From NCBI RefSeq assembly GCF_028548475.1, contig NZ_JAQQLE010000011.1:62001-126000 (forward strand): a stretch of 64,000 bases of DNA, given 5' to 3'. The number at the start of each line of letters is the position of its first letter. The first letter of the stretch is position 1. The notes beneath the pieces were generated by a model. It did not search any database. It saw only the letters and a program-made list of their open reading frames with translations, and was not told the DNA's origin. Shown here piece by piece: positions 1-64,000 of the stretch. The stretch comes from Vogesella margarita (GTDB lineage: Bacteria; Pseudomonadota; Gammaproteobacteria; Burkholderiales; Chromobacteriaceae). The position numbers and the translations under genes were made by a program.

Positions 1-216
1 GACAGTGTCGCGCACCATGAATTCGTAGGCCACCACCCGCTGCTGCAGGTCATGCAGCGGCTGGTGGGTAACAAAACCCAGCGTATGCGGCAACACGATA
101 TTGTCGCCACTCGCGGCGGCCGGCGTGCTGGTGGCGGCGGTCTTTACCTCGCGGCTTTCCTTGACCTCTTGCGCTTGCCCCTTGCCGGTCAAGCTGCCAA
201 ACAGACTTTTGAACAT
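1..216 (-). CDS. N-terminal part of a probable HDOD/EAL-type signalling protein (truncated by window edge)
   Basis: The reading frame starts at an ATG at 216 and stays open to the window edge, giving 72 residues. The first 40 or so (MFKSLFGSLTGKGQ, then an Ala/Thr/Ser-rich stretch) look like a linker. They are followed by THQPLHDLQQRVVAYEFMVRD, which resembles the conserved opening of YuxH-like EAL/HDOD proteins (RQPI-D---VVAYELLFR). The family call rests on this short match only. The frame does not overlap aroC, which lies downstream in the other sense of the map and has its own hairpin at 243-261. No strong ribosome binding site is visible. Confidence 0.5.
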   Translation of the reverse strand, partial: MFKSLFGSLTGKGQAQEVKESREVKTAATSTPAAASGDNIVLPHTLGFVTHQPLHDLQQRVVAYEFMVRDTV

Positions 217-242
217 GGCAAACCCTATTGAGTACAAACGAA

Positions 243-261
243 GGGCAGCCTGACGCTGCCC
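243..261 (-). terminator. Hairpin downstream of aroC
   Basis: GGGCAGC and GCTGCCC form a perfect 7-bp stem around a 5-base loop, 16 bases after the aroC stop. On the minus strand it is followed by TTCGTTTGT, a weak T-tract, so it is a plausible but not ideal intrinsic terminator. Confidence 0.5.
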
Positions 262-276
262 CGCATGGAATGATGT

Positions 277-1377
277 TTAGCCGATGCGGCCGGGAATGCG
301 CGGAGTATCGACCCGCACATCGCCGCACTGCGCACGGTGGCGCAGCGCATGGTCGATCAGCACCAGTGCCAGCATCGCCTCGGCGATCGGTGTGGCGCGG
401 ATGCCGACGCAAGGGTCGTGGCGGCCGTGGGTCTCGACCATGATCGGCTCGCCGGCCTTGTTGATGGAGCGGCGTGGCTGCGCGATCGACGACGTCGGCT
501 TGATGGCAATCGACACGTCGATCTGCTGGCCGGTGGAGATGCCGCCGAGGATGCCGCCGGCGTGATTGCTGGCAAAGCCTTCCGGCGTCAGCTCGTCACC
601 GTGCTCGCTACCGCGCTGGGTGACGCAGCCGAAGCCGGCGCCAATCTCGACGCCCTTCACCGCGTTGATATTCATCATCGCGTAGGCGATGTCGGCATCC
701 AGACGGTCGTACACCGGCTCGCCCCAGCCCACCGGCACGTTGTCGGCCACCACGCGCAGGCGCGCGCCGACCGAATCCAGGCTCTTGCGGATGCTGTCCA
801 TGTACGCTTCCAGCTCGTCCACCTTGCTGGCGTCGGCGGCGAAGAACGGGTTGTTGCCGACCTCGTCCCAGCTGCGGAACGGGATGGCGATGTCGCCGAT
901 CTGCGTCATGTGACCGCGGATCACGATGCCGTATTGTTCGTGCAGCCACTTCTTGGCGATGGCGCCGGCGGCAACGCGCACCGCGGTCTCGCGCGCCGAG
1001 GAACGGCCGCCACCGCGCGGGTCGCGGATGCCGTACTTGTGCCAGTAGGTGTAGTCGGCGTGGCCGGGGCGGAAGGTGTCGGCGATATTGCCGTAGTCCT
1101 TGCTGCGCTGGTCGGTGTTGCGGATCAACAGCGCAATCGGCGTACCGGTGGTCTTGCCCTCGTACACGCCGGAGAGGATCTCGACGGTATCCGGCTCGCG
1201 GCGCTGGGTGACGTGGCGGCTGGTGCCGGGCTTGCGGCGGTCCAGCTCGGCCTGGATGTCGGCTTCGGACAGGGTCATGCCCGGAGGGCAACCGTCAACA
1301 ATGCAGCCGATTCCCGGCCCGTGGCTTTCGCCGAATGAAGTAACAGTAAACAGCAGGCCCATGCTATTGCCAGACAT
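277..1377 (-). CDS. aroC: Chorismate synthase
   Basis: This 366-residue protein is chorismate synthase, which converts 5-enolpyruvylshikimate-3-phosphate to chorismate in the cytosol using reduced FMN, the last common step of aromatic amino acid synthesis. The family signature is plain: [10 protein letters not shown] near residue 12, [17 protein letters not shown] around 48-65, [14 protein letters not shown] around 104-117 and [22 protein letters not shown] around 121-142. Length is normal. The start matches the usual MSGN start of the family and has an AAGGG-type ribosome binding site. It appears to be a single-gene unit, with its own hairpin after the stop and an unrelated gene upstream. 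Confidence 0.97.
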
Positions 1378-1555
1378 CGCTTTATCCCTTGCCTATTTTT
1401 TGGTGATCGCCGCCGATTCTAGCACGGACCGGCAACGCTGCCGGCGCTTGCGCAGCGTCACAATTCACCAAACGGCACGGCCGGCGGGGATGCGCCACCG
1501 GCTAAAACAGTGTCATCGGCGTGCCTGCGACACGCGTGCGCCGGCCGGTAGCATG

Positions 1556-1574
1556 GCGGCCAACGTTGGCCGCA
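1556..1574. repeat. TTGGCCGCA element, full palindrome
   Basis: GCGGCCAACGTTGGCCGC is an 18-bp perfect palindrome at 1556-1573, with A1574 completing the TTGGCCGCA core on the plus strand. It sits directly beyond the T-tract of the terminator of the binding-protein gene at 1632-2747. The same order (hairpin, T-tract, palindrome) recurs at 6008-6049. Confidence 0.9.
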
Positions 1575-1601
1575 AAAAAAGCCCCGTCCTTGAACGGGGC
1601 T
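1574..1601 (-). terminator. Intrinsic terminator of the LivK-like gene
   Basis: AGCCCCGT and ACGGGGCT (1580-1601) form a strong stem. On the minus strand it is followed by seven T residues (1580-1574). It lies 31 bases after the stop codon of the binding-protein gene. Confidence 0.85.
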
Positions 1602-1631
1602 AAAACTGACCATCAGGAGGAAGGGGGTCGT

Positions 1632-2747
1632 TCAATAAGTCACTTTGATGGGAGCCCACTTTGCCTGCTTGACCTGATACACCGTGATCGGCGCTTTCAC
1701 CAGGTCGCCCTTGGCATCGAAGCGGTAGGTCGCATTCACGCCTTCGTAGGTCATTTTCTTGAGTGCGGCTTTGACTTTCACCGGATCGATCGTATTCGCT
1801 TGCTGCATGGCGGTTGCCGCCAGCATCACCGCATCATAGTGCTGCGGACCATACGACAGCGGCAGCTTGCCGTACTTCTGCTGGTAGCGCTTCATGAACT
1901 CGACACCTTGCGGACGGCTTTCCAGCACGTTACCGGCCACCGCGGCCATGAAGCCTTCGCCATTCCTGCCCGACAACTTGATGAAGGTATCCGTCTGGAT
2001 CATGTCGCCACTGAGTACCTTGGTAGACAGTCCGAGTTGCTTCATTTGCAAGGCAAACGGGGCCGCCTGGCTGTCGGAAACGGCGACAAAGACCAGATCC
2101 GGCTTCGCAGCCTTGATGGCGGTCACAATCGGACTGAGGTTGTTCTGGCCGGGCGTGGTGTATTCACGACGCACCACCTGCCCGCCCAAGCGCTTGATTT
2201 CGGCGTCAAACTTGTCCGCCAGGCCCTGGCTGTAAGCGGTGCGGTCGTCCACGATGGCGATACGCCTGGTTTTCAGCTCATTGAGTGCGTATTGCGCGAT
2301 AGCCGGCCCCATCCGGGTATCGATCGCACTCAGGCGGAAAGCGTTGTCATAGCCCAGGCTGGTGTACGTGGCATTCACCGCCACCGAGAATTGCGGCACG
2401 CCGGCCTGATTGATGATGCGGGACGCCGGAATGGTGGTGCCGGAGACGAACGGGCCCACCACTGCATTGACGCCATCATCGATGAGGCGCTGCGCAGCCA
2501 GGGTGGATTGTTTCGGATCTTCCTGGTCGTCCTGCGAAACCAGCGTGAACTGCACCGCTTTGCCATTGATCTTGATCCCCTTGCTGTTCAGGGTCTCGAT
2601 CGCCAGCTGGGCACAGTTTTGATTGTCCTTGCCCCAGTGGGCGTCGGGGCCGGTCAACGGGCCGATAAAGCCGATCTTGACGACATCGGCCGCATTGGCA
2701 CCGCCAGCGGCAAGGGCGAGTAAAGTCCACAGCAAAGTACGTTTCAT
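1632..2747 (-). CDS. Branched-chain amino acid-type ABC transporter substrate-binding protein
   Basis: This is a periplasmic type I solute-binding protein of the LivK/LivJ family, 371 residues from the chosen start. A signal peptide (MKRTLLWTLLALAAGGANA) ends at an AxA site near residue 19. The mature part begins VVKIGFIGPLTGPDAHWGKD, typical of the family, and carries GPFVSGTTIPASRI and YGPQHYDAVMLAATAM. A longer frame to 2783 exists, but the start at 2747 gives a clean signal peptide and an AGGACA ribosome binding site. No permease or ATPase genes are adjacent, so it must share a transporter encoded elsewhere. Its place next to a D-amino-acid dehydrogenase and a ketimine reductase suggests an amino acid ligand. 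Confidence 0.85.
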   Translation of the reverse strand: MKRTLLWTLLALAAGGANAADVVKIGFIGPLTGPDAHWGKDNQNCAQLAIETLNSKGIKINGKAVQFTLVSQDDQEDPKQSTLAAQRLIDDGVNAVVGPFVSGTTIPASRIINQAGVPQFSVAVNATYTSLGYDNAFRLSAIDTRMGPAIAQYALNELKTRRIAIVDDRTAYSQGLADKFDAEIKRLGGQVVRREYTTPGQNNLSPIVTAIKAAKPDLVFVAVSDSQAAPFALQMKQLGLSTKVLSGDMIQTDTFIKLSGRNGEGFMAAVAGNVLESRPQGVEFMKRYQQKYGKLPLSYGPQHYDAVMLAATAMQQANTIDPVKVKAALKKMTYEGVNATYRFDAKGDLVKAPITVYQVKQAKWAPIKVTY

Positions 2748-2792
2748 GATGAGTGTCCTGACAAAGGGAATTGAACGGGGCATAGCAACGAC

Positions 2793-4088
2793 TTAACTTC
2801 TTATTTCCAGCTGTGGGACGCGCTGGCCGTCTTGTGTATCCGGTGAGTCGTAGCGGTCCGGCCACAAGTGGCGGGGAATGTCGGCCAGACCCAGAAAGTG
2901 GTCATGCAGCAAGCGCGCGGTGGTCGCCGCCAGGGTCAGCCCGAGGTGGCCGTGGCCGCAGGCGAAGTACAGGCCGTCGACACGAGTGGATGGCCCGATG
3001 ACCGGCACCGTCTCCGGGACAGAGGGACGATTGCCCATCCACGCCGTCATGTTTGTCGTATCGAGCGGACCGAGCATGTCCTGCGCCTTGTCCAGCAGCA
3101 GGTGTGCCCGCCGGTAGTCCGGCGTGGCATCCCGATGCGCCAGTTCGACCGTGCCGGCCAGACGGATGCCGCCGTTTGCCATCGGCAGCACGACAAAGCT
3201 GCCCGGCACGTTGAGCAGGTAGCGTTGCAGCGGCATACCGGCTTCCGGCAGCGTCAGGTGATAGCCGCGCTCACTCTCCAGCGGCAGGCTGAAATCCGCC
3301 TGCCGCGCGAAGCGATCACTCCAGACCCCTGCGGTAATCAGCACTTTCCCGGCCCGCCGTTGCTCGCCGTTGGCCAGTGTCACGCCGCGGACGGCCTGCT
3401 GTTCCTTGAGCAGCCCGGTCACTTCCTGCTGCAAATACTGCCCGCCCTCGCGGATAAACTGTTCGAACAGCCCCAGCGTGAACAGGTAGGGGTCATCGAC
3501 GTGCGACCACTCCGGAATCGACACCGCATTGCGCCACGGCGCCAGCAAGGCGGGCTCGGCCTGCCGTGTGGCCTCGCCGTCCAGTGCCTGCCACTTGACG
3601 CCATGCTCCCCCCGATGCTGCCAGCGAGGCAGGTCCGCCGTTAACGCGGCCTCCGAGGCATAGACAGCCAGGGCACCGTGACGGCGCCACATCCCGTCCA
3701 GCCCGCTGCGGGCGATGAGTGGCGCAAAATCCTCATTCACACTGCCCAGCAGCGCCGACAGTTGCCGGGTCAACTGCTGAACCTGCCCCTGCCGGCTGGC
3801 CCAGGCAAACCGCAGCAGCCAGGGCGCGAGTGAAGGCAGATAACGCCAGCGAACGGCCAGCGGCCCCAGCGGGTCGGCCAGCCAGGACGGCAACTTCCGC
3901 CAGATCCCCGGCTCGGCCAGTGGCACCACCTCGCTGACGGCAAACGCACCGGCATTTCCCGACGAGGTGCCGGCGGCCGGCTCGGCCTTATCCACCAGCA
4001 ACACAGCCAGGCCGGCAGCACGCAATTTCAATGCGGTGGTGATACCGACCACACCGGCACCGACCACAATGACGTCCGGAACTGACAT
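2793..4088 (-). CDS. FAD-dependent D-amino acid dehydrogenase (DadA-like)
   Basis: This 431-residue flavoprotein belongs to the DAO/DadA family, which oxidises D-amino acids or cyclic imino acids to 2-oxo or imino acids and passes electrons to the respiratory chain. The FAD-binding dinucleotide fold is at the N terminus (VIVVGAGVVGITTALKLRAAGL, then an acidic LLVDKAE), followed by AAGTSSGNAG. Near the C terminus WMGNRPSVPETVPVIG and FACGHGHLGLTLA are typical of DadA. I place the start at MSVPDV, where an AGGAGAGGAG ribosome binding site sits just upstream; the longer frame overlaps the next gene. It follows the ketimine-reductase gene by 29 bases, so the two are probably cotranscribed. The substrate could be D-lysine, D-proline, D-hydroxyproline or similar. 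Confidence 0.85.
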   Translation of the reverse strand: MSVPDVIVVGAGVVGITTALKLRAAGLAVLLVDKAEPAAGTSSGNAGAFAVSEVVPLAEPGIWRKLPSWLADPLGPLAVRWRYLPSLAPWLLRFAWASRQGQVQQLTRQLSALLGSVNEDFAPLIARSGLDGMWRRHGALAVYASEAALTADLPRWQHRGEHGVKWQALDGEATRQAEPALLAPWRNAVSIPEWSHVDDPYLFTLGLFEQFIREGGQYLQQEVTGLLKEQQAVRGVTLANGEQRRAGKVLITAGVWSDRFARQADFSLPLESERGYHLTLPEAGMPLQRYLLNVPGSFVVLPMANGGIRLAGTVELAHRDATPDYRRAHLLLDKAQDMLGPLDTTNMTAWMGNRPSVPETVPVIGPSTRVDGLYFACGHGHLGLTLAATTARLLHDHFLGLADIPRHLWPDRYDSPDTQDGQRVPQLEIRS

Positions 4089-4117
4089 TTCTGCTCCTCT
4101 CCTGGCTGAATGCGCCA

Positions 4118-5026
4118 TCAACGCAGACTGTTCAGGGCACAGCGCGCCGCGGCCAGATCCCACGCCGCGGTACCGACACTCTTGAACAGCCTGGGGCGCG
4201 CCGGGTCGATCACGCCGTTGACGGCATCGGCCAGCGAGGCGACGTTTTCCCAGTCGATCCCGGCCTGGATCAGGTCGCCGGCTTCGTGGCGGGCACCGAT
4301 CGGATCATCGATAAAGATCTGGCTGCCATGAATGGGCAGCGGCGCGTATTCGGCCATGTCCGGGCGGAAGGCACCGACACCGATCAGCAGCCGCTCCGGA
4401 CGAGCCGCCTGGTGGTAAACCGGCTGCAGGCTGGTGGTCAGGGTGATGACCACGGTCACGTCCTCGGCAACCTCGCCGCTGGCAGGCACGCACACCAGCG
4501 GCAGATGCCGGTGCGCTTGCGCAAACAGCGCCGCCTCTTCCGCGTTGCGGCCATGGATGTCGACCCGGCAACCGGGGTACAGCGCGGCGATGGCCTCAAG
4601 GTGAGCGGCCGCCTGCCGGCCGCAGCCGATGATGGCGATGCGTGCAACCGGCTGGCCGGCAAGCGTCCGCATCGCCAGCAGCGATACCGCGGCGGTGCGG
4701 TGCGCCGTGACGGTCGGACCATCCAGCAACAGCAGGGGCCGGCCACTTTCGCCGTCGTAGACACTGACGACGCCATGGATGGTCGGCAGGTTCTTGCTGC
4801 CGTTGCCGGGACAAACATTGACCAGCTTGTGCATGCCGATATCGGCACCGGTCGCCGGCATCGACAGCAGGACGCCGCCCTGTTGCAACGGCAGCACCTG
4901 CCGCTCCGGGCTGACAATCCGGCCCGCCATATAGTCAATCGATGCGGCGGCAATGGCATCGCACAGTGCGTCATACGGTAAGAGTTCGGCCGTTTGCTGC
5001 GGCGACAGCATCGTCAGGGCATTCAT
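4118..5026 (-). CDS. Ornithine cyclodeaminase / mu-crystallin family protein (probable cyclic ketimine reductase)
   Basis: This 302-residue protein belongs to the ornithine cyclodeaminase/mu-crystallin family. It has a Rossmann NAD(P) motif (IAIIGCGRQAAAHLEAI) in the middle, the active-site region MHKLVNVCPGN around residue 65, and GPTVTAHRTAAVSLLA. Several bacterial members reduce delta-1-pyrroline- or delta-1-piperideine-2-carboxylate to L-proline or L-pipecolate. The product of the neighbouring DadA-like enzyme acting on D-proline or D-lysine would be exactly such a ketimine, so a reductase role is the best inference; true ornithine cyclodeaminase is the alternative. The start at MNALTML is preceded by AAAGGA. 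It is the first gene of a minus-strand unit, divergent from a FadR-type regulator. Confidence 0.8.
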   Translation of the reverse strand: MNALTMLSPQQTAELLPYDALCDAIAAASIDYMAGRIVSPERQVLPLQQGGVLLSMPATGADIGMHKLVNVCPGNGSKNLPTIHGVVSVYDGESGRPLLLLDGPTVTAHRTAAVSLLAMRTLAGQPVARIAIIGCGRQAAAHLEAIAALYPGCRVDIHGRNAEEAALFAQAHRHLPLVCVPASGEVAEDVTVVITLTTSLQPVYHQAARPERLLIGVGAFRPDMAEYAPLPIHGSQIFIDDPIGARHEAGDLIQAGIDWENVASLADAVNGVIDPARPRLFKSVGTAAWDLAAARCALNSLR

Positions 5027-5256
5027 GCTTTCCAGATCCTTTAATTGGCCAGATAGTTGTCCAAAACAACGGATTGGCAACCTGTCTGTCGATAAATCGG
5101 GCTAAAATTGGTAAATGTCTCATACCAAAAATTTCAATCTGGTTGAAAAATTACCAATAATGGCGTGACACCACAAGAGAAAACGGTGAGCCGGCCACCG
5201 GCAGGCCAAAAAAAATGACCAGTTGTGCAACAACTGGTCATACGGAGACCACCTAC
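5027..5256. promoter_or_regulatory. Divergent control region between the D-amino-acid genes and the FadR-type regulator
   Basis: This AT-rich stretch separates two divergent genes. It holds two TGGT/ACCA inverted repeats (5109-5127 with an 11-base spacer and 5140-5156 with a 9-base spacer), the half-site pattern expected for FadR-subfamily GntR repressors. The perfect palindrome at 5215-5241 is listed separately. I could not assign -35/-10 boxes with confidence. Confidence 0.6.
5215..5241. promoter_or_regulatory. Perfect 27-bp palindrome, candidate operator of the FadR-type regulator
   Basis: ATGACCAGTTGT (5215-5226) and ACAACTGGTCAT (5230-5241) are exact 12-base inverted arms around GCA. 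Each arm contains CTGGTC on one strand, the core of the known E. coli FadR half-site. It lies immediately before the GGAG ribosome binding site of the regulator gene. It could be an autoregulatory operator or, as RNA, a stem that hides the ribosome binding site. Confidence 0.7.
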
Positions 5257-6000
5257 ATGAGCAATAACACCGAACCGGCAACTGCATTCCGTGCCCGGCA
5301 TATCTACGAGCAGGTCGCCGAGCAGATCCGCCGCAGCATTGCCTCCGGCGAGTTCCCGCCTGAATCCAGACTGCCTTCCGAGCGCGAGCTGGCGATCCGC
5401 TTTGGCGTCAGCAGACCGGCCGTTCGCGAAGCCATTGGCGCGTTACAGAACCAGCAACTGGTCATCACCCGTCGCGGCTCGGGCACTTATGTCTGCTCGC
5501 CGCTGCCCGCTACCCTGGCACCGCTGCCGGACGAGAAAGCGCCCTCTTCCGATGACAGCCCGGTGTCCACGCTGGAGGTCCGATTGATGCTTGAGCCGGC
5601 GATTGCCCGCCTTGCGGCGCGCCGGGGACAGCGCAGCGAAGAAGCGGAGCGCTTGCTGCTGCAGATGCAGAACGTAAAAGACATCGACGTCATCGCCCAG
5701 CAACAGCTGTGGAGCGAAACCGACCGGCTGTTTCACCGGCAACTGGCGGTGATGACCGGGGACAGCCTGCTGATCCGGATTGCCGACGAAATTGCCAAGA
5801 CCATGGAGCAGCCGCTCTGGCAACGGCTGCGCGACGACGGCATCTACGACGAGGCGCGCATCAGCCTTTATGTCGCGGAGCATCGGCTGATTTACGAGGC
5901 GATTGCGACCGGGGATGAGGATGCGGCGGCCTTCTATGTCGAGCAGCACCTGAAGCGGGTCGGCAAGGACATCACGACCACCACGGCACTGCCGGAGTAG
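5257..6000 (+). CDS. GntR-family transcriptional regulator, FadR subfamily
   Basis: This 247-residue regulator has an N-terminal winged helix-turn-helix (YEQVAEQIRRSIASGEFPPESRLPSERELAIRFGVSRPAVREAI, about residues 16-60, ending in RRGSGTYV). The C-terminal helical domain is of the FCD type (LEVRLMLEPAIARLAARR, then LWSETDRLFHRQLAVMTGDSLL and EHRLIYEAIATGDEDAAAFYVEQHL), with conserved D and H residues that usually bind a metal and carboxylate ligand. The start at MSNNTEP follows a GGAG ribosome binding site; an upstream in-frame ATG at 5215 lies inside the palindrome and is less likely. It probably represses the divergent amino-acid genes and itself. Confidence 0.9.
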   Translation: MSNNTEPATAFRARHIYEQVAEQIRRSIASGEFPPESRLPSERELAIRFGVSRPAVREAIGALQNQQLVITRRGSGTYVCSPLPATLAPLPDEKAPSSDDSPVSTLEVRLMLEPAIARLAARRGQRSEEAERLLLQMQNVKDIDVIAQQQLWSETDRLFHRQLAVMTGDSLLIRIADEIAKTMEQPLWQRLRDDGIYDEARISLYVAEHRLIYEAIATGDEDAAAFYVEQHLKRVGKDITTTTALPE

Positions 6001-6007
6001 GCGGGTG

Positions 6008-6027
6008 TGCGGCCAACGTTGGCCGCA
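6008..6027. repeat. TTGGCCGCA element, full palindrome
   Basis: TGCGGCCAACGTTGGCCGCA is a perfect 20-bp palindrome carrying the core on both strands. It lies between the converging FadR-type regulator and oxygenase genes, just beyond the T-tract of the oxygenase terminator. Confidence 0.92.
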
Positions 6028-6049
6028 AAAAAGCGCCCCGCAGGGCGCT
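6027..6049 (-). terminator. Intrinsic terminator of the 2OG-Fe(II) oxygenase gene
   Basis: AGCGCCC (6032-6038) and GGGCGCT (6043-6049) pair around CGCA. On the minus strand the stem is followed by six T residues (6032-6027), 31 bases after the oxygenase stop. Confidence 0.85.
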
Positions 6050-6079
6050 GTGCTGGTGGCGAAGTGGCGAGACGGCCGC

Positions 6080-6709
6080 TCACCACGGCATGTTGCCGCC
6101 GCGGCGGCGGTACCAGCCGGTGACCGACAGCCGCTGCTGCCGTGCCGGCAGCACCTCGTGCCAGAAGCGGTCGGACAGGAACAGCACCAGCGTACCGGCC
6201 TCCGGCTCGACGTCGACGAACTCGCGGCAGTCGGCGTCCAGGTACAGGCGGATCTGGCCGCCGGCGTCCTGCGGCCAACCCTCGTTCAGATAGAACACCG
6301 TGCTCAGCGTGCGCGCGTCGTCGTCCTGGAAACGGTCGAGATGCTTCTTGTAGAACGCGCCCTCCGGGTACACCGCGAAGTGCGACTCCAGCTCGACAAG
6401 GCCGAGGTAGAGGCCGCGATTGACCGCCTGCATGATCTCGTCCATCGCCGCGTTGTAGGCCTGTACCGCTGGCAGCGCCGCCACCTGGTCCAGCCACAGC
6501 ACCGAGTCGGAGCGGATCTCGGCACGGCGTGCCTGGCCGTCGGCACGGCCGGTGGCGGCCTCGTGGAACAGGCCCTGCTGCCACACGTCGAGGCAGGCGG
6601 TGCGCAGGTTGGTGGTAATGGCGGCGGGCAGCGCGTCGGGGATCACCACCCAGCCCTCGCGGGCGAGGGTGTCGATGACGTGGTCGAGGTCGAATTGCAG
6701 TCGGGACAT
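6080..6709 (-). CDS. 2-oxoglutarate/Fe(II)-dependent oxygenase, prolyl-hydroxylase-like
   Basis: This 209-residue protein has the double-stranded beta-helix signature of the SM-20/prolyl-4-hydroxylase group. The HxD...H iron triad is visible as H123 and D125 (KKHLDRFQDD) and H184 (RFWHEVLP), with R193 (QQRLSVTGWYRRR) in place to bind 2-oxoglutarate. YPEGAFYKKHLDRF and LNEGWPQDAGGQIRLY are typical of bacterial predicted proline hydroxylases. I start at MSRLQF, since the upstream 26 residues of the longer frame look unlike protein. The ribosome binding site is weak. The substrate is unknown; ribosomal or elongation-factor prolines are possible by family analogy. Confidence 0.82.
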   Translation of the reverse strand: MSRLQFDLDHVIDTLAREGWVVIPDALPAAITTNLRTACLDVWQQGLFHEAATGRADGQARRAEIRSDSVLWLDQVAALPAVQAYNAAMDEIMQAVNRGLYLGLVELESHFAVYPEGAFYKKHLDRFQDDDARTLSTVFYLNEGWPQDAGGQIRLYLDADCREFVDVEPEAGTLVLFLSDRFWHEVLPARQQRLSVTGWYRRRGGNMPW

Positions 6710-6960
6710 GGCCGGAAACGGTCGCAGGGATGAACACAGCCCGCTTTCTACCACAGCCGGCCGCCGGCGGCGAATGCGCCAGGTCAAGGTCGCCGCGGTT
6801 TTCCGCCCGGCATCCCCGGCATCAGCCTGTGGCCACCCCTGGGCGGGATGCGCACCGTGGCCGCGACAGCGCGCGCATCAGCCCGTTCGTATCAACGTAG
6901 TCCCGCGCGCGCAAAAGCCGTAGACTGCCGCCTTCACGAATTCACGCCCCGCGCCCGCCC

Positions 6961-8205
6961 ATGCCCTTTTCCACCCTCGGCCTTGACCCGGCGCTGCTGC
7001 ACGCGCTGGACGAACAGGGCTTCCACACCGCCACCGCCATCCAGCGCGAGGCGATTCCGGCGATCCTGCACGGCCGCGACCTGCTGGCCACCGCCCGCAC
7101 CGGCTCCGGCAAGACCGCCGCCTACTGCCTGCCGCTGCTGCAGCGCTGGCAGCACGGCCGCCATGACGGCAAGCAGCCGACGCTGCTGGTGCTGCTGCCG
7201 ACGCGCGAGCTGGCGCAACAGGTCGGCACGGTGCTGCAGCAGCTGGCCCGCCACCTGCCGCCGCCGAAGATCGTCACCGTCTACGGCGGGGTATCGCTCA
7301 ATCCGCAGCTGATGGCGCTGCGCGGCGGTGCCGACATCATCGTCGCCACCCCCGGCCGGCTGCTGGAGCTGCTGGCCAACAACGCGCTGAACTTGGGCAG
7401 CGTGCGCACCCTGGTGCTGGACGAGGCCGACCGCCTGCTGGAACAGGGCTTTGCCGACGAGCTGGAGCAGGTGCTGGCCACGCTGCCGGCACAGCGCCAG
7501 ACGCTGCTGTTCTCCGCTACCTTTGCGGCCAACGTGCAGCAGCTGGCAACCAAGCTGCTCACCGACGCGCAGCGCATCCACATCGCGGAACAGGCGCCGG
7601 ACATCCGCCAGCGCGCGATCGAGGTCGATAGCCGTCAGCGCACCGCGCTGCTGTGCCGGCTGATCGCCGAGCAGGACGGCGCGCGCATGCTGGTCTTCGT
7701 CGCCAGCAAACAGGGCGCCAGCGAACTGGCGCAGACACTGCAGCGCGAGGGCATCCGTGCCGCCGCGCTGTTCGGCGAGCTGGCGCAAGGCCGCCGCGAA
7801 CGGGTGCTGGCCAACCTGAAGGACGGCACGCTGCAGGTGATCGTCGCCACCGACCTCGCCGCGCGCGGCATCGACATTCCGGCGCTACCGGTGGTGATCA
7901 ACTACGACCTGCCGCGCTCGCCGCAGGACTACACCCACCGCATCGGCCGCACCGGCCGCGCCGGCGAAAGCGGCCTCGCCATCAGCCTGATCGACGCCGA
8001 CAGCCGCGCCCACTTCCGCCTGATCGAGAAGCGTCTGCAGCTGACACTGCCACGCGAGCAGCTGGCCGGCTTCATCCCCACCGACCAGCCCTCGCCAAGG
8101 TTGGCCGCAGCCGACGACAACGGCGGCATCAAGGGCAAGCGCCCGAGCAAGAAGGACAAGCTGCGCGCCGCCGCAGCCGCCGCTCAGGCCGCCAAACCGG
8201 ACTGA
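6961..8205 (+). CDS. DEAD-box ATP-dependent RNA helicase, RhlE-like
   Basis: This 414-residue protein unwinds RNA duplexes with ATP, usually in ribosome assembly or RNA decay. Motifs appear in order: Q-motif region GFHTATAIQREAIP, motif I ARTGSGKT (45-52; R replaces the more common Q), Ia PTRELAQQ (80-87), DEAD (154-157), SAT (185-187), ARGIDIP (301-307) and HRIGRTGR (326-333). The C-terminal tail is Lys/Ala-rich, as in RhlE proteins. No ribosome binding site is obvious before the ATG. An exact TTGGCCGCA element (8097-8109) encodes RLAA in the tail, and a partial one (7524-7536) lies in the motif III region. Confidence 0.93.
   Translation: MPFSTLGLDPALLHALDEQGFHTATAIQREAIPAILHGRDLLATARTGSGKTAAYCLPLLQRWQHGRHDGKQPTLLVLLPTRELAQQVGTVLQQLARHLPPPKIVTVYGGVSLNPQLMALRGGADIIVATPGRLLELLANNALNLGSVRTLVLDEADRLLEQGFADELEQVLATLPAQRQTLLFSATFAANVQQLATKLLTDAQRIHIAEQAPDIRQRAIEVDSRQRTALLCRLIAEQDGARMLVFVASKQGASELAQTLQREGIRAAALFGELAQGRRERVLANLKDGTLQVIVATDLAARGIDIPALPVVINYDLPRSPQDYTHRIGRTGRAGESGLAISLIDADSRAHFRLIEKRLQLTLPREQLAGFIPTDQPSPRLAAADDNGGIKGKRPSKKDKLRAAAAAAQAAKPD
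8097..8109 (+). repeat. TTGGCCGCA element inside the helicase gene
   Basis: An exact AAGGTTGGCCGCA copy is read as part of the codons AGG-TTG-GCC-GCA (Arg-Leu-Ala-Ala) in the poorly conserved tail of the helicase. AGG and TTG are uncommon in the surrounding genes. Confidence 0.85.
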
Positions 8206-8226
8206 GCCGCGCTGAACGCAGGCAAG

Positions 8227-8261
8227 AAAAAACCCCGCCCGGTTCGTCCGGCGGGGTTTTT
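8227..8261. terminator. Bidirectional intrinsic terminator between the helicase gene and rlmF
   Basis: An A-tract (8227-8232), the stem CCCCGCC/GGCGGGG and a T-tract (8257-8261) form a symmetric structure that can stop transcription from both converging genes. Confidence 0.9.
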
Positions 8262-8287
8262 CATATGGAGCCAAGCGCGGCCAGGCC

Positions 8288-9244
8288 TCAGCCCTGCCAG
8301 CGCTCCTCGCGCCACTCGGCCATCGCCGCGTTGTCGAGGAAGGTCCACGCGACGAAACGGCTGATCTTCTGCCCCTGCGCCATGTTGACGGTCTTGACCT
8401 GTTTCGCGCCCAGCTTGCGCAGCTGGCGGTACAGCTCGTGCAGGTGCGCCTCGCGCGACACCAGCGAGGTGAACCAGCAGCACTGCTCGGCAAACTCGCG
8501 GCTCTCCTGCGCCATGGTGCGCAGGAAGGCAACTTCGCCGCCGTCGCACCACAGTTCGGCGTGCTGGCCGCCGAAATTCAGCACCGGCTTGTCCGGCACC
8601 TCGCCGGTGAGGTTGCTCACCTTGCGCCGCGACACCGCCTCCGCCTCTTCCGCCGAGGCGTGGAACGGCGGGTTGCACAGCGTGACGTCGAAGCGGTCCT
8701 TGCGCTGGATGATGCCGGCAAACACCTTGCCCGCGTCCGCCTGCAGCCGCAGCGTCAGCGCGCCGGACAGCGCCGGGTTGAAATCGGCAATCGCCTTCGC
8801 CGCTTTCAGCGACACCGGATCGATGTCGCTGCCGACAAAGCGCCAGCCGTACACGCTGCGACCGATGATCGGGTACACGCAGTTGGCGCCGACGCCGACA
8901 TCCAGCACGTTGACGCGCGGCGGCACCGTGCCGTCGTTGCAGCCGGCGAGCAGGTCGGCGAGGTGATGGATGTAGTCGGCACGCCCCGGGATCGGCGGGC
9001 ACAGATAGCCCGGCGGCAGATCCCAGAAGCCGATGCCGTAGTAGTGCGCCAGCAGCGCGCGGTTCAGCGCCTTGACCGCCGCCGGATCGGCAAAGTCGAC
9101 ACTGTCGTCGCCATAGTCGTTGGGGCGCACGAAGGCGGCCAGCTCCGGCAGGCTGGCGATCAGCGCCGGGAAGTCATAGCGCTGGCGATGCGCGTTGCGC
9201 GGGTGCAGACCGGCCTTGCCGGTCGGTTTGGGTGTGGATTTCAT
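8288..9244 (-). CDS. rlmF: 23S rRNA (adenine(1618)-N(6))-methyltransferase
   Basis: This 318-residue enzyme methylates N6 of A1618 of 23S rRNA with S-adenosylmethionine. The signature of RlmF is clear: [17 protein letters not shown] at the N terminus, [18 protein letters not shown], then the SAM motif [13 protein letters not shown] (about 113-125), GSDIDP (138-143) and the catalytic NPPFH (191-195). Length is close to E. coli RlmF. It shares a bidirectional terminator with the helicase gene, another RNA-related function, but transcription converges. A perfect palindrome of the dispersed element lies 59-80 bases upstream of its start. Confidence 0.95.
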
Positions 9245-9302
9245 CGGGTATACCGCAAAAACAATGGCCGGATTGTACGGGGTTATCGCGCCGGCCGCTG
9301 GA

Positions 9303-9324
9303 CTGCGGCCAACGTTGGCCGCAG
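9303..9324. repeat. TTGGCCGCA element, extended palindrome
   Basis: A 22-bp perfect palindrome, centred on AACGTT at 9311-9316, lies between the TetR gene stop (9332) and the start of rlmF. It carries the TTGGCCGCA core on both strands and is 8 bases beyond the TetR stop codon. Confidence 0.92.
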
Positions 9325-9331
9325 CGACGGC

Positions 9332-9865
9332 CTACGCGGCCAACTGGGCGCAGGCGGCCTCCAGCAGTTGCGCGTCAAATCCCTGCACCTGTGCCCCGAC
9401 CGTCAGCCCTTCCCCGAGCAGGAACAGCCGGGCCGCGGCGGCAGGAGCATCCGGCAGCGCGGCCTGCTCGCACAGCGCCAGCAACCATTGCCGCAAGCGT
9501 GCCTTGTGCCGGGCGGCCTGGAGATGGATCGCGTGCGCCAGTTCCGGATACTCGGCAGCGGCATTGATGAACAGGCAGCCCTGAAAATCGTGCTCCTGCG
9601 ACCAGGCACCGATAAAGCGCAGATAGCCTGCCGGGCGCTGCGGCGCGGGCAGTGGCTCGACAAATGCCTGCAAGCGGGCCATGAACTGCTCGTCGCGCTG
9701 CTGCAGGACGGCCTCTATCAGTGCTTCCTTGGTCGGGAAATAGCGGTACAGGGTTTTTTTGGTCAATCCGGCGGCGGCGGCCAGCTGATCCACCCCGGTC
9801 GCATGAAAGCCTTGCCGGTAAAACAGGTCCAGCGCCGTACTGACCAGTTGCGGGTATTTTTTCAT
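9332..9865 (-). CDS. TetR/AcrR-family transcriptional regulator
   Basis: This 177-residue repressor starts at MKKYPQLV. The N-terminal helix-turn-helix reads LVSTALDLFYRQGFHATGVDQLAAAAGLTKKTLYRYFPTKEALIEAVL (about residues 7-54), the standard TetR DNA-binding domain. The C-terminal part (HDFQGCLFINAAAEYPELAHAI, then KARLRQWL) matches the YxaF/LmrA-like group of ligand domains. It is divergent from the HPP membrane-protein gene, with two direct 14-bp repeats over that gene's promoter, so it very likely represses the neighbour and perhaps itself. A much longer frame upstream through the neighbour is an artefact. Confidence 0.9.
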   Translation of the reverse strand: MKKYPQLVSTALDLFYRQGFHATGVDQLAAAAGLTKKTLYRYFPTKEALIEAVLQQRDEQFMARLQAFVEPLPAPQRPAGYLRFIGAWSQEHDFQGCLFINAAAEYPELAHAIHLQAARHKARLRQWLLALCEQAALPDAPAAAARLFLLGEGLTVGAQVQGFDAQLLEAACAQLAA

Positions 9866-9895
9866 GCACCGAGTATGCCGACACGCAGGCAAAAA

Positions 9896-9936
9896 GTAAA
9901 CCGATCTGTTGACTTTGGTAAACCGATCTGTATACA
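9896..9936 (+). promoter_or_regulatory. Promoter of the HPP gene with two direct-repeat operator sites
   Basis: GTAAACCGATCTGT occurs twice (9896-9909 and 9918-9931), 22 bp apart, i.e. two helical turns. Between and across them lie TTGACT (9909-9914) and TATACA (9931-9936) with a 16-base spacer, a good sigma-70 promoter reading toward the HPP gene. Each repeat overlaps one promoter box, so binding by the divergent TetR protein would block the polymerase. Confidence 0.8.
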
Positions 9937-9970
9937 TTGCAGCCATTGCCACCACCAGAGCCACGACATC

Positions 9971-10471
9971 ATGAAACGCTTCTCCCTGCCCCCCTCGGCC
10001 GCACCGCTTGCGCCCTCGTTCCGCTTCATCCTGCTGAGTTTTGCCGGCGCCCTGCTGGCCATTGCCAGCGCCGGCCTGCTCAGCCGCTACAGTGGCCAGT
10101 CGTGGCTGATGGCCCCGTTCGGGGCCAGTTGCGTCCTGGTGTTCGGCCTGCCGGACAGCCCGTTGGCACAGCCGCGCCACGTGATAGGCGGCCACTTGCT
10201 GGCCGCGGCAGCCGGGCTTCTGTTGCTGGCGGTGGCAGGTCCGCACTGGTGGAGCGCGGCGATCGCCGTCGCACTGGCCATCGCCCTGATGCAGGCCGCA
10301 CGCATGGTGCATCCACCGGCCGGCGCCACACCGCTGGTGGTGCTGTCGGCACAAGCCGACTGGCATTTCCTGCTGACCCCGGTACTCAGCGGCACGGCGC
10401 TGATCGTGGCCACGGGCTGGCTGGTCAATCGCTGGCGACAGCCCGGCAGCTACCCGCGCTACTGGTGGTAG
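9971..10471 (+). CDS. HPP-family integral membrane protein
   Basis: This 166-residue protein has about five hydrophobic segments and the HPP motif (MVHPPAGATPL, about residues 114-124) that names the family; GASCVLVFGLPDSPLAQPRHVIGGH is also typical. Some plant and cyanobacterial HPP proteins move nitrite, but the role in bacteria is mostly unknown. The start at 9971 is the first ATG after the promoter with the correct N-terminal length; the ribosome binding site is weak. It is probably controlled by the divergent TetR regulator. Confidence 0.85.
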   Translation: MKRFSLPPSAAPLAPSFRFILLSFAGALLAIASAGLLSRYSGQSWLMAPFGASCVLVFGLPDSPLAQPRHVIGGHLLAAAAGLLLLAVAGPHWWSAAIAVALAIALMQAARMVHPPAGATPLVVLSAQADWHFLLTPVLSGTALIVATGWLVNRWRQPGSYPRYWW

Positions 10472-10476
10472 GCCGT

Positions 10477-10490
10477 TGCGGCCAACCTTG
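10477..10490 (-). repeat. TTGGCCGCA element, single copy
   Basis: An exact TGCGGCCAACCTT copy begins six bases after the stop of the HPP gene, between it and the converging GlxA-like gene. No second arm is present. Confidence 0.85.
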
Positions 10491-10505
10491 TACCGCCGCC
10501 GGCGC

Positions 10506-11438
10506 TCAGGCCAGCTGGCCGGGATTGACGCTTTCGAACTTGTGCCACACCCGCCGCATGTCGCGCGCCGAGGCAAAGCCGGCGCCTTCGGCCGCACGCT
10601 CCACCGCCACGCCCTGCTGCAACAGCTGGCGCACCACCGCCACCCGCAGCCGCTGCTGGTATTCGACGATGCCGACGCCGGCCTGCTCGCGGAACAGCCG
10701 CGTCAGGTGGCGCGGGCTGAGGTGGACGCGCTCGGCCAGCGCCTCTACCGCCCAGCGCTGCGCCGGATCGCGCGCGATCAGATCCTGCGCGCGGTGCACC
10801 GCCGGGTGCAGGTGGTTGCGGAACGCCAGCCACGGCGACAGCTGCGGATCGTCGCCGGCGCGGCGGCTGTACAGCACCATGCGCCGCGCCACGCGCGCCG
10901 CCATGTCCGGCCCGGCGTGGCGCTCGATCAGCGCCAGCGCCAGGTCCATGCCGGTGGTGATGCCGGCCGAGGTGGCGATGTGACCGTCCTCGACGAACAC
11001 GCGGTTGTCCAGCACCCGCGCCCTCGGTGCCAGCGCCGCCAGCTTGGCGGTGATGCTGTGGTGGGTGGTGCAGGCGCGGCCGTCGAGCAGCCCGGCCATG
11101 CCGGCCAAAAGCGCGCCGGAACACACCGTCGCCAGGCTCACCTCGGGCGTGATGTGCTGCCGCAGCCAGACGATCAGCCGCGCCGCCGCCGGCGTGGCGT
11201 AGTCGGCGTCCTCGTCCACCGTGCCGCACAGGATCACCAGGCTGCCGTCGGCCAGCGCGTCTGGCAGCGGGTCGATGCGCGACGTGAGCCCCAGCGAGCT
11301 GACGCACTCGGGCTCCGGCCCGGCGACGTGCAGGCGGAACGGCGCGCCCTCGTCGATGGCCATGCGCAGCGCCTCGGCCGGGCCGACGAAATCCAGCGCC
11401 AGATAGCGCGGGGTGAGCAGGAAGAAGATGTCGGTCAC
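10506..11438 (-). CDS. GlxA-family transcriptional regulator (DJ-1/PfpI domain plus AraC helix-turn-helix)
   Basis: This 310-residue regulator has an N-terminal DJ-1/PfpI-like domain (IFFLLTPRYLALDFVGPAEAL, then LATVCSGALLAGMAGLLDGR, with the usual cysteine at the nucleophile elbow) and a C-terminal AraC-type domain (HLSPRHLTRLFREQAGVGIVEYQQRLRV, then AAEGAGFASARDMRRVW). It starts with GTG at 11438, which overlaps the TGA stop of the upstream gene by four bases (GTGA), so the two are probably translationally coupled. Members control catabolism of arginine, carnitine, glycine betaine and other amines; the ligand here is unknown. Confidence 0.9.
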   Translation of the reverse strand: MTDIFFLLTPRYLALDFVGPAEALRMAIDEGAPFRLHVAGPEPECVSSLGLTSRIDPLPDALADGSLVILCGTVDEDADYATPAAARLIVWLRQHITPEVSLATVCSGALLAGMAGLLDGRACTTHHSITAKLAALAPRARVLDNRVFVEDGHIATSAGITTGMDLALALIERHAGPDMAARVARRMVLYSRRAGDDPQLSPWLAFRNHLHPAVHRAQDLIARDPAQRWAVEALAERVHLSPRHLTRLFREQAGVGIVEYQQRLRVAVVRQLLQQGVAVERAAEGAGFASARDMRRVWHKFESVNPGQLA

Positions 11439-11923
11439 GAAAGAGCCTGAACCTCATCAAAATCAAAAATATCAAAAAACGAGATGACGTTACTTACAAC
11501 ATCAACAAAGTTTCTCCAACTGCCATCGTCAAGTTTGATCCAGACATAACTCGCTTCGGCAAAAAAACCGGACTCAAATGGAGCACTGAATAGTCCGTCA
11601 TGACTGGTTGCATCTAGCTGATCAGAATGTCCCAGTCTCCTCGGCGATTTATTCCCACGAGACTCATTAGTAAGAACGCAGTGTTTACTTGCATCACAAA
11701 CATCCCTGACTAACAAGAAATCTGGACACTTCCTTGCAATGGCTTCAGCGATCTTTGTTACCCCACAACCTTGATTTGCCTGAGCCTTCAAGTAGTCCGC
11801 CAAATGGTAAAGAACGATTGCAGCCAATCTGGCTCTTCTTACACTGAACGGGTCACGCAGAAACTCATCAACAGTTGGCCTTACTGTTTCCCGAAAATAG
11901 TCCAGAGCAATATTCGCCGCCAT
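11435..11923 (-). CDS. Unrecognised AT-rich protein of 162 residues
   Basis: I do not recognise this protein. It starts at MAANIALDYF after a strong AAGGAG ribosome binding site and overlaps the GTG start of the GlxA-like gene by four bases. It looks mostly helical: RETVRPTVDEFLRDPFSVRRARLAAIVLYHLADYLK, then IAEAIARKCPDFLLVRDVCDASKHC, and an acidic, Phe-rich C terminus (VSNVISFFDIFDFDEV). There is no signal peptide or membrane segment. Its DNA is clearly richer in A+T than that of its neighbours, which points to recent acquisition into the operon. A HEPN-like helical fold is conceivable, but the canonical R-x4-6-H ribonuclease motif is absent. Confidence 0.75.
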   Translation of the reverse strand: MAANIALDYFRETVRPTVDEFLRDPFSVRRARLAAIVLYHLADYLKAQANQGCGVTKIAEAIARKCPDFLLVRDVCDASKHCVLTNESRGNKSPRRLGHSDQLDATSHDGLFSAPFESGFFAEASYVWIKLDDGSWRNFVDVVSNVISFFDIFDFDEVQALS

Positions 11924-11958
11924 CCCTTCTCCTTGAAGTTGTTGCCAATTTTCGATGC

Positions 11959-12156
11959 TTACAGCTCCCCCAGCCTGATCTCCGGCGCGTACTCGCCGTC
12001 GACCTCTTTCACGATCGCCTGCGCCGCGATCACGCGCTGGCCGTCGAAGGTCAGCGCCGGGTTGCCGTGCAGGTGCCAGCCGCGGTTCAGCGCCTCGCTG
12101 ACGCGGTGGCAGAAGGCCGCGTCGTCGGGGCCGGTCAGCAGTCGGTACAGTTTCAT
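11959..12156 (-). CDS. DUF1737 domain protein
   Basis: This is a 65-residue protein of the DUF1737 family, recognisable from MKLYRLLTGPDDAAFCHRVSEALNRGW, LHGNPALTFDG and AIVKEV. The fold is small and cytosolic; no function is established. It lies between the GNAT gene (18-base gap) and the AT-rich orphan (35-base gap), all on the same strand. Confidence 0.85.
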   Translation of the reverse strand: MKLYRLLTGPDDAAFCHRVSEALNRGWHLHGNPALTFDGQRVIAAQAIVKEVDGEYAPEIRLGEL

Positions 12157-12174
12157 ATCGCGTCCTATCGGAAG

Positions 12175-12636
12175 TCAGAAAGTCTGGCGGTACACCACAA
12201 AGCCGGTGTCGCGCGCCACGCGGTCGTACAGCTGGCGCGCCGTGCTGTTGTCGTGCCGGGTATGCCAGTACAGGCTGGGGCTGCCGGCTGCGCGGGCCTC
12301 TCCGGCGACCGCCGCGATCAGCCTGCGTGCCACGCCCCTGCCCCGTGCCTCGGGCACGGTAAACAGGTCCTGCAGATAGCAGGCGTGGTGCGGCATCAGC
12401 GTGTTGCGGTGAAAGACATAGTGCGCCAGGCCCAGCAGCTGCGTGCCCTGCCACGCCAGCAGCGCGTGGACCGGCTCGGCCGGGTCGAGAAAACGCTGCC
12501 AGGTGAGCCGGCTGATGGCCGGCGGCAGCGCGCTGTCGCCGTGGCGGCCGTAAAAGGCGTTGTAGGCGTCCCATAGCGGCAGCCAGGCGTCAAAATCGTC
12601 CGCACCGGGCGGACGCAGGATGAGGTCGGTTTCCAT
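12175..12636 (-). CDS. GNAT-family N-acetyltransferase
   Basis: This 153-residue protein transfers an acetyl group from acetyl-CoA to an unknown amine. The acetyl-CoA pyrophosphate loop is VPEARGRGVARRLI (about residues 93-106), preceded by the beta-4 strand CYLQDLFTV and followed by SLYWHTRHDNSTARQLYDRVARDTGFVVY. I start at METDLI (12636). The only ribosome binding site is AAGG, eight bases upstream, and it is supplied by an exact TTGGCCGCA element at 12636-12648. The gene follows EamA by 10 bases and is probably cotranscribed with it. Confidence 0.88.
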   Translation of the reverse strand: METDLILRPPGADDFDAWLPLWDAYNAFYGRHGDSALPPAISRLTWQRFLDPAEPVHALLAWQGTQLLGLAHYVFHRNTLMPHHACYLQDLFTVPEARGRGVARRLIAAVAGEARAAGSPSLYWHTRHDNSTARQLYDRVARDTGFVVYRQTF

Positions 12637-12648
12637 GCGGCCAACCTT
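12636..12648 (-). repeat. TTGGCCGCA element overlapping a start codon and providing the ribosome binding site
   Basis: An exact AAGGTTGGCCGCA (minus strand) fills the gap between the EamA stop codon and the GNAT ATG. Its first four bases, AAGG, stand eight bases before the ATG and act as the likely Shine-Dalgarno sequence; its last A is the first base of the ATG. Confidence 0.85.
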
Positions 12649-13540
12649 ACGCCGGCTGCGGCTTGCGCAGCAAGGCCAGCAGCCGCGCGCCGAACACGTT
12701 GACCGCGAGCCCGGCCAGCAGCACGCCGCCACCGGCCAACTGCCAGAAGCTCAGCCGCTCGCCCAGCACCAGCGCCGCCGACAGCACGCCGAAGAACGGC
12801 ACCAGCAGCGAGAACGGCGCCACCACGTTGGCCGCATGGCGGCTTAGCAGCTTGCTCCACTGGCCGTAGCCGAACAGGGTGGCGATCAGCGCCAGATAGG
12901 CGATGGCGAACAGGCTCTTGCCGCTGAACACCTGAGCCCACACGATGCGGTCGGCCTCGAACAGCGCCGACAGCGCGAAGAAGGGCACGATGGGGATCAG
13001 GCTGCTCCACACCACCAGCCCCAGCATGTCCGGCTTGAAGCCGGCGGCGACGATGCGGCGCACCACCACATTGGACAGCGCCCAGCTGGCGGCACCGCAA
13101 AGCGTCAGCACGAAGCCCAGCAGCGGCAGCCCCTCAGCACCGAGGCCACCGATCAGGTACAGCCCGGCGCTGCCGATCACGAGGCCGGCCAGCTGCCAGG
13201 CGGTGAACGATTCCTTCAGCCACAGCATCGCGATCAAGAGCGTGAAGAAGGCCTGCGACTGCAGCACGATGGAGGCAAGGCCCGCCGGCATGCCCAGCTT
13301 GATGGCGGTGAACAGGCAGGCGAACTGGCCGAGGCCGACCGACAGCCCGTACAGCGCCAGCCAGCGCCACGGGATATTGGGACGGCGCACGAACAAGAGG
13401 CCGATGCCCGCCGCCGCAGCAAAGCGCAGCCCGCCGAGCAGGAACGGTGGCACGCCGGCCACGCCCCACTTGATCACCACGAAATTGAAGCCCCACACCG
13501 CGACGATGGCGAGGGCGATCAGTCGGTCTTGCCAGTTCAT
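12647..13540 (-). CDS. EamA/DMT-superfamily transporter
   Basis: This 297-residue inner-membrane protein has about ten hydrophobic segments in two EamA repeats (AIVAVWGFNFVVIKWG at the start of the first, LCGAASWALSNVVVRR at the start of the second). SVGLGQFACLFTAIKLG and FGYGQWSKLLSRHAANVVAPFSLLVPFFGVLSA resemble EamA, the O-acetylserine/cysteine exporter of E. coli. A good AGGAG ribosome binding site precedes the start. A small-metabolite efflux role is likely, the substrate uncertain. Confidence 0.88.
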   Translation of the reverse strand: MNWQDRLIALAIVAVWGFNFVVIKWGVAGVPPFLLGGLRFAAAAGIGLLFVRRPNIPWRWLALYGLSVGLGQFACLFTAIKLGMPAGLASIVLQSQAFFTLLIAMLWLKESFTAWQLAGLVIGSAGLYLIGGLGAEGLPLLGFVLTLCGAASWALSNVVVRRIVAAGFKPDMLGLVVWSSLIPIVPFFALSALFEADRIVWAQVFSGKSLFAIAYLALIATLFGYGQWSKLLSRHAANVVAPFSLLVPFFGVLSAALVLGERLSFWQLAGGGVLLAGLAVNVFGARLLALLRKPQPA

Positions 13541-13563
13541 GCCTTTGCTCCTGCATGGTTGTG

Positions 13564-13582
13564 CCCGGCCGTGACGGCCGGG
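13564..13582. terminator. Perfect hairpin between DUF1272 and EamA genes
   Basis: CCCGGCCGT and ACGGCCGGG pair around a single G. No T-tract follows on either strand, so it may be an attenuator or RNA-stabilising stem inside the operon and not a full terminator. Confidence 0.4.
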
Positions 13583-13656
13583 CGGGTGAACCCGGTCTGC
13601 TACCTTACGCCACCGATGCCGTTGGCAACAGCAACAGTGTGTTCACCATTGTCCGG

Positions 13657-13890
13657 CTACAGCGCGCGCGGCTTGTATACGCGCTGCGTGCTGGCCGGGT
13701 TGGCCGCCAGTCTCGCGCCGCTGCGCCGCGGCCGCGGCAGCAGCTCGCCGCCGCAATTGGGACACACCTGGTGCAGTCTTGCCGCGCAGTCGTGGCAGAA
13801 GGTGCACTCGAAGCTGCAGATGAAGGCGCCGGGCACATCGGCCGGCAGGTCGGCATCGCACAGCTCGCAACCGGGGCGCAGTTCAAGCAT
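13657..13890 (-). CDS. DUF1272 zinc-ribbon-like protein
   Basis: This 77-residue protein has the cysteine pattern of DUF1272: LRPGCELCDADLP, CSFECTFCHDCAARL and CPNCGGEL, with eight or so Cys residues suited to bind two zinc ions. It starts inside the end of the isochorismatase-like gene (8-base overlap, ATGCTTGA), so translation is likely coupled. The C-terminal 25 residues are basic and variable. Function is not established. Confidence 0.88.
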   Translation of the reverse strand: MLELRPGCELCDADLPADVPGAFICSFECTFCHDCAARLHQVCPNCGGELLPRPRRSGARLAANPASTQRVYKPRAL

Positions 13891-14452
13891 GGCAGGTCTC
13901 CTCCGCGTCCAGCCGCGCCAGCACGCTGTCCACGCTGTGGATCTCGGCGAAGCGGCCGGCCAGCACCAGCTCGGTGCGGGCGATGATGTCTTCCGGGCTG
14001 TAGACGCGGCCGCTGACGGGATGGGTCATCGCAAAGGTCAGCGTCGCCTCCGACACGTAGTCGACGGCAAAGCCGAGGTCGCTGCCGACGCGGGTGGTGG
14101 TCTCGCAGCACTGCTCGCTGCGGATGCCGCTGACGATCAGGCGGTCGATGCCGCGCGCCGCCAACCACGCCTGCAGGCCGGTATCGGTAAACGCGTTGTG
14201 TACGTGCTTGGTAAAGGTCACGTCGGCACCGTCCGGCAGCCACGCCATCGGCCGCACCAGGCCGGACGCGGCCGAAAACGGCCCGTCGCCGTCCTCGTGC
14301 AGCACATGCACCACCAGCACGCCGCGCGCACGGGCGCCGTCTATCAGCGCCAGCAGCGACTCGCGAAACGTAGGCAAGGCGGCGGCATCCCAGTACGGGC
14401 GTTGCAGGAAGGAATCCTGGACATCGATCACGAGCAGGGCGGAACGGGACAT
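13883..14452 (-). CDS. Isochorismatase-like cysteine hydrolase
   Basis: This 189-residue cytosolic protein belongs to the isochorismatase/nicotinamidase-like superfamily. The catalytic triad is visible: D10 (LLVIDVQDSF), K82 (VTFTKHVHNAF) and C115 (IRSEQCCETTTR, aligned to the usual EVCVEST). Length is normal. A GAGGAAAG ribosome binding site precedes the start. It is the first gene of the seven-gene minus-strand run down to the GlxA-like regulator. Many such enzymes hydrolyse amides or carbamates; the substrate is not predictable. Confidence 0.9.
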   Translation of the reverse strand: MSRSALLVIDVQDSFLQRPYWDAAALPTFRESLLALIDGARARGVLVVHVLHEDGDGPFSAASGLVRPMAWLPDGADVTFTKHVHNAFTDTGLQAWLAARGIDRLIVSGIRSEQCCETTTRVGSDLGFAVDYVSEATLTFAMTHPVSGRVYSPEDIIARTELVLAGRFAEIHSVDSVLARLDAEETCHA

Positions 14453-14495
14453 GGGGCTTTCCTCGGGGAGTGTCAGGGAATGACTCCATTTTGGC

Positions 14496-14514
14496 TGCGG
14501 CCAACCTTGGCCGC
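14496..14514. repeat. TTGGCCGCA element, near-palindrome
   Basis: TGCGGCCAACCTTGGCCGC contains an exact minus-strand 13-mer (14496-14508) and an 8-base mirror half. It lies in the divergent region between the isochorismatase-like and DUF411 genes. Confidence 0.88.
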
Positions 14515-14689
14515 GAGGCGCAAAGCCGACCGTCTGCGGACCGATTGCGCCATTGCCGGCACGACTGTGTCAGCGCCGATACAAAGCCGACAACGCCCCG
14601 ACACGGCGGCGGCCACGCGCGGCGGGAACCGGTGACGCCGGCCGCGGTCTGTCACTGGCCACCCGCCCCCATTCCCGACGAGGCTTCCC

Positions 14690-15121
14690 ATGCTGATCCG
14701 ATCCCTGTTCCGCGCCGGCACCCTGCTGGCGCTTTCCCTGCCGGTGCTGGCCGCACCGGTCGCCACCCTGTTCAAGGACCCCAACTGTGGCTGCTGCGGC
14801 AAGTGGGCCGAGCACATGGCCAGCCACCAGTTGCCGCTCAAGAGCGAAAACCGCAACGACATGGCCGCGGTCAAGGACAGGCTGCAGGTGCCGGACAAGC
14901 TGCGCTCCTGCCACACCGCCAGCATCGGCGGCTACGTGTTCGAGGGCCACGTGCCGGCCGACCTGGTGCAGAAGGTGCTGCGCGAGAAACCGGCCATCCT
15001 CGGCCTGGCGGTGGCCGGCATGCCTCAGGGCAGCCCCGGCATGGAAACCGGCGTCAAGCAGCCCTACCAGGTGATGGCGTTTGACGCCCGTGGCAAGCAG
15101 TGGGTGTACGCCACGCGCTAA
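14690..15121 (+). CDS. DUF411 periplasmic metal-binding protein
   Basis: This 143-residue protein has a signal peptide ending near residue 21 (LALSLPVLAAP). The mature protein shows the DUF411 signature: LFKDPNCGCCGKWAEHM, KLRSCHTASIGGYVFEGHVPA and VAGMPQGSPGME. The conserved Cys and Met residues suggest copper or another soft metal; family members occur in copper-resistance clusters, but no other copper gene is adjacent except a P-type ATPase 2.6 kb away whose motifs are not those of CopA. GAGG lies six bases before the ATG. Confidence 0.88.
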   Translation: MLIRSLFRAGTLLALSLPVLAAPVATLFKDPNCGCCGKWAEHMASHQLPLKSENRNDMAAVKDRLQVPDKLRSCHTASIGGYVFEGHVPADLVQKVLREKPAILGLAVAGMPQGSPGMETGVKQPYQVMAFDARGKQWVYATR

Positions 15122-15142
15122 GCGGCAGCGCACCAACGGCAC

Positions 15143-15183
15143 AAAAAAACCACCTGCCCCCGTGAACGGGAGCAGGCGGTTTT
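15143..15183. terminator. Bidirectional terminator between the DUF411 gene and fumarase
   Basis: An A-tract (15143-15149), a long stem (CC-A-CCTGC / GCAGG-C-GG with an inner CCCG/CGGG) and TTTT stand between the two converging genes. Confidence 0.85.
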
Positions 15184-15189
15184 CCTGTC

Positions 15190-15209
15190 TGCGGCCAAGG
15201 TTGGCCGCA
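15190..15209. repeat. TTGGCCGCA element, near-palindrome
   Basis: TGCGGCCAAGGTTGGCCGCA includes an exact plus-strand 13-mer (15197-15209). It lies 7 bases beyond the fumarase stop, between two converging genes, next to the terminator. Confidence 0.9.
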
Positions 15210-15216
15210 AGCCGGA

Positions 15217-16743
15217 TCAGGCAGCGCTGACCGGGATCTTGCCGATCTTCACGCGCCACTCGGCAGGCCCCGTGTTGTGTACCGAAGTACCACAGGAGTC
15301 CACCGCCACGGTCACCGGCATGTCCTGCACGTCGAACTCGTAGATCGCTTCCATGCCCAGGTCCTCGAAGCCGACCACCTTGGACGCCTTGATCGCCTTA
15401 GACACGAGGTAGGCCGAGCCGCCGACCGCCATCAGGTACACCGCCTTGTTGTCGCGGATCGCGTCGATCGCCGCCGGGCCGCGCTCGGCCTTGCCGATCA
15501 TGCCCAAGAGGCCGGTCTGCTCCAGCATCTGGCGGGTGAACTTGTCCATGCGGGTGGCGGTGGTCGGGCCGGCCGGGCCGACCACTTCGTCGCGTACCGG
15601 ATCAACCGGGCCGACGTAGTAGATGAAGCGGTTGGTGAAGTCCACCGGCAGCTTCTCGCCCTTGTTCAGCATGTCGACCATGCGCTTGTGCGCGGCGTCG
15701 CGGCCGGTCAGGATCTTGCCGTTGAGCAAGAGCACGTCGCCCGGCTGCCAGCTGGCCACTTCTTCGCGGGTGATGTTGTTCAGGTCGACACGCTTGCCGT
15801 TGCTGGTGTCGTAGGTGATTTCCGGCCAGTCTTCGAGCTTCGGCGTTTCCAGGTGTGCCGGGCCGCTGCCATCCAGATGGAAGTGGATGTGGCGGGTAGC
15901 GGCGCAGTTCGGGATCATCGCTACCGGCAGCGATGCTGCGTGGGTCGGGTAGTCGAGGATCTTCACGTCCAACACGGTGGTCAGGCCGCCCAGGCCCTGC
16001 GCGCCGATACCCAGCGCGTTCACCTTCTCGAAGATTTCCAGACGCAGCGCTTCGACGCGGGTCAGTTCCGCGCCGCTGGCGGCCTTGGCCTTCAGCTCGT
16101 GGATGTCCACGTGGTCCATCAGCGATTCCTTGGCCAGCAGCATCGCCTTTTCCGGCGTGCCGCCGATGCCGATACCGAGGATGCCCGGCGGACACCAGCC
16201 GGCGCCCATGGTCGGCACGGTCTTGATCACCCAGTCGACGATGGAGTCGGACGGGTTCAGCGCGTAGAACTTGGATTTGTTCTCCGAGCCGCCGCCCTTG
16301 GCGGCACAGATCACTTCCACGCCGTCGCCTTCGACGATCTCGAAGTGCACCACGGCCGGGGTGTTGTCCTTGGAGTTCTTGCGCAGGCCGGCCGGATCCA
16401 GCAGCACCGAGGCGCGCAGCTTGTTGTCCGGGTTGTTGTAGGCGCGGCGCACGCCTTCGTTGACCATTTCCTGCACGGAGAGGGTGCTGTCCCACTGCAC
16501 TTTCATGCCCACCTTCAGGAACACCACGGCGATACCGGTATCCTGGCAGATCGGACGGCGGCCTTCGGCACACATGCGGCTGTTGATCAGGATCTGCGCC
16601 ATCGCGTCCTTGGCGGCGGGGCTTTCCTCGTGCTGATACGCCTTGTACAGCGCGTCAATGTAATCCTTGGGGTGATAGCAACTGATGTACTGAAAAGCAT
16701 CGGCGATGCTCTGGATAAAGTCTTCCTGACGGATGATAGCCAT
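15217..16743 (-). CDS. fumA: Class I fumarate hydratase (iron-sulfur)
   Basis: This 508-residue enzyme interconverts fumarate and L-malate in the TCA cycle. It is the oxygen-sensitive 4Fe-4S type. Three cysteines that fit the cluster ligands are C66 (RPICQDTG), C184 (GAGWCPPG) and C280 (MIPNCAATR); their spacing matches single-chain class I fumarases. The N-terminal alpha part and C-terminal beta part (from about residue 330, ending AVDSCGTSVHNTGPAEW) are fused. E. coli paralogues FumA and FumB cannot be told apart here. No terminator or promoter is shared with the divergent gene. Confidence 0.94.
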   Translation of the reverse strand: MAIIRQEDFIQSIADAFQYISCYHPKDYIDALYKAYQHEESPAAKDAMAQILINSRMCAEGRRPICQDTGIAVVFLKVGMKVQWDSTLSVQEMVNEGVRRAYNNPDNKLRASVLLDPAGLRKNSKDNTPAVVHFEIVEGDGVEVICAAKGGGSENKSKFYALNPSDSIVDWVIKTVPTMGAGWCPPGILGIGIGGTPEKAMLLAKESLMDHVDIHELKAKAASGAELTRVEALRLEIFEKVNALGIGAQGLGGLTTVLDVKILDYPTHAASLPVAMIPNCAATRHIHFHLDGSGPAHLETPKLEDWPEITYDTSNGKRVDLNNITREEVASWQPGDVLLLNGKILTGRDAAHKRMVDMLNKGEKLPVDFTNRFIYYVGPVDPVRDEVVGPAGPTTATRMDKFTRQMLEQTGLLGMIGKAERGPAAIDAIRDNKAVYLMAVGGSAYLVSKAIKASKVVGFEDLGMEAIYEFDVQDMPVTVAVDSCGTSVHNTGPAEWRVKIGKIPVSAA

Positions 16744-16883
16744 TGATGTGTTCTCCAGCGTAGCGGCTGTGGGGATAACCGCCCCATTTTAGGGATTTAC
16801 GCTGCGCTGCGCCATGCTGGAATGCTTGAAGATTGCCCGGCTTGCGTTCATGCTGCCGTTTTTCAAAAAATCATCAGGGCATC

Positions 16884-17654
16884 ATGATGCCGCGCCCGCT
16901 GCTCTCGCTGTTGCTGTGCCTGCTGTTGCTGTCCACCTCGGCCACAGCGGCCGTCATCCACGCCGTCACCACAGAGTTTCCGCCCTTCCAGAGCGCACAG
17001 CCGGCGCCGTGGGGACTGGCACTGGAAGCGGCACAGGCGCTGGCGGCGCGCAACGGCGACACGCTGAACGTGCAGTTCCTGCCGTGGCCGCGCGCCTACC
17101 AGATGGCGGAAACCACGCCCGGGCTGCTGATCTTCTGCCTGGGCCGCACGCCGCAACGCGAGGGGCGCTACGGCTGGATCGGGCGCATCGCCCGCGGTGA
17201 CGCCCGGCTGTGGCGCCTGGCCGACCGCCCCGAGGTCAACCCCGCCACACTGCAACAGGCAAAGCGCTGGCAGCTGGGCGTGACCGCACGGGACATGAAG
17301 GCGGACTACCTGATACAGCAGGGCTTTGCCTACGAGCGCAACCTGCAGCAAAGCAGCGACGACCCGTCCAATATCCGCAAGCTGTACGCCGGCCGCATCG
17401 ACCTGCTGCCCTTCTCCAATACCCAGGTACTGTTCTGGCACGCGCGCGGGCTGGGCCTGGACCCGCGCCTGCTGCAGCCGGTGCTGCCGCTGCCGGCGCT
17501 GTCCACCCCGCTCTACCTCGCATTCAGCCCCGGCACCGCGCCGCAGCTAAGCCACCGTTATGCCAGCCTGTTCCGCCAGCTGCAGCGCGAGGGTGTGTTC
17601 GAGCGCCTGCGCCAGCGGCTGCAACTGCCGCGCGAGACCCTGCCCGGCGACTGA
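16884..17654 (+). CDS. Family 3 extracellular solute-binding protein
   Basis: This 256-residue protein starts at MMPRPLL, where AGGG lies before the ATG; it has a signal peptide ending at STSATA. The mature part (VIHAVTTEFPPFQSAQPAPWGLALEAAQALAARNG, then LPWPRAYQMAE and GRTPQREGRYGWIGRIA) matches the small orphan periplasmic-binding proteins of the amino-acid type often found in Pseudomonas and Chromobacterium. No permease is nearby, so it may serve as a sensor domain or a free binding protein. It is divergent from fumarase. Confidence 0.8.
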   Translation: MMPRPLLSLLLCLLLLSTSATAAVIHAVTTEFPPFQSAQPAPWGLALEAAQALAARNGDTLNVQFLPWPRAYQMAETTPGLLIFCLGRTPQREGRYGWIGRIARGDARLWRLADRPEVNPATLQQAKRWQLGVTARDMKADYLIQQGFAYERNLQQSSDDPSNIRKLYAGRIDLLPFSNTQVLFWHARGLGLDPRLLQPVLPLPALSTPLYLAFSPGTAPQLSHRYASLFRQLQREGVFERLRQRLQLPRETLPGD

Positions 17655-17751
17655 GCCGCCAAAAGCGAACGCCTCTCCCTACCGCCGGCCACGGTGCCGG
17701 CTGCTATAACCGCTATACGCATTCCTGCGCTGTTTCCTTGCCGGAGCCGTC

Positions 17752-20253
17752 ATGAGTGAAGCCTTTCCCCGCGGACTCAGCCACAGCGTCGCCCGTGCCC
17801 GGCTGGTGGCCGAAGGCGCCAACGAACTGGGCACCGAGCAGCGCCGCAGCCTGGCCGCCATCGCCGGCGAGGTGGTGCGCGAGCCGATGTTCCTGCTGCT
17901 GCTGGGTGCCGGTGCCATCTACCTGGCGATGGGCGACGCGCACGAGGCGCTGATCCTGCTCGGCTTCGTCGCCATCATCATGGCCGTCACCATCGTGCAG
18001 GAGCGGCGCACCGAGAACGCGCTGGAGGCGCTACGCGACCTGTCCAGCCCGCGCGCGCTGGTGATCCGCGACGGCGAGGCGCAGCGCATCGCCGGGCGCG
18101 AGGTGGTGCGCGACGACATCCTGATCCTCAGCGAGGGCGACCGCATCGCCGCCGACGGCGTGGTGCTGCAGGCGCACGAGCTGGCCACCGACGAATCCAT
18201 GCTCAGCGGCGAATCGGAGCCGGTGGCCAAGTTCGGCCAGCGCGAGATGGCCTACGCCGGAACGCTGGTGGTACGCGGCCAGGGCCTGCTGCAGGTGTGC
18301 GCCACCGGCCAGCGCACCGAGCTGGGCCGCATCGGCAAGTCGCTGTCCAGCATCGCCGTCGAGGCCTCACCGCTGCGCGACGAGATCACGCGGCTGACCC
18401 GGCGACTGGCCGTGCTGGGCATCGGCCTGTGCCTGCTGCTGGCGCTGCTGTACTGGCTGCTGCGCGACAGCTGGCTGGATGCGCTCCTGGCCGGCATCAC
18501 GCTGGCGATGGGCATCCTGCCGCAGGAATTCCCGGTGATCATGATCGTGTTCCTGGCGCTGGGCGCGCGCCGCATCGCCAGCCACCAGGTGCTGACGCGG
18601 CGGCTGAACGCGATCGAGACGCTGGGCCAGACCACGGTGCTGTGCGTCGACAAGACCGGCACCCTGACGCAGAACCGCATGGCGCTGGCGGCGCTGGCGG
18701 TAGACGGCCAGCTGCTGGACACCGGCCGGCTGCCCGGCGGCGAGCTGCCGGAGGCCTACCACGAGCTGCTGGAGTACGCGGTGCTGGCCAGCGAGATCGA
18801 GCCGCACGACCCGATGGAGCAGGCCTTCCACCACTACGCGCGCACCCATCTGGCCGACACCGAACACCTGCACCCGGCGTGGTCGCTGGCACGCGAGTAC
18901 GAGCTGTCACCGGCGCTGATGGCGATGTCGCACCTGTGGCGGCAGGATGATGGCGACGACGACGTGGTCGCCGCCAAGGGCGCGCCGGAGGCGATCGCCG
19001 AGCTGTGCCACCTGCCGGACGCGGCGCGCGCGCGCCTGATCGCAGACGCGACAACGCTTGCCGACCGCGGCCTGCGCGTGCTGGGCATCGCCAAGGCGCG
19101 GCACAGTACGCAGCAGGCGTGGCCATCGCTGCAGCATGATTTCGACTTCGAGCTGCTCGGCCTCGCCGGCTTTGCCGACCCGCTGCGCCCGGAGGTGCCC
19201 GCCGCCATCCGCGAGTGCCGGCAGGCCGGCATCCGCGTGCTGATGATCACCGGCGACCACCCGCACACCGCGCGCGCCATCGCGAGCCAGGCCGGCATCG
19301 AGAGCCGCGGCACGCTGACCGGCGCCGACCTTGCGGCACTGGGCGACGATGCGGCCAACCTTGGCCGCCAGCTGGCCGGCGTCAACGTGGTCGCGCGCGT
19401 CACGCCGCAGCAGAAGCTGGCCATCGTCAACGCGCTGAAGGCCGCCGGCGAGGTAGTGGCGATGACCGGCGACGGCGTGAACGACGCGCCGGCGCTGAAG
19501 GCGGCACACATCGGCATCGCGATGGGCAAGCGCGGCACGGACGTCGCGCGCGAGGCGGCCGCGCTGGTACTGCTGGACGACGACTTCACCGCCATCGTGG
19601 CGGCGATCCGCCTCGGGCGGCGCATCTTCGCCAACCTGCGCCAGGCGATGAGCTACACGCTGGCGGTGCACGTGCCCATCATCGGGTTGTCGATGCTGCC
19701 GCTGCTGTTCGGCATGCCGCTGATCCTGGCGCCGATCCACATCGCCTTTCTGGAGCTGGTGATCGACCCGGCCTGCTCCATCGTGTTCGAGGCCGAGCCG
19801 GAACGGCCGCAGCAGATGCAGCAGCCGCCACGCCGCACCGGCGAGGCGCTGCTGTCGCTGCCGCAGCTGGTATTGGCGCTGGCGCAGGGCGCGCTGGTGC
19901 TGTTCAGCTGCGGCGTCGCCTACGCCGCCAGCCTCGCCGCCGCGCTCGACGACGCGACGGCGCGGGCGCTGGCCTTCATCGTGCTGGTCAGCGCCAACGC
20001 GCTGCTGATCCTGCCCAACCGCTCGGCGCAGAGCGGCTGGCGCGCGCTGTTCGGGGGCCTGTCGGCGGTGGCGGCCTGGGTGCTGGGCGGCACCCTGCTG
20101 AGCCTGCTGCTGATCACCAGCATCCCGGCGCTGGCCGGCGCCTTCGGCTTCGTGCCGCTGGCGCCGGGGCTGTGGCTGGCGGCGTTCGCGCTGGGCTGCG
20201 CCACCCTGCTGCTGCTGGAAGGCAGCAAGCGCATCGCCGCGTGGCGGGGCTGA
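17752..20253 (+). CDS. P-type cation-transporting ATPase, P2-like
   Basis: This 833-residue protein pumps a cation across the inner membrane with ATP. It has the A-domain motif TDESMLSGES (about 144-153), the phosphorylation site DKTGTLTQNRM with Asp300, and the hinge GDGVNDAPALKAAHIGIAMG (about 580-600). About ten membrane segments are predicted. The TM4 motif is LPQEFPV in place of the PEGLP of calcium pumps or CPC of heavy-metal pumps, so a soft-metal role is unlikely and the ion is unknown. The N-terminal domain is short. A TTGGCCGCA palindrome (19350-19368) encodes DAANLGR. The stop is six bases from the end of the converging FUSC gene. Confidence 0.88.
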   Translation: MSEAFPRGLSHSVARARLVAEGANELGTEQRRSLAAIAGEVVREPMFLLLLGAGAIYLAMGDAHEALILLGFVAIIMAVTIVQERRTENALEALRDLSSPRALVIRDGEAQRIAGREVVRDDILILSEGDRIAADGVVLQAHELATDESMLSGESEPVAKFGQREMAYAGTLVVRGQGLLQVCATGQRTELGRIGKSLSSIAVEASPLRDEITRLTRRLAVLGIGLCLLLALLYWLLRDSWLDALLAGITLAMGILPQEFPVIMIVFLALGARRIASHQVLTRRLNAIETLGQTTVLCVDKTGTLTQNRMALAALAVDGQLLDTGRLPGGELPEAYHELLEYAVLASEIEPHDPMEQAFHHYARTHLADTEHLHPAWSLAREYELSPALMAMSHLWRQDDGDDDVVAAKGAPEAIAELCHLPDAARARLIADATTLADRGLRVLGIAKARHSTQQAWPSLQHDFDFELLGLAGFADPLRPEVPAAIRECRQAGIRVLMITGDHPHTARAIASQAGIESRGTLTGADLAALGDDAANLGRQLAGVNVVARVTPQQKLAIVNALKAAGEVVAMTGDGVNDAPALKAAHIGIAMGKRGTDVAREAAALVLLDDDFTAIVAAIRLGRRIFANLRQAMSYTLAVHVPIIGLSMLPLLFGMPLILAPIHIAFLELVIDPACSIVFEAEPERPQQMQQPPRRTGEALLSLPQLVLALAQGALVLFSCGVAYAASLAAALDDATARALAFIVLVSANALLILPNRSAQSGWRALFGGLSAVAAWVLGGTLLSLLLITSIPALAGAFGFVPLAPGLWLAAFALGCATLLLLEGSKRIAAWRG
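19350..19368. repeat. TTGGCCGCA element inside the P-type ATPase gene
   Basis: TGCGGCCAACCTTGGCCGC (exact minus-strand 13-mer plus mirror half) is read in frame as Ala-Ala-Asn-Leu-Gly-Arg, with the uncommon codon CTT for leucine. The encoded stretch lies in a variable part of the nucleotide-binding/P-domain region. Confidence 0.85.
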
Positions 20254-20259
20254 GGCGCC

Positions 20260-22452
20260 CTACTCCGGGCTGGCCGGCTCCTGCGGCGCCAGCACCCGGT
20301 CGGCATCCTGCCGCAGCTGGCCGGCGAGGCGCCGCGCCAGCTCCAGCCGGCGCAGCAGCCACGGACTGAGATCGCTCTCGAACGGATCGGGCAGCAGCAC
20401 CGGCCCCGGCGCCGCTTCCGCCGCCTCCTCCACCGCGCCGCCGGCGTGCTGCAGTGCCTGTTCGATGGACAGCGCCGCCTGCTGCAGCGGCTGGCGGATC
20501 TGCTCCGGCTGCAGGCGGTCGCGGCGCAGCAGCAGCATGCTCTTCACCGCCGTCAGCTGCGCCAGCAGCTGGTAACTGTGCGCCAGCAGCAGGCCCAGCG
20601 GCGCCAGCGGCGGCCGCACCGCGCGCGGCTCGGCCAGCGAGCGCTGCGTCGCCTGCACCAGCGCCGACAGGCTGTCGTAGGCCTCGCGCCGCGCCAGGCG
20701 CCAGGCCAACTCCGGCTCGTTGTCGATCGCCTGCAGCTGGCCCAGCCCCAGCGCCACGCGGGCGTGGCGCGCCTGCGCGCCGAGCGTGCGCGCCACCAGC
20801 GCCGGGATCTGGTGCCGCTCCCACGACGGCAGCACGTAGCTGCACGCCCAGGCGATGGCGACGCCGATCAGGGTGTCGGCGATGCGCTCGGGCACGCCGA
20901 ACACCGGGCTGGCACCGGCGTGCAGCATGTGCGCCTGCAACAGGCCAAGCACGGTGGCGGCCACCGCCGTCACCAGGTAGCGGCGCACGGCAAAGGCGTG
21001 GGCCAGCGCCTGCGCCAGCGTCACCGCCAGCAGCAACAGCCACGACGACGGCTGCAAGGCCAGCAGCGCGCCGGCGATCACGCAACCGAGCAGGGTGCCG
21101 GCGACACGGCTGTTACGCCGTTCCAGCGTCTGCGCCAGGCTGCCGCGCAGCACCACCACGATGGTCAGCAGGATCCAGTAGTCGTGCGCCACCCACGGCA
21201 GCACCTGCGCCAGCGCATAGGCACTGCCGACCGCCAGTGTGGCGCGGATGGCGTGGCGCAGCGGCGGCGCATCCCAGCGCCACAACCCGGCAAACGGCCG
21301 CCACGACCACGCGGTGGGGCTGACGAACAGCTGCCAGCTGGCACGCACCCCCGCCAGGTCCGGCGCCAGCTCGCCGCGCGCCAGCGCCACCAGCCGCACC
21401 ACCTCGTCGTTGATGTTGCCGACGCGGTTGGCCAGCCCGCGGGCCAGCATCGCTGCCGACGGCGCCTGCCCGGCGGGCTCCGTCTCCACCCAGTGCAGCG
21501 CGGCCAGCAGCGGCCGCAGGCTGGTGAACGGCGGCGGCGTGCGTCCGTACAGCAGCTTGTCGGCCAGCTGCGCGATGTCTGCGGCCAACGTTTGCAGCAC
21601 CTCGTGCAGCACGCCCAGCACCGGCGCGTGGCCGGGGCGGGATTTCAGCGTGTCCAGGTCCAGCTCGCAGGCCAGCAGGTGGTCGCGCATTTCCAGTACC
21701 TGCAGCAGCATCGCCGCCAGCTGCTGCCGCCGCGGCGTGCGCGGCGACTCCAGCAGGATGTTGCGCGCGCCCTGCAGCTGGTCGGTCAGCGCCGCCTGCT
21801 CGCGCAGCAGGCGCCCGATCAGCGGCGCCCGGTGCCGCTCGTCGCTCTCCGGCGGCAGGAATTGCTGCGCCTGCAGCCGCATCAGCTCCGACAGCGCCAG
21901 CAGGGTGTCGGCCAGCAGCTGCACCCGGTAGCGACCGCCCAGCAAGGCATTGGCCAGCGTCGCCCACAGCAGGTACAGGCCGGCACCAAGCGCGAAGTGC
22001 AGGCTGCTGGCCAGCACCGGCGCGATGCCGTCGTGCGCCGGCATCGCCATCGCGAACAGCATCGCGAACATGATGGACACCGACAGCGGAATGCCGCGTT
22101 TGCCCCACGCGGCGGCAAGAAAAGCGATAAAGGTAGCCGGCAGCAGCAAAAGGCCCAGCTGCAGCGCATCTCCGTGCAGCAAGCGTGTGCCGAGGAACAG
22201 CGGCAGGCCGAGCAGCGCCGCCGGCAGCAGTTGCCGCAGCTTGCCGCGCCGCGGTGCCGGCTGATCCGGCGGAATGCACACCACCACGCCGACCGAGGCC
22301 GCCGCCGCGGCCAGGGCGCCCAGCCACAGGTGCACCGCGCCTGAGATCAGCAACAGCCCCAGCGCCGCCGACAGGCCGTTGGCGACGTGGTGGCTGAGCG
22401 CCACGCGCAGCGCGTGGCGGGGATGCGGCGGGGCAAAGGCAAATCTCGGCAT
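20260..22452 (-). CDS. FUSC/YccS-family inner-membrane transporter
   Basis: This 730-residue protein has the two-halved topology of the YccS/FUSC family: a hydrophobic N-terminal block (residues about 10-170), a long cytosolic helical region, a second hydrophobic block (about 400-530, with HDYWILLTIVVVLRGSLAQTLERRNSRVAGTLLGC, the fusaric-acid-resistance-like signature) and a C-terminal cytosolic tail. Relatives include the aromatic acid exporter AaeB. I start at MPRFAF because the upstream 32 residues look non-native. It follows the GGDEF/EAL gene by 41 bases and could share its transcript. Confidence 0.85.
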   Translation of the reverse strand: MPRFAFAPPHPRHALRVALSHHVANGLSAALGLLLISGAVHLWLGALAAAAASVGVVVCIPPDQPAPRRGKLRQLLPAALLGLPLFLGTRLLHGDALQLGLLLLPATFIAFLAAAWGKRGIPLSVSIMFAMLFAMAMPAHDGIAPVLASSLHFALGAGLYLLWATLANALLGGRYRVQLLADTLLALSELMRLQAQQFLPPESDERHRAPLIGRLLREQAALTDQLQGARNILLESPRTPRRQQLAAMLLQVLEMRDHLLACELDLDTLKSRPGHAPVLGVLHEVLQTLAADIAQLADKLLYGRTPPPFTSLRPLLAALHWVETEPAGQAPSAAMLARGLANRVGNINDEVVRLVALARGELAPDLAGVRASWQLFVSPTAWSWRPFAGLWRWDAPPLRHAIRATLAVGSAYALAQVLPWVAHDYWILLTIVVVLRGSLAQTLERRNSRVAGTLLGCVIAGALLALQPSSWLLLLAVTLAQALAHAFAVRRYLVTAVAATVLGLLQAHMLHAGASPVFGVPERIADTLIGVAIAWACSYVLPSWERHQIPALVARTLGAQARHARVALGLGQLQAIDNEPELAWRLARREAYDSLSALVQATQRSLAEPRAVRPPLAPLGLLLAHSYQLLAQLTAVKSMLLLRRDRLQPEQIRQPLQQAALSIEQALQHAGGAVEEAAEAAPGPVLLPDPFESDLSPWLLRRLELARRLAGQLRQDADRVLAPQEPASPE

Positions 22453-22493
22453 GACGTCAACCCGGATGATTCGGAAAAAGAGAACGGCGGTGC

Positions 22494-25163
22494 TCAGGAG
22501 GCCTCGCCGAGGGTATGCCAGGCGGCATCGGTCTGCCACTGCCGGCACCAGGACGGGAAGGCCTCGGCGGCCAGCGGGCGGGCAATGCCATAGCCCTGCA
22601 CCAGATGGCAGCCGAGCCGGCGCAACACCGCACCGTGCTGCAGCGTTTCCACCCCTTCGGCGATCACCTGCCGCTCGAACACCGTGGCCAGCTGGATCAC
22701 GCCTTCGACGATGCCCAGATCGTCGGCGTCGTTCAGCATGTCGCGCACGAAGCTCTGGTCGATCTTGAGGGTGTCGACCGGCAGCTTGCGCAGATAGGTC
22801 AGCGACGAGTAGCCGGTGCCGAAGTCATCGAGCGCAAAACGCACGCCCAGCTTACGGCAGCGCTGCATGATGGCGACCGCCTGCCCCATGTCGGCGATGG
22901 CCGCCGTCTCCAGCACCTCCAGCTCCAGGTGCTCCGGCGGCACGTTGGTGTGGCATTGCAAGGCTCGCGCCAGATCGGAATAGAAGGTCGGCGCCAGCAG
23001 ATAGCCGGCGCTGACGTTGACGCTGACGCGCATCGACAGCCCGGCGTCGTGCCACGCCGACGCCTGCGCCAGCGCGGTATTGATCACCCACTCGTCGACC
23101 GCGTTTTCCAGCTCGGTGCCGTGCAGCAACGGCAGGAAGGCGCCAGGCGGCACCAGGCCCCGCTCGGGGTGGCACCAGCGGATCAGCGCCTCGGCACCGA
23201 TGATGTCGCCGCTGTCCAGGCTCACCTTGGGCTGGTAGTAGAGTACGAATTCGTCGTTGGCCAGTGCGTGGCGCAGCTGTTCCAGCTCCTTGCGCTGCTC
23301 CTGGGACTTGCGGTCGCTTTCCGGGTCGAACATCCGGTAGCGGTTCTTGCCGGCATCCTTGGCCAGGTACATTGCCTGGTCGGCGTGGCGCAGCAGGGTA
23401 TCGGCGTCGACATTGTCTTGCGGATAGAGGCTGACGCCGATACTGGCCGAGGCACGTACCACCGTGTCACCCAGGTCGACCTCCTGCCGGATCGCCGCCA
23501 GCAGCCGCTCCAGCACCTGCACGCATTCCTCGCTACCGCCCACATCGACCAGCAGCACCACGAACTCGTCGCCGCCCAGCCGTGCCAGGGTGTCGTCGGC
23601 ACGCAGCACCGTTTTCAGGTTGGCGCTGACACCGATCAGCAGCTGGTCGCCGGCGGCGTGGCCGTACTGGTCGTTGATCGCCTTGAAGCCGTCAAGATCG
23701 AGGAAGCAGACGGCGCAGGACTTGCCGCTGCGCGTGCTGTGCCGGATCGCCTGCTCCAGCCGGTCCGACAGCAGGCGCCGGTTCGGCAGGCCGGTCAACG
23801 GGTCGAAGTTGGCGATACGTTCCAGCTCAGCCTCGTGCGCCTTCAGCTGGCTGATGTCTGAGAAGATGCCGACGTAGTGGCACACCTGGCCCTGCTCGTC
23901 GTGCACCACGGAGATGGACAGCTGCTCGGGATAGAGCTCGCCGTTCTGGCGCCGGTTCCAGATCTCGCCGTGCCAGAAGCCATGCTCTCGCACCGATGCC
24001 CACATCTCGCGGTAAAAAGCGGCGTCGTGCTGGCCGGACGACAGCAGCGCGGGGGTCTGGCCGACTGCCGCTTCCGCGCTATAGCCGGTAATGCGCGTGA
24101 AGGCGGCGTTGACCTTGGTGATCCGCCCGGCCGGGCTGACCACCATGATGCCCTCGTAGCTGCTGTCGAACACCACTGCCGCCTCTTTCAGCGCCAGCTC
24201 GACCCGCTTGCGCTCGGTAATGTCGCGCGCGATGCCGAACAGGCCGTTGACGCGGCCCTTGCCATCGCTCATCGGTCCCTTGGTCACCAGGAACACCATC
24301 GCCTTGCCGTCCGGCAGCGTCAATTGCTCCTCGCTGGTCTGCACCATGCCGGCAGCCATGATGTCGCGATCCTTGCGGATCAGCGCCTGTGCCGAGGCGG
24401 CGTCGAACAGCGTGCGGTCGTCCTGGCCGATGATGTCCTGCACCGGCTTGCCGACAAAGGCGGCGGCGGCGGCGTTGGCCAGCAGGTAGCTGCCCTGTGC
24501 GTCCTTGACGAACACGGCGTCGGTGTTGCCGGACACCACCACATCCAGCATGCGGCGGTTGACCTCCTGCTTGGCCAGCGAGCGATGCAGCATGGCGCTG
24601 AGCAGGCTGACGCCCAGGCCGTTGAGCACGAGCGACGCCCACTGCAGCTGCGCATAGGCCGACGCGGTCGCGCTGTGGAAGTGCGGCACCGCCATCAGGT
24701 CGGTAGCCGCCGCGGTGAGCAGCGTGGCAAACAGCCCCGGCCCGAGCCCGCCAAGCAGCGCGCACAGCACGATGGGCAGCATGAACAGGATCAGCATCGG
24801 CCGTGTGCCGAGATCGACCGGAATAGTGAGGCGCAGCAGCAGCACCGCGGCGGTGATCACCACCGCGAACAGGTACAGGAACCAGTGCGGCCGCCGCTCG
24901 CGGTCGATGCTGAACGTCAGCGCACCCAGCAACGATTCGCGCGGCATCGCATCGCGCTGCGGCACCGCGCGCAGCAGGAAGAAGAACAGCGCCGCGGTGG
25001 CGATGACGAAGAACACGCCCTTGGCGGTCGACAGCCGGGTCAGCGCGTCGACATCGGCAAACAGCAACAGCAGGTGGTCGGACAACAGGATCCACAGCAG
25101 CCCGAACACGACGTAGCTGGCGATAGCGATCAGGATAAAGCGATTACGGGGATGACCTGTCAT
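22494..25163 (-). CDS. Membrane-bound PAS-PAS-GGDEF-EAL cyclic di-GMP enzyme
   Basis: This 889-residue protein makes and/or degrades cyclic di-GMP. In order: several membrane segments in the first 220 residues, a PAS domain (about 230-330), a second PAS/PAC (about 335-450, SSYEGIMVVSPAGRITKVNAAFTRITGYS), GGDEF (FDPLTGLPNRRLLSDRL, then RLGGDEF, intact) and EAL (AEALIRWCHPERG, DDFGTGYSSLTYLRKLPVDTLKIDQSFV, EGVET), also intact. Both activities are therefore possible. The start at MTGHPRN has an AAGGA ribosome binding site. The target pathway (motility, biofilm) is not shown by the neighbours. Confidence 0.93.
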   Translation of the reverse strand: MTGHPRNRFILIAIASYVVFGLLWILLSDHLLLLFADVDALTRLSTAKGVFFVIATAALFFFLLRAVPQRDAMPRESLLGALTFSIDRERRPHWFLYLFAVVITAAVLLLRLTIPVDLGTRPMLILFMLPIVLCALLGGLGPGLFATLLTAAATDLMAVPHFHSATASAYAQLQWASLVLNGLGVSLLSAMLHRSLAKQEVNRRMLDVVVSGNTDAVFVKDAQGSYLLANAAAAAFVGKPVQDIIGQDDRTLFDAASAQALIRKDRDIMAAGMVQTSEEQLTLPDGKAMVFLVTKGPMSDGKGRVNGLFGIARDITERKRVELALKEAAVVFDSSYEGIMVVSPAGRITKVNAAFTRITGYSAEAAVGQTPALLSSGQHDAAFYREMWASVREHGFWHGEIWNRRQNGELYPEQLSISVVHDEQGQVCHYVGIFSDISQLKAHEAELERIANFDPLTGLPNRRLLSDRLEQAIRHSTRSGKSCAVCFLDLDGFKAINDQYGHAAGDQLLIGVSANLKTVLRADDTLARLGGDEFVVLLVDVGGSEECVQVLERLLAAIRQEVDLGDTVVRASASIGVSLYPQDNVDADTLLRHADQAMYLAKDAGKNRYRMFDPESDRKSQEQRKELEQLRHALANDEFVLYYQPKVSLDSGDIIGAEALIRWCHPERGLVPPGAFLPLLHGTELENAVDEWVINTALAQASAWHDAGLSMRVSVNVSAGYLLAPTFYSDLARALQCHTNVPPEHLELEVLETAAIADMGQAVAIMQRCRKLGVRFALDDFGTGYSSLTYLRKLPVDTLKIDQSFVRDMLNDADDLGIVEGVIQLATVFERQVIAEGVETLQHGAVLRRLGCHLVQGYGIARPLAAEAFPSWCRQWQTDAAWHTLGEAS

Positions 25164-25511
25164 GCCACATTGATCCTTGAGATTGCGCTCCGGCCAGACC
25201 GCACCGGCAGGGGGACAGGTGAAACGACAGCGGCGGCCGTGCCACACGCCAGCGCCGCAAACACGCCGGCCGGCATCGCACCGGCCTCGACACGCATGTT
25301 ACCTGAAGCGCTGCCCGGCCATGCAGTCGGCCGCGTCCGGGCGTGCCGTTTATACAGCATAGATAATGCGGCCGCCTTCGCCCATCGCCAGGCGCACGCT
25401 CGTTGCCGGCCGGCGGCGTTTCCGGGTGCCGGCAAACGCGTTAAGCTGGCACCGCCGTGCGGCCAACGTTGGCCGCAGGGCGCTTCCGCCACCCCGATCA
25501 TACCCACCACC
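25164..25511. other. Divergent intergenic region
   Basis: This 348-base GC-rich gap between the GGDEF/EAL and chromate-transporter genes holds the palindromic element at 25458-25477 and otherwise nothing I can name. TTTATACAGCATAGATAAT near 25350 is a local AT-rich patch that might contain a promoter. Confidence 0.6.
25458..25477. repeat. TTGGCCGCA element, full palindrome
   Basis: TGCGGCCAACGTTGGCCGCA, a perfect 20-bp palindrome, lies 35 bases upstream of the chromate-transporter ATG and reads the core on both strands. Confidence 0.92.
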
Positions 25512-26873
<1,362 letters not shown>

Positions 26874-26897
26874 GGAAAAGTTGAGCGGAGGGAAAAC

Positions 26898-27275
26898 TCA
26901 GCGCGGCCAGGCGTACCACGCCAGCGCCAGCGCGCCGCCCAGCCACAGGCCGACGATCACCGCCGCCGCGCGGCGACTGCGCGGCCGCGTCAGTAGCGCT
27001 GCCGCATGTGCGCGACACTCGGCCAGCACCGCCGGCGGCAGGCAGCGCAACACCAGCAGCAGGCCCAGCGGCAGCAGCAGCAAGTCGTCGACATAGCCGA
27101 GCAGCGGCACAAAATCGGGGATCAGGTCGATCGGGCTCAGCGCGTAGGCGGCCACCAGCAGGGCCAGCAGCCGCAGCCAGTACGGCGTGGCCGGATGGCG
27201 CGCAGCAAAGTAGACGGTGACGACATCGCGCTTGAGCTGGTGCGCCCAGCACCGGGCGGTGGCAAGAAAGGACAT
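26898..27275 (-). CDS. YkvA-like DUF1232 membrane protein
   Basis: This 125-residue protein has the DUF1232 signature YALSPIDLIPDFVPLLGYVDDL (about residues 44-65) and a C-terminal hydrophobic segment (AAVIVGLWLGGALALAWYAW). I start at MSFLATAR with GGAG six bases upstream; the alternative TTG at 27299 lies inside the dispersed element and would add eight residues. Function is unknown. It converges on the chromate transporter. Confidence 0.85.
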   Translation of the reverse strand: MSFLATARCWAHQLKRDVVTVYFAARHPATPYWLRLLALLVAAYALSPIDLIPDFVPLLGYVDDLLLLPLGLLLVLRCLPPAVLAECRAHAAALLTRPRSRRAAAVIVGLWLGGALALAWYAWPR

Positions 27276-27285
27276 GGCGGCTCCA

Positions 27286-27298
27286 AAGGTTGGCCGCA
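27286..27298 (+). repeat. TTGGCCGCA element, single copy before a start codon
   Basis: An exact AAGGTTGGCCGCA lies 10 bases upstream of the YkvA-like ATG, in the divergent region with dsbC. Confidence 0.85.
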
Positions 27299-27464
27299 AA
27301 CCTGCGCCGGCCGGCAGCCGCTCATGCCGCGCTTATCCGGCACCAGGAGCAACCGCTTGCTGCCGCAATGCGGCGGTGGGTGATGAATAAGCAGCAGCAA
27401 AACGCAATCTGAACTATATCGGATTGTCCTTATTCTGCATCCATCAGCCATCGGGAGATTCATC

Positions 27465-28178
27465 ATGAGAATACTGCTGCGCAGTTCACTGCTGCTTACC
27501 GCCATGCTGTCGGCACTGGCGATGGCGGACGAGCAATCAGTGAAACGCTCATTCGAGGAACGCTTCCCCGGTGCAGAGGTGGCTTCGGTGAAAAAAGAGA
27601 CGCTGACCGGCCTGTACGAGGTCTATGCCGTCGGCCAGTTATTCTATGTCGATGAAAAGGTCAGCTACGCGATCCAGGGTAACCTGATCAATGCGCAGAC
27701 CCGGCAGAGCCTGAGTGCCGAACGCATGAAAGTGCTGTCCGAGATCAGCTTCAACAAATTGCCCTTCGAGCAGGCGATCAAGATCGTCAAGGGCAACGGC
27801 AAGCGCCAGGTGGCCGTGTTCGAGGACCCGGATTGCCCGTTCTGCAAACAGCTGGAACGCGAGCTGCAGAAGGTCAACGATGTCACCATCCATGTTTTCC
27901 TGTACCCACTTGAGCAACTGCACCCCGGCGCCACGCTGAAGTCGCGCAAGATCTGGTGTGCACCGGACCGCGCCAAGGCGTGGCTGGCCGCAGTCAATGA
28001 CAATACCCTGCCGGAGGGGAACGGCGAATGCGACACCCCGATCGCCAACCTGGCGAAACTGGCGCGCACCCACCGCATTACCGGCACACCGACACTGATC
28101 TTCGCCAATAACGAGCGCGTTGCCGGGGCGATACCGGCGGCACGGATAGAGCAGCTGCTGGGTAGCAAGACGCCCTGA
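27465..28178 (+). CDS. dsbC: Thiol:disulfide interchange protein DsbC
   Basis: This 237-residue periplasmic disulfide isomerase has a signal peptide (residues 1-21, ending ALAMA), an N-terminal dimerisation domain (to about 80) and a thioredoxin domain with the active site CPFC (124-127, in FEDPDCPFCKQLE). The second, structural pair is C165 and C189. The cis-proline loop is TGTPTLIF. Length and order fit DsbC and not the larger DsbG. A GGGAG ribosome binding site precedes the ATG. It is probably monocistronic, with a hairpin 40 bases after the stop. Confidence 0.94.
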   Translation: MRILLRSSLLLTAMLSALAMADEQSVKRSFEERFPGAEVASVKKETLTGLYEVYAVGQLFYVDEKVSYAIQGNLINAQTRQSLSAERMKVLSEISFNKLPFEQAIKIVKGNGKRQVAVFEDPDCPFCKQLERELQKVNDVTIHVFLYPLEQLHPGATLKSRKIWCAPDRAKAWLAAVNDNTLPEGNGECDTPIANLAKLARTHRITGTPTLIFANNERVAGAIPAARIEQLLGSKTP

Positions 28179-28218
28179 CGCATACTCCCTGAACCCTCGC
28201 AACCGAGTCAGTCACCGG

Positions 28219-28238
28219 CTAGCCGCCATCGCGGCTAG
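28219..28238. terminator. Hairpin after dsbC
   Basis: CTAGCCGC and GCGGCTAG form a perfect 8-bp stem around CATC. No T-tract follows, so termination efficiency is uncertain. Confidence 0.45.
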
Positions 28239-28660
28239 TCCGGCAACCACGCCTTGAGCGGTGCCGCCCAGCCGGTACCGCGACTCCCCGTACTCACTTG
28301 CAGCCGCATCCGGTGGCCGCCGGCATCACCCTCTTCCCGATTGCCCACGGCTCGGGATGCCTGCCTTGGGCAGCCTTCAGCACGGCTTCCGCTCACCACA
28401 CCTCGCTCAGCCTTTATCACGCAGCCCTGACACACGTCTTCTGCCGGCTTCACTTACGTTTGATTCATCCGGGATTTTTTCTTTGAATCCAAAACATCAT
28501 AATGTTTATGAAAATATTAAAATAACCCAAAAAAATTAAAACAAACAAATTATTAAAACCATCCTGTTTAAAGTAAATTCATCATAAAAAATGACAAAAT
28601 CAAAAAGCAACACAAAATTTTATAGCGACACAATATCGATAAAATTATCCGGGAGCAATA

Positions 28661-28688
28661 TTGCCACTGCCTGTACACTGTGTATAGT
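28661..28688 (+). promoter_or_regulatory. Predicted promoter of the metalloprotease gene
   Basis: TTGCCA (28661-28666) and TATAGT (28683-28688) are separated by 16 bases in an AT-rich context. If used, it gives a leader of about 230-240 bases before the start at 28930. Confidence 0.6.
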
Positions 28689-28929
28689 TCACGGTTGAAT
28701 TTTAATTTAATAACAGAAATATCCATCAGCTACCGATTTGGCAAGCAAAGGCACGGAATTTAATTCTAAAGTACTACATCACACTTTAAATATAGCGTTT
28801 ATTTAAAAGAAACACGCCAGCAGAAAACATTTTCCTGCTTTCAGGAAATGGGGAGTGGAGGAGTACAGTGATCAGCCGTGTGGCCAGTTGCGGAGGATGG
28901 ACTTTTCTTTTGATGATGAGAGGAATGTC

Positions 28930-30732
28930 ATGCTTCAACGCGCGATGCGTGCCTGCGGCCAACGTTTCGGCTTGCCGACAATGTTACTGGGCTACCTGCT
29001 GCTGTTGTGCTTTGCTACACCCGGCTTTGCCCAATCAGTGAACAATGCAGGGAAAACGCCACAAACCAACGCAACAGGTGCACAAGCACAGCTTGAAGGT
29101 GAACTGGAGGTCTGGATCGAAGATGACTTCAAGGGAAAGAAAAGCCGTACTCGGCACTTCTTGAAGACCGAATCAGGGCCGCGTTACGAACTCAAGTTCA
29201 AGAAATCCCCACCACAGCACGAGCCTGGCAGCAAGATCCGGGTGAAAGGCACGCAGAGCGGCGACACACTCACTCTGGAATTGGAGAGCAGTGATAGCAA
29301 CAGCTACCAAATCCTGGCCGCGCCAGCACCTGGCTTGAGTTCACTAGGGGAGCAAAAGACGGCGGTACTGCTGGTCAACTTCCAGGATCAGCCGACGAAC
29401 AAGCCGTGGACAACCGGTCAGTGGAACAGCTTTATGTTCGGCACGACCAGTGACTCGGTGAATCACTTCTTCCTTGAAAATTCGTACCAGCAGACTTGGC
29501 TAACCGGGAATACTTTCGGCTGGTATACATTGCCAATAAATAGCACGGATACCTGTAACCAAAACAATATCGCCACAGCAGCCAAGTCGGCGGCGGAAGC
29601 CGCTGGCGTAGATCTCTCTTCCTATACCCGACTAGTGTTCGCTTTTCCGGCAAACAGTTGTAGTTGGAGCGGTCTGTCATCCACAGTAAGCGTCCCATCC
29701 CAATCGTTTATCAATGGCGGAATGTCTCTGAACATCGTCACACACGAATTGGGTCATGCTTTGGGTTTGTTCCATTCACATGGGATTGACTGTGACGTCA
29801 GCGCAATCGGAAACATTTGTTCTTATGCGGAATATGGGGACAAGGTTGATACCATGGGTGCTGGCCTTGGGCACTTCAACGCGGCGCAAAAGGAACGGCT
29901 GGGGTGGCTTAATTACAATGTTTCCCCGCCAATTACGACCGTACAGAGCAACGGTAACTATGTTATCGAGCCAATTGAAACTGGGAGCAGCGGCAGCGCC
30001 AAGGGTCTGAAGATTCTAAAGGGAACCGACCCCACTACCGGTACCCTAAGCTGGTACTACCTCGAGTACAGACAGCCGATTGGAATCGATGCATATATCA
30101 CCAGCAAAAGTATTTACTATCCGGAAAACATTCTGGCCGGTGTGCTGGTTCATACAGCAACCGATGGTGCTGGAAATAGCAACCACGAGGTAGACATGAC
30201 TCCGGGTAGCCTAAACGCTTATTCCAGCCAAGACTTGAGCGATGCAGCCCTCGTTGTGGGTAAAAGCTACACAGATACTTCTGCTGGCGTAACTATCACT
30301 CCAACTTGGGCCAACAGTACCGGTATTGGTGTAGACGTCACTTTCAGCAAGTCGTCGTGCAACCGTGCCAATCCTTCGGTTGTAATGTCAACGCAAGCGT
30401 CTTCGGTAAAAGCTGGTTCGACCGTGATCTACACCGTGGTGGTGACCAACAACGACAGCAGTGAATGTGCCTCTTCCAACTTCAACCTGCAAGGAACTTT
30501 GCCCACAGGCTGGACCGAAGCCTGGTCAGCATCCCAAATGAATATTGGAGCTGGTAGTACGGCATCTACCTCCGTGACGATAACCTCTTCGACGACATCA
30601 ACCGCAGGAACCTATAGCATCACCGGCAAGGCGACCAATAGCATAGCAACAAGCTACAGCGGCAGCACTTCCAGCAATTATGTCATTGCTACTTCCTCAA
30701 CAACAACGAGCAAAGGTAAAGGCCGCAAGTAA
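28930..30732 (+). CDS. Secreted M11-like (gametolysin-type) zinc metalloprotease with C-terminal NEW3-like domain
   Basis: This 600-residue protein starts at MLQRAM after an AGAGGA ribosome binding site; a signal peptide ends at PGFAQ (about residue 35). A propeptide-like region follows. The metzincin zinc motif HELGHALGLFHS is at 272-283, and the Met-turn DTMGAGLGHFNAAQKERLGW follows, as in M11 peptidases. From about residue 485 a beta-sandwich (PSVVMSTQASSVKAGSTVIYTVVVTNNDSSEC) resembles NEW3/DUF11 modules that bind surfaces. The tail TTTSKGKGRK is strongly basic. Base composition is lower in GC than the flanking genome. The protein is probably released outside or held at the cell surface. 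Confidence 0.85.
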   Translation: MLQRAMRACGQRFGLPTMLLGYLLLLCFATPGFAQSVNNAGKTPQTNATGAQAQLEGELEVWIEDDFKGKKSRTRHFLKTESGPRYELKFKKSPPQHEPGSKIRVKGTQSGDTLTLELESSDSNSYQILAAPAPGLSSLGEQKTAVLLVNFQDQPTNKPWTTGQWNSFMFGTTSDSVNHFFLENSYQQTWLTGNTFGWYTLPINSTDTCNQNNIATAAKSAAEAAGVDLSSYTRLVFAFPANSCSWSGLSSTVSVPSQSFINGGMSLNIVTHELGHALGLFHSHGIDCDVSAIGNICSYAEYGDKVDTMGAGLGHFNAAQKERLGWLNYNVSPPITTVQSNGNYVIEPIETGSSGSAKGLKILKGTDPTTGTLSWYYLEYRQPIGIDAYITSKSIYYPENILAGVLVHTATDGAGNSNHEVDMTPGSLNAYSSQDLSDAALVVGKSYTDTSAGVTITPTWANSTGIGVDVTFSKSSCNRANPSVVMSTQASSVKAGSTVIYTVVVTNNDSSECASSNFNLQGTLPTGWTEAWSASQMNIGAGSTASTSVTITSSTTSTAGTYSITGKATNSIATSYSGSTSSNYVIATSSTTTSKGKGRK

Positions 30733-30770
30733 GACAGATTTAGCGCTCTTGTCGAACCTGGCTGGTTACC

Positions 30771-30819
30771 ATAAAACAAAGGGCAATGGGTCTTTCGCCC
30801 CATCGCCCTTTTGTTTTAT
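30771..30819. terminator. Long bidirectional terminator between two secreted-protein genes
   Basis: A-rich and T-rich flanks (AAAACAAA / TTTTGTTTT) continue the stem GGGC-ATGGG / CCCAT-GCCC around a TCTTTCG loop. It lies between the converging metalloprotease and the large secreted protein gene and can serve both. Confidence 0.88.
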
Positions 30820-30837
30820 CCAACCAGAACATCAAGC

Positions 30838-32763
30838 TTAATGCTGATTTGGATCTGTTGGATACTTGTCATTAACGTCGGCAAAAGAGTCGACATCATC
30901 ATCACACAGGAAGCACGAAACCACAGATGACTTCTCTTCGAATGCTTTTGTGCTGAGTGCGCCATGAGCTTTGGCAGTTGCCTGATCCGTAAAGAACGTC
31001 GTAGACGGGTCAGTCTGACCATTCAAGTCGCCATTAGTCGGCGTGTAGCTGCCGATGAAGCAAGCAGTTTCACCCGGAGACAGATTAAGGTCATTGGCTG
31101 CCGTTACAGGAGAGGCTGGCTTCGGTGGGGTGCTGCTGTCGCAAAGCACTTGAGTTAAGTGGCCAATCACTTGGCTACCCAGAGCTCCGACTTTGCTGTC
31201 GGTTACCGAGTCGATCACCACACTCTCGTTGACGGGCACTGGCACGTTATTAACCAAAATCGAAGCCGGGTTTGTGACAGTGACTGCAACACTTGCCAGC
31301 AGCTGGATCGGATCGCTAGCCACGCTAGAGGGCACAATATTCAGACCCGTACATTGCTTGGTGATCTGCAGGCCGGAATTTACAGTAGCCGAGCAAGTGT
31401 CGCTCTGAACACCACTCTTCGAAATATCCGACAACCCAGATGAGGACCCTGCCAAAACATTAACGGCATTCTGGAAGCCATTTGCGGAACCGGTACACGT
31501 GATTTCAACGCTCACATCTGCACCTGCTGCCAAGCTGCTGGTGAGTTTTACCGGAGTACCACCATTCGTAAGTGGAACGTTGTCAACGTTTTGATCGCCG
31601 GTATTACTGTTTGCAAGGATTTTGCAGGTCTCGCCGGATGGAATAGCGTTGGCTGCCTCGTTGAACGATACGTCATGGACAGTACCGGTTGCACTGTCGT
31701 TGGTAATGGTCACCTTGAACGTACTTGTGTAGTTGTTGTCCGCCGTATTCACGACAGTAGTTTCGCAAGACTTGCTCGCCTTGATACTACAGCTAGCGAA
31801 GTCACCGATCACAAAGTCAAAGATGGTTGCACCCAGCGAGGTGGACGAACGGGTATCAGCCAAGTAACGGTTAAAGCAACCGGAGATGCCAGCCGCAGTC
31901 AGGTCGATACCACCTTCGAAGAACATGCCAAGATCCAAGTCGGTAGGACTGTCATAACCTGGATTCGGATTGGAAGTCTTGGTCTTGACCAGCCAAGGCA
32001 CTTGGTCTCCATTGCCGGTCCCGGAGCCATTAAGAACCACATCGTTTACTCTCGCGCAGACGTTACCGCTACCACTACCACATTCCGCCCCCACGGCTAC
32101 CGGATTAGAGTCGAGATAACCATTCGCACCGCCAACCCACTTGTACGCCTTTATCTCACTGACCCGACCACCACTGGTGAACTCGGATACGATCAGCACG
32201 TCACCATCAGTGTGACTCCCCACAAAGGGAGTCGATCCGCCACCACTAGGGCAACTTACGCTTGGATCTTTGAGGAACCAGAAACCGACATCCTTGGTAC
32301 CCTCGTTGGAGGCCACGTCCAATGCAAAATAGACAAACAGATGTGGCTTGTTATCAGCCCCGGTCTTGACGGCTGCAACTGCGAAGGCATTGTTGATATC
32401 GGTCTTGTCATTGACATTGTTGGTCCTCTTACACTGCCAGCCCGGAGTAATATTCAGGGTGTCCTTACTCCCCGTGGCAAAGAGGCTGTCATCGTTGTTA
32501 CCGGTAGGATTGAAGTCTGCCCTGAACAACTGTGCGCTGAAACCAGCAGGCAGCGCGTTATAAGTAACACCTGCGCCAGGAAGCTTTCCTGTGAAAATAT
32601 TAGTCCAGTCAGGTTTCGTGGAGTTACCCCCGGTCATGTTGCCGTCAAGTTCAAAATGTGTTGCTGGGTCATCTGCTAAGGCCAGCGGCGCAATGCCCAT
32701 TACGCCCAGACAGCAGAGGGCGAAGGCGGACAGCGCCTTTCTTAGCTTGCTTAATGAGAACAT
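30838..32763 (-). CDS. Large secreted cysteine-containing protein of unknown function
   Basis: I cannot name this 641-residue protein. A signal peptide ends near residue 30 (GIAPLALADD). The first 300 residues (FELDGNMTGGNSTKPDWTNIF, GWQCKRTNNVNDKTDINNA, GFWFLKDPSVSCPSGGG, DLDLGMFFEGGIDLT) look like a beta-rich extracellular domain. Residues about 310-600 contain two or three DUF11-like Ig repeats (CSIKASKSCETTV, LQITKQCTGL, each followed by V-VTN-type strands). The C terminus is CFLCDDDVDSFADVND, acidic. There is no membrane anchor or sorting signal I recognise. It has a strong GGAGG ribosome binding site, AT-rich codons, and converges with the metalloprotease; both may be islet cargo. Confidence 0.75.
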   Translation of the reverse strand: MFSLSKLRKALSAFALCCLGVMGIAPLALADDPATHFELDGNMTGGNSTKPDWTNIFTGKLPGAGVTYNALPAGFSAQLFRADFNPTGNNDDSLFATGSKDTLNITPGWQCKRTNNVNDKTDINNAFAVAAVKTGADNKPHLFVYFALDVASNEGTKDVGFWFLKDPSVSCPSGGGSTPFVGSHTDGDVLIVSEFTSGGRVSEIKAYKWVGGANGYLDSNPVAVGAECGSGSGNVCARVNDVVLNGSGTGNGDQVPWLVKTKTSNPNPGYDSPTDLDLGMFFEGGIDLTAAGISGCFNRYLADTRSSTSLGATIFDFVIGDFASCSIKASKSCETTVVNTADNNYTSTFKVTITNDSATGTVHDVSFNEAANAIPSGETCKILANSNTGDQNVDNVPLTNGGTPVKLTSSLAAGADVSVEITCTGSANGFQNAVNVLAGSSSGLSDISKSGVQSDTCSATVNSGLQITKQCTGLNIVPSSVASDPIQLLASVAVTVTNPASILVNNVPVPVNESVVIDSVTDSKVGALGSQVIGHLTQVLCDSSTPPKPASPVTAANDLNLSPGETACFIGSYTPTNGDLNGQTDPSTTFFTDQATAKAHGALSTKAFEEKSSVVSCFLCDDDVDSFADVNDKYPTDPNQH

Positions 32764-33004
32764 GTTGTGCCTCCATTAGATCGCAATGTAGAGGCGGTTC
32801 CTGCCAAGGAATCGCACGCGTGATTCCCACCTCATGGCACGTGCCGAGAACGTTCACACCGCATGGCTTCTTCCATGGTGGCGACGACACCAGCAAGTGC
32901 CGATACCACCGCTAAAGCTCTATCGGATACTGCACCTCGTCCTGACAAACCCAGACCGCACTGAAAGCCCTCCTCCCTGATGCCGGCCGGTTTTGTTACG
33001 CTTT

Positions 33005-33033
33005 ATCGTAGGTTATGGTAAAAACAGATTCAA
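33005..33033 (-). promoter_or_regulatory. Predicted promoter of the large secreted protein gene
   Basis: On the minus strand TTGAAT and TACGAT are separated by 17 bases. The distance from the -10 box to the start codon at 32763 is about 242 bases, the same as for the converging metalloprotease gene. Confidence 0.55.
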
Positions 33034-33201
33034 GCGATAGTTGAAAATATAACATCAGGAAAACCGGCGGGGAAAGCGGTATTGATCGGCATTTTTATGG
33101 CAGAAAGCGCCACGGGAAGTCACGAAACAGACAGGTAGCGATGCGGCGGCAATGCAGTATAGACCCAGGCGCGATCGCGGGCCGGCGGCGCGTCATGCAG
33201 C

Positions 33202-33227
33202 AGCCCCGCATCGGACGATGCGGGGCT
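33202..33227. terminator. Perfect 12-bp hairpin downstream of ahpF
   Basis: AGCCCCGCATCG and CGATGCGGGGCT pair around GA. It lies beyond the inverted element pair after ahpF and lacks a T-tract. Confidence 0.5.
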
Positions 33228-33247
33228 GGCCTTGCAGGAGTGGGAAG

Positions 33248-33280
33248 CAAAGGTTGGCCGCAAGCTGCGGCCAACCTTTG
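33248..33280. repeat. TTGGCCGCA element, inverted pair forming a 15-bp stem
   Basis: Two exact copies (33250-33262 plus, 33266-33278 minus) face each other across AGC. With one more base on each side they make 15-bp perfect arms. The pair adjoins the ahpF stop codon at 33283, as terminator-type inverted repeats do, but no T-tract follows. Confidence 0.92.
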
Positions 33281-33282
33281 GC

Positions 33283-34857
33283 TCAGTCGGCGGTGACGCC
33301 GCTGCGGATCAGGTGGTCGAAAGCGCCCAGCGCAGCCTTGGCGCCCTCGCCCATGGCGATGATGATCTGCTTGTACGGCACGTCGGTCACGTCGCCAGCG
33401 GCGAACACCCCCGGCACGGTGGTGTCCTGATGGCGGCCAACCAGAATCTCGCCACGGCTGGACAGCTCCACGCTGCCGCGCAGCCAGTCGGTGTTCGGCA
33501 ACAGGCCGATCTGCACGAAAATCCCCTCCAGCGCAATGTGGCGCGCTTCGCCGCTGGCACGGTCAATATAGTCAAGGCCGCTCACCTTGCTACCATCGCC
33601 CGTCACTGCGGTGGTCTGCGCCTGCAGGATCACCGTGACATTGGGCAGGCTGCGCAGCTTGTTCTGCAGCACCGCATCGGCACGCATGGCATCGCCGAAC
33701 TCCAGCAGGGTAACGTGCGACACGATGCCGGCCAGGTCGATGGCTGCTTCAACGCCGGAGTTGCCGCCGCCAATCACCGCCACGCGCTTGCCCTTGAACA
33801 GCGGGCCGTCGCAGTGCGGGCAGTAAGCCACGCCCTTATTTCGATACTCTTTTTCGCCCGGCACGTTCATTTCGCGCCAGCGCGCACCGGTGGCGATGAT
33901 CACCGTTTTGGCTTTCAGGACTGCACCGCTTTGCAGCTGGATTTCGGTCAGGCCGCTGGCGGTTTCGCTGGCCGGCAGCAGCTTGCTGGCACGCTGCAGG
34001 TTCATCACGTCCACGTCGTATTCCTTGACGTGCTGCTCCAGCGCCATCGCCAGCTTCGGGCCTTCGGTTTCCTTCACCGAGATGAAGTTCTCGATGCCCA
34101 TGGTGTCCAGCACCTGGCCGCCGAAACGCTCGGCCACCACGCCGGTGCGAATGCCCTTGCGGGCGGTGTAGATGGCTGCCGCCGCGCCAGCCGGGCCGCC
34201 ACCCACCACCAGCACGTCAAACGCCTCCTTGGCGGCAATCTTGTCGGCCTCGCGCGCTGCCGCTCCGGTATCTAGCCGGGCAACAATCTCTTCCAGCCCC
34301 ATGCGCCCCTGACCAAACACTTCGCCGTTCAGGTACACGGTAGGTACCGACATGATCTGGCGGGCGGATACCTCATCCTGGAACAGCGCACCATCGATCA
34401 TGGTGTGGCGGATGTTCGGGTTCAGCACCGCCATCAGGTTCAGCGCCTGCACTACGTCCGGGCAGTTCTGGCACGACAGCGAGATATAGGTTTCAAAGCG
34501 GAATTCGCCTTGCAGCTCTTTCACCTGCGCAATCAGCTCCTGCCCGGCCTTGGACGGATGGCCGCCCACCTGCAGCAGCGCCAGTACCAGCGAGGTGAAT
34601 TCGTGCCCCATTGGCACACCGGCAAACTGCACGCGCGGCGCGGTGTCGCCACTGCGGCCAACGCTGAACGACGGCTGGCGGGCATCGTTGCCATCGAAGC
34701 GAGCGCTTACCTTGTCGGACAGACTGGCGATGTCGGCTAGCAGGCCGCGCACTTCCTCGTCCTTGGCGCCGCCGCCCAGACTGGCCACCAGCTCGATCGG
34801 GTGCTGCAGGTTAGTGAGGTAGGCTTGCAGTTGGGTCTTGATAGCGTTGTCCAGCAT
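33283..34857 (-). CDS. ahpF: Alkyl hydroperoxide reductase subunit F
   Basis: This 524-residue flavoprotein passes electrons from NADH through FAD and two dithiols to AhpC. The N-terminal double-thioredoxin part carries CQNC (129-132); the thioredoxin-reductase part has the FAD motif [21 protein letters not shown] (215-235), CPHC (346-349) and the NAD motif [19 protein letters not shown]. All four redox cysteines are present and lie at nearly the same positions as in E. coli AhpF. AGGAG-type ribosome binding site. It lies 245 bases downstream of ahpC on the same strand. Confidence 0.97.
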
Positions 34858-34898
34858 GATGTGCTCCTTGGTATACGGGTACCCGGGAAAGCGGCTTC

Positions 34899-34911
34899 AA
34901 GGTTGGCCGCA
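34899..34911 (+). repeat. TTGGCCGCA element, single copy between ahpC and ahpF
   Basis: An exact AAGGTTGGCCGCA lies 41 bases upstream of the ahpF start codon. Confidence 0.85.
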
Positions 34912-35102
34912 AGGCCGTTTTCCGGGGCACCCGGCAATGAATGTCGGGTACTTTTTTGTGTGGGGTTGCCACCTGGTTTCCGCCGATGATTCGGTCCGAG
35001 AGCGCGAAGGCAAGCAAGCGGGGGCGCAGACAGTACATGGAGTACGGCAAGCCCCCGCGCCGCGCCGCCGACAAAGCTATCGGGTCGAAGCGCGGCGGAA
35101 AC

Positions 35103-35666
35103 TCAGATCTTGCCGACCAGATCCAGCGACGGTGCCAGCGTGGCATCGCCTTCTTTCCACTTGGCCGGGCACACTTCACCCGGGTGGGCGGCCACGTACT
35201 GGGCGGCCTTGATCTTGCGCAGTAGTTCGGCGGCATCGCGGCCCACGCCGCCGGCACTGATTTCCACGATCTGGATCTTGCCTTCCGGGTCGATCACGAA
35301 GGTACCGCGGTCGGCCAGGCCAGCTTCCTCGATCAGCACGCCGAAGTTGCGCGAGATCAGGTGGGTCGGGTCGGCCAGCATCGGGTACTGGATCTTCTTG
35401 ATGGTGTCGGAGGTGTCGTGCCACGCCTTGTGGGTGAAGTGGGTGTCGGTGGAGACCGAGTAGATTTCCACGCCCAGCTTCTGGAATTCCGGGTACAGGT
35501 CAGCCAGGTCGCCCAGCTCGGTCGGGCATACGAAGGTGAAGTCCGCCGGGTAGAAGAAGACAACGGACCACTTGCCCAGCAGGGTCTGGTCAGTCACGTC
35601 GATGAACTGGCCGTTGTGGAAGGCTTTGCTGGCAAACGGTTTGATCTGGCTGTTGATGATGGACAT
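35103..35666 (-). CDS. ahpC: Alkyl hydroperoxide reductase subunit C (peroxiredoxin)
   Basis: This 187-residue typical 2-Cys peroxiredoxin reduces hydrogen peroxide, organic peroxides and peroxynitrite. The peroxidatic cysteine is C47 ([16 protein letters not shown]) and the resolving one C166 ([10 protein letters not shown]). AGGAG precedes the ATG. It is upstream of ahpF on the same strand. The AT-rich region at 35700-35800 contains an ATAG-N7-CATT-N7-GAAT series that only loosely resembles an OxyR site, so peroxide control is likely from the family but not proven by the sequence. Confidence 0.97.
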
Positions 35667-35832
35667 GCTTGGCTCCTTGGATCGGTGAGTCGTTGTTGAC
35701 GGATGCCATCATGCCGGATAGAAATAGTCATTTCCAATTGAATGTTTATTTCGTATAGTTTTATTTTCTTTATCGCCCCATTACGCGCGCCCCGGCTGCG
35801 TACGACGGGCGTGTCCAGAGTGAGAATCCCCG

Positions 35833-36396
35833 ATGAAAAAAACACTTGCTGCCGCCCTGCTCGGCCTTGCCACCCTGACCTCCTGTGCCAGCCCGCAAGC
35901 GGCAGGCCTTGCCGGCGACAAGCCGCTGCAAACTATCGCCGCGCTGGACGTGCCGCGCTACATGGGCACCTGGTACGAGATCGCCCGCTATCCCAACTGG
36001 TTTCAGCAAAAGTGCGTCGCCAATGCCAGCGCCCGTTACCGGCTGCAGACGGACGGCACGGTGACGGTGGACAACCGCTGCCGGCTGGCCAATGGCGACG
36101 TCAGCAGCGCCAGCGGCAGCGCGCGGCAGATCGGCGGCGCCGGCTCGCCAAGGCTGCAGGTACGCTTCGCGCCGGCCTGGCTGTCATGGTTGCCATGGGT
36201 GTGGGGGGATTACTGGGTGATCGATCTGGACGAGGACTACCAGCTGGTCGCCGTCAGCGAACCGAAGCGCGACTACCTGTGGGTGCTGGCGCGCAGCCGC
36301 AGCGTGGCGCCGGCCGCCTACGCCGCGCTGCTGGCCCGGCTGCGGCAGCAGGGCTTTGACACCGGCAAGCTGCAGCGCACGCCGCAACTCGACTGA
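35833..36396 (+). CDS. blc: Bacterial lipocalin, outer-membrane lipoprotein (Blc-like)
   Basis: This 187-residue lipoprotein has a lipobox LTSC (Cys18) at the end of its signal peptide. The lipocalin signature GTWYEIARYPNWFQ is at about residues 45-58, followed by CVANASARYRL, VDNRCRL and a closing DYWVIDLDEDYQLVAVSEPKRDYLWVLAR, as in Blc. Blc binds lysophospholipids at the outer membrane. The ribosome binding site is weak. It is divergent from ahpC. Confidence 0.92.
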   Translation: MKKTLAAALLGLATLTSCASPQAAGLAGDKPLQTIAALDVPRYMGTWYEIARYPNWFQQKCVANASARYRLQTDGTVTVDNRCRLANGDVSSASGSARQIGGAGSPRLQVRFAPAWLSWLPWVWGDYWVIDLDEDYQLVAVSEPKRDYLWVLARSRSVAPAAYAALLARLRQQGFDTGKLQRTPQLD

Positions 36397-36418
36397 GTGG
36401 CCGCCGCGCGGCGCCGGC

Positions 36419-37735
36419 TCACGACTTGAGGTGGGTAAAACGGCCGATGGCCTCCACCACCGCATGCGCGCCGTCGCGGATCTGCTCGATGGTGCTGCCG
36501 GCGCGCTGGGTTAGCGTCACGCTGTGCTGCGCCTGCTGCAGGATCTGCGCCATGCTCTGCACCGCGCTGCCGGTCTGCTGCTGGATGTCGCTGACCATGG
36601 CGGCAATCTCGGTGGTCGACGCGGTGGTGCGCTCCGCCAGCTTGCGCACCTCGTCGGCCACCACCGCGAAGCCACGGCCGGTCTCGCCGGCGCGCGCCGC
36701 CTCGATCGCCGCGTTCAGCGCCAGCAGGTTGGTCTGGTCGGCGATGTCCTTGATGGTCTGTACGATGGAGGTGATCTGCAGCGAGCGCGCGCCCAGCTGC
36801 TGCACAGTGCCGCTGGCCGCCTCGATGCTGCCGGCCATCTGCCGGATCTCGTCCACGCTCTGGCGGATACCGGCCACGCCGCTGTCCGACCACTCCAGCG
36901 TCTGCCGTGACGAGCCGTAGGCAAACTGGGCGCTGTCGCGCTCCTGCTCTACCTGCTCGACGCGGGCGCTGATGTCGGTGGCGAACTTGATCACGCTGAC
37001 CACCTGCTTGTTTTCGTCCAGCACCGGGTTGTAGCTGGCCTCCAGCCACACAGTACGGCCGTCATGGTGACGGCGCCGGATCTGGCCGGCGAAGAACTCG
37101 CCGCGGCGCAGGCGCTGCCACAGCTGTTCGTACTCCGCGCTGCCGGCGAACTCGTGCTCGCACAGCAGGCGGTGATGCCGGCCGCGCAGCTGCTCCGGCC
37201 GGTAGCCCATGGTGCGCAGGAAGTTGTCGTTGGCACCGACGATGGTTCCGTCGGGGCGGAACTCGATGGTCGCCATCGCGCGGTCCAGCGCCTGCAGTAC
37301 CGAGCGGTTGTGCGCCGCCTCGCGCACGCGGGCGGTGATGTCGGTCGCAAACATCGCGTAGCCGTCGATCCGGCCGGCATCGTCGACGATCGGGCTGTAC
37401 GTCGCCTCCAGCCACACCACCTCACCCGCGGCGGTCACGCGCCGCACCTCGCCCTGGAACGGCTCGCCGCGCTGCAAGTGCGCCCAGAACTGTGCGTAAT
37501 CACGGCTGGCGGCATGGTCCCTGGCGCAGAACAGGCTGTGCGGCTGGCCGAGGATGTCGCCAAGCTGGCGGTAACCCAGTGCATCCAGAAAGTTCTGGTT
37601 GGCCGCCACCACCCTGTGCTCCGCATCGAAACGGACGCTGGCAAAGGAAGCCTCCAGTGCGCCGACAAGCGCCTGCTGTTTGCGCAGCTGCTGTTGCAGC
37701 TCGCCGATCTGCTGTTTGAGCCTGGTATTGAACAT
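36419..37735 (-). CDS. Soluble methyl-accepting chemotaxis protein with two PAS domains
   Basis: This 438-residue chemoreceptor has no membrane segment. After a short coiled coil ([16 protein letters not shown]) come two PAS/PAC repeats (about 30-150 and 155-275), each ending in the DITARV-type PAC end and each with WLEA-Y-P. The signalling domain carries the conserved hairpin [20 protein letters not shown] and [16 protein letters not shown]. It is short at the C terminus, with no CheR tether pentapeptide. Redox, light or a cytosolic ligand is the likely cue. A possible FliA-type promoter lies upstream (TCAAA-N15-GTAAATAA, 37801-37828). Confidence 0.93.
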
Positions 37736-38174
37736 GGTGGTTTCTCGTGGTGGCGAACGGGTTATCGCAATTTGTATATCGATTGTATTGTACAAATATC
37801 TTATTTACAAAAAATTGTAGCCGTTTGACTACGCATCGCGGTGACACAAATATTCGCCACGAATTTATCGAAATAGCCATCCATTGCTGGTAAACCACTG
37901 AAAGCCACGCCGCTATTGGGGTGCGTCCAACCCTGACACGCGCAGCACGCCCACCATCAAACGGACAAGCTCTGTTGCAATACTGCCCGTGCCGCGATGT
38001 CGCACTTCAGGGTGGCGGCAGCTGTTATAGATTGTTATCATCGCGCGCGCTGATTTATCACAAAGATTCATAAAATAAGGTGCAAGTACTGCACCCCGAC
38101 ACACCCCACCCGACCCCGGCAACGCCAGGCGGCCGCCAGAGCCGCCGCGTTGCCCCGTTACTACGAGGAATGCC
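37736..38174. other. Divergent region between two chemoreceptor genes
   Basis: The region is AT-rich near each gene. On the minus strand TCAAA (37824-37828) and GTAAATAA (37801-37808), 15 bases apart, partly match the FliA consensus. On the plus strand TTGTTA (38032-38037) and TTATCA (38055-38060), 17 bases apart, are a weak sigma-70-like pair. No gene is seen. Confidence 0.5.
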
Positions 38175-40061
38175 ATGTCGTTAAAACAGCGACTCCTGTT
38201 TTTTGTCGCCATCCTGCTGGCGATTGCCATCGCGCTGCTATCCGCGCTCTCCTACCAGCGCATGCGCAGCGAGATCATCCTTGGCGTGCAGCAGGAGCTG
38301 GACGCCGCCATCGCCGGCAACAGCGAGGCGCTCGGCCGCTGGATGGCCCAGCGCCGCGACGCCATCCAGTCGACGGCCAACCGCCTCGCCGACGTCGACG
38401 CCAGCGCGCCCTACCCGTTCCTGCAACAGGGCAAGGAAGCCGGTGGTTTCGACCAGACCTTTGCCGGCTACACCGACAAGGCGATGCGCTACCACACGCC
38501 TGACAAGCTGCCGGGCGACGGCTACGACCCGACCGCGCGGCCGTGGTACCAGCTGGCGACCGCGCAGAAAGGCGTCGCCATCACCGCGCCCTATGCCTTT
38601 GTAGAAAAACAGACGCTGGGCATCACGGTGGCCAGCCCCATCCTGCACGGCGGCACGCAGATCGGCGTGGTCGGCGGCGACATCTCGCTGGAAGGCCTGA
38701 CCTCGGTGGTGAAGGCGATCAGGCTGCGCGGCGACGGTTATGCCTTCCTCGCCACGCGCGACGGCAAGATCGTCAGCCATCCGGCGACCGGCTCCACCCT
38801 CAAGCCGGTGGCCGAGGTGATGCCGGGCTTCGACGCCGCGCTGGTGAGCGCCGCCAGCAACAGCCCGACCCTGCATGAGGTGGAAATCGATGGCCGCAGC
38901 TACTACGCCGAAGTGGCCAACATCGCCGGCAGCGACTGGGTACTGGGCACGGTGGTGGAGAAGGACGTGATGCTGGCGCCGCTGAACCACCTGCTGCTGA
39001 CGCTGGTGCTGGCGGGCCTCGCGGTCGCGGTGACCGGCATCGTGCTGGCCAACTTCGCCCTCACCCGCCTGCTGGCCAGCCTGATACGGCTGCGCGATGC
39101 GCTGCTGGATGTCGCCAGCGGCGACGGCGACCTGACCCACCAGCTGAGCGTGGACAAGCAGGACGAGATCGGCCAGACCGCCGAGGCATTCAACCGCTTC
39201 ATCGGCAGCCTGCGACAGATGTTCCTGGAAGTGCGCGAGCACTCGGTGTCGCTCAACGGCGGCATCGACGCGCTGAACGGCATCACCCGCCAGCTGGCCA
39301 GCGATTCTCAGCAGCAAGCGGACGCCTCCAGCGCCACCGCCGCCACCATCGAACAGATCACCGTCAGCATCAACCACATCGCCGGTAACGCTACCTCGGC
39401 GGAAGAGGTGGTGGTACAGACCGGGCAGACCTCGCGCCAGTCGGCGCAGGCGGTGGGCGAGCTGGCCGGCGGCATCGAACGCATCGCCGGCCAGGTCGGC
39501 CAGCTGGCCACCACCCTCGGCGCGCTGGGGCAGCGCTCGGCGCAGATGGACCAGATCATCAACGTGATCAAGGACATCGCCGACCAGACCAACCTGCTGG
39601 CGCTGAACGCGGCGATCGAGGCGGCGCGCGCCGGCGAGACCGGACGCGGCTTCGCGGTGGTGGCCGACGAGGTGCGCAAGCTGGCCGAGCGCACCGGCAA
39701 GGCCACGGTGGAGATCGGCGCGCTGATCGACGCCACCCACCACGACGTGGAATCGGCGCTGGGCGACATGGAACACACCCGTGAATCGGTACAGCACGGG
39801 GTCAGCGCTTCGCGCCAGGTCGCCGGGCAGATGGCCGGCATCGAGGACGAGGTGTCGCGCGTGGTACTGACCATCCGCGACATCGCCGACGCCACCCGCG
39901 AGCAGTCGATCGCCACCACCGACATGGCCCGCGCGGCGGAGACCGCCAACCACATGGCGATCGAAACCGACCAGGCGGTGCAAAGCGCCACCCGCACCGT
40001 GAACGAATTGCACCAGCTGTCCAACCACCTGCACGACATGGTGGCGCGCTTCCGCCTCTGA
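38175..40061 (+). CDS. Transmembrane methyl-accepting chemotaxis protein with dCache sensor
   Basis: This 628-residue chemoreceptor has TM1 at residues 8-28, a periplasmic double Cache domain (about 35-265) with the ligand-loop motif [14 protein letters not shown]2 (about 270-295), HAMP ([29 protein letters not shown]) and a signalling domain with [40 protein letters not shown]. dCache receptors of this pattern often sense amino acids, but the typical amine motif is not complete here. The gene ends in a terminator built from two inverted TTGGCCGCA elements. Confidence 0.95.
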
Positions 40062-40080
40062 GCGGTGTTTACGCCATGAC

Positions 40081-40120
40081 AAGGTTGGCCGCAGCGTCCG
40101 CGCTGCGGCCAACCTTTTTT
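40081..40120 (+). terminator. Intrinsic terminator built from two inverted TTGGCCGCA elements
   Basis: Exact copies at 40081-40093 (plus) and 40104-40116 (minus) extend to 16-bp perfect arms (40081-40096, 40101-40116) around TCCG, followed by TTTTTT and GTTTGTT. It lies 19 bases after the chemoreceptor stop. This is the arrangement seen with paired DNA uptake sequences of Neisseria. Confidence 0.93.
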
Positions 40121-40311
40121 GTTTGTTCACCTCGCCTCGGTCGGCACCGGCGCCGCGCCGGTTCATCGGCCCCGGAAGCGCCGGCCGGTGCCTGCCCTCG
40201 CAAATCGGCGCCACCGCCCGCGGCAACTCACTATATATAAGAGTGAACCGCCGCGCCGCCCCCACTGCGCGACGCCCTGCCACCAGCGCCCCAGCGGCAC
40301 AGGAAACGCTC

Positions 40312-41670
40312 ATGCATCTCACCTTTCTCGGCGCCGCCGGCACCGTCACCGGCAGCAAGTACCTGCTGGAATGCGGCGGCCGCAAGATCCTGCTCGATTG
40401 CGGCCTGTTCCAGGGCTACAAGCAGCTGCGGCTGCGCAACTGGGCCGGGCTGCCGTTCGCCCCGGCCGATCTCGACGCGGTGGTGCTCAGCCACGCCCAC
40501 CTCGACCACAGCGGCTACCTGCCGGCGCTGGTGCGCGACGGCTTTCGCGGCCCGGTATACGCCACCGAAGCCAGCTGCGAGCTGGCGGCGATCCTGCTGC
40601 CCGACAGCGGCTACCTGCTGGAAGAAGAAGCCGAATACGCGAACCGCCGCGGCTACTCCAAGCACCAGCCGGCACTGCCGCTGTACACCGAGGCCGACGC
40701 CGAACGCGCGCTGGCCTACCTGCGGCCGCTGCCGTTCAACCAGCGCCGCGAAATCTTCCCCGACATCCACCTGCTGCTGCGCCCGGCCGGCCACATCCTC
40801 GGCGCCGCCACCGTCACCATCGAGGCCGAAGGCAAGACCCTGGTCTGCTCCGGCGACCTCGGCCGCCAGCACGACCCGATCATGCTGCCGCCGCAGCCGA
40901 TCCAGCACGCCGACTACCTGCTGGTGGAATCCACCTACGGCGACCGCAGCCACCCCGCCACCGCGGTGGCCGACGTGCTGGCCGAGGTCATCAACCGCAC
41001 CGTCGGCCGCCACGGCATCACCGTGATCCCGTCCTTTGCCGTCGCCCGCGCCCAGCTGCTGATGTACTACATCTACCAGCTGAAACAGCACGGTCGCATC
41101 CCGCAGCAGCTGCCGGTCTACATCAACAGCCCGATGGCAACCGACGTCACCGCGCTGTACCAGCAGTTCCGCCAACTGCACAAGCTGTCGGAAAGCGAGT
41201 GCGAAGGCATGTGCCGCGTCGCCCACATCGTGCGCTCGGTCGACGAATCCAAGCGCCTGAACCAGAGCAAGGAACCGTGCATCATCATCGCCGCCAGCGG
41301 TATGGCCACCGGCGGCCGCGTGCTGCACCACCTGAAGGCGTTCGCGCCCAATCCGCGCAATACGCTGCTGTTTTCCGGCTTCCAGGCCGGCGGCACCCGC
41401 GGCGCGCTGATCGTGGCCGGCGCCGACTCGGTGCGCATTCACGGCCAGGACGTGCCGATCAATGCCGAAGTGGTGGCGCTGGACCACCTGTCCGCCCACG
41501 CCGACGGCAACGAGATCCTGCAGTGGCTGCGGGGCTTCGACACTGCGCCGCAACAGGTGTTCGTGGTCCACGGCGAGCCGGCCGCCGCCGACGCGCTACG
41601 CCGCCGCATCAGCCTGGAGCTGCACTGGCACGCGACGGTGCCGGAACACCAGCAACGCGTCGCGCTGTAG
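40312..41670 (+). CDS. Metallo-beta-lactamase-fold RNA-processing hydrolase (beta-CASP)
   Basis: This 452-residue enzyme belongs to the MBL/beta-CASP group (KH-less CPSF73-like) of probable RNA nucleases. The zinc motif SHAHLDHSG (about 60-68), AGHILGAATV and the beta-CASP motif ASGMATGGRVLHHLK are clear, as are PSFAVARAQ, LDHLSAHADG and FVVHGEP near the C terminus. AGGAAA stands seven bases before the ATG; a longer frame to 40123 has no support. CACTATATATAAGAGTG at about 40230 is a plausible -10 region. Confidence 0.92.
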   Translation: MHLTFLGAAGTVTGSKYLLECGGRKILLDCGLFQGYKQLRLRNWAGLPFAPADLDAVVLSHAHLDHSGYLPALVRDGFRGPVYATEASCELAAILLPDSGYLLEEEAEYANRRGYSKHQPALPLYTEADAERALAYLRPLPFNQRREIFPDIHLLLRPAGHILGAATVTIEAEGKTLVCSGDLGRQHDPIMLPPQPIQHADYLLVESTYGDRSHPATAVADVLAEVINRTVGRHGITVIPSFAVARAQLLMYYIYQLKQHGRIPQQLPVYINSPMATDVTALYQQFRQLHKLSESECEGMCRVAHIVRSVDESKRLNQSKEPCIIIAASGMATGGRVLHHLKAFAPNPRNTLLFSGFQAGGTRGALIVAGADSVRIHGQDVPINAEVVALDHLSAHADGNEILQWLRGFDTAPQQVFVVHGEPAAADALRRRISLELHWHATVPEHQQRVAL

Positions 41671-41684
41671 CGGCGCCAGCCCGC

Positions 41685-42893
41685 TTACGGCAACGCCAGC
41701 AGACTCTCCAGCAGCTTGCCGTCGCGGGCGATCACCCGGCCGTGGCGGATCACCGTGCGCTGCGGCGGACGCAGCGCGATGGCCTCGCCCACCGTTTCCG
41801 CCGGCAGCAGCAGGAAGTGCGCCGGCTTGCCCTGCTCCAGCCCGTAATCGGCCCAACCCATGGCGCGCGCGCCGTTGACGGTGCCGGCGTCGAACGCCGC
41901 CCGCAGCCCGGCGTCGGTGCGCTCATAGAAACGGTAGGCCTGCAGCATCACCCGCTCCAGCATGTCGCCGTTGCCCATCGGCGACCAGGCATCGCGAATG
42001 CCATCCGAACCGAGGCAGACGGTGACACCGGCCGCCGTCAGCTCGGCAAACGGCGGCACGCCGATGTCCGCCGGCGCGGTGGTGACGATGCTGATGCCGT
42101 TGGCGGCCAACCTTGCCGCCAGCGGCGCCACTTTCGGCCACGGCAGCATGCCCAGGCAGAAGGCGTGGCTGAGCATCACCCGCCCCTGGCGCCGGTACTG
42201 CTCGGTAAAGTCACAGATGCGCGCGATCTGCCACAGCCCCAGCTCGCCGCCGTCGTGCAGGTGGATGTCGACGCCGCGGTCGAACTCGGCGGCCAGCTCG
42301 AACACCTGCGTCAGCTGCGCGACCGGATCGCCGTCGATGCCGCACGGGTCCAGCCCGCCCACCACTTCCACCCCGGCTTGCAGCGCCTGTCGCATCAGCG
42401 CAGCGGCACCGGGACGGGTGACGAGGCCAGCCTGCGGGAAGGTAACCAGCTCGATGTCGACCAGCTCGGCGTAGCGTTCGCGCAGCGCCAGCATGGCCTC
42501 GATATGCGACCAGCCCAGCTCCGGATCGGCATCCACGTGGCAGCGCAGCAGCTGCGTGCCCTTGCCAATGCAGTGTTCCAGCAGCGCGCCGGCGCGCTCG
42601 GCGATCGGCACCGTCTGCTCGCGCAGGATGCGGCGCTCGTTGTCGATGCGCGCGCGCAGATTGTCGGCGGCGCTGTGCGGCTGCCACGGCAGGCTCCACA
42701 GCGTCTTGTCGAGGTGGGTGTGCGCCTCCACCAGTGGCGGGGTCAGCAGCTGGCCGCCGCCGTCGAGATCGCCGTCCGCCAGCGGCAGGTTGGCCGCAGG
42801 CCGGCGCGCACCGATACGGCCGGCCACGATTTCGATGTCTTCCGCCACGCCGCCGTAGGGGCGCACATTACGCAGCCAAAATGGGTGTTGCAT
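41685..42893 (-). CDS. Amidohydrolase of the cytosine-deaminase family
   Basis: This 402-residue amidohydrolase has a TIM barrel with metal ligands H58 and H60 (VEAHTHLDKTLW), H211 and H213 (DIHLHDGGE), H243 (LSHAFCLG) and D297 (LGSDGIRDAWSPMGNGDML). The order is that of cytosine deaminase, but the CodA catalytic HCDE sequence reads HLHD here, so the substrate may differ. It closes the minus-strand operon with the HisJQMP-type transporter, 34 bases after the ATPase gene, which suggests that the transporter brings in its substrate or a related amine. Confidence 0.85.
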   Translation of the reverse strand: MQHPFWLRNVRPYGGVAEDIEIVAGRIGARRPAANLPLADGDLDGGGQLLTPPLVEAHTHLDKTLWSLPWQPHSAADNLRARIDNERRILREQTVPIAERAGALLEHCIGKGTQLLRCHVDADPELGWSHIEAMLALRERYAELVDIELVTFPQAGLVTRPGAAALMRQALQAGVEVVGGLDPCGIDGDPVAQLTQVFELAAEFDRGVDIHLHDGGELGLWQIARICDFTEQYRRQGRVMLSHAFCLGMLPWPKVAPLAARLAANGISIVTTAPADIGVPPFAELTAAGVTVCLGSDGIRDAWSPMGNGDMLERVMLQAYRFYERTDAGLRAAFDAGTVNGARAMGWADYGLEQGKPAHFLLLPAETVGEAIALRPPQRTVIRHGRVIARDGKLLESLLALP

Positions 42894-42927
42894 GCTCGTC
42901 TCGCTTGTTGGGTTGGAGCCGTGAGGC

Positions 42928-43695
42928 TCATTTCAGGCTGCCGGACAGGAACTGCGCCAGCCGTTCGCTCTTGGGCGCTACCAGCACCTGCTTCGGGTCG
43001 CCCTGCTCTTCGATGCGCCCCTGGTGCAGGAAGATCACGTGGTTGGACACCTCGCGGGCAAAGCCCATCTCGTGGGTGACCACCACCATGGTGCGGCCCT
43101 CTTCCGCCAGCGCCTGCATCACGCGCAGCACCTCGCCCACCAGCTCCGGGTCCAGCGCCGAGGTCGGCTCGTCGAACAGCATCACGTCCGGCTCCATCGC
43201 CAGCGCGCGGGCGATGGCCACCCGCTGTTGCTGGCCGCCGGACAGGTGCGACGGGTACTTGTCTTCCACCGCGCTGGCGAGGCCAACCTTGGCCAGGTAA
43301 CGGCGCGCGCGGACGATGGCCTCGTCGCGATCCAGCCCCAGCACGTTCACCGGCGCCTCGATCACGTTTTCCAGCACCGTCATGTGGCCCCACAGGTTGA
43401 AGTGCTGGAACACCATCGCCAGCCGGGTGCGCAGCCGTTGCAGCTGGCGCGGGTCGGCGGCGCGCAGTGCGCCGTTCTTGTCCGACACGGTACGGACTTC
43501 TTCATTGCCGACAAAGATGCGGCCCTGGCTCGGCTGCTCCAGAAAGTTGATGCAGCGCAGGAAGGTACTCTTGCCGGAGCCGGAGGAGCCGATGATGCTG
43601 ATCACATCGCCGGCCTTGGCCTGCAGCGAGACGCCTTTCAGCACTTCGTGCGTGCCGTACTGCTTGTGTAGTTCATCCACGGTCAGTTGGTACAT
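42928..43695 (-). CDS. Polar amino acid ABC transporter ATP-binding protein (HisP-like)
   Basis: This 255-residue ATPase energises the membrane complex. Walker A is GSSGSGKST (36-44), the Q-loop FQHFNLW, signature LSGGQQQR and Walker [16 protein letters not shown], with H-loop TH. It matches HisP/GlnQ closely. A CGGAG ribosome binding site precedes the ATG. It follows the HisM-like gene by 22 bases. Confidence 0.95.
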
Positions 43696-43717
43696 GTTTG
43701 TTCTCCGATACGCGCGG

Positions 43718-44440
43718 CTAGTGCGCGCGCGGTTGCAGGAAGGCCAGCCAGCGACGTTCGCAGCGGCGGAACAGCCACACCAGCGCGAACACCACGCTGG
43801 CGTACAGCACGGCGGCGATGCCGAAGGCCTCGAACGAGGCGTAGGTGGCCGAGTTCACGTCGCGCGCCACTTTCAGCAGGTCCGGCACGGTGGCGGTAAA
43901 GGCGATGGAGGTGGAGTGCAGCATCAGGATCACCTCGTTGCTGTACGAGGGCAGCGCCCGGCGCAAGGCGGACGGCAGGATGATGCGGCGGTACAGGGTA
44001 AAGCGCGACATGCCGTAGGCGCGCGCCGCCTCGATCTCGCCGTGCGGGGTTTCGCGGATCATGCCGGCGAACACCTCGGTGGTGTAGGCGCAGGTATTCA
44101 GCGCGAACGCCAGCAGCGTGCAGTTGAAGCCTTCGCGGAAGAAGGCGTCCAGCAGCGGCTGCGTCCGCACCGACTCCAGGCTGTAGATACCGGAATAGAT
44201 GATCAGCAGCTGGATATACAGCGGCGTGCCGCGGAACACATAGGTATACAGCCACACCGGGCCGCTGATGAAGCGGTTGGACGACACCCGCGCCACCGCC
44301 AGCGGCACCGACATCACGAAGCCGATGGCAATCGACAACAGCAGCAGCCACAGCGTCATGGCGAGGCCGGACAGGCGGTAGCCGTCGCTCCACAGATAGG
44401 CCTGGCCGTATTCCTGCACGATGGCAATGATCTCGTTCAT
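43718..44440 (-). CDS. Polar amino acid ABC transporter permease (HisM-like)
   Basis: This 240-residue inner-membrane permease starts at MNEII, overlapping the stop of the HisQ-like gene by four bases (ATGA). It has about five membrane segments and the EAA-type loop ([39 protein letters not shown]), plus [14 protein letters not shown], typical of the HisM/GlnP family. The longer frame upstream (to 44485) lies in the HisQ gene. Confidence 0.93.
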
Positions 44441-45123
44441 AGCTCGGCCTTTCTGACGCCAGCGGCGTAGTGACGACCCAGCCACGCCAGCAGCAGGGTG
44501 GATACCGTGGTGATGGCGAGGTAGATCGCCGCCGCCACCAGGCTGAAGAAGAACAGCTGCAGCGAGCTCTTGCCGGCGTCCTGGGTGGCTTTCACCACGT
44601 CGGACAGCCCGATGATGGACACCAGCGCGGTGGCCTTGATCATCACCTGCCAGTTATTGCCGATGCCGGGCAGCGCGAAGCGCATCATCTGCGGGAACAG
44701 CACGCGGCGGAACACCTGCCATGGCGTCATGCCGTAGGCCACGGCGGCCTCAAGCTGGCCGCGCGGCACCGCCTGGAACGCGCCGCGGAAGGTCTCGGTG
44801 AAGTAGGCGCCGTAGATGATGCCCAGCGTCACCACCCCGGCCACGAACGGGTCGATGTCGATCTGCGCCAGCCCGGCCCAGTCGGTGAGGTGGTTCAGCG
44901 CGATCTGCAGGCTGTAGAACAGCAGCAGCATGGTGACCAGATCCGGCACGCTGCGGATCAGCGTGGTATAGCCTGCGGCCAACGTTTGCAGCAGGCGGCT
45001 GGCCGACAGCCGCGCGCTGGCACCAAGCAGGCCCAGCAGCAGCGCCGCCGCCAGTGCCAGCAGCGCCAGCTGCAGCGTCATCCAGGTGCCGCTGGCGATC
45101 AGCGGCCCATAGCCTTGTAACAT
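44437..45123 (-). CDS. Polar amino acid ABC transporter permease (HisQ-like)
   Basis: This 228-residue partner permease carries the EAA loop (VPRGQLEAAVAYGMTPWQVFRRVLFPQMMRFALPGIGNNW) and about five membrane segments. An AAGGAG ribosome binding site precedes the ATG. It contains an in-frame near copy of the dispersed element (44974-44986, encoding QTLAA). It follows the binding-protein gene by 48 bases. Confidence 0.93.
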   Translation of the reverse strand: MLQGYGPLIASGTWMTLQLALLALAAALLLGLLGASARLSASRLLQTLAAGYTTLIRSVPDLVTMLLLFYSLQIALNHLTDWAGLAQIDIDPFVAGVVTLGIIYGAYFTETFRGAFQAVPRGQLEAAVAYGMTPWQVFRRVLFPQMMRFALPGIGNNWQVMIKATALVSIIGLSDVVKATQDAGKSSLQLFFFSLVAAAIYLAITTVSTLLLAWLGRHYAAGVRKAEL

Positions 45124-45171
45124 GATGATCTCCTTGCGGCACGGAGCTGTGCGCCCCGTGCTGGCGGCGGC

Positions 45172-45939
45172 TTAGTAGATATCGAAGGAGAAGTACTTGG
45201 CGGCCAGGCGCTTGTAGGTACCGTCCTTGTGTACCTCGGCCAGCGCGCGGTTCAGCTGCTGCGCCAGATCGCCGTCTTCCTTGCGCAGGCCGATAGCGGC
45301 GCCGACACCCAGGGTTTTCACGTCCGCCACGCCGTTGCCGGCGAAGGCGTAGTCACGCCCGGCTGCGGTCTTGAGGAAGCCCAGATCAGCCTGCACCGAG
45401 GACTGGAACGCCGCATCCAGCCGGCCGGAGGTCAGATCCTGGTACACCTGGTCCTGGTTCTGGTACGAGGTCACCGTCACGCCCTTCGGCTCCCAGTAGG
45501 CCTTGGCGTAGGCCTCGGCGGTGGAGCCCTGCTCCACGCCGATGCGCTTGCCGCGCAGGGTGTCCGGCGCCGGCTGCAGCGCGTTGCCCTTTTTCGCCAC
45601 CAGTCGCGGCGGCACGTTGTAGATCTTGTCGCTGAAGCTGATCTGCTGCAGGCGTTTTTCGGTTACCGCCATCGACGACAGGATGGCGTCGAACTTCTTC
45701 GCCTTCAGCGCCGGGATGATGCCGTCCCAGGCGTTCTCCACCCACACGCATTTGGCTTTCAGCTTGGCGCACAGCGCGTTGCCCAGATCAATGTCGAAGC
45801 CGACCAGCTCACCGCTGGCGGCCTTGGATTCGAACGGGGCGTAACTCGGATTGACGCCGAAGCGGATGACTTTCCAGTCCTTCGCCACCGCACCCATGGA
45901 TGCACAAACCAGCATTACGCCCAGTGCAAGCTTTTTCAT
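45172..45939 (-). CDS. Periplasmic lysine/arginine/ornithine-type binding protein (HisJ/ArgT-like)
   Basis: This 255-residue family 3 binding protein has a signal peptide (MKKLALGVMLVCASMGAVA). GVNPSYAPFESKAASGELVGFDIDLGNALCAKLKAKCVWVENAWDGIIPALKAKKFDAILSSMAVTEKR is a textbook HisJ/ArgT N-domain; the two cysteines form the usual disulfide. Basic amino acids are the most likely ligands. AGAGGAG ribosome binding site. First gene of the operon with HisQ, HisM, HisP and the amidohydrolase. Confidence 0.93.
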   Translation of the reverse strand: MKKLALGVMLVCASMGAVAKDWKVIRFGVNPSYAPFESKAASGELVGFDIDLGNALCAKLKAKCVWVENAWDGIIPALKAKKFDAILSSMAVTEKRLQQISFSDKIYNVPPRLVAKKGNALQPAPDTLRGKRIGVEQGSTAEAYAKAYWEPKGVTVTSYQNQDQVYQDLTSGRLDAAFQSSVQADLGFLKTAAGRDYAFAGNGVADVKTLGVGAAIGLRKEDGDLAQQLNRALAEVHKDGTYKRLAAKYFSFDIY

Positions 45940-45984
45940 GACAGATCTCCTCTTGATGTAGACAGGCGTGGGCTACCACACCGT

Positions 45985-46024
45985 TGCGGCCAACCTTGCT
46001 CTTGCTGTTGCTTTGGGTTGGCCG
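45985..46024. repeat. TTGGCCGCA elements, decayed inverted pair
   Basis: An exact minus-strand copy (45985-45997) faces a degenerate GGTTGGCCG (46016-46024); the 9-bp arms are separated by a T-rich 20-base loop. It lies between the MFS stop and the HisJ-like gene. Confidence 0.75.
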
Positions 46025-46071
46025 TACTGCAACCGGCGGCGGCACGGCCGCGCACCGGGAAAACCGTTTGT

Positions 46072-47310
46072 TCAGATGCCGCGCATGCTGTGGCGGTAGC
46101 TGGCCGGCGAAAAGCGCACCGTCAGCAGCGCCATCGCCAGCACGATGGCGCAGTGCCACCACCAGCCGGTGGCAAAGCTGCCGCCACGATCGCGGAACCA
46201 GCCCAGCAGCCACGGCCCAGCCGCGGTGATCAGGAAACCGCAGCCCTGCACGAAGGCGGCCAGCAGGCCGGCCTGGCGCACATCGGGCAGGTGCTCCAGC
46301 ACCACGATCAGGCTCAGCGAAAAGAAACCGCCCAGACCGACCCCGGCCAGAGCCGCCCACAGCCACGGCGCCAGTTGCGGCTGCAAGGCGAGGCCGGCAA
46401 ACCCGGCCGCCTGGCAGGCCAGCGCCAGCCACAGCATCGCGCGGCGGTCGTGGCGATGGCGCGACAGGAAGGGCAGCGCAAAGGCCGCCGCCGCCTGCAG
46501 CAGCGCCATCCACGCCAGCAGGTTGGCCGCAGCCTGCGCCGCCTGCCCCTGCTCGCGGTAGAACGACGGCAGCCACGCCACCAGGCTGGAATAGCCGCTA
46601 TTGGTGAGGCCGAAATACAGCGCCAGCTGCCAGGCGCGGCGGTTGCGGAAGAATGGGCGCATCGACAGCCCGCCCTCGCCCGGCATCGCCGCCAGCTGCC
46701 GGCCGGCGGTCTGCTGCAGCCACAGGACGAGGCCGAGCAGCGCCGGCAGCAGCCACACCGCCAGCCCCAGGCGCCAGCCGCCGTAGTGTTCCAGCCACGG
46801 GCTGGCCGTCGCGCCCAGCGCGCCACCGCCGACCAGCGCCGCCGAGTAGATGCCCATCGCCAGCCCCACCCGCTGCGGGAACAGGCGCTTGGCCACCCCC
46901 GGCATCAGCGCCTGGATCGCCGCCACCCCGGCACCGGCCACCCCGGCGCCGGCGATCAGCGAGGCCGCGTCCGTCGCCCACAGCCGCGAGGCGCAGCCGG
47001 TGGCCAGCAGCAGCAGCGCCAGCGCCACCGTGCGCCGCTCGCCGATGCGCTGCGCCAGTTGCGCGCCGACAAAGGCCAGCAGCCCCATCAGCAGGAAGGG
47101 CAGCGCCGTCATCACCGCCGCCGCACGAAAGCTGAGGCCGGTGGCGGCGCGCAGCGGCTCCAGCAGCGGCCCGACCGAGGTGATGAACGGCCGCAGGTTG
47201 AGCGCCACCAGCGCCAGCAGCAGCAGCGCCGCCAGCGGCAATTCGCCGGCCAGTGTGGCGGGAGCGGTCACGACACGCGATTCAGCCACGGCGCGCTTTC
47301 CGGCCGGCAT
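46072..47310 (-). CDS. CynX/NimT-family MFS transporter
   Basis: This inner-membrane protein of about 412 residues has twelve hydrophobic segments and the CynX-family opening LLLALVALNLRPFITSVGPLL, with ALPFLLMGLLAFVGAQLAQRIGERR and FPQRVGLAMGIYSAALVGGGALGA. Family members move cyanate or 2-nitroimidazole or are uncharacterised exporters. The start is uncertain: MPAGKR at 47310 has no good ribosome binding site, while a good one (AGGAG) precedes an out-of-frame ATG at 47377. It is divergent from a LysR-type regulator that probably controls it. Confidence 0.87.
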   Translation of the reverse strand: MPAGKRAVAESRVVTAPATLAGELPLAALLLLALVALNLRPFITSVGPLLEPLRAATGLSFRAAAVMTALPFLLMGLLAFVGAQLAQRIGERRTVALALLLLATGCASRLWATDAASLIAGAGVAGAGVAAIQALMPGVAKRLFPQRVGLAMGIYSAALVGGGALGATASPWLEHYGGWRLGLAVWLLPALLGLVLWLQQTAGRQLAAMPGEGGLSMRPFFRNRRAWQLALYFGLTNSGYSSLVAWLPSFYREQGQAAQAAANLLAWMALLQAAAAFALPFLSRHRHDRRAMLWLALACQAAGFAGLALQPQLAPWLWAALAGVGLGGFFSLSLIVVLEHLPDVRQAGLLAAFVQGCGFLITAAGPWLLGWFRDRGGSFATGWWWHCAIVLAMALLTVRFSPASYRHSMRGI

Positions 47311-47377
47311 CGCCAGCGCGATGCGGCCCGCGCGGCAGACTCGCGCAGGTAAAGGGGGTGGACAGGGGTGACGCCAT
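47282..47377 (-). other. Possible upstream reading frame overlapping the MFS start
   Basis: ATG at 47377 has the best ribosome binding site in the region (AGGAG, 7 bases upstream) and opens a 31-codon frame (MASPLSTPFTCASLPRG, then basic residues) that ends at a TGA (47282-47284), overlapping the proposed MFS start at 47310. It may be a leader peptide, or the true start of the transporter with a frame error. Confidence 0.35.
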
Positions 47378-47493
47378 GATTCGACTCCTCGATGCCTCGC
47401 ACGATGGCGAGTGGTGATTGCTTGCAACGAGTCTACTGAGCCGCGCTACAATTCAGAAATTAAATGTTCAACTACCCATCAGTGGAAAACGCA

Positions 47494-48372
47494 ATGACAA
47501 ATCCGATGCTGGACCCGGTACTGCTGAAGAGCTTTGTCGCGGTGGTGGAGAGCGGCAGCTTCACCCGCGCCGGCGAGCGGGTGCACCTGAGCCAGTCCAC
47601 CGTCAGCCAGCACCTGCGCCGGCTGGAAGAGCAGCTGGGCAGCGAGCTCTTGGACCGCAGCGGCCGCTACGTGGTGACCACCGAAAGCGGCACCCGCCTG
47701 CTGGGCCACGCGCGCAAGCTGCTGACGCTGATGGAAGAAGCGGTGGCGGAGCTGCACGCGGGCGAGGTACAGGGCGAGATCCGCCTCGGCGTGCCGGAAG
47801 ACTTCGCCGCCGACCTGCTGACCCCGCTGCTGGCCGCCTTCGCCCACGATAACCCGGCCATCAGGCTGGAAGTCAGCAGTGGCCTCAGCAACACGCTGTG
47901 GCAGCAGTTCTGCGCCGGCGGCCACGACCTGGTACTGGTCAAGCAGCGCCAGGGCCATACCGTCGGCGACGCCGCCTGGCCCGAGCCGCTGGCGTGGCTG
48001 GACAGCCGCGAGCACCCGACCTGGCAGCGCGACATCCTGCCGCTGGTGGTGTTTCCGGTGGGCGGCCTGTACCGCGACGAGATGATCCACGCGCTGGAAA
48101 GCAGCGGCCGGCGCTGGCGCATCGCCTACAGCAGCGCCAGCCTGGCCAGCATCCGTTCGGCGGTCGCCAGCGGGCTGGGCGTCAGCCTGCTGCCGGCCCG
48201 CCTCGCCCGCGCCGACCAGCACAGCCTGACACCGGCACAGGGCTTCCCGGCGCTGCCGCCGCTGGAGCTGGTGCTGCACAGCCGCCAGGAAGTGCCACAG
48301 CGGGTGCGCGATCTGGCGCAGCGGATGATCGCGCTGTGCGATACGGTGATGCAGGCCGGGCCGCGGCCGTAG
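47494..48372 (+). CDS. LysR-family transcriptional regulator
   Basis: This 292-residue regulator has the N-terminal LysR helix-turn-helix (LDPVLLKSFVAVVESGSFTRAGERVHLSQSTVSQHLRRLEEQLG, about residues 6-50) and a C-terminal periplasmic-binding-fold domain (GEIRLGVPEDFAADLLTPLLAAF). I start at MTNPML, which has a GTGGAAAA ribosome binding site; the frame to 47464 lacks one. It is divergent from the CynX-type transporter gene, its likely target. Confidence 0.92.
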   Translation: MTNPMLDPVLLKSFVAVVESGSFTRAGERVHLSQSTVSQHLRRLEEQLGSELLDRSGRYVVTTESGTRLLGHARKLLTLMEEAVAELHAGEVQGEIRLGVPEDFAADLLTPLLAAFAHDNPAIRLEVSSGLSNTLWQQFCAGGHDLVLVKQRQGHTVGDAAWPEPLAWLDSREHPTWQRDILPLVVFPVGGLYRDEMIHALESSGRRWRIAYSSASLASIRSAVASGLGVSLLPARLARADQHSLTPAQGFPALPPLELVLHSRQEVPQRVRDLAQRMIALCDTVMQAGPRP

Positions 48373-48391
48373 CCCGGCCGCGCATGAAAAT

Positions 48392-48421
48392 GCCGCCGCG
48401 ATCCGGGGAGATCACGGCGGC
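48392..48421. terminator. Terminator-like hairpin between LysR and DUF1993 genes
   Basis: GCCGCCG-C-GATC and GATC-A-CGGCGGC form 12-base arms with one mismatch around CGGGGA. On the minus strand TTTT follows closely, so it probably serves the DUF1993 gene. Confidence 0.65.
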
Positions 48422-48482
48422 AGGGGTTCGGCGAAGACGCTTAATCCGGCGCACGGCGACCATCTGGCCGCCGTTGCCGATG

Positions 48483-48992
48483 CTAGCCGCCGCCGCCCAG
48501 GTAGTCCACCTTGCCCAGCGGCACGCCGTTGTGGCGCAGGATGGCGTAGGCAGTGGTGAGGTGGAAGTAGAAGTTGGGCAGCACAAAGAACTGCAGGTAG
48601 TCCTGGCCGGTGAAGTTCAGCGTCTGGGTGGGAAACTTCAGCACGATGTCGCGCCCTTCGCTGCCGTCGAACTGCGCCGCCGGCAAGCCCTGCAGGAACA
48701 GCACAGTCTTGGCGATGCGCTGCTGCAGCTCGGCAACGCTGGTTTCGTTATCCGGGTAGCTGGGAACCTCCACCCCCGCCAGCCGCGCGCCGCAGCCCTT
48801 GGCGGTATCCGCCGCAATCTGCACCTGGCGAATCAGCGGAAACATGTCCGGCGCCAGCCGCGCCTGCAGCAAGACGGCGGCGTCGACATGGCGGGACTCG
48901 GCATTCAGCAGTGCCTTGTCGAGGATGGCGGACAGATTGGCCAGCCCGCGCAACAGCGGCGGTATCGCGGCCTGATACATGGAAAGCGGCAT
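48483..48992 (-). CDS. DUF1993 protein
   Basis: This 169-residue protein belongs to DUF1993: MPLSMYQAAIPPLLRGLANLSAILDKA at the N terminus, ARLAPDMFPLIRQVQIAADTAKG in the middle and LPNFYFHLTTAYAILRHNGVPLGKVDYL near the C terminus. A helical-bundle (DinB-like) fold is expected. GAGGGAG precedes the ATG. Function is unknown. Confidence 0.88.
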   Translation of the reverse strand: MPLSMYQAAIPPLLRGLANLSAILDKALLNAESRHVDAAVLLQARLAPDMFPLIRQVQIAADTAKGCGARLAGVEVPSYPDNETSVAELQQRIAKTVLFLQGLPAAQFDGSEGRDIVLKFPTQTLNFTGQDYLQFFVLPNFYFHLTTAYAILRHNGVPLGKVDYLGGGG

Positions 48993-49013
48993 GATGACTC
49001 CCTCGGTCGGTAT

Positions 49014-49033
49014 GGCGGCCAGGGTTGGCCGCC
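49014..49033. repeat. TTGGCCGCA element, degenerate near-palindrome
   Basis: GGCGGCCAGGGTTGGCCGCC matches the palindrome except for one arm base and the outer C. It lies 21 bases upstream of the DUF1993 start. Confidence 0.6.
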
Positions 49034-49098
49034 GGAACAACTTCACCATAGCCGATAGACCCGCAAGCAGTCCCGTTCTTGTGCCCCCTTCCACCAAC

Positions 49099-49125
49099 AA
49101 AAAACCGGCCCGCAGGCCGGTTTTT
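49099..49125. terminator. Bidirectional intrinsic terminator after the ThDP-enzyme gene
   Basis: AAAAAACCGGCC and GGCCGGTTTTT pair around CGCA. It lies 17 bases after the stop of the ThDP-dependent enzyme gene and separates it from DUF1993. Confidence 0.9.
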
Positions 49126-49141
49126 CACGTCAAGAACTACC

Positions 49142-50863
49142 TCAACCGCGTGCCAGCGCCGCCTGGGTGATGGTGGTCAGCGTGGCGCGGGTGCTGATGA
49201 TGTCAGGCGGCAGGCGGATTTCCAGCAGCGTGCCGCTCTCGCGCGCCAGTGCGCGTTCCAGCGCGGCGTCGAACTCGTCGTTGCTGGCGATGCGCTCGGC
49301 GGCGTAGCCGTAGGCAGCGGCCAGCTGGCAGAAGTCCGGATTACCCAGCTGGGTGCCGCTGATGCGGTTGGGGTACTCGCGCTCCTGGTGCATGCGGATG
49401 GTGCCGTACACGCCGTTGTTGAGCAGCAGGATGATGGATTTGCCGCCGTGCTGCAGCGCGGTGGCCAGCTCCTGGCCGTTCATCAGGAAGTCGCCGTCGC
49501 CGGCGATGGTGAAGGCGGTGCGGCCGGTGGCGAGGTTGGCCGCAATGCCGGCCGGCACGCCGTAGCCCATGGCGCCGTTGGTGGGCGCCAGCTGGGTTTT
49601 GTGACCTTTCACCACGCCGTGGTACTGGAAGTAGCGGTGAATCCAGCTGGCGAAGTTGCCGGCGCCGTTGGTGATGACCGCGTCGGCCGGCAGCTGGCGC
49701 TGCAGGCTGGCAATCACGCGCGGCAGGTCGATGTCACCGCTGATGCCTTCGCTCAGCCCGGCCAGGCGCTGCGGCACCAGGTTGGCGCGGTAGTCGGCGT
49801 TCAGCTGCCGGCTCCAGGCCTGCCAGCGCGGAGCGGCGGCAGGTGCCGGCAAGGCGGCCAGCGCCTGTGCGGCAGCGTTGACACCGGACTGGATCGCCAC
49901 ATCGGCCTGGTACACGCGGTCCAGCTCGTCGCCCTGCGGCAGGATGTGCACCAGTTGCTGCTGGCTGCGCGGCGCCTGCAGCAGGGTGTAGCCGCCAGTA
50001 GTCATCTCGCCCAGCCGGGCACCGATGGCGATGATCAGGTCGCTGTTGCGGATGTTGGCCGCCAGCGCCGGGTTGATGCCGATGCCGACGTCGCCGGCAT
50101 ACAGCGGGTGATGGTTGTCGAAGGTGTCCTGAAAGCGGAAGGCGTTGCCCACCGGCAGCTGCCAGCGCTCGGCAAAGGCTTGCAGCGCGGCGGCGCCTGC
50201 GGCGTCCCAGCCGCTGCCACCGGCGATCAGCAGCGGGCGCTCTGCCTTCTCTAGCAGTTGCTGCAAGGCGGAAATGCCGGCCGGATCCGGGAACGGCGTT
50301 ACCGCCTCCACCCGCGGCAGCGGCGCCAGGCTGTCGGCCACCGGCTGCACCAGCATGTCTTCCGGCAACACCAGCACCACCGGGCCGGGACGGCCGTTCA
50401 TGGCGGTGGCGAAGGCGCGGCTGATGTATTCCGGGATGCGGTTGGCGTCGTCGATGCGCTCCACGCGCTTGGCCATGCCCTTGGTGGACGGGCCGAAGTA
50501 CACGCTGTAGTCCATTTCCTGGAAGGCTTCGCGGTCGCGGCAATCGCTGCCCACGTCGCCCACCAGCAGCACCATGGGGGTGGAATCCTGGAACGCGGTA
50601 TGCACGCCGATGCTGGCGTTGGTGGCGCCGGGGCCACGCGTGACCAGGCACACGCCGGGGCGGCGCGTGAGCTTGCCGTGCGCCTCGGCCATGAAGGCGG
50701 CGCCGCCTTCGTTACGGCAGGCGATAAAGCGGATCTGCTCGCGGCTGCGATAGAAGCCGTCCAGTACCGCCAGGTAGCTTTCGCCCGGTACGCCAAAGGC
50801 GATGTCCACACCCTGTGCCACCAGGCACTCCACCAGTAGATGCCCTGCCAACTTGCTGTTCAT
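49142..50863 (-). CDS. Thiamine diphosphate-dependent enzyme, acetolactate-synthase-like
   Basis: This 573-residue protein has the three ThDP-family domains: an N-terminal Pyr domain with the catalytic Glu52 (IACRNEGGAAFMAEAHGKLT), a central domain, and a C-terminal PP domain with the ThDP-Mg motif GDGDFLMNGQELATALQHGG, ending in LLLNN (about residues 450-475). The region after the glutamate differs from that of IlvB, and no small regulatory subunit gene is adjacent, so biosynthetic acetolactate synthase is unlikely. A 2-oxoacid decarboxylase or catabolic lyase is more plausible. Upstream is the D-2-hydroxyglutarate dehydrogenase gene on the same strand; AAGGGG precedes the ATG. Confidence 0.8.
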   Translation of the reverse strand: MNSKLAGHLLVECLVAQGVDIAFGVPGESYLAVLDGFYRSREQIRFIACRNEGGAAFMAEAHGKLTRRPGVCLVTRGPGATNASIGVHTAFQDSTPMVLLVGDVGSDCRDREAFQEMDYSVYFGPSTKGMAKRVERIDDANRIPEYISRAFATAMNGRPGPVVLVLPEDMLVQPVADSLAPLPRVEAVTPFPDPAGISALQQLLEKAERPLLIAGGSGWDAAGAAALQAFAERWQLPVGNAFRFQDTFDNHHPLYAGDVGIGINPALAANIRNSDLIIAIGARLGEMTTGGYTLLQAPRSQQQLVHILPQGDELDRVYQADVAIQSGVNAAAQALAALPAPAAAPRWQAWSRQLNADYRANLVPQRLAGLSEGISGDIDLPRVIASLQRQLPADAVITNGAGNFASWIHRYFQYHGVVKGHKTQLAPTNGAMGYGVPAGIAANLATGRTAFTIAGDGDFLMNGQELATALQHGGKSIILLLNNGVYGTIRMHQEREYPNRISGTQLGNPDFCQLAAAYGYAAERIASNDEFDAALERALARESGTLLEIRLPPDIISTRATLTTITQAALARG

Positions 50864-50896
50864 GCATTACCCCTTGTCGGTGGTGATTGGTCATCG

Positions 50897-50914
50897 TGCG
50901 GCCAACGTTGGCGG
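50897..50914. repeat. TTGGCCGCA element, variant palindrome
   Basis: TGCGGCCAACGTTGGCGG keeps an exact TGCGGCCAACGTT half on one side while the mirror half has decayed to GGCGG. It lies 34 bases upstream of the ThDP-enzyme start codon. Confidence 0.7.
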
Positions 50915-50992
50915 CCACACGCCGGGCGATTCGAAAATTTTCGAGGTGCCCGTCTGGCAGGCCGCTTCGGCCCACCGCAAAACAGTCACGGC

Positions 50993-51009
50993 CGGGAGCA
51001 TGGCTCCCG
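50993..51009. terminator. Hairpin downstream of the D-2-hydroxyglutarate dehydrogenase gene
   Basis: CGGGAGC and GCTCCCG pair around ATG, 38 bases after the stop. Only GTTTTG follows on the minus strand, so it is a weak candidate. Confidence 0.45.
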
Positions 51010-51046
51010 ACAAAATGCAGTACAACGGCGCTGGCAGGGCCTGATA

Positions 51047-54000
51047 TCAGGCCGCCGGCGTCAAAGCCCTCAACAACGCACTGGCCGGATGCGGCAGCGC
51101 CACGTCGTCCATCAGCGCCACCTGGCAGCGGCAGGAGTAGCCGGTAGCCAGCAGCGGGCTGTCGTCGCCCTGGCCGGCCACGATGCCTTGCCAGCTCTGA
51201 CGATAGATGGTTTCCGACAATGCACGCTTGTCGGCCTCGTGGCCGAAGGTGCCGGCCATGCCGCAGCAGCCGCTGGCGAGGGTGGCCAGGTTCAGGCCGC
51301 AGGCGGCAAACACCTTTTGCCAGTCGCCCACCGCCGCCGGGGCGTTGGTCTTTTCGGTGCAGTGCGGCAGCAGGGTGAAGCTTGCGCCGGCGGCAGCGCG
51401 CACGTCGGCTGGCAGTTCGGTCAGTCGGCTGGCCAGCCATTCCTGCAGCAGCTGTACCTTGGGCAACTCACCTGCCAGTGCCAGCTTGGCGTATTCGCTG
51501 CGGTAGGTCAGCGTCATCGACGGGTCGATGCCCACCAGTGGCAGGCCGCTGGCCGCCAGCTGTTGCAGGCTGGCCACGTTGGCCGCAGCCACTTTTTCGA
51601 AGCGGGCGAGGAAGCCATGCACGTGCAGCGGCTTGCCGTTGGCGCGGAACGGCGCCAGCAGCGGCACAAAGCCCAGTCGTTGCAGCAGCGCGCACACGTC
51701 CAGCACCAGCGGCGTTTCGAAGTAGCTGGTAAACGCATCCTGCACCACGATCACCGCGCGGGCGAGCTCCGCCGCCGGCAAGGCCGCCAGCGCCTTTGCA
51801 CTGGCCACCGCCACACCGCGGCGCGCCAGCTCGGCCTGCAGGTTGATGCCGGACAGTAGCGGGCTTTCCACCAGATTCAGCTTGCGCAGCAGCATGCGGC
51901 CAACCTTGCTGCCGATCACGCCGTTGTACAGCCACGGCAGGCGTGCGGCCAGCGGCAGCGTATGTTCCAGCCCGCCGATCAGGTAGTCCTTGAGCGGGCG
52001 CAAGTAACGGCCGTAATACAGCTCCAGAAACTTGGCGCGGAAGCTTGGCACGTCCACTTTCACCGGGCACTGGCCAACGCAGGATTTGCACGCCAGGCAG
52101 CCGTCCATTGCCTCTTTCACCTCGTGCGAGAAGTCGGTCTCGCCACGGCGCTTGCCCAGGGTGTTGGCGATGCGTGCCGGCAGGCCGGCAACAAAGCCGC
52201 GCGCACGCAGGGCACGGCTGGCGCTCACCGGGTCACTGCCCTGATCGGCCAGCTGGCGCAACCATTCGCGCAGCAGCGAGGCGCGGCCTTTCGGTGAATG
52301 GCGCCGCTCGCGGGTGCCTTTCCACGACGGGCACATGGCGTCGTCGGGGTCGAAGTTGTAGCAGGCACCGTTGCCGTTGCAGTGCAGTGCCTCGTCGTAG
52401 TGCTGGCGCACGGCGATGGGGATGGTGCGGTCCAGCTGGCCACGGGTGGTCACGCCATCCACCTTCCACAGCCCGTCCGGCGTCGGCGCGGCGATCTTGC
52501 CCGGGTTGAGCTGGTTGTACGGGTCGAACGCAGCCTTGATCTGCTGCAGCCGCGGGTACAGCGGGCCGAAGAAGGCCGGCGCGTACTCGGAGCGCACGCC
52601 CTTGCCGTGCTCGCCCCACAGCAGGCCGTGGTATTTCCGGGTGAGCGCCACCACGCCATCGGTGATGCTGCGCACCAGGCCTTCCTGCGCCTGGTCTTTC
52701 ATGTCGATGGCCGGGCGCACGTGCAGCACGCCGGCATCCACGTGGCCGAACATGCCGTAGCGCACGCCGTGGCTGTCCAGCAGCGCGCGGAATTCGGCGA
52801 TGTAGTCGGCCAGGTTTTCCGGTGGCACCGCGGTGTCTTCCACAAACGGGATCGGCCGGCGGCTGTCGTTGACGTTGCCGAGCAGGCCCACCGATTTCTT
52901 GCGCATGCCCCAGATGCGGCCAACCGCGGCGCCGCGTGCCACGGTGTGGCCCTGGCGACCATGGCTGTCGCCCTCGGCGCTCAGCTGCGCGCCGATATCC
53001 GCCAGCGTGGCTTCCAATGCGGCATCGCTGTCAGCGAGGAACTCCACCAGGTTGATGCCCTGTGCCGGGGTGGCGTCGTCCGGAAAGAATTCGCGCACGC
53101 CGTGCCACACGATGTCCTGCCGTGCCAGGTTCAGCACCGTGGAATCCACCGTTTCGATGGAAGCGGCACCCAGCTGCATCAGCGCCGGCGCGTCGCGCAG
53201 CGCGGCATCGAAGCTGGCATAGCGCACGTTCACCAGCGCGCTGGCTTTCGGGATCGGCAGCACGTTCAGCCTGGCCTCGACGATGAAGCCCAGCGTGCCT
53301 TCCGAACCGCACAGGATGTTGTTGAGGTTGAAGCGGCCGGCGTCGTCGCGGATGTGCGCCAGGTCATAGCCGGTGAGGCAGCGGTTGAGCTTGGGAAACT
53401 TGTCGGCGATCAGCGCCGCGTCGTCGCGCTGGATGTCGTCCAGCAGGCGGTGTACCGCGCCAACGCGGTCGTCGCGGCGGCTGATGGCGGCAAACTCGGC
53501 CTCGTCCAGCGGCGCGGAGTGCCACAGCGTGCCATCCAGCAGCACGGTGTCCAGTTCCAGCACGTGGTCGCGGGTCTTGCCGTACAGGCAGGAGCCCTGG
53601 CCGCTGGCATCGGTGTTGATCATGCCGCCGATGGTCGCCCGGTTGGAGGTGGACAGCTCCGGCGCAAAGAACAGCCCGTGCGCCTTCAGCGCGGCATTGA
53701 GCTGGTCTTTCACCACGCCGCCCTGTACCCGCACCCAGCGCTCTGCGGCGTTGATTTCCAGGATGCGGTTCATGTGACGCGAGATGTCCACGATCACGCC
53801 GTGGCCCAGCGACTGGCCGTTGGTGCCGGTGCCGCCGCCGCGGGCGTTCAGGCTCAGCCCCTGAAAGCGCGGCTCGCCGGCCAGGCGGGCGATGCGGATT
53901 ACGTCGTCGTTATCGCGCGGGAACACCACCAGCTGCGGCAGCACCTGGTAGATGGAGTTGTCGGTGGACAGCACGGTCCGGTCGGCATAAGCGTGGCTGA

Positions 54001-54091
54001 TCTCGCCGGCAAAGCCGCGCACGGCCAGTTCGGCCGCAAAGTCGAGGTACAGCGTGTCGCTGGTGGGGGTGGTATGCAGACGGGGAATCAT
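51047..54091 (-). CDS. ydiJ: FAD/Fe-S D-2-hydroxyglutarate dehydrogenase (YdiJ-type)
   Basis: This 1014-residue fusion protein oxidises D-2-hydroxyglutarate to 2-oxoglutarate. It has an N-terminal FAD-binding PCMH domain (LVVFPRDNDDVIRIARLA, GGGTGTNGQSLGHGVIVDISRHMN and NRATIGGMINTDASGQGSCLYGKTRDHVL), an FAD-oxidase C-terminal domain (FGHVDAGVLHVRPA, GEHGKGVRSEYA), a ferredoxin-like region with GCLACKSCVGQCPVKVDVP and a cysteine-rich C-terminal domain (ASGCCGMAGTFGHE). Length and order match E. coli YdiJ. The start at MIPRLHT is chosen from the family; no clear ribosome binding site is seen. The upstream neighbour is the HglS-like enzyme that would make its substrate. Confidence 0.9.
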   Translation of the reverse strand: MIPRLHTTPTSDTLYLDFAAELAVRGFAGEISHAYADRTVLSTDNSIYQVLPQLVVFPRDNDDVIRIARLAGEPRFQGLSLNARGGGTGTNGQSLGHGVIVDISRHMNRILEINAAERWVRVQGGVVKDQLNAALKAHGLFFAPELSTSNRATIGGMINTDASGQGSCLYGKTRDHVLELDTVLLDGTLWHSAPLDEAEFAAISRRDDRVGAVHRLLDDIQRDDAALIADKFPKLNRCLTGYDLAHIRDDAGRFNLNNILCGSEGTLGFIVEARLNVLPIPKASALVNVRYASFDAALRDAPALMQLGAASIETVDSTVLNLARQDIVWHGVREFFPDDATPAQGINLVEFLADSDAALEATLADIGAQLSAEGDSHGRQGHTVARGAAVGRIWGMRKKSVGLLGNVNDSRRPIPFVEDTAVPPENLADYIAEFRALLDSHGVRYGMFGHVDAGVLHVRPAIDMKDQAQEGLVRSITDGVVALTRKYHGLLWGEHGKGVRSEYAPAFFGPLYPRLQQIKAAFDPYNQLNPGKIAAPTPDGLWKVDGVTTRGQLDRTIPIAVRQHYDEALHCNGNGACYNFDPDDAMCPSWKGTRERRHSPKGRASLLREWLRQLADQGSDPVSASRALRARGFVAGLPARIANTLGKRRGETDFSHEVKEAMDGCLACKSCVGQCPVKVDVPSFRAKFLELYYGRYLRPLKDYLIGGLEHTLPLAARLPWLYNGVIGSKVGRMLLRKLNLVESPLLSGINLQAELARRGVAVASAKALAALPAAELARAVIVVQDAFTSYFETPLVLDVCALLQRLGFVPLLAPFRANGKPLHVHGFLARFEKVAAANVASLQQLAASGLPLVGIDPSMTLTYRSEYAKLALAGELPKVQLLQEWLASRLTELPADVRAAAGASFTLLPHCTEKTNAPAAVGDWQKVFAACGLNLATLASGCCGMAGTFGHEADKRALSETIYRQSWQGIVAGQGDDSPLLATGYSCRCQVALMDDVALPHPASALLRALTPAA

Positions 54092-54107
54092 GTGTGTGTT
54101 CAGGCTA

Positions 54108-54120
54108 AAGGTTGGCCGCA
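54108..54120 (+). repeat. TTGGCCGCA element, single copy before the YdiJ-type start
   Basis: An exact AAGGTTGGCCGCA stands 16 bases upstream of the start codon, next to the terminator of the HglS-like gene. Confidence 0.85.
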
Positions 54121-54126
54121 GGCCGG

Positions 54127-54158
54127 AAAAAGACCTGCCCAGGCAGCCCGGGCAGGTC
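54127..54158 (-). terminator. Intrinsic terminator of the HglS-like gene
   Basis: GACCTGCCC (54132-54140) and GGGCAGGTC (54150-54158) form a 9-bp stem; on the minus strand it is followed by five T residues. It lies between the HglS-like and YdiJ-type genes, so these may be transcribed separately or with partial read-through. Confidence 0.82.
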
Positions 54159-54202
54159 AAGCAGGCAACTAGGAGCCGTTACCCAGAGAGATCGGACGGC
54201 GC

Positions 54203-55249
54203 TTAGCAGGCGGCGGCGGTCATCTTGAAGATGCCCTGCGCATTGGAGCTGTCGAAGCGCAGATCCAGCTTGTCGTTGCCCGCTTCGTCGGTGTAACGGT
54301 CGCGGGTGATGAATTCGTAGAACGAGCCCGGCACGATGCGGCTTACGCACTGGCCGTCGGCGTCGATGAATTCGCGCTCCACCTGTGCCGCCTTGAACGC
54401 AGTCTGGCGTACGCGGCCGCTGGCGGAAACTTCCACCTTGTCCTTGATCGGCTGGCCCTTGGCGCGCAGTTCGTCGGCAGTGGCGAATACGTCAGCCACG
54501 TGGTCGGTGGCGTGGTTGAAAGCGTTGCCCTCGGTGGAGATCCACGCCATTTCGGCGGATTCCTGCAGCAGGGTGTGGTAGTCGGCCAGTGCCGGGGTGG
54601 CGTGCTGCACGTCGAAGCAGCCCACCAGCTTGGGCAGCAGGCTGGCAGCGTCGGCAAACGGCAGTTCGCGGTTGTCGGACAGCGTGGCCAGCAGCGCCTT
54701 GTCGGCGGCGGACAGCGGGTCGCGCGAGGTGGATACCACATTGTTCACCGCTGCCTGGAAGGCAGGCGAGAACTGGTCTACATGCAGTTCGGACACGAAG
54801 AACTGTGCCACCTGTTCCGGTGCATCCTGATGGCAGTAGGCGCGGCCGGTCATCTTCAGGCGCGGCAGCGGGTACACGTCGGCGACGGCAAAGCCCAGCG
54901 GCTCCAGAAAGCGCTTGAATGCCAGCTCGCCCTGCGGCAGCGCGCCGGTGTTGGCCGCAGCCACGGTGCGCAGCGCGCCGTGGTCAAACACCACCTGCCC
55001 GCCGGCGGCCAGCTTGTCGGCGACGTAGCGCTTGCCTTCCGGTACCGCTTCCAGGTTCTTCGCGAACAGCAGCATGTTCATCGCCTGCGCCAGCGTGAGG
55101 CGCGATACGGTGGCGCCGGCCTGCTCGACCAGCAGTACGTCTTCAACCTTGATCATGGTGAACAGGTCGGCGGCGGTTTGTTCACCGGCTACCTGTACCA
55201 GCAGTTTGTGCAGTTGGCTGTTGGCGGCGGACGCTTGAGCTTGTGTCAT
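54203..55249 (-). CDS. DUF1338 protein, probable 2-oxoadipate dioxygenase/decarboxylase (HglS-like)
   Basis: This 348-residue protein is of the DUF1338 family. In Pseudomonas putida HglS turns 2-oxoadipate into D-2-hydroxyglutarate using Fe(II) and oxygen. Candidate metal ligands here are H90 (VVFDHGALRTV), H246 (STEGNAFNHATDH) and a downstream glutamate (E312 in VPGSFYEFITR), with R94 near the first His for the substrate. The protein is shorter than P. putida HglS, so the activity is inferred. The next gene downstream encodes the dehydrogenase for its expected product, and a LysR gene is divergent, as in pseudomonads. AAGGG lies before the ATG. Confidence 0.85.
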   Translation of the reverse strand: MTQAQASAANSQLHKLLVQVAGEQTAADLFTMIKVEDVLLVEQAGATVSRLTLAQAMNMLLFAKNLEAVPEGKRYVADKLAAGGQVVFDHGALRTVAAANTGALPQGELAFKRFLEPLGFAVADVYPLPRLKMTGRAYCHQDAPEQVAQFFVSELHVDQFSPAFQAAVNNVVSTSRDPLSAADKALLATLSDNRELPFADAASLLPKLVGCFDVQHATPALADYHTLLQESAEMAWISTEGNAFNHATDHVADVFATADELRAKGQPIKDKVEVSASGRVRQTAFKAAQVEREFIDADGQCVSRIVPGSFYEFITRDRYTDEAGNDKLDLRFDSSNAQGIFKMTAAAC

Positions 55250-55400
55250 TTGTGAATACCCTTCCCTGAGTGTGCGATATGGCCGGCGATCTATCGCTGA
55301 TCTTTGCAGCGGCCTTGATGAAGCAAAGTGTCACGGCTTTCCCTGCCACGCTCAAGCGATGTATTCTGCTGACTTCATTCCGTAAACTCATGAACTCACC
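55250..55400. promoter_or_regulatory. Divergent control region of the HglS-like and LysR genes
   Basis: GCGATA (55274-55279) and TATCGC (55292-55297) face each other, and a nested GCGAT-CT-ATCGC (55286-55297) is also symmetric. These are candidate LysR-type sites between the two divergent genes; the promoter boxes are not clear. Confidence 0.5.
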
Positions 55401-56309
55401 ATGCGCCGCACCCTCCCCTCGCTGATGGCCCTGCAGTGCTTCGAAGCCGCCGTGCGCCACCTGAGCTTTACCCGCGCCGCCGAGGAACTGAACCTGACGC
55501 AAAGCGCGGTCAGCCGCCAGATTCGCGGTCTGGAAGACTTCATCGGCCGCCCCTTGTTCGAGCGCGTCAAGCAGCGGTTGGTGCTGACCGTGGCCGGCGA
55601 GGCCTACGCCGCCGCGGTGCAGGACGTGCTTGATCGCGCCGAGGCTGCCACGTTGCAGCTGATGGCTTATCGCGGCGAAGGCGGCGTGCTGACGGTGGCG
55701 ATGCTGCCTACCTTCGGCTCGCGCTGGCTGGTGCCACGGCTGGTGGATTTCAGCGCGCGCTACCCGGACATCCAGCTCAATCTGGTGACCCAGGTGCGGC
55801 CGTTCGATTTCGACAAGGTGGAGGCCGACGTGGCGATCCACTTCGGCCCGGCGCTGTGGCCGGGGGCGATCTGCCACCGGCTGATGGGCGAGGACATCGT
55901 GCCAGTGTGCGCGCCCGGCCTGCTGAAAAAACCGCTGCTTGATGCGCGCGAGCTGCTGGACTACACCCTGCTGCAGCACACCACCCGGCCGCAGGCGTGG
56001 AACGACTGGCTGTCCGCCGCCGGGCTGCAGGACATGGACACGCACCAGCCCAGCCTGCTGAGCGGGCCCCGCTTCGAGCATTTCTTCATGGTGATCCAGG
56101 CGGCGATCTCCGGCCTCGGCATCGCGGTGCTGCCGCAGTTTCTGGTGGCGGAGGAACTGGCCAGCGGCCGGCTGCAGCTGGCACTGGACCTACCGGTGCG
56201 CAGCCAGCACGCCTACTACCTGGTGCACCCGGCCACCCGCACCGACGTCTACAAGGTACGCGTGTTCCGCGAATGGCTGCTGGCGCAGGCGGCTGCGGCG
56301 GAAGGCTGA
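55401..56309 (+). CDS. LysR-family transcriptional regulator (GcvA-like)
   Basis: This 302-residue regulator has a LysR helix-turn-helix (LMALQCFEAAVRHLSFTRAAEELNLTQSAVSRQIRGLEDFIG, about residues 8-50) and a substrate domain of the GcvA/AmpR type (LTVAMLPTFGSRWLVPRLVDFSARYPDIQLNL, DVAIHFG). It is divergent from the HglS-like gene and most likely activates it in response to a lysine-pathway intermediate. Confidence 0.92.
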   Translation: MRRTLPSLMALQCFEAAVRHLSFTRAAEELNLTQSAVSRQIRGLEDFIGRPLFERVKQRLVLTVAGEAYAAAVQDVLDRAEAATLQLMAYRGEGGVLTVAMLPTFGSRWLVPRLVDFSARYPDIQLNLVTQVRPFDFDKVEADVAIHFGPALWPGAICHRLMGEDIVPVCAPGLLKKPLLDARELLDYTLLQHTTRPQAWNDWLSAAGLQDMDTHQPSLLSGPRFEHFFMVIQAAISGLGIAVLPQFLVAEELASGRLQLALDLPVRSQHAYYLVHPATRTDVYKVRVFREWLLAQAAAAEG

Positions 56310-56312
56310 GGC

Positions 56313-56340
56313 GGCCGTCCATCCCCAAAAACGGACGGCC
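56313..56340. terminator. Hairpin between the LysR gene and nrdJ
   Basis: GGCCGTCC and GGACGGCC form an 8-bp stem around an A-rich 12-base loop between converging genes. No terminal T-tract is present. Confidence 0.5.
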
Positions 56341-56360
56341 ATTGGCCGGCGCCGGGATGC

Positions 56361-59264
56361 TCAGCCGCAGGCGCCGACGTGGCCGCAGGCGGTGCAGAAT
56401 TCGCAACCGTCCTTCTTGATCAGCGCGCGGTTGCCGCATTCCGGGCAGGCCTTGCCGGCCATCTGTGCCGGTGCAACGCTCACCACTGCGCTTTCGAACA
56501 GGTCGCCCTGCTCCGGCACCATCACGCCCATTTCCTCCACCGGCACACCTTCCTCGCTGAGGATGCCCAGCATCGCGTAGCGGTGGATCACCAGTCGCGC
56601 GAGATACGCTTCGGTGGACGGCCAGCTCTGCGACTTGTCGCTGCCCGGCGTGCGGGCAAAGAAGTCCGCCTGCGGCTCGGCATAGCTCAGCAGCTTGCGC
56701 AGCTTCATGCCGATCCACGCCGGATCGATCACCCGCATGTCGAGGCTGAGCATCTTGCACAGGCCGTCCAGCTCGCGCGGGTAGTGGCCCGCCAGCCACA
56801 GCGAGTACGGGCGGCGCTGGCCGTTGGGCAGCACCAGCTCCTTCACGAACAGCACGAAATCGTCGCCGGTCTGCGGGTTGTTCACGTCCACCGACCAGCT
56901 GATGGTGCCGTCGGTGCCGGATTTCGGCTCCTTGCGGGCAAACAGCGCGTCCATCACCGGGGTGGCGTCGCCTGCGGCCAAGGTCAGCGCGCCCAGCTGC
57001 TCGACGCGGTACTTCACCACCCGGCCGAGCGCAGCGGCGGCGGCGCTGCTGCCCACCGGACTCGTGTTCTGCTCGGCGCCCAGTTCGACACGATAGTGAC
57101 GGTCGCCGCGGGTGGCGGCCAGCGCGTCCAGCTTGGCGGCCAGCCAGGCGCGGTCGCGGCAGCGCATGTCCATGGACAGCGTCTTGGCAATCGCCCCCAG
57201 GCCGCGCGGCACGTCGCCGTTGACCCAGCACTCGAACGGCAGCGGTGCCTCGCCCGGCTGCTGGCCGTCGATATGGCCGACCATTACCGCGAAATCGCCC
57301 TCCTCGCCTTCCACCATGAAGGTCCACGACGGGTTGCCTTGCTTGAGCTTGGGACGATGCGGCCACTTCAGGCTGGCCAGCGCCGGGCTGGGTGCGGTGT
57401 TCAGGGTGATGCGGCGGTCCGGGTCGTTCTGGTTGCCCAAGTCCTGTGGCAGCTGCTGGCTGCCCGTGCTGCCAGCGGCAGGGTTGGCCGCAGGCGTTGG
57501 CTCAATCGACAATACCGAGCCCAGCACGCTGTTGGGGCGGTAGGTGGTGATGCCCTTCAACCCGGCGCGCCAGGCTTCCAGGTACAGCGTCTCGAAATCG
57601 GCAAACGGATAATCGGCCGGCACGTTCACGGTCTTGGAGATCGCGGTATCCACGTACGGTGCCACCGCCGCCACCATGCGCATGTGGTCCAGCGCGCTCA
57701 TCTGCAGCGCGCTGACGAAGTAATCCGGCAGCGCATTGGTATCGCCGCCCTGCATGCGGTACACGCGGTAGGCATGGTCTTCCACCAGGTATTCCTGCTG
57801 CGTGCCGTCGGCCATGCGCTTCTTGCGGGTGTAGTACCAGCTGAACGGCGGCTCGATGCCGTTGGAAGCGTTGTCGGCGAAGGCCAGCGAAATGGTGCCA
57901 GTCGGCGCGATGGACAGCAGGTGCGAGTTGCGGATGCCGTGCTTCTTGATGCGCGCCTTGATCTTGTCCGGCAGGCGGCTGGCGCAGTGTGGTGCCGCCA
58001 GGTACTTGTCGGCATCGAACAGCGGGAAGGCGCCCTTCTCGATGGCCAGATCCACCGACGCATCGTAGGCGGCATCGCGCATGTGCTCGGAGATGCTGGC
58101 GGCCAACCTGCGGCCCTCTTCGCTGTCGTAGCGCACCTTGAGCATGATCAGCGCATCGCCGAGGCCGGTGAAGCCCAGGCCAACGCGGCGCTTGTTCTGC
58201 GCCTCGCGCTGCTGTTCCTTCAGCGGCCACACGGTGAGGTCCAGCACGTTGTCCAGCATGCGGATCGAGGTGCGCACCACCTTCTCGAAGGCCTTGAAAT
58301 CGAAGCTCGGCGCCTCGCCGAACGGCTGGCGCACGAACTTGCACAGATTGATGGAGCCCAGGTCGCAGCAGCCGTAGTCCGGCAGCGGCTGTTCGCCGCA
58401 GGGGTTGGTGGACTCGATCACCTCGCAGTACGACAGGTTGTTGTCGGCGTTGATCTTGCTCATGAACAGCACGCCAGGCTCGGCGTGGTCATAAGTAGAG
58501 TGCATGATCTGCTGCCACAGCTCGCGGGCGCGCACGGTGCGATACACCCACAGCCCGTCGCCGCGCTGGTAGCTACCGGGGAAGGCGTCGGACGCCGGCG
58601 CCACCGCGTGGGTCAGCTCCCAGTCGCCATCGCTATCCACCGCCTGCATGAAGGCGTCGGACACGCCGACCGAGATATTGAAGTTGGCCAGGTCGCCCTG
58701 GTCCTTGGCGTGGATGAAGGCCTCGATGTCCGGGTGGCTCACGTCCAGCACGCCCATCTGCGCGCCGCGACGCGCGCCGGCGGACTCCACCGTCTCGCAG
58801 CTGCGGTCGAACACGCGCATATACGATACCGGCCCCGAAGCGCGGCTGTTGGTGCCCTTCACCCGTGCGCCCTTGGGGCGGATGCGGCTGAAGTTGTAGC
58901 CGACGCCACCGCCGCGGCGCATGGTCTCGGCCGATTGCAGCAGCGCCTCGTAGATGCCGACCTTGCCGTTCTCGGCCTCGGACACCGCATCGCCCACCGG
59001 CTGCACGAAGCAGTTGATCAGCGTGGCCTTGAGGTCGGTGCCGGCAGCGGAGTTGATGCGGCCACCGGGAATAAAACCGCCGTCCAGCGCCTCGAAGAAC
59101 AGCGGGGCAAAGCGTTGCGGCTCCTGCTCCTGCTCGGCCAGCGCCTGCGCCACGCGCTGGCGCACTTCGCTGACCGACTGTTCGCCGTTTTTCGCGTATT
59201 TTTCCAGCAATACCTCGCGCGAAATATCCTGTTCCGCAAACGCTACGCTCTTGTCCCGGTTCAT
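56361..59264 (-). CDS. nrdJ: Adenosylcobalamin-dependent (class II) ribonucleotide reductase
   Basis: This 967-residue enzyme reduces ribonucleotides to deoxyribonucleotides using adenosylcobalamin, independent of oxygen. The N-terminal two thirds is the catalytic barrel: [70 protein letters not shown] (the conserved NPCGEQ loop) and [32 protein letters not shown]. The last third contains two repeats seen in long NrdJ proteins and a C-terminal zinc ribbon ([28 protein letters not shown]). A pair of candidate NrdR boxes lies upstream. B12 supply is needed; no cobalamin gene or riboswitch is seen here. Confidence 0.95.
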
Positions 59265-59270
59265 GCCGTC

Positions 59271-59315
59271 CCCGCTATATGTGGTGTAAAAAATATGGAA
59301 TCTAACTATATATAG
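59271..59315. promoter_or_regulatory. Candidate pair of NrdR boxes upstream of nrdJ
   Basis: CTATATATAG (59306-59315) matches the centre of the NrdR box exactly, and CTATATGTGG (59275-59284), within CCGCTATATGTGGTGT, matches it with two changes. They are 31 bp apart centre to centre, the usual NrdR spacing. The proximal box is only about 10 bases from the ATG. Confidence 0.65.
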
Positions 59316-59415
59316 CGGTTCTTGACCTTGATGGCCATCAAAGTCTCACCGCAACGGCTCAGTCTGCCGCCAGTACGGCCGTCGTGCAACAGCTACAACA
59401 CAGCGCCCCAAACGC

Positions 59416-59448
59416 TTGCGGCCAACCTTGTGACAAGGTTGGCCGCAA
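59416..59448. repeat. TTGGCCGCA elements, inverted pair forming a 15-bp stem
   Basis: Exact copies at 59417-59429 (minus) and 59435-59447 (plus) make perfect 15-bp arms around TGA. The pair lies 16 bases after the stop of the DUF748 gene, in the place of a terminator; only a GTTTG follows on the minus strand. Confidence 0.92.
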
Positions 59449-59464
59449 ACGGAAAAGCCCGGTC

Positions 59465-62400
59465 TTATTTCAGCTTCAGCAGCAGCGGCACGCCGTCCTT
59501 GTCGGCCTTGACCTTGTCGGCCTCCAGCACGCTGATGCGCGATTCCAGCTCCGGTTTCGCCGCCAGCAGCAGCTGTCGCGCCGCGTTGCCGCGCGCGGTG
59601 GCCAGCGCCCGCAAGTCCGCATCGTCGATCTTCTGCGCCGCCAGCAGTTCGGCACGCATCGCCTGCGCGCGCTCGGCGGTGTCCTTCTCGGTGGCGACGC
59701 GCTTGAGCCAGGCGAAACGGCCGAACTGCTGCGCGTAGCCATCGCCCACCGCCTTGCGGATCGCCGGATCGCCCATGTCCGGCAGCGGCAGCGGCTCGTC
59801 CGCCTGCAGCCGGTAGGCGGCGCGTTTCAGGATGTCGCTGTCGACGCGGTAGCGGGCGAGCTCGCGGCTGTCCTGCTCGGCGTCATAGCCGCCGCCGATC
59901 GCCAGCGCGAGCTTCGGCCGCTTGGCCATCAAGTCGGCCAGCTTGCCCAGCTTCTCGCGTTCCGGCGGCGGGATGCGATCGTCACCGGCATCGGCGTAGA
60001 TCTCGTCGAAGCCCTCGCCGCCGAACAGCGCACGGAACGGCGCCGTCACCACCTTCACCAGGATGTTGCGCAATGCCTGCCACACCAGGTGGCCGTAGGA
60101 GAAGTCCGGCGCATCCAGGCTACCCGCTACCGGCAGCGCGAGGTCGATGCGGCCGTCGCTGTCTTCCAGCAGCGCCACCGCGAGGCGCAGCGGCAGGCGG
60201 GTGCCGTCGTAGTCGGCGACTTCCTCGCCCAGCCGGATATGGTCGATCACCACGCGGTTGTCGCCGTTGAGCTGGCGATCCTTCAGCAGGTAACGCAGCT
60301 CGGTCGTCAGGCGGCCGTCGGTGATCTGCCAGCCGGCAAAGGTCATCGAGTACGGGTTGAGGCTGCCCAGCGGGATGTTGCGGAAGTTCAGCGCCATGTC
60401 GAGGTCATTGGTCACCGCCAACGGCGACAGCGCGCCGCGGATGCGCACGTCACCGAACTGGTCGACGCGGCCGTCCAGCGTCACCGTGCCGCGCCGCCCC
60501 GGACGACTGGACAGGCCGAGTACGGTACCGGACAGCGAATGAATGCGGGTAGCGAAGCTGGGCTGCAAGCCCAGATCGGCAAAGTCCATACGCGCGTTAC
60601 GCACGCGCACGGCGCGCACGTCTACCACCGGCACACCACCGGCCTTGCCTGCCGCCGCCGGCCTGGCAGGCTGCATGCTCGCCGGCTGCGGCTTCATCAG
60701 GTGCGCAAAATTGGGCACCCGTTTTTCGTCCAGGATCAGCCGCAGCTGCGGCGACACCAGCCGCACGTCGGCAATGCTCACCCGCTCCGGCTGCGCCTTG
60801 ATGCCGGACACCGCCAGCTGCTGCCAGCCCAGCAGCGGCTCGCGCCGGCCCGGTTCATACAATGCCAGCCTGTCCAGCTGCGCCTTGCCGTCGGCCTGCC
60901 AACGGCTGCCATTCAGCGCAAACCCCAGATCGGCCGACAGCTCGCCACCGCCGAAGCGCAGCACGGTCTGCGCCAGCGCGTACGGCGCCAGCTCGCGCAG
61001 CGGCAGGCGGCTGGCCTGCACGCGGCCGCTGATGTCCTGCAAGTTGGCCGCAGCCTTGGCATCCAGCTGCAGCTTGCCCTGCCCCATCGCCGCCGCCAGC
61101 TGCACGGCGAAGCCCTGCTGCGGATCGCCGCTGACGCTGACGCCGACATCCTGCAGCGTCACGCTCACCGGCTGGCTGATGCCGGCATCGCGCCAGCTGA
61201 CACTGCCGCCCGCCAGTGTCAGCTGCGGGTAGCGGATCTGCCAGGCTTGGCCGCCGCTTGCGGCGACCGGTGCGGCAGGGGTGACGGCTGGCCGCTGGCG
61301 CAGCGCCTCGGCGATATCCAGCTTGCCGTCCTTGCCGCGGTTCAGCGCCAGCTGCAGTCCCGTCAGCGTCACGTTGCCCGGCGTGATGCGATGCTTGCCC
61401 AGATCCAGCTCGCTGCTGGCCAGCTGCACACCGGCCAGGGTGGCGAACGGGGGCCGCTCGCCACTGGCGGCGATGAGCTGCGACAGCGCCAGCGTGGCCC
61501 CCTGCACCTTCACCCCGCCCCCGGCGTCGACGGCAACGGCGGCCTGCAGGCTGTCCAGCTTCAGGCTGGCGGACAGCGGCGCAACAAAGCCCTGGTGCGT
61601 GGCGCGCAGCTGCCAGTTGTCGACGCGGATAGCCGGCAGGCTCACCGTCCAGCCCTGCTCCGGCTTGGCTGGAGCGGGTTTGCCCGGAGCTGACTTGGTC
61701 GTCGCGATGGTTTTCACGCCGCTCATCGCTGCCGGTGGCGGCAAGGCCGCCAGCCAGTCCGGCTGCCCCTGCGGATCGAGCACGGTGTCCAGCTCGCCGC
61801 CGGCGAGGCTGAGTTTGCCCACGCTCAGCCGACGGCCGGCGAGGTCGAACTCGCCACCACCCAATGCAAGCTGGCCGAGCCTGAAGCGGCTAGCACTGCC
61901 CGGCGCGCTCACCACCAGCCCCGCAAGGTTGGCCGCAACGCCCTTGGCCGACAGCCGCACCGTCTTGCCGGCCAGATCGAAGTGGTAGGGCAGGCTAACG
62001 CTGAGCTTGCCCTGCGGCGGCGCCAGCCTGAGATGCGGCTGCACGTACGGCCACACGCTAGCCAGGGTCAGGCCGGTCACGTTCAGTACCCCGTCCGACT
62101 GCAGCGGTTGCAGCAGCAGGCTGCCCTGCCAGTCCAGCCGGGTGCCGTCGTCCAGCTCGGCGGCGAGTCGGTAATGGCCCTGGTTATTGGGCAGCGTGGA
62201 CAGGTTTTTCAGCTGGAAATCCAGAGGCAGCACCTGGCGCTGCACGTCGCCGGCCAGCCGGTCGTGCAGCAGCAACTGGCCCTTGTTCAGCGCCAGCTGC
62301 GTCAGCAGCAGCTTGGGCGGATCACGCTCGCCCTCGTCCGGCGCGGTGTCCGGGCCGGCGGCGTCATGCAGCAGCCGTGTCCAGTTCCACTCGCCCTGCG

Positions 62401-62770
62401 CATTGCGCGTCGCCCACAGTCGCGGCGTGTCCAGCGTCAGCTCCGCCAGCTCGATGCGACCGATCAGCAGCGGCAGCGCCTCGGCGTCGACATTCAGCCT
62501 TGCGGCGCTGAACAGCGGCGTGCCGTCGCGATCGTTCAGGCGCACATCGTGCACGGTCAGCCGCCACGCCCACGGCGCGAACTCCACCTTGCCCAGCGTC
62601 AGGCTGCGGCCAAGCTTCTGCGCCCAGTTGCCGGCGGCGTAGTCCACCGCCTTGGGCACGCCGGCCCACAGCCCGCCCAGCAGCACGGCCACGGCGGCGG
62701 TGCTCCATAACAGACGACGGGGCCAGCGCGACGGCGTGGCGACAGGTTTGGCAGCGGTTTCACTCATCAT
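59465..62770 (-). CDS. DUF748/AsmA-like large envelope protein
   Basis: This protein of about 1101 residues has one N-terminal membrane segment (RLLWSTAAVAVLLGGLWAGV, about residues 21-40) and then a long beta-rich periplasmic region with repeated L-L-L- strands, as in the AsmA/YhdP/DUF748 family that bridges the envelope for lipid transport. DUF748 signatures include GKVEFAPWAWRLTVHDVRLND at the start and GLDLALPVAGSL-like and FSYGHLVWQALRNILVKVVTAPFRALFG near residue 850. The C-terminal 200 residues are helical. The start is either ATG at 62770 or 62767; a longer frame to 63013 is unlikely. An exact element copy (61925-61937) encodes VAANLAG. Confidence 0.85.
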   Translation of the reverse strand: MMSETAAKPVATPSRWPRRLLWSTAAVAVLLGGLWAGVPKAVDYAAGNWAQKLGRSLTLGKVEFAPWAWRLTVHDVRLNDRDGTPLFSAARLNVDAEALPLLIGRIELAELTLDTPRLWATRNAQGEWNWTRLLHDAAGPDTAPDEGERDPPKLLLTQLALNKGQLLLHDRLAGDVQRQVLPLDFQLKNLSTLPNNQGHYRLAAELDDGTRLDWQGSLLLQPLQSDGVLNVTGLTLASVWPYVQPHLRLAPPQGKLSVSLPYHFDLAGKTVRLSAKGVAANLAGLVVSAPGSASRFRLGQLALGGGEFDLAGRRLSVGKLSLAGGELDTVLDPQGQPDWLAALPPPAAMSGVKTIATTKSAPGKPAPAKPEQGWTVSLPAIRVDNWQLRATHQGFVAPLSASLKLDSLQAAVAVDAGGGVKVQGATLALSQLIAASGERPPFATLAGVQLASSELDLGKHRITPGNVTLTGLQLALNRGKDGKLDIAEALRQRPAVTPAAPVAASGGQAWQIRYPQLTLAGGSVSWRDAGISQPVSVTLQDVGVSVSGDPQQGFAVQLAAAMGQGKLQLDAKAAANLQDISGRVQASRLPLRELAPYALAQTVLRFGGGELSADLGFALNGSRWQADGKAQLDRLALYEPGRREPLLGWQQLAVSGIKAQPERVSIADVRLVSPQLRLILDEKRVPNFAHLMKPQPASMQPARPAAAGKAGGVPVVDVRAVRVRNARMDFADLGLQPSFATRIHSLSGTVLGLSSRPGRRGTVTLDGRVDQFGDVRIRGALSPLAVTNDLDMALNFRNIPLGSLNPYSMTFAGWQITDGRLTTELRYLLKDRQLNGDNRVVIDHIRLGEEVADYDGTRLPLRLAVALLEDSDGRIDLALPVAGSLDAPDFSYGHLVWQALRNILVKVVTAPFRALFGGEGFDEIYADAGDDRIPPPEREKLGKLADLMAKRPKLALAIGGGYDAEQDSRELARYRVDSDILKRAAYRLQADEPLPLPDMGDPAIRKAVGDGYAQQFGRFAWLKRVATEKDTAERAQAMRAELLAAQKIDDADLRALATARGNAARQLLLAAKPELESRISVLEADKVKADKDGVPLLLKLK
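61925..61937 (+). repeat. TTGGCCGCA element inside the DUF748 gene
   Basis: An exact copy reads, on the gene strand, as GCG-GCC-AAC-CTT (Ala-Ala-Asn-Leu) in a variable region, again with CTT for leucine. Confidence 0.85.
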
Positions 62771-62982
62771 TAAACAGTCCGGCAAAAATGGGGCACCTTC
62801 GCCCGCAGGCAGCACGGACGCGGCTGTGGGCTTTATTCCACAACCGCTCGCCGGCAAGGCGGACGAAGGTTGCAGTCGCGCCGCGCCGCTCATAGCATGG
62901 CGAAGCGTGACCATAATTTTAAACACCGCAGTCCAGACTGCGGCTTTCATTAAGCATTCTATACCCTGAAGAGGAACGCATT

Positions 62983-63144
62983 TTGATTGATCTCGCCTGG
63001 CCGTGCCATGCACGCCAGCCGCTGCTGCGGCAACCCTGCGACCAGCGCCTCGACGCCGCGCAGGCCTTCCTGACGCTGGCGCGCCGCCGCGACGCGCTGC
63101 TCAACCACGAACGCCGCAGCACCAGCTCCGGCGCCCACACCTGA
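62983..63144 (+). CDS. Possible 53-residue small protein upstream of the PuuA-like gene
   Basis: A TTG start at 62983 stands seven bases after GAGGAA and opens 53 codons to a TGA (63142-63144), ending 19 bases before the PuuA-like ATG. The product (LAWPCHARQPLLRQ, then an Ala/Arg-rich helix LDAAQAFLTLARRRDALLNHERR) resembles nothing I know. The strong ribosome binding site and position argue for translation; the GC-rich, Arg-rich composition argues for caution. Confidence 0.35.
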   Translation: MIDLAWPCHARQPLLRQPCDQRLDAAQAFLTLARRRDALLNHERRSTSSGAHT

Positions 63145-63163
63145 TCGCTTACAGGACGACCCG

Positions 63164-64000
63164 ATGAACGACGCACAGAAGATCCAGCAATGGCTGGACG
63201 AAAACCGGATTACCGAAGTTGAATGCCTGATCCCGGACATGACCGGGCTGGCCCGCGGCAAGATCGTGCCGCGCCACAAGTACAACCCCGCCGAGGGCCT
63301 GCGCCTCCCGGAAGCCGTGCTCAGCATGACCGTGACCGGCGATTACCCAGAACAGGACTTCACCTCCGTCGCCGACCCCGACATGCGCCTGATCCCGGAC
63401 GCCGGCACCGTGCGCCCGGTACCGTGGGCGAAGGAGCCCACCGCGCAGATCATCCACGACTGCGTCAATTTCGACGGCACGGATGCCGAGCTCGCACCGC
63501 GCAACGTGCTCAAGCGCATCCTGAAGCTGTACGAGCAGGACGGCCTGTCCGCCATCGTCGCCCCGGAAATGGAGTTCTACCTGGTACAGGTGGAGCCCGA
63601 CGAAGACATCCCGCTGAAACCGCCGGTTGGCCGCACCCGCCGTACCGAGGCCGGGATGCAAAGTTTCAGCATCGACGCGGTCAACGAGTACGACGACATC
63701 TTCGACGTGATGTACGACTGGTGCGAGGCACAGGGCCTGGCGCTGGACACGCTGATCCACGAGATGGGCACCGCGCAGATGGAGATCAACCTCGACCACG
63801 GCGACCCGCTGGCGCTGGCCGACCAGGTGTTCCTGTTCAAGCGCACCGTGCGCGAGGTGGCGATCCGCAACAATATGTACGCCACCTTCATGGCCAAGCC
63901 GATGCAGGGCCAGCCGGGCAGCGCGATGCACATCCACCAGAGCGTGGTCGACGCCGACGGCCGCAACATCTTCAGCAACGCCGACGGCAGCCCGTCCGAC
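63164..64000 (+). CDS. Glutamine synthetase family protein, PuuA-like (3' end outside window)
   Basis: The first 279 residues are in the window. MNDAQKIQQWLDENRITEVECLIPDMTGLARGKIVPRHKY at the N terminus, APEMEFYLV (first metal glutamates) and EINLDHGDPL with GSAMHIHQSV fit gamma-glutamylputrescine synthetase and related gamma-glutamylpolyamine synthetases, not GlnA. It would start polyamine breakdown by linking glutamate to putrescine. AGGA stands eight bases before the ATG. Confidence 0.9.
   Translation, partial: MNDAQKIQQWLDENRITEVECLIPDMTGLARGKIVPRHKYNPAEGLRLPEAVLSMTVTGDYPEQDFTSVADPDMRLIPDAGTVRPVPWAKEPTAQIIHDCVNFDGTDAELAPRNVLKRILKLYEQDGLSAIVAPEMEFYLVQVEPDEDIPLKPPVGRTRRTEAGMQSFSIDAVNEYDDIFDVMYDWCEAQGLALDTLIHEMGTAQMEINLDHGDPLALADQVFLFKRTVREVAIRNNMYATFMAKPMQGQPGSAMHIHQSVVDADGRNIFSNADGSPSD

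Follow-up and report, generated by a model that had tools for sequence, protein, structure and literature searches.

What maintains a 13-base word that recurs on both strands of a stretch of Vogesella margarita DNA? We addressed this question in the window, the whole stretch of 64,000 nucleotides that was analysed, in further sequence of the same genome, and in related genomes. The preliminary description had seen in this word, AAGGTTGGCCGCA, the hallmarks of a DNA uptake sequence; from the sequence evidence below, we propose with a probability of about 0.86 that it is a Chromobacteriaceae (Neisseriales; Vogesella) DNA uptake sequence read by a ComP-type pilin.

Abundance and Form of the Motif

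The exact 13-mer occurred 951 times in the genome (466 + 485) compared with 0 + 0 for its reversed, non-complemented control, and the 10-mer core, GTTGGCCGCA, occurred 2,044 times compared with 4 for the reversed control. In a 464-kb sample (the window plus C1:1-400000), 131 copies of the 13-mer and 284 of the core were found, whereas an order-3 Markov model predicted 0.04 and 3.0. Within the window, 51 matches with up to two mismatches were obtained (2.5 expected), and none of 100 shuffles reached this number. All 18 exact copies listed previously exist, although one of them starts at 51895 rather than 51896, and the variant AACGTTGGCCGCA, given as about 11 copies, is present exactly 11 times. 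The window contained 43 cores in all, one with a 5' end too divergent for the 13-mer search, so 42 are tabulated (table 1).

The full motif has the form (C)AAGGTTGGCCGCA(A/G). Single-base variants of the core were approximately at background, the exceptions being G or C at position 10 and C at position 1. In the sequence logo of the 284 core copies, information dropped to at most 0.12 bits beyond positions -4 to +11; thus, no flanking homology lengthens the repeat. Counts far over random and homology confined to these limits are the reverse of what the preliminary description had named as contrary evidence.

Table 1. Motif copies, palindromes and inverted pairs in the window
Feature	Position	Strand	Basis and remarks
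AACGTTGGCCGCA copy	1562..1574	+	window motif search; near-palindrome with 1555-1567 (-)
20-bp palindrome TGCGGCCAACGTTGGCCGCA of two abutting core copies	6008..6027	.	window motif search
Core copy, variant 5' end	6270..6282	-	window motif search
Core copy, variant 5' end	7524..7536	-	window motif search
Exact AAGGTTGGCCGCA	8097..8109	+	window motif search
20-bp palindrome, two core copies	9304..9323	.	window motif search
Exact AAGGTTGGCCGCA	10477..10489	-	window motif search
Exact AAGGTTGGCCGCA	12636..12648	-	window motif search
Core copy, variant 5' end	12824..12836	+	window motif search
Exact AAGGTTGGCCGCA	14496..14508	-	window motif search
Exact AAGGTTGGCCGCA	15197..15209	+	window motif search; near-palindrome with 15190-15202 (-)
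Exact AAGGTTGGCCGCA	19350..19362	-	window motif search
AACGTTGGCCGCA copy	21580..21592	-	window motif search
20-bp palindrome, two core copies	25458..25477	.	motif search and folding; moderate fold, z -2.4
Core copy, variant 5' end	26272..26284	+	window motif search
Exact AAGGTTGGCCGCA	27286..27298	+	window motif search
AACGTTGGCCGCA copy	28954..28966	-	window motif search
Inverted pair, exact copies (+ 33250, - 33266)	33250..33278	.	hairpin -29.5 kcal/mol, z -6.4; without T run
Core copy, variant 5' end	34653..34665	-	window motif search
Exact AAGGTTGGCCGCA	34899..34911	+	window motif search
Inverted pair, exact copies	40081..40116	.	terminator-like hairpin with T run; -32.9 kcal/mol, z -6.4
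Core copy, variant 5' end	42786..42798	+	window motif search
AACGTTGGCCGCA copy	44974..44986	-	window motif search
Exact AAGGTTGGCCGCA	45985..45997	-	window motif search
Core copy, variant 5' end	46519..46531	+	window motif search
Core copy, variant 5' end	49532..49544	+	window motif search
AACGTTGGCCGCA copy	50897..50909	-	window motif search
Core copy, variant 5' end	51575..51587	+	window motif search
Exact AAGGTTGGCCGCA	51895..51907	-	window motif search
Core copy, variant 5' end	52915..52927	-	window motif search
Exact AAGGTTGGCCGCA	54108..54120	+	window motif search
Core copy, variant 5' end	57480..57492	+	window motif search
Inverted pair, exact copies (- 59417, + 59435)	59417..59447	.	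hairpin -36.0 kcal/mol, z -6.1
Core copy, variant 5' end	61040..61052	+	window motif search
Exact AAGGTTGGCCGCA	61925..61937	+	window motif search
Core copy, variant 5' end	63623..63635	+	window motif search

Arrangement and Conservation of the Copies

The copies in C1:1-400000 were spaced more evenly than at random (CV 0.77 vs. 0.99; none of 500 simulations as even) and were balanced between the strands (121/120); in the window, the CV was 0.74 compared with 0.97 at random, and 4.6% of simulations were as even. Neighbours no more than 30 bp apart were all inverted, 24 of 24 in C1:1-400000 and 6 of 6 in the window. The three inverted pairs folded with z scores of -6.1 to -6.4, and the single palindrome folded gave -2.4. 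The hairpin starting at 33250 sits just downstream of gene 33283-34857 (-), the one at 40081 comes after the chemoreceptor gene 38175-40061 (+), and the one at 59417 lies downstream of gene 59465-62770 (-; gene call made in the present analysis), which bears out the earlier description of inverted repeats at gene ends. A terminator scan covered two pairs and called one of them, with a T run, terminator-like. As had been described, copies lie in both coding and intergenic DNA: intergenic DNA is enriched in them, yet 158 of the 241 copies in C1:1-400000 are intragenic according to our own gene caller, and termination is therefore not the main role.

Intergenic copies are conserved islands amid diverged DNA, being intact at 18/21, 15/17 and 16/17 sites in G004, G005 and G011, respectively, compared with 21-23% of flanking intergenic 10-mers. 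For coding copies the excess was only moderate (18/25, 16/19 and 13/18 vs. 62, 54 and 53% in the flanks). The differences between species were substitutions, position 10 accounting for 14 of the 24 mismatched bases, and 2 sites in 117 comparisons were gapped. A first orthologue comparison, superseded by these figures, gave 22/30 intact motif copies and 9/14 for a shuffled-word control. Depletion in foreign DNA was weak only: six low-GC 5-kb windows held a mean of 1.2 copies, the 86 others a mean of 3.2. A flagellin region, not clearly foreign, makes up the longest motif-free stretch of C1.

Dialects and the ComP Homologue

We surveyed 61 genomes of the family, comprising 13 of Vogesella and 48 others. 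The core occurred 1,871-2,895 times in all 13 Vogesella genomes and at most 58 times in each of the 48 others. Other Chromobacteriaceae genera have dialect words of their own, GTTGGCCGAA and GTTGGCCGAG; the sister-genus dialects share the constant block GTTGGCCG and end in -AA in eight genomes (2168 copies in G014, 579 in G023, 1245 in G016, 1851 in G021, 1104 in G013, 893 in G022, 183 in G029 and 1368 in G017) or in -AG in two (1940 in G024 and 1590 in G015), and all three dialects (-CA, -AA, -AG) have CCG at the core. Thirty-eight of the 61 genomes were without any of the three dialects, and the word is absent from several genera and from most of genus g6. A scan of motif-less genera for an alternative uptake word (80 kb each of G030, G035 and G019, and a combined 80 kb of G033 and G028) returned some enriched words, but all fell well short of the enrichment that the motif shows in motif-bearing samples.

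The ComP-like minor pilin that had been suggested as a check is encoded in V. margarita at C1:11036-11470, outside the window, with a secretin gene nearby. In a PDB search with E up to 10, its soluble part matched ComP chains only (2nba, 2m3k and 5hz7; E 1.8e-10, for 2nba, to 5.6e-6), and its Pfam ComP_DUS match had E 1.2e-12. PF16732 was rejected as a specific ComP marker, as it matches all 61 genomes, PilE-like pilins among them; ComEC was likewise uninformative as a discriminator, being found in V. margarita and 59 of the 61 genomes, but not in Vogesella G002 (330 contigs) and G008 (88% complete). The signature N[TVA]Dx[GD], which was picked after viewing the sequences and in genomes that are not independent events, was present in ComP of 22 of the 23 genomes with the motif and in none of the 25 examined from the 38 without it. 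The exception was Paludibacterium G021 (80% complete, 7% contaminated), with 1,851 copies. A ComP-like gene inside a pilin operon is retained in motif-less G030, G062, G035 and G032. On a tree of 42 ComPs, those of the -CA dialect formed one clade (support 100/99), the -AG clade was modestly supported (83/86), and the -AA ComPs, with 4 changes, were not one clade; all four labels required 4 changes, compared with a minimum of 3 and a shuffled mean of 19.6. comP adjoins aroB-aroK-pilQ at the three Vogesella loci compared and forms part of a minor pilin operon at most other loci. Taken together, the genus-wide watermark, dialects, inverted pairs, even spacing, conservation and ComP homologue give the uptake-sequence reading good support.

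Known Uptake Systems, Alternatives and Meaning

According to the available text of PMC3630211, neisserial DUS are 10-12-mers of about 900 to 6,000 copies, with eight dialects that all have CTG at +6 to +8. The Vogesella motif resembles them in word length and copy range, lineage dialects, the encoded ComP-type pilin, and inverted pairs with a terminator-like hairpin (40081..40116), but it has CCG where DUS has CTG and a pair form with two cores abutting in a palindrome; at +10, where DUS has A, the dialects are divided, -CA and -AA having A and -AG another base. The sister-genus 12-mer AGGTTGGCCGAA agreed with the neisserial simDUS AGGCTGCCTGAA at 9 of 12 positions, on the same strand with zero offset, a score that random or shuffled 12-mers reached against six dialects in about 0.7-0.9% of cases. 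An in-register likeness to CTG-core DUS is possible, and the earlier statement that the motif is unrelated to them is doubtful. The Vogesella 12-mer AGGTTGGCCGCA reached 8/12, by itself no proof because 5-7% of random or shuffled 12-mers match equally. The USS of Pasteurellaceae is likewise a genome-wide uptake word, with word and family unrelated to the Vogesella motif. Its receptor is said, in the available text, to remain unknown, with ComN predicted (PMC12616744). None of the core words was found as a whole word in the literature searched, and Table S1D of PMC3630211, on over-represented 10-mers of Pseudogulbenkiania and others, may already include one that went unrecognised; 9-mers of the motif appeared alongside "uptake sequence" only incidentally (in a primer and a gene sequence from Neisseria), and the matches listed for natural transformation in Vogesella or these genera included no relevant paper by title.

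If ComP reads the motif, type IV pili would display the minor pilin binding the core in free DNA, retraction would deliver the bound fragment to PilQ, the secretin, and one strand would be carried inward by ComEC. More frequent uptake and recombination of tagged fragments would let copies build up, by point substitutions as well as gene conversion, to the point of saturating the genome, and the dialects of other genera would likewise be maintained by a pilin of the ComP type. The analysis shows that the motif is enriched and conserved, occurs in dialects and as inverted pairs, and goes with a pilin homologous to ComP; motif binding, preferred uptake and the receptor role of ComP are inferred.

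The reader of an uptake sequence might instead be another minor pilin, such as the FimT-like pilin whose gene lies directly upstream of comP, which we consider unlikely. DNA binding is known for FimT pilins of other bacteria. In Vogesella, the FimT-like gene (10530-11042 of L001; weak Pfam GspH match, E 0.00037) overlaps comP (11036-11470); at 9 of the 12 other loci compared, a homologue of that gene neighbours comP or shares its pilin operon, none being called at those of G006, G024 and G021. Neisserial ComP has two disulphides delimiting the DNA-binding DD region (available text of PMC4906244), whereas the soluble part of the family orthologues has two cysteines in 40 of 42 and three in 2 of 42, with four in none, so that Vogesella ComP is without the second disulphide. 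Against another pilin as reader, the ComP residues go with the presence of the motif, and ComP is already described as the sequence-specific DUS receptor in the sister family Neisseriaceae (available text of PMC3868556 and PMC4906244).

A site for a nucleoid-associated, chromosome-segregation or termination protein, with no uptake role, appears more improbable still: thousands of conserved sites and strong gene-end hairpins for the pairs folded would fit it, but the strands are balanced over 400 kb of constant GC-skew sign, and the word varies by genus and is missing from part of the family. KOPS and Chi are strand-biased, unlike the Vogesella motif, and a segregation motif of this type was rejected on direct counting, which gave both strands alike. 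Inverted pairs and 20-bp palindromes recall REP-like elements or another family of mobile repeats; this was rejected on the sharp limits of the logo at -4 and +11 and the substitution pattern, and even spacing with many single copies inside genes also argues against it, leaving it next to no probability. Equally negligible is an excess of sites retained as targets of a restriction-modification system or an orphan methylase: the motif includes GGCC, yet genomes usually avoid such targets and do not amplify them, and a preference over 10-14 bases with a relaxed last base is unlike a methylase site.

In the available text of PMC3630211, no obvious DUS is reported in five Chromobacteriaceae genomes (Laribacter, Lutiella, Pseudogulbenkiania and two Chromobacterium), and the origin of DUS is placed after the split from C. 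violaceum. An uptake sequence read by ComP in this family would bear on that view and on CTG as the fixed core (PMC3630211). We see an even chance that ComP-guided uptake predates Neisseriaceae, such that the ancestor of Neisseriaceae and Chromobacteriaceae was tagged, CTG is not universal, CCG working in this family, the second disulphide is unneeded, and tag and receptor signature were lost at least two times. If so, the losses would be a natural experiment on which ComP residues read which bases, and the residues setting DUS specificity were called an open question in 2016 (available text of PMC4906244). With three dialects, a genus in which some genomes have the motif and others lack it, and an identifiable ComP, this further family would provide comparative material for DUS specificity. 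To our knowledge, few families have been described as having uptake sequences, namely Neisseriaceae and Pasteurellaceae. Vogesella and Gulbenkiania are mostly environmental, and the system could therefore be studied outside human pathogens.

Copy number, geometry and conservation of the motif

The 18 exact copies of the uptake-sequence-like 13-mer AAGGTTGGCCGCA that the preliminary description had reported for the window were recovered by count, and matches with up to two mismatches numbered 51 there, compared with 2.5 expected. The proposed excess was upheld genome-wide, with 951 exact copies on both strands of the 3.33-Mb, 26-contig assembly (G000) and 0 for the reversed control. The essential unit of the motif is the 10-mer core GTTGGCCGCA, which occurred 284 times in 464 kb of G000 (3.0 expected) and 2,044 times in the whole genome (4 for its reversed control). 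The core logo showed a 5' extension (C)AAG and a weak 3' purine, with at most 0.12 bits beyond these; one-base core variants were near or below expectation, except G (37) and C (22) at position 10, compared with approximately 6 expected, and C at position 1 (13 versus 3). The complete AAG prefix preceded 47% of cores in G000 and 21% in G001, its frequency being variable within Vogesella.

In C1:1-400000, a stretch of one G000 contig with GC skew of one sign throughout, the 241 cores were divided 121 to 120 between the strands. According to our own simple gene caller, 158 of these lay in genes (22 of 43 in the window), and core density per kb was 1.96 in intergenic and 0.44 in genic DNA (1.72 and 0.42 in the window). 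Antisense genic copies in C1 shared a single reading phase in 66 of 80 cases, and sense copies used mainly two (44 and 27 of 78). Spacing was more even than random both in C1 (CV 0.77 versus 0.99; 0 of 500 simulations equally even) and in the window (0.74 versus 0.97; 4.6% of simulations). Neighboring copies no more than 30 bp apart were always inverted (24/24 in C1, 6/6 in the window), forming either a short-loop hairpin (three folded, z -6.1 to -6.4) or a palindrome of 20 bp in which two cores abut (the single one folded, z -2.4). Terminator-like sites in the scanned stretch numbered 13, compared with 8.6 expected.

We compared 104 kb around the window with G004, G005, and G011, which are 91-94% identical where aligned. 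Intergenic cores were intact at 18/21, 15/17, and 16/17 sites, respectively, compared with 21-23% of flanking intergenic 10-mers. Coding cores were intact at 18/25, 16/19, and 13/18 sites, and 10-mers of the flanking coding DNA in 62%, 54%, and 53% of cases; the contrast with the flanks is weaker for coding copies. Position 10 accounted for 14 of the 24 mismatched core bases, and a gap was involved in only 2 of 117 site comparisons. Short sites under maintenance show such a pattern, and inserted elements do not. Motif-free stretches and other repeats were also observed (see table), and the low-GC stretch of the window is perhaps acquired DNA.

Coordinates of motif pairs, motif-free stretches, other repeats, and the ComP-like pilin
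Feature	Coordinates	Observation
Inverted pair	window 40081-40116	T run present; called terminator-like
Inverted pair	window 33250-33278	not called terminator-like by the terminator scan
Low-GC stretch	window 28954-33252	GC 52%; no core copies between these points
M11-type peptidase gene	window 28855-30732	in the low-GC stretch
641-aa ORF	window 30838-32763 (-)	in the low-GC stretch; no Pfam match
Longest motif-free stretch in sample	G000:C1:88937-101217	12.3 kb; GC 57%; surrounds a flagellin-like gene (named by eye)
Repeat family, loci L035-L036	G015:C5:1-40000	dominates the 40-kb sample; words including TATCCGGCAGTG occur 48 times; unrelated to the motif
Tandem-like CTCTGT and CTGGGC repeats, loci L039-L040	G030:C1:1000001-1040000	words in 26-35 copies
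ComP-like pilin	G000:C1:11036-11470	overlaps a FimT-like pilin gene

Dialects and taxonomic range

The motif in a strict terminator form, two-sided and with dialects permitted, was searched for in one genome from each of 84,980 species; this search is insensitive and may omit the window's own genome. All 26 stretches obtained belonged to Vogesella (four named species), Gulbenkiania mobilis, Paludibacterium denitrificans, strains JH1-16 and L13, and two MAGs labelled Neisseriaceae; an 8-kb locus of V. alkaliphila was 100% identical within G004, which identifies G004 as that species. The genome of the window shares its genus with G004 and therefore belongs to Vogesella, in the family Chromobacteriaceae. 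The named loci carried -CA in seven Vogesella-type sets (the four species, L13, and both MAGs) and -AA in JH1-16, Paludibacterium, and Gulbenkiania, and this insensitive scan of 84,980 species gave no stretch with -AG.

Among 61 Chromobacteriaceae genomes, a dialect was present in 23 and absent from 38. The -CA core GTTGGCCGCA occurred in 1,871-2,895 copies in 13/13 Vogesella genomes and at most 58 in the 48 others. The -AA core GTTGGCCGAA was abundant in eight genomes (G014, 2168; G021, 1851; G017, 1368; G016, 1245; G013, 1104; G022, 893; G023, 579; G029, 183), with at most 78 copies in the remaining 53, and the -AG core GTTGGCCGAG in two (G024, 1940; G015, 1590), the third-highest count being 165 in G023. 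The weakest carrier, G029, was 84% complete. Genus g6 was divided, with a dialect in G017 and none in nine others, one of them 61% complete. Intermediate -AA plus -AG counts were observed in G023 (579+165), G029 (183+55), G027 (62+92), and G036 (45+85), which suggests decaying or mixed watermarks. Outside the family, 291 genomes sampled from 50 further families belonging to the order each held at most 221 copies of GTTGGCCGMR, compared with at least 1,304 in the five motif-bearing genomes that the sample included; some out-of-family genomes exceeded their own reversed control several-fold at this low level (e.g., G288, 139 versus 31).

A ComP-like pilin and its association with the motif

PF16732 was dropped as a ComP identifier, being too broad. 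The soluble part of the G000 pilin matched only three PDB entries at E up to 10, all ComP (2nba, 1.8e-10; 2m3k, 4.3e-7; 5hz7, 5.6e-6), and that of the PilE-like pilin best matched PilE (4noa, 1.7e-4). In G000, G001, and G006, comP neighbors dehydroquinate synthase, shikimate kinase, and PilQ-type secretin genes. The ComP-like gene was the last of a minor pilin operon with polA on one side in G013, G014, G016, G017, G030, G062, and G035 (Pfam-checked in G014 and G030, named by eye in the rest), and the last of a pilin operon with different neighbors in view in G024 and G032. The locus is thus common to motif-bearing and motif-less genomes.

The pattern N[TVA]Dx[GD], picked after the sequences were seen, was present in ComP of 22/23 motif-bearing genomes (exception G021) and in 0/25 motif-less genomes examined of 38, six of these 25 giving another kind of pilin as best match; this association tallies genomes rather than independent events, and independent contrasts are few. 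In G021, putative Paludibacterium denitrificans with 1,851 motif copies, two ComP-like pilins lie side by side (L123), both without the NTDxG signature. In a tree of 42 ComP sequences, midpoint-rooted for drawing, -CA (100/99) and -AG (83/86) each formed a single clade, and -AA was not a clade (4 changes); motif-less rows had long stems and required 2 changes, perhaps reflecting two losses, and G021 and some other rows were on long branches with unsure placement. Residues splitting -CA from -AA/-AG ComPs include Y98, T118, and T120 (G000 numbering, from the G preceding the prepilin cleavage site).

Relation to neisserial uptake sequences

In all eight neisserial DUS dialects described in PMC3630211, positions +6 to +8 read CTG and position +10 is A. 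In the same register our motif reads G-TTGG-CCG-(A/C)(A/G), with CCG replacing CTG; it is therefore classed apart from the known dialects, not as a further one. In the literature searched (one paper collection), the core strings had no match as words, and their 9-mers occurred only incidentally inside longer published sequences. The -AA 12-mer was identical to the simDUS dialect at 9/12 positions and the -CA 12-mer at 8/12, levels attained by 0.7-0.9% and 5-7%, respectively, of random or shuffled 12-mers (six of eight dialects, both strands, nine offsets). According to PMC3630211, five genomes from Laribacter, Lutiella, Pseudogulbenkiania, and Chromobacterium showed no obvious DUS and BLAST retrieved no ComP from C. 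violaceum; that paper places the origin of DUS after the split from C. violaceum. Neisserial ComP is described in PMC4906244 as having a DD region with two disulphides; because the soluble part of our ComPs has two (40/42) or three (2/42) cysteines, this two-disulphide region is missing from them. A common origin of the motif and DUS is plausible, though not proven, because of the 12-mer likeness and the ComP homology. Enrichment of the motif, its limits among the genomes searched, its dialects, geometry, and conservation, and the ComP homology with its motif association are established, and from these sequences we predict that the motif works like DUS, with binding by ComP, preferential uptake, and competence of Vogesella strains.
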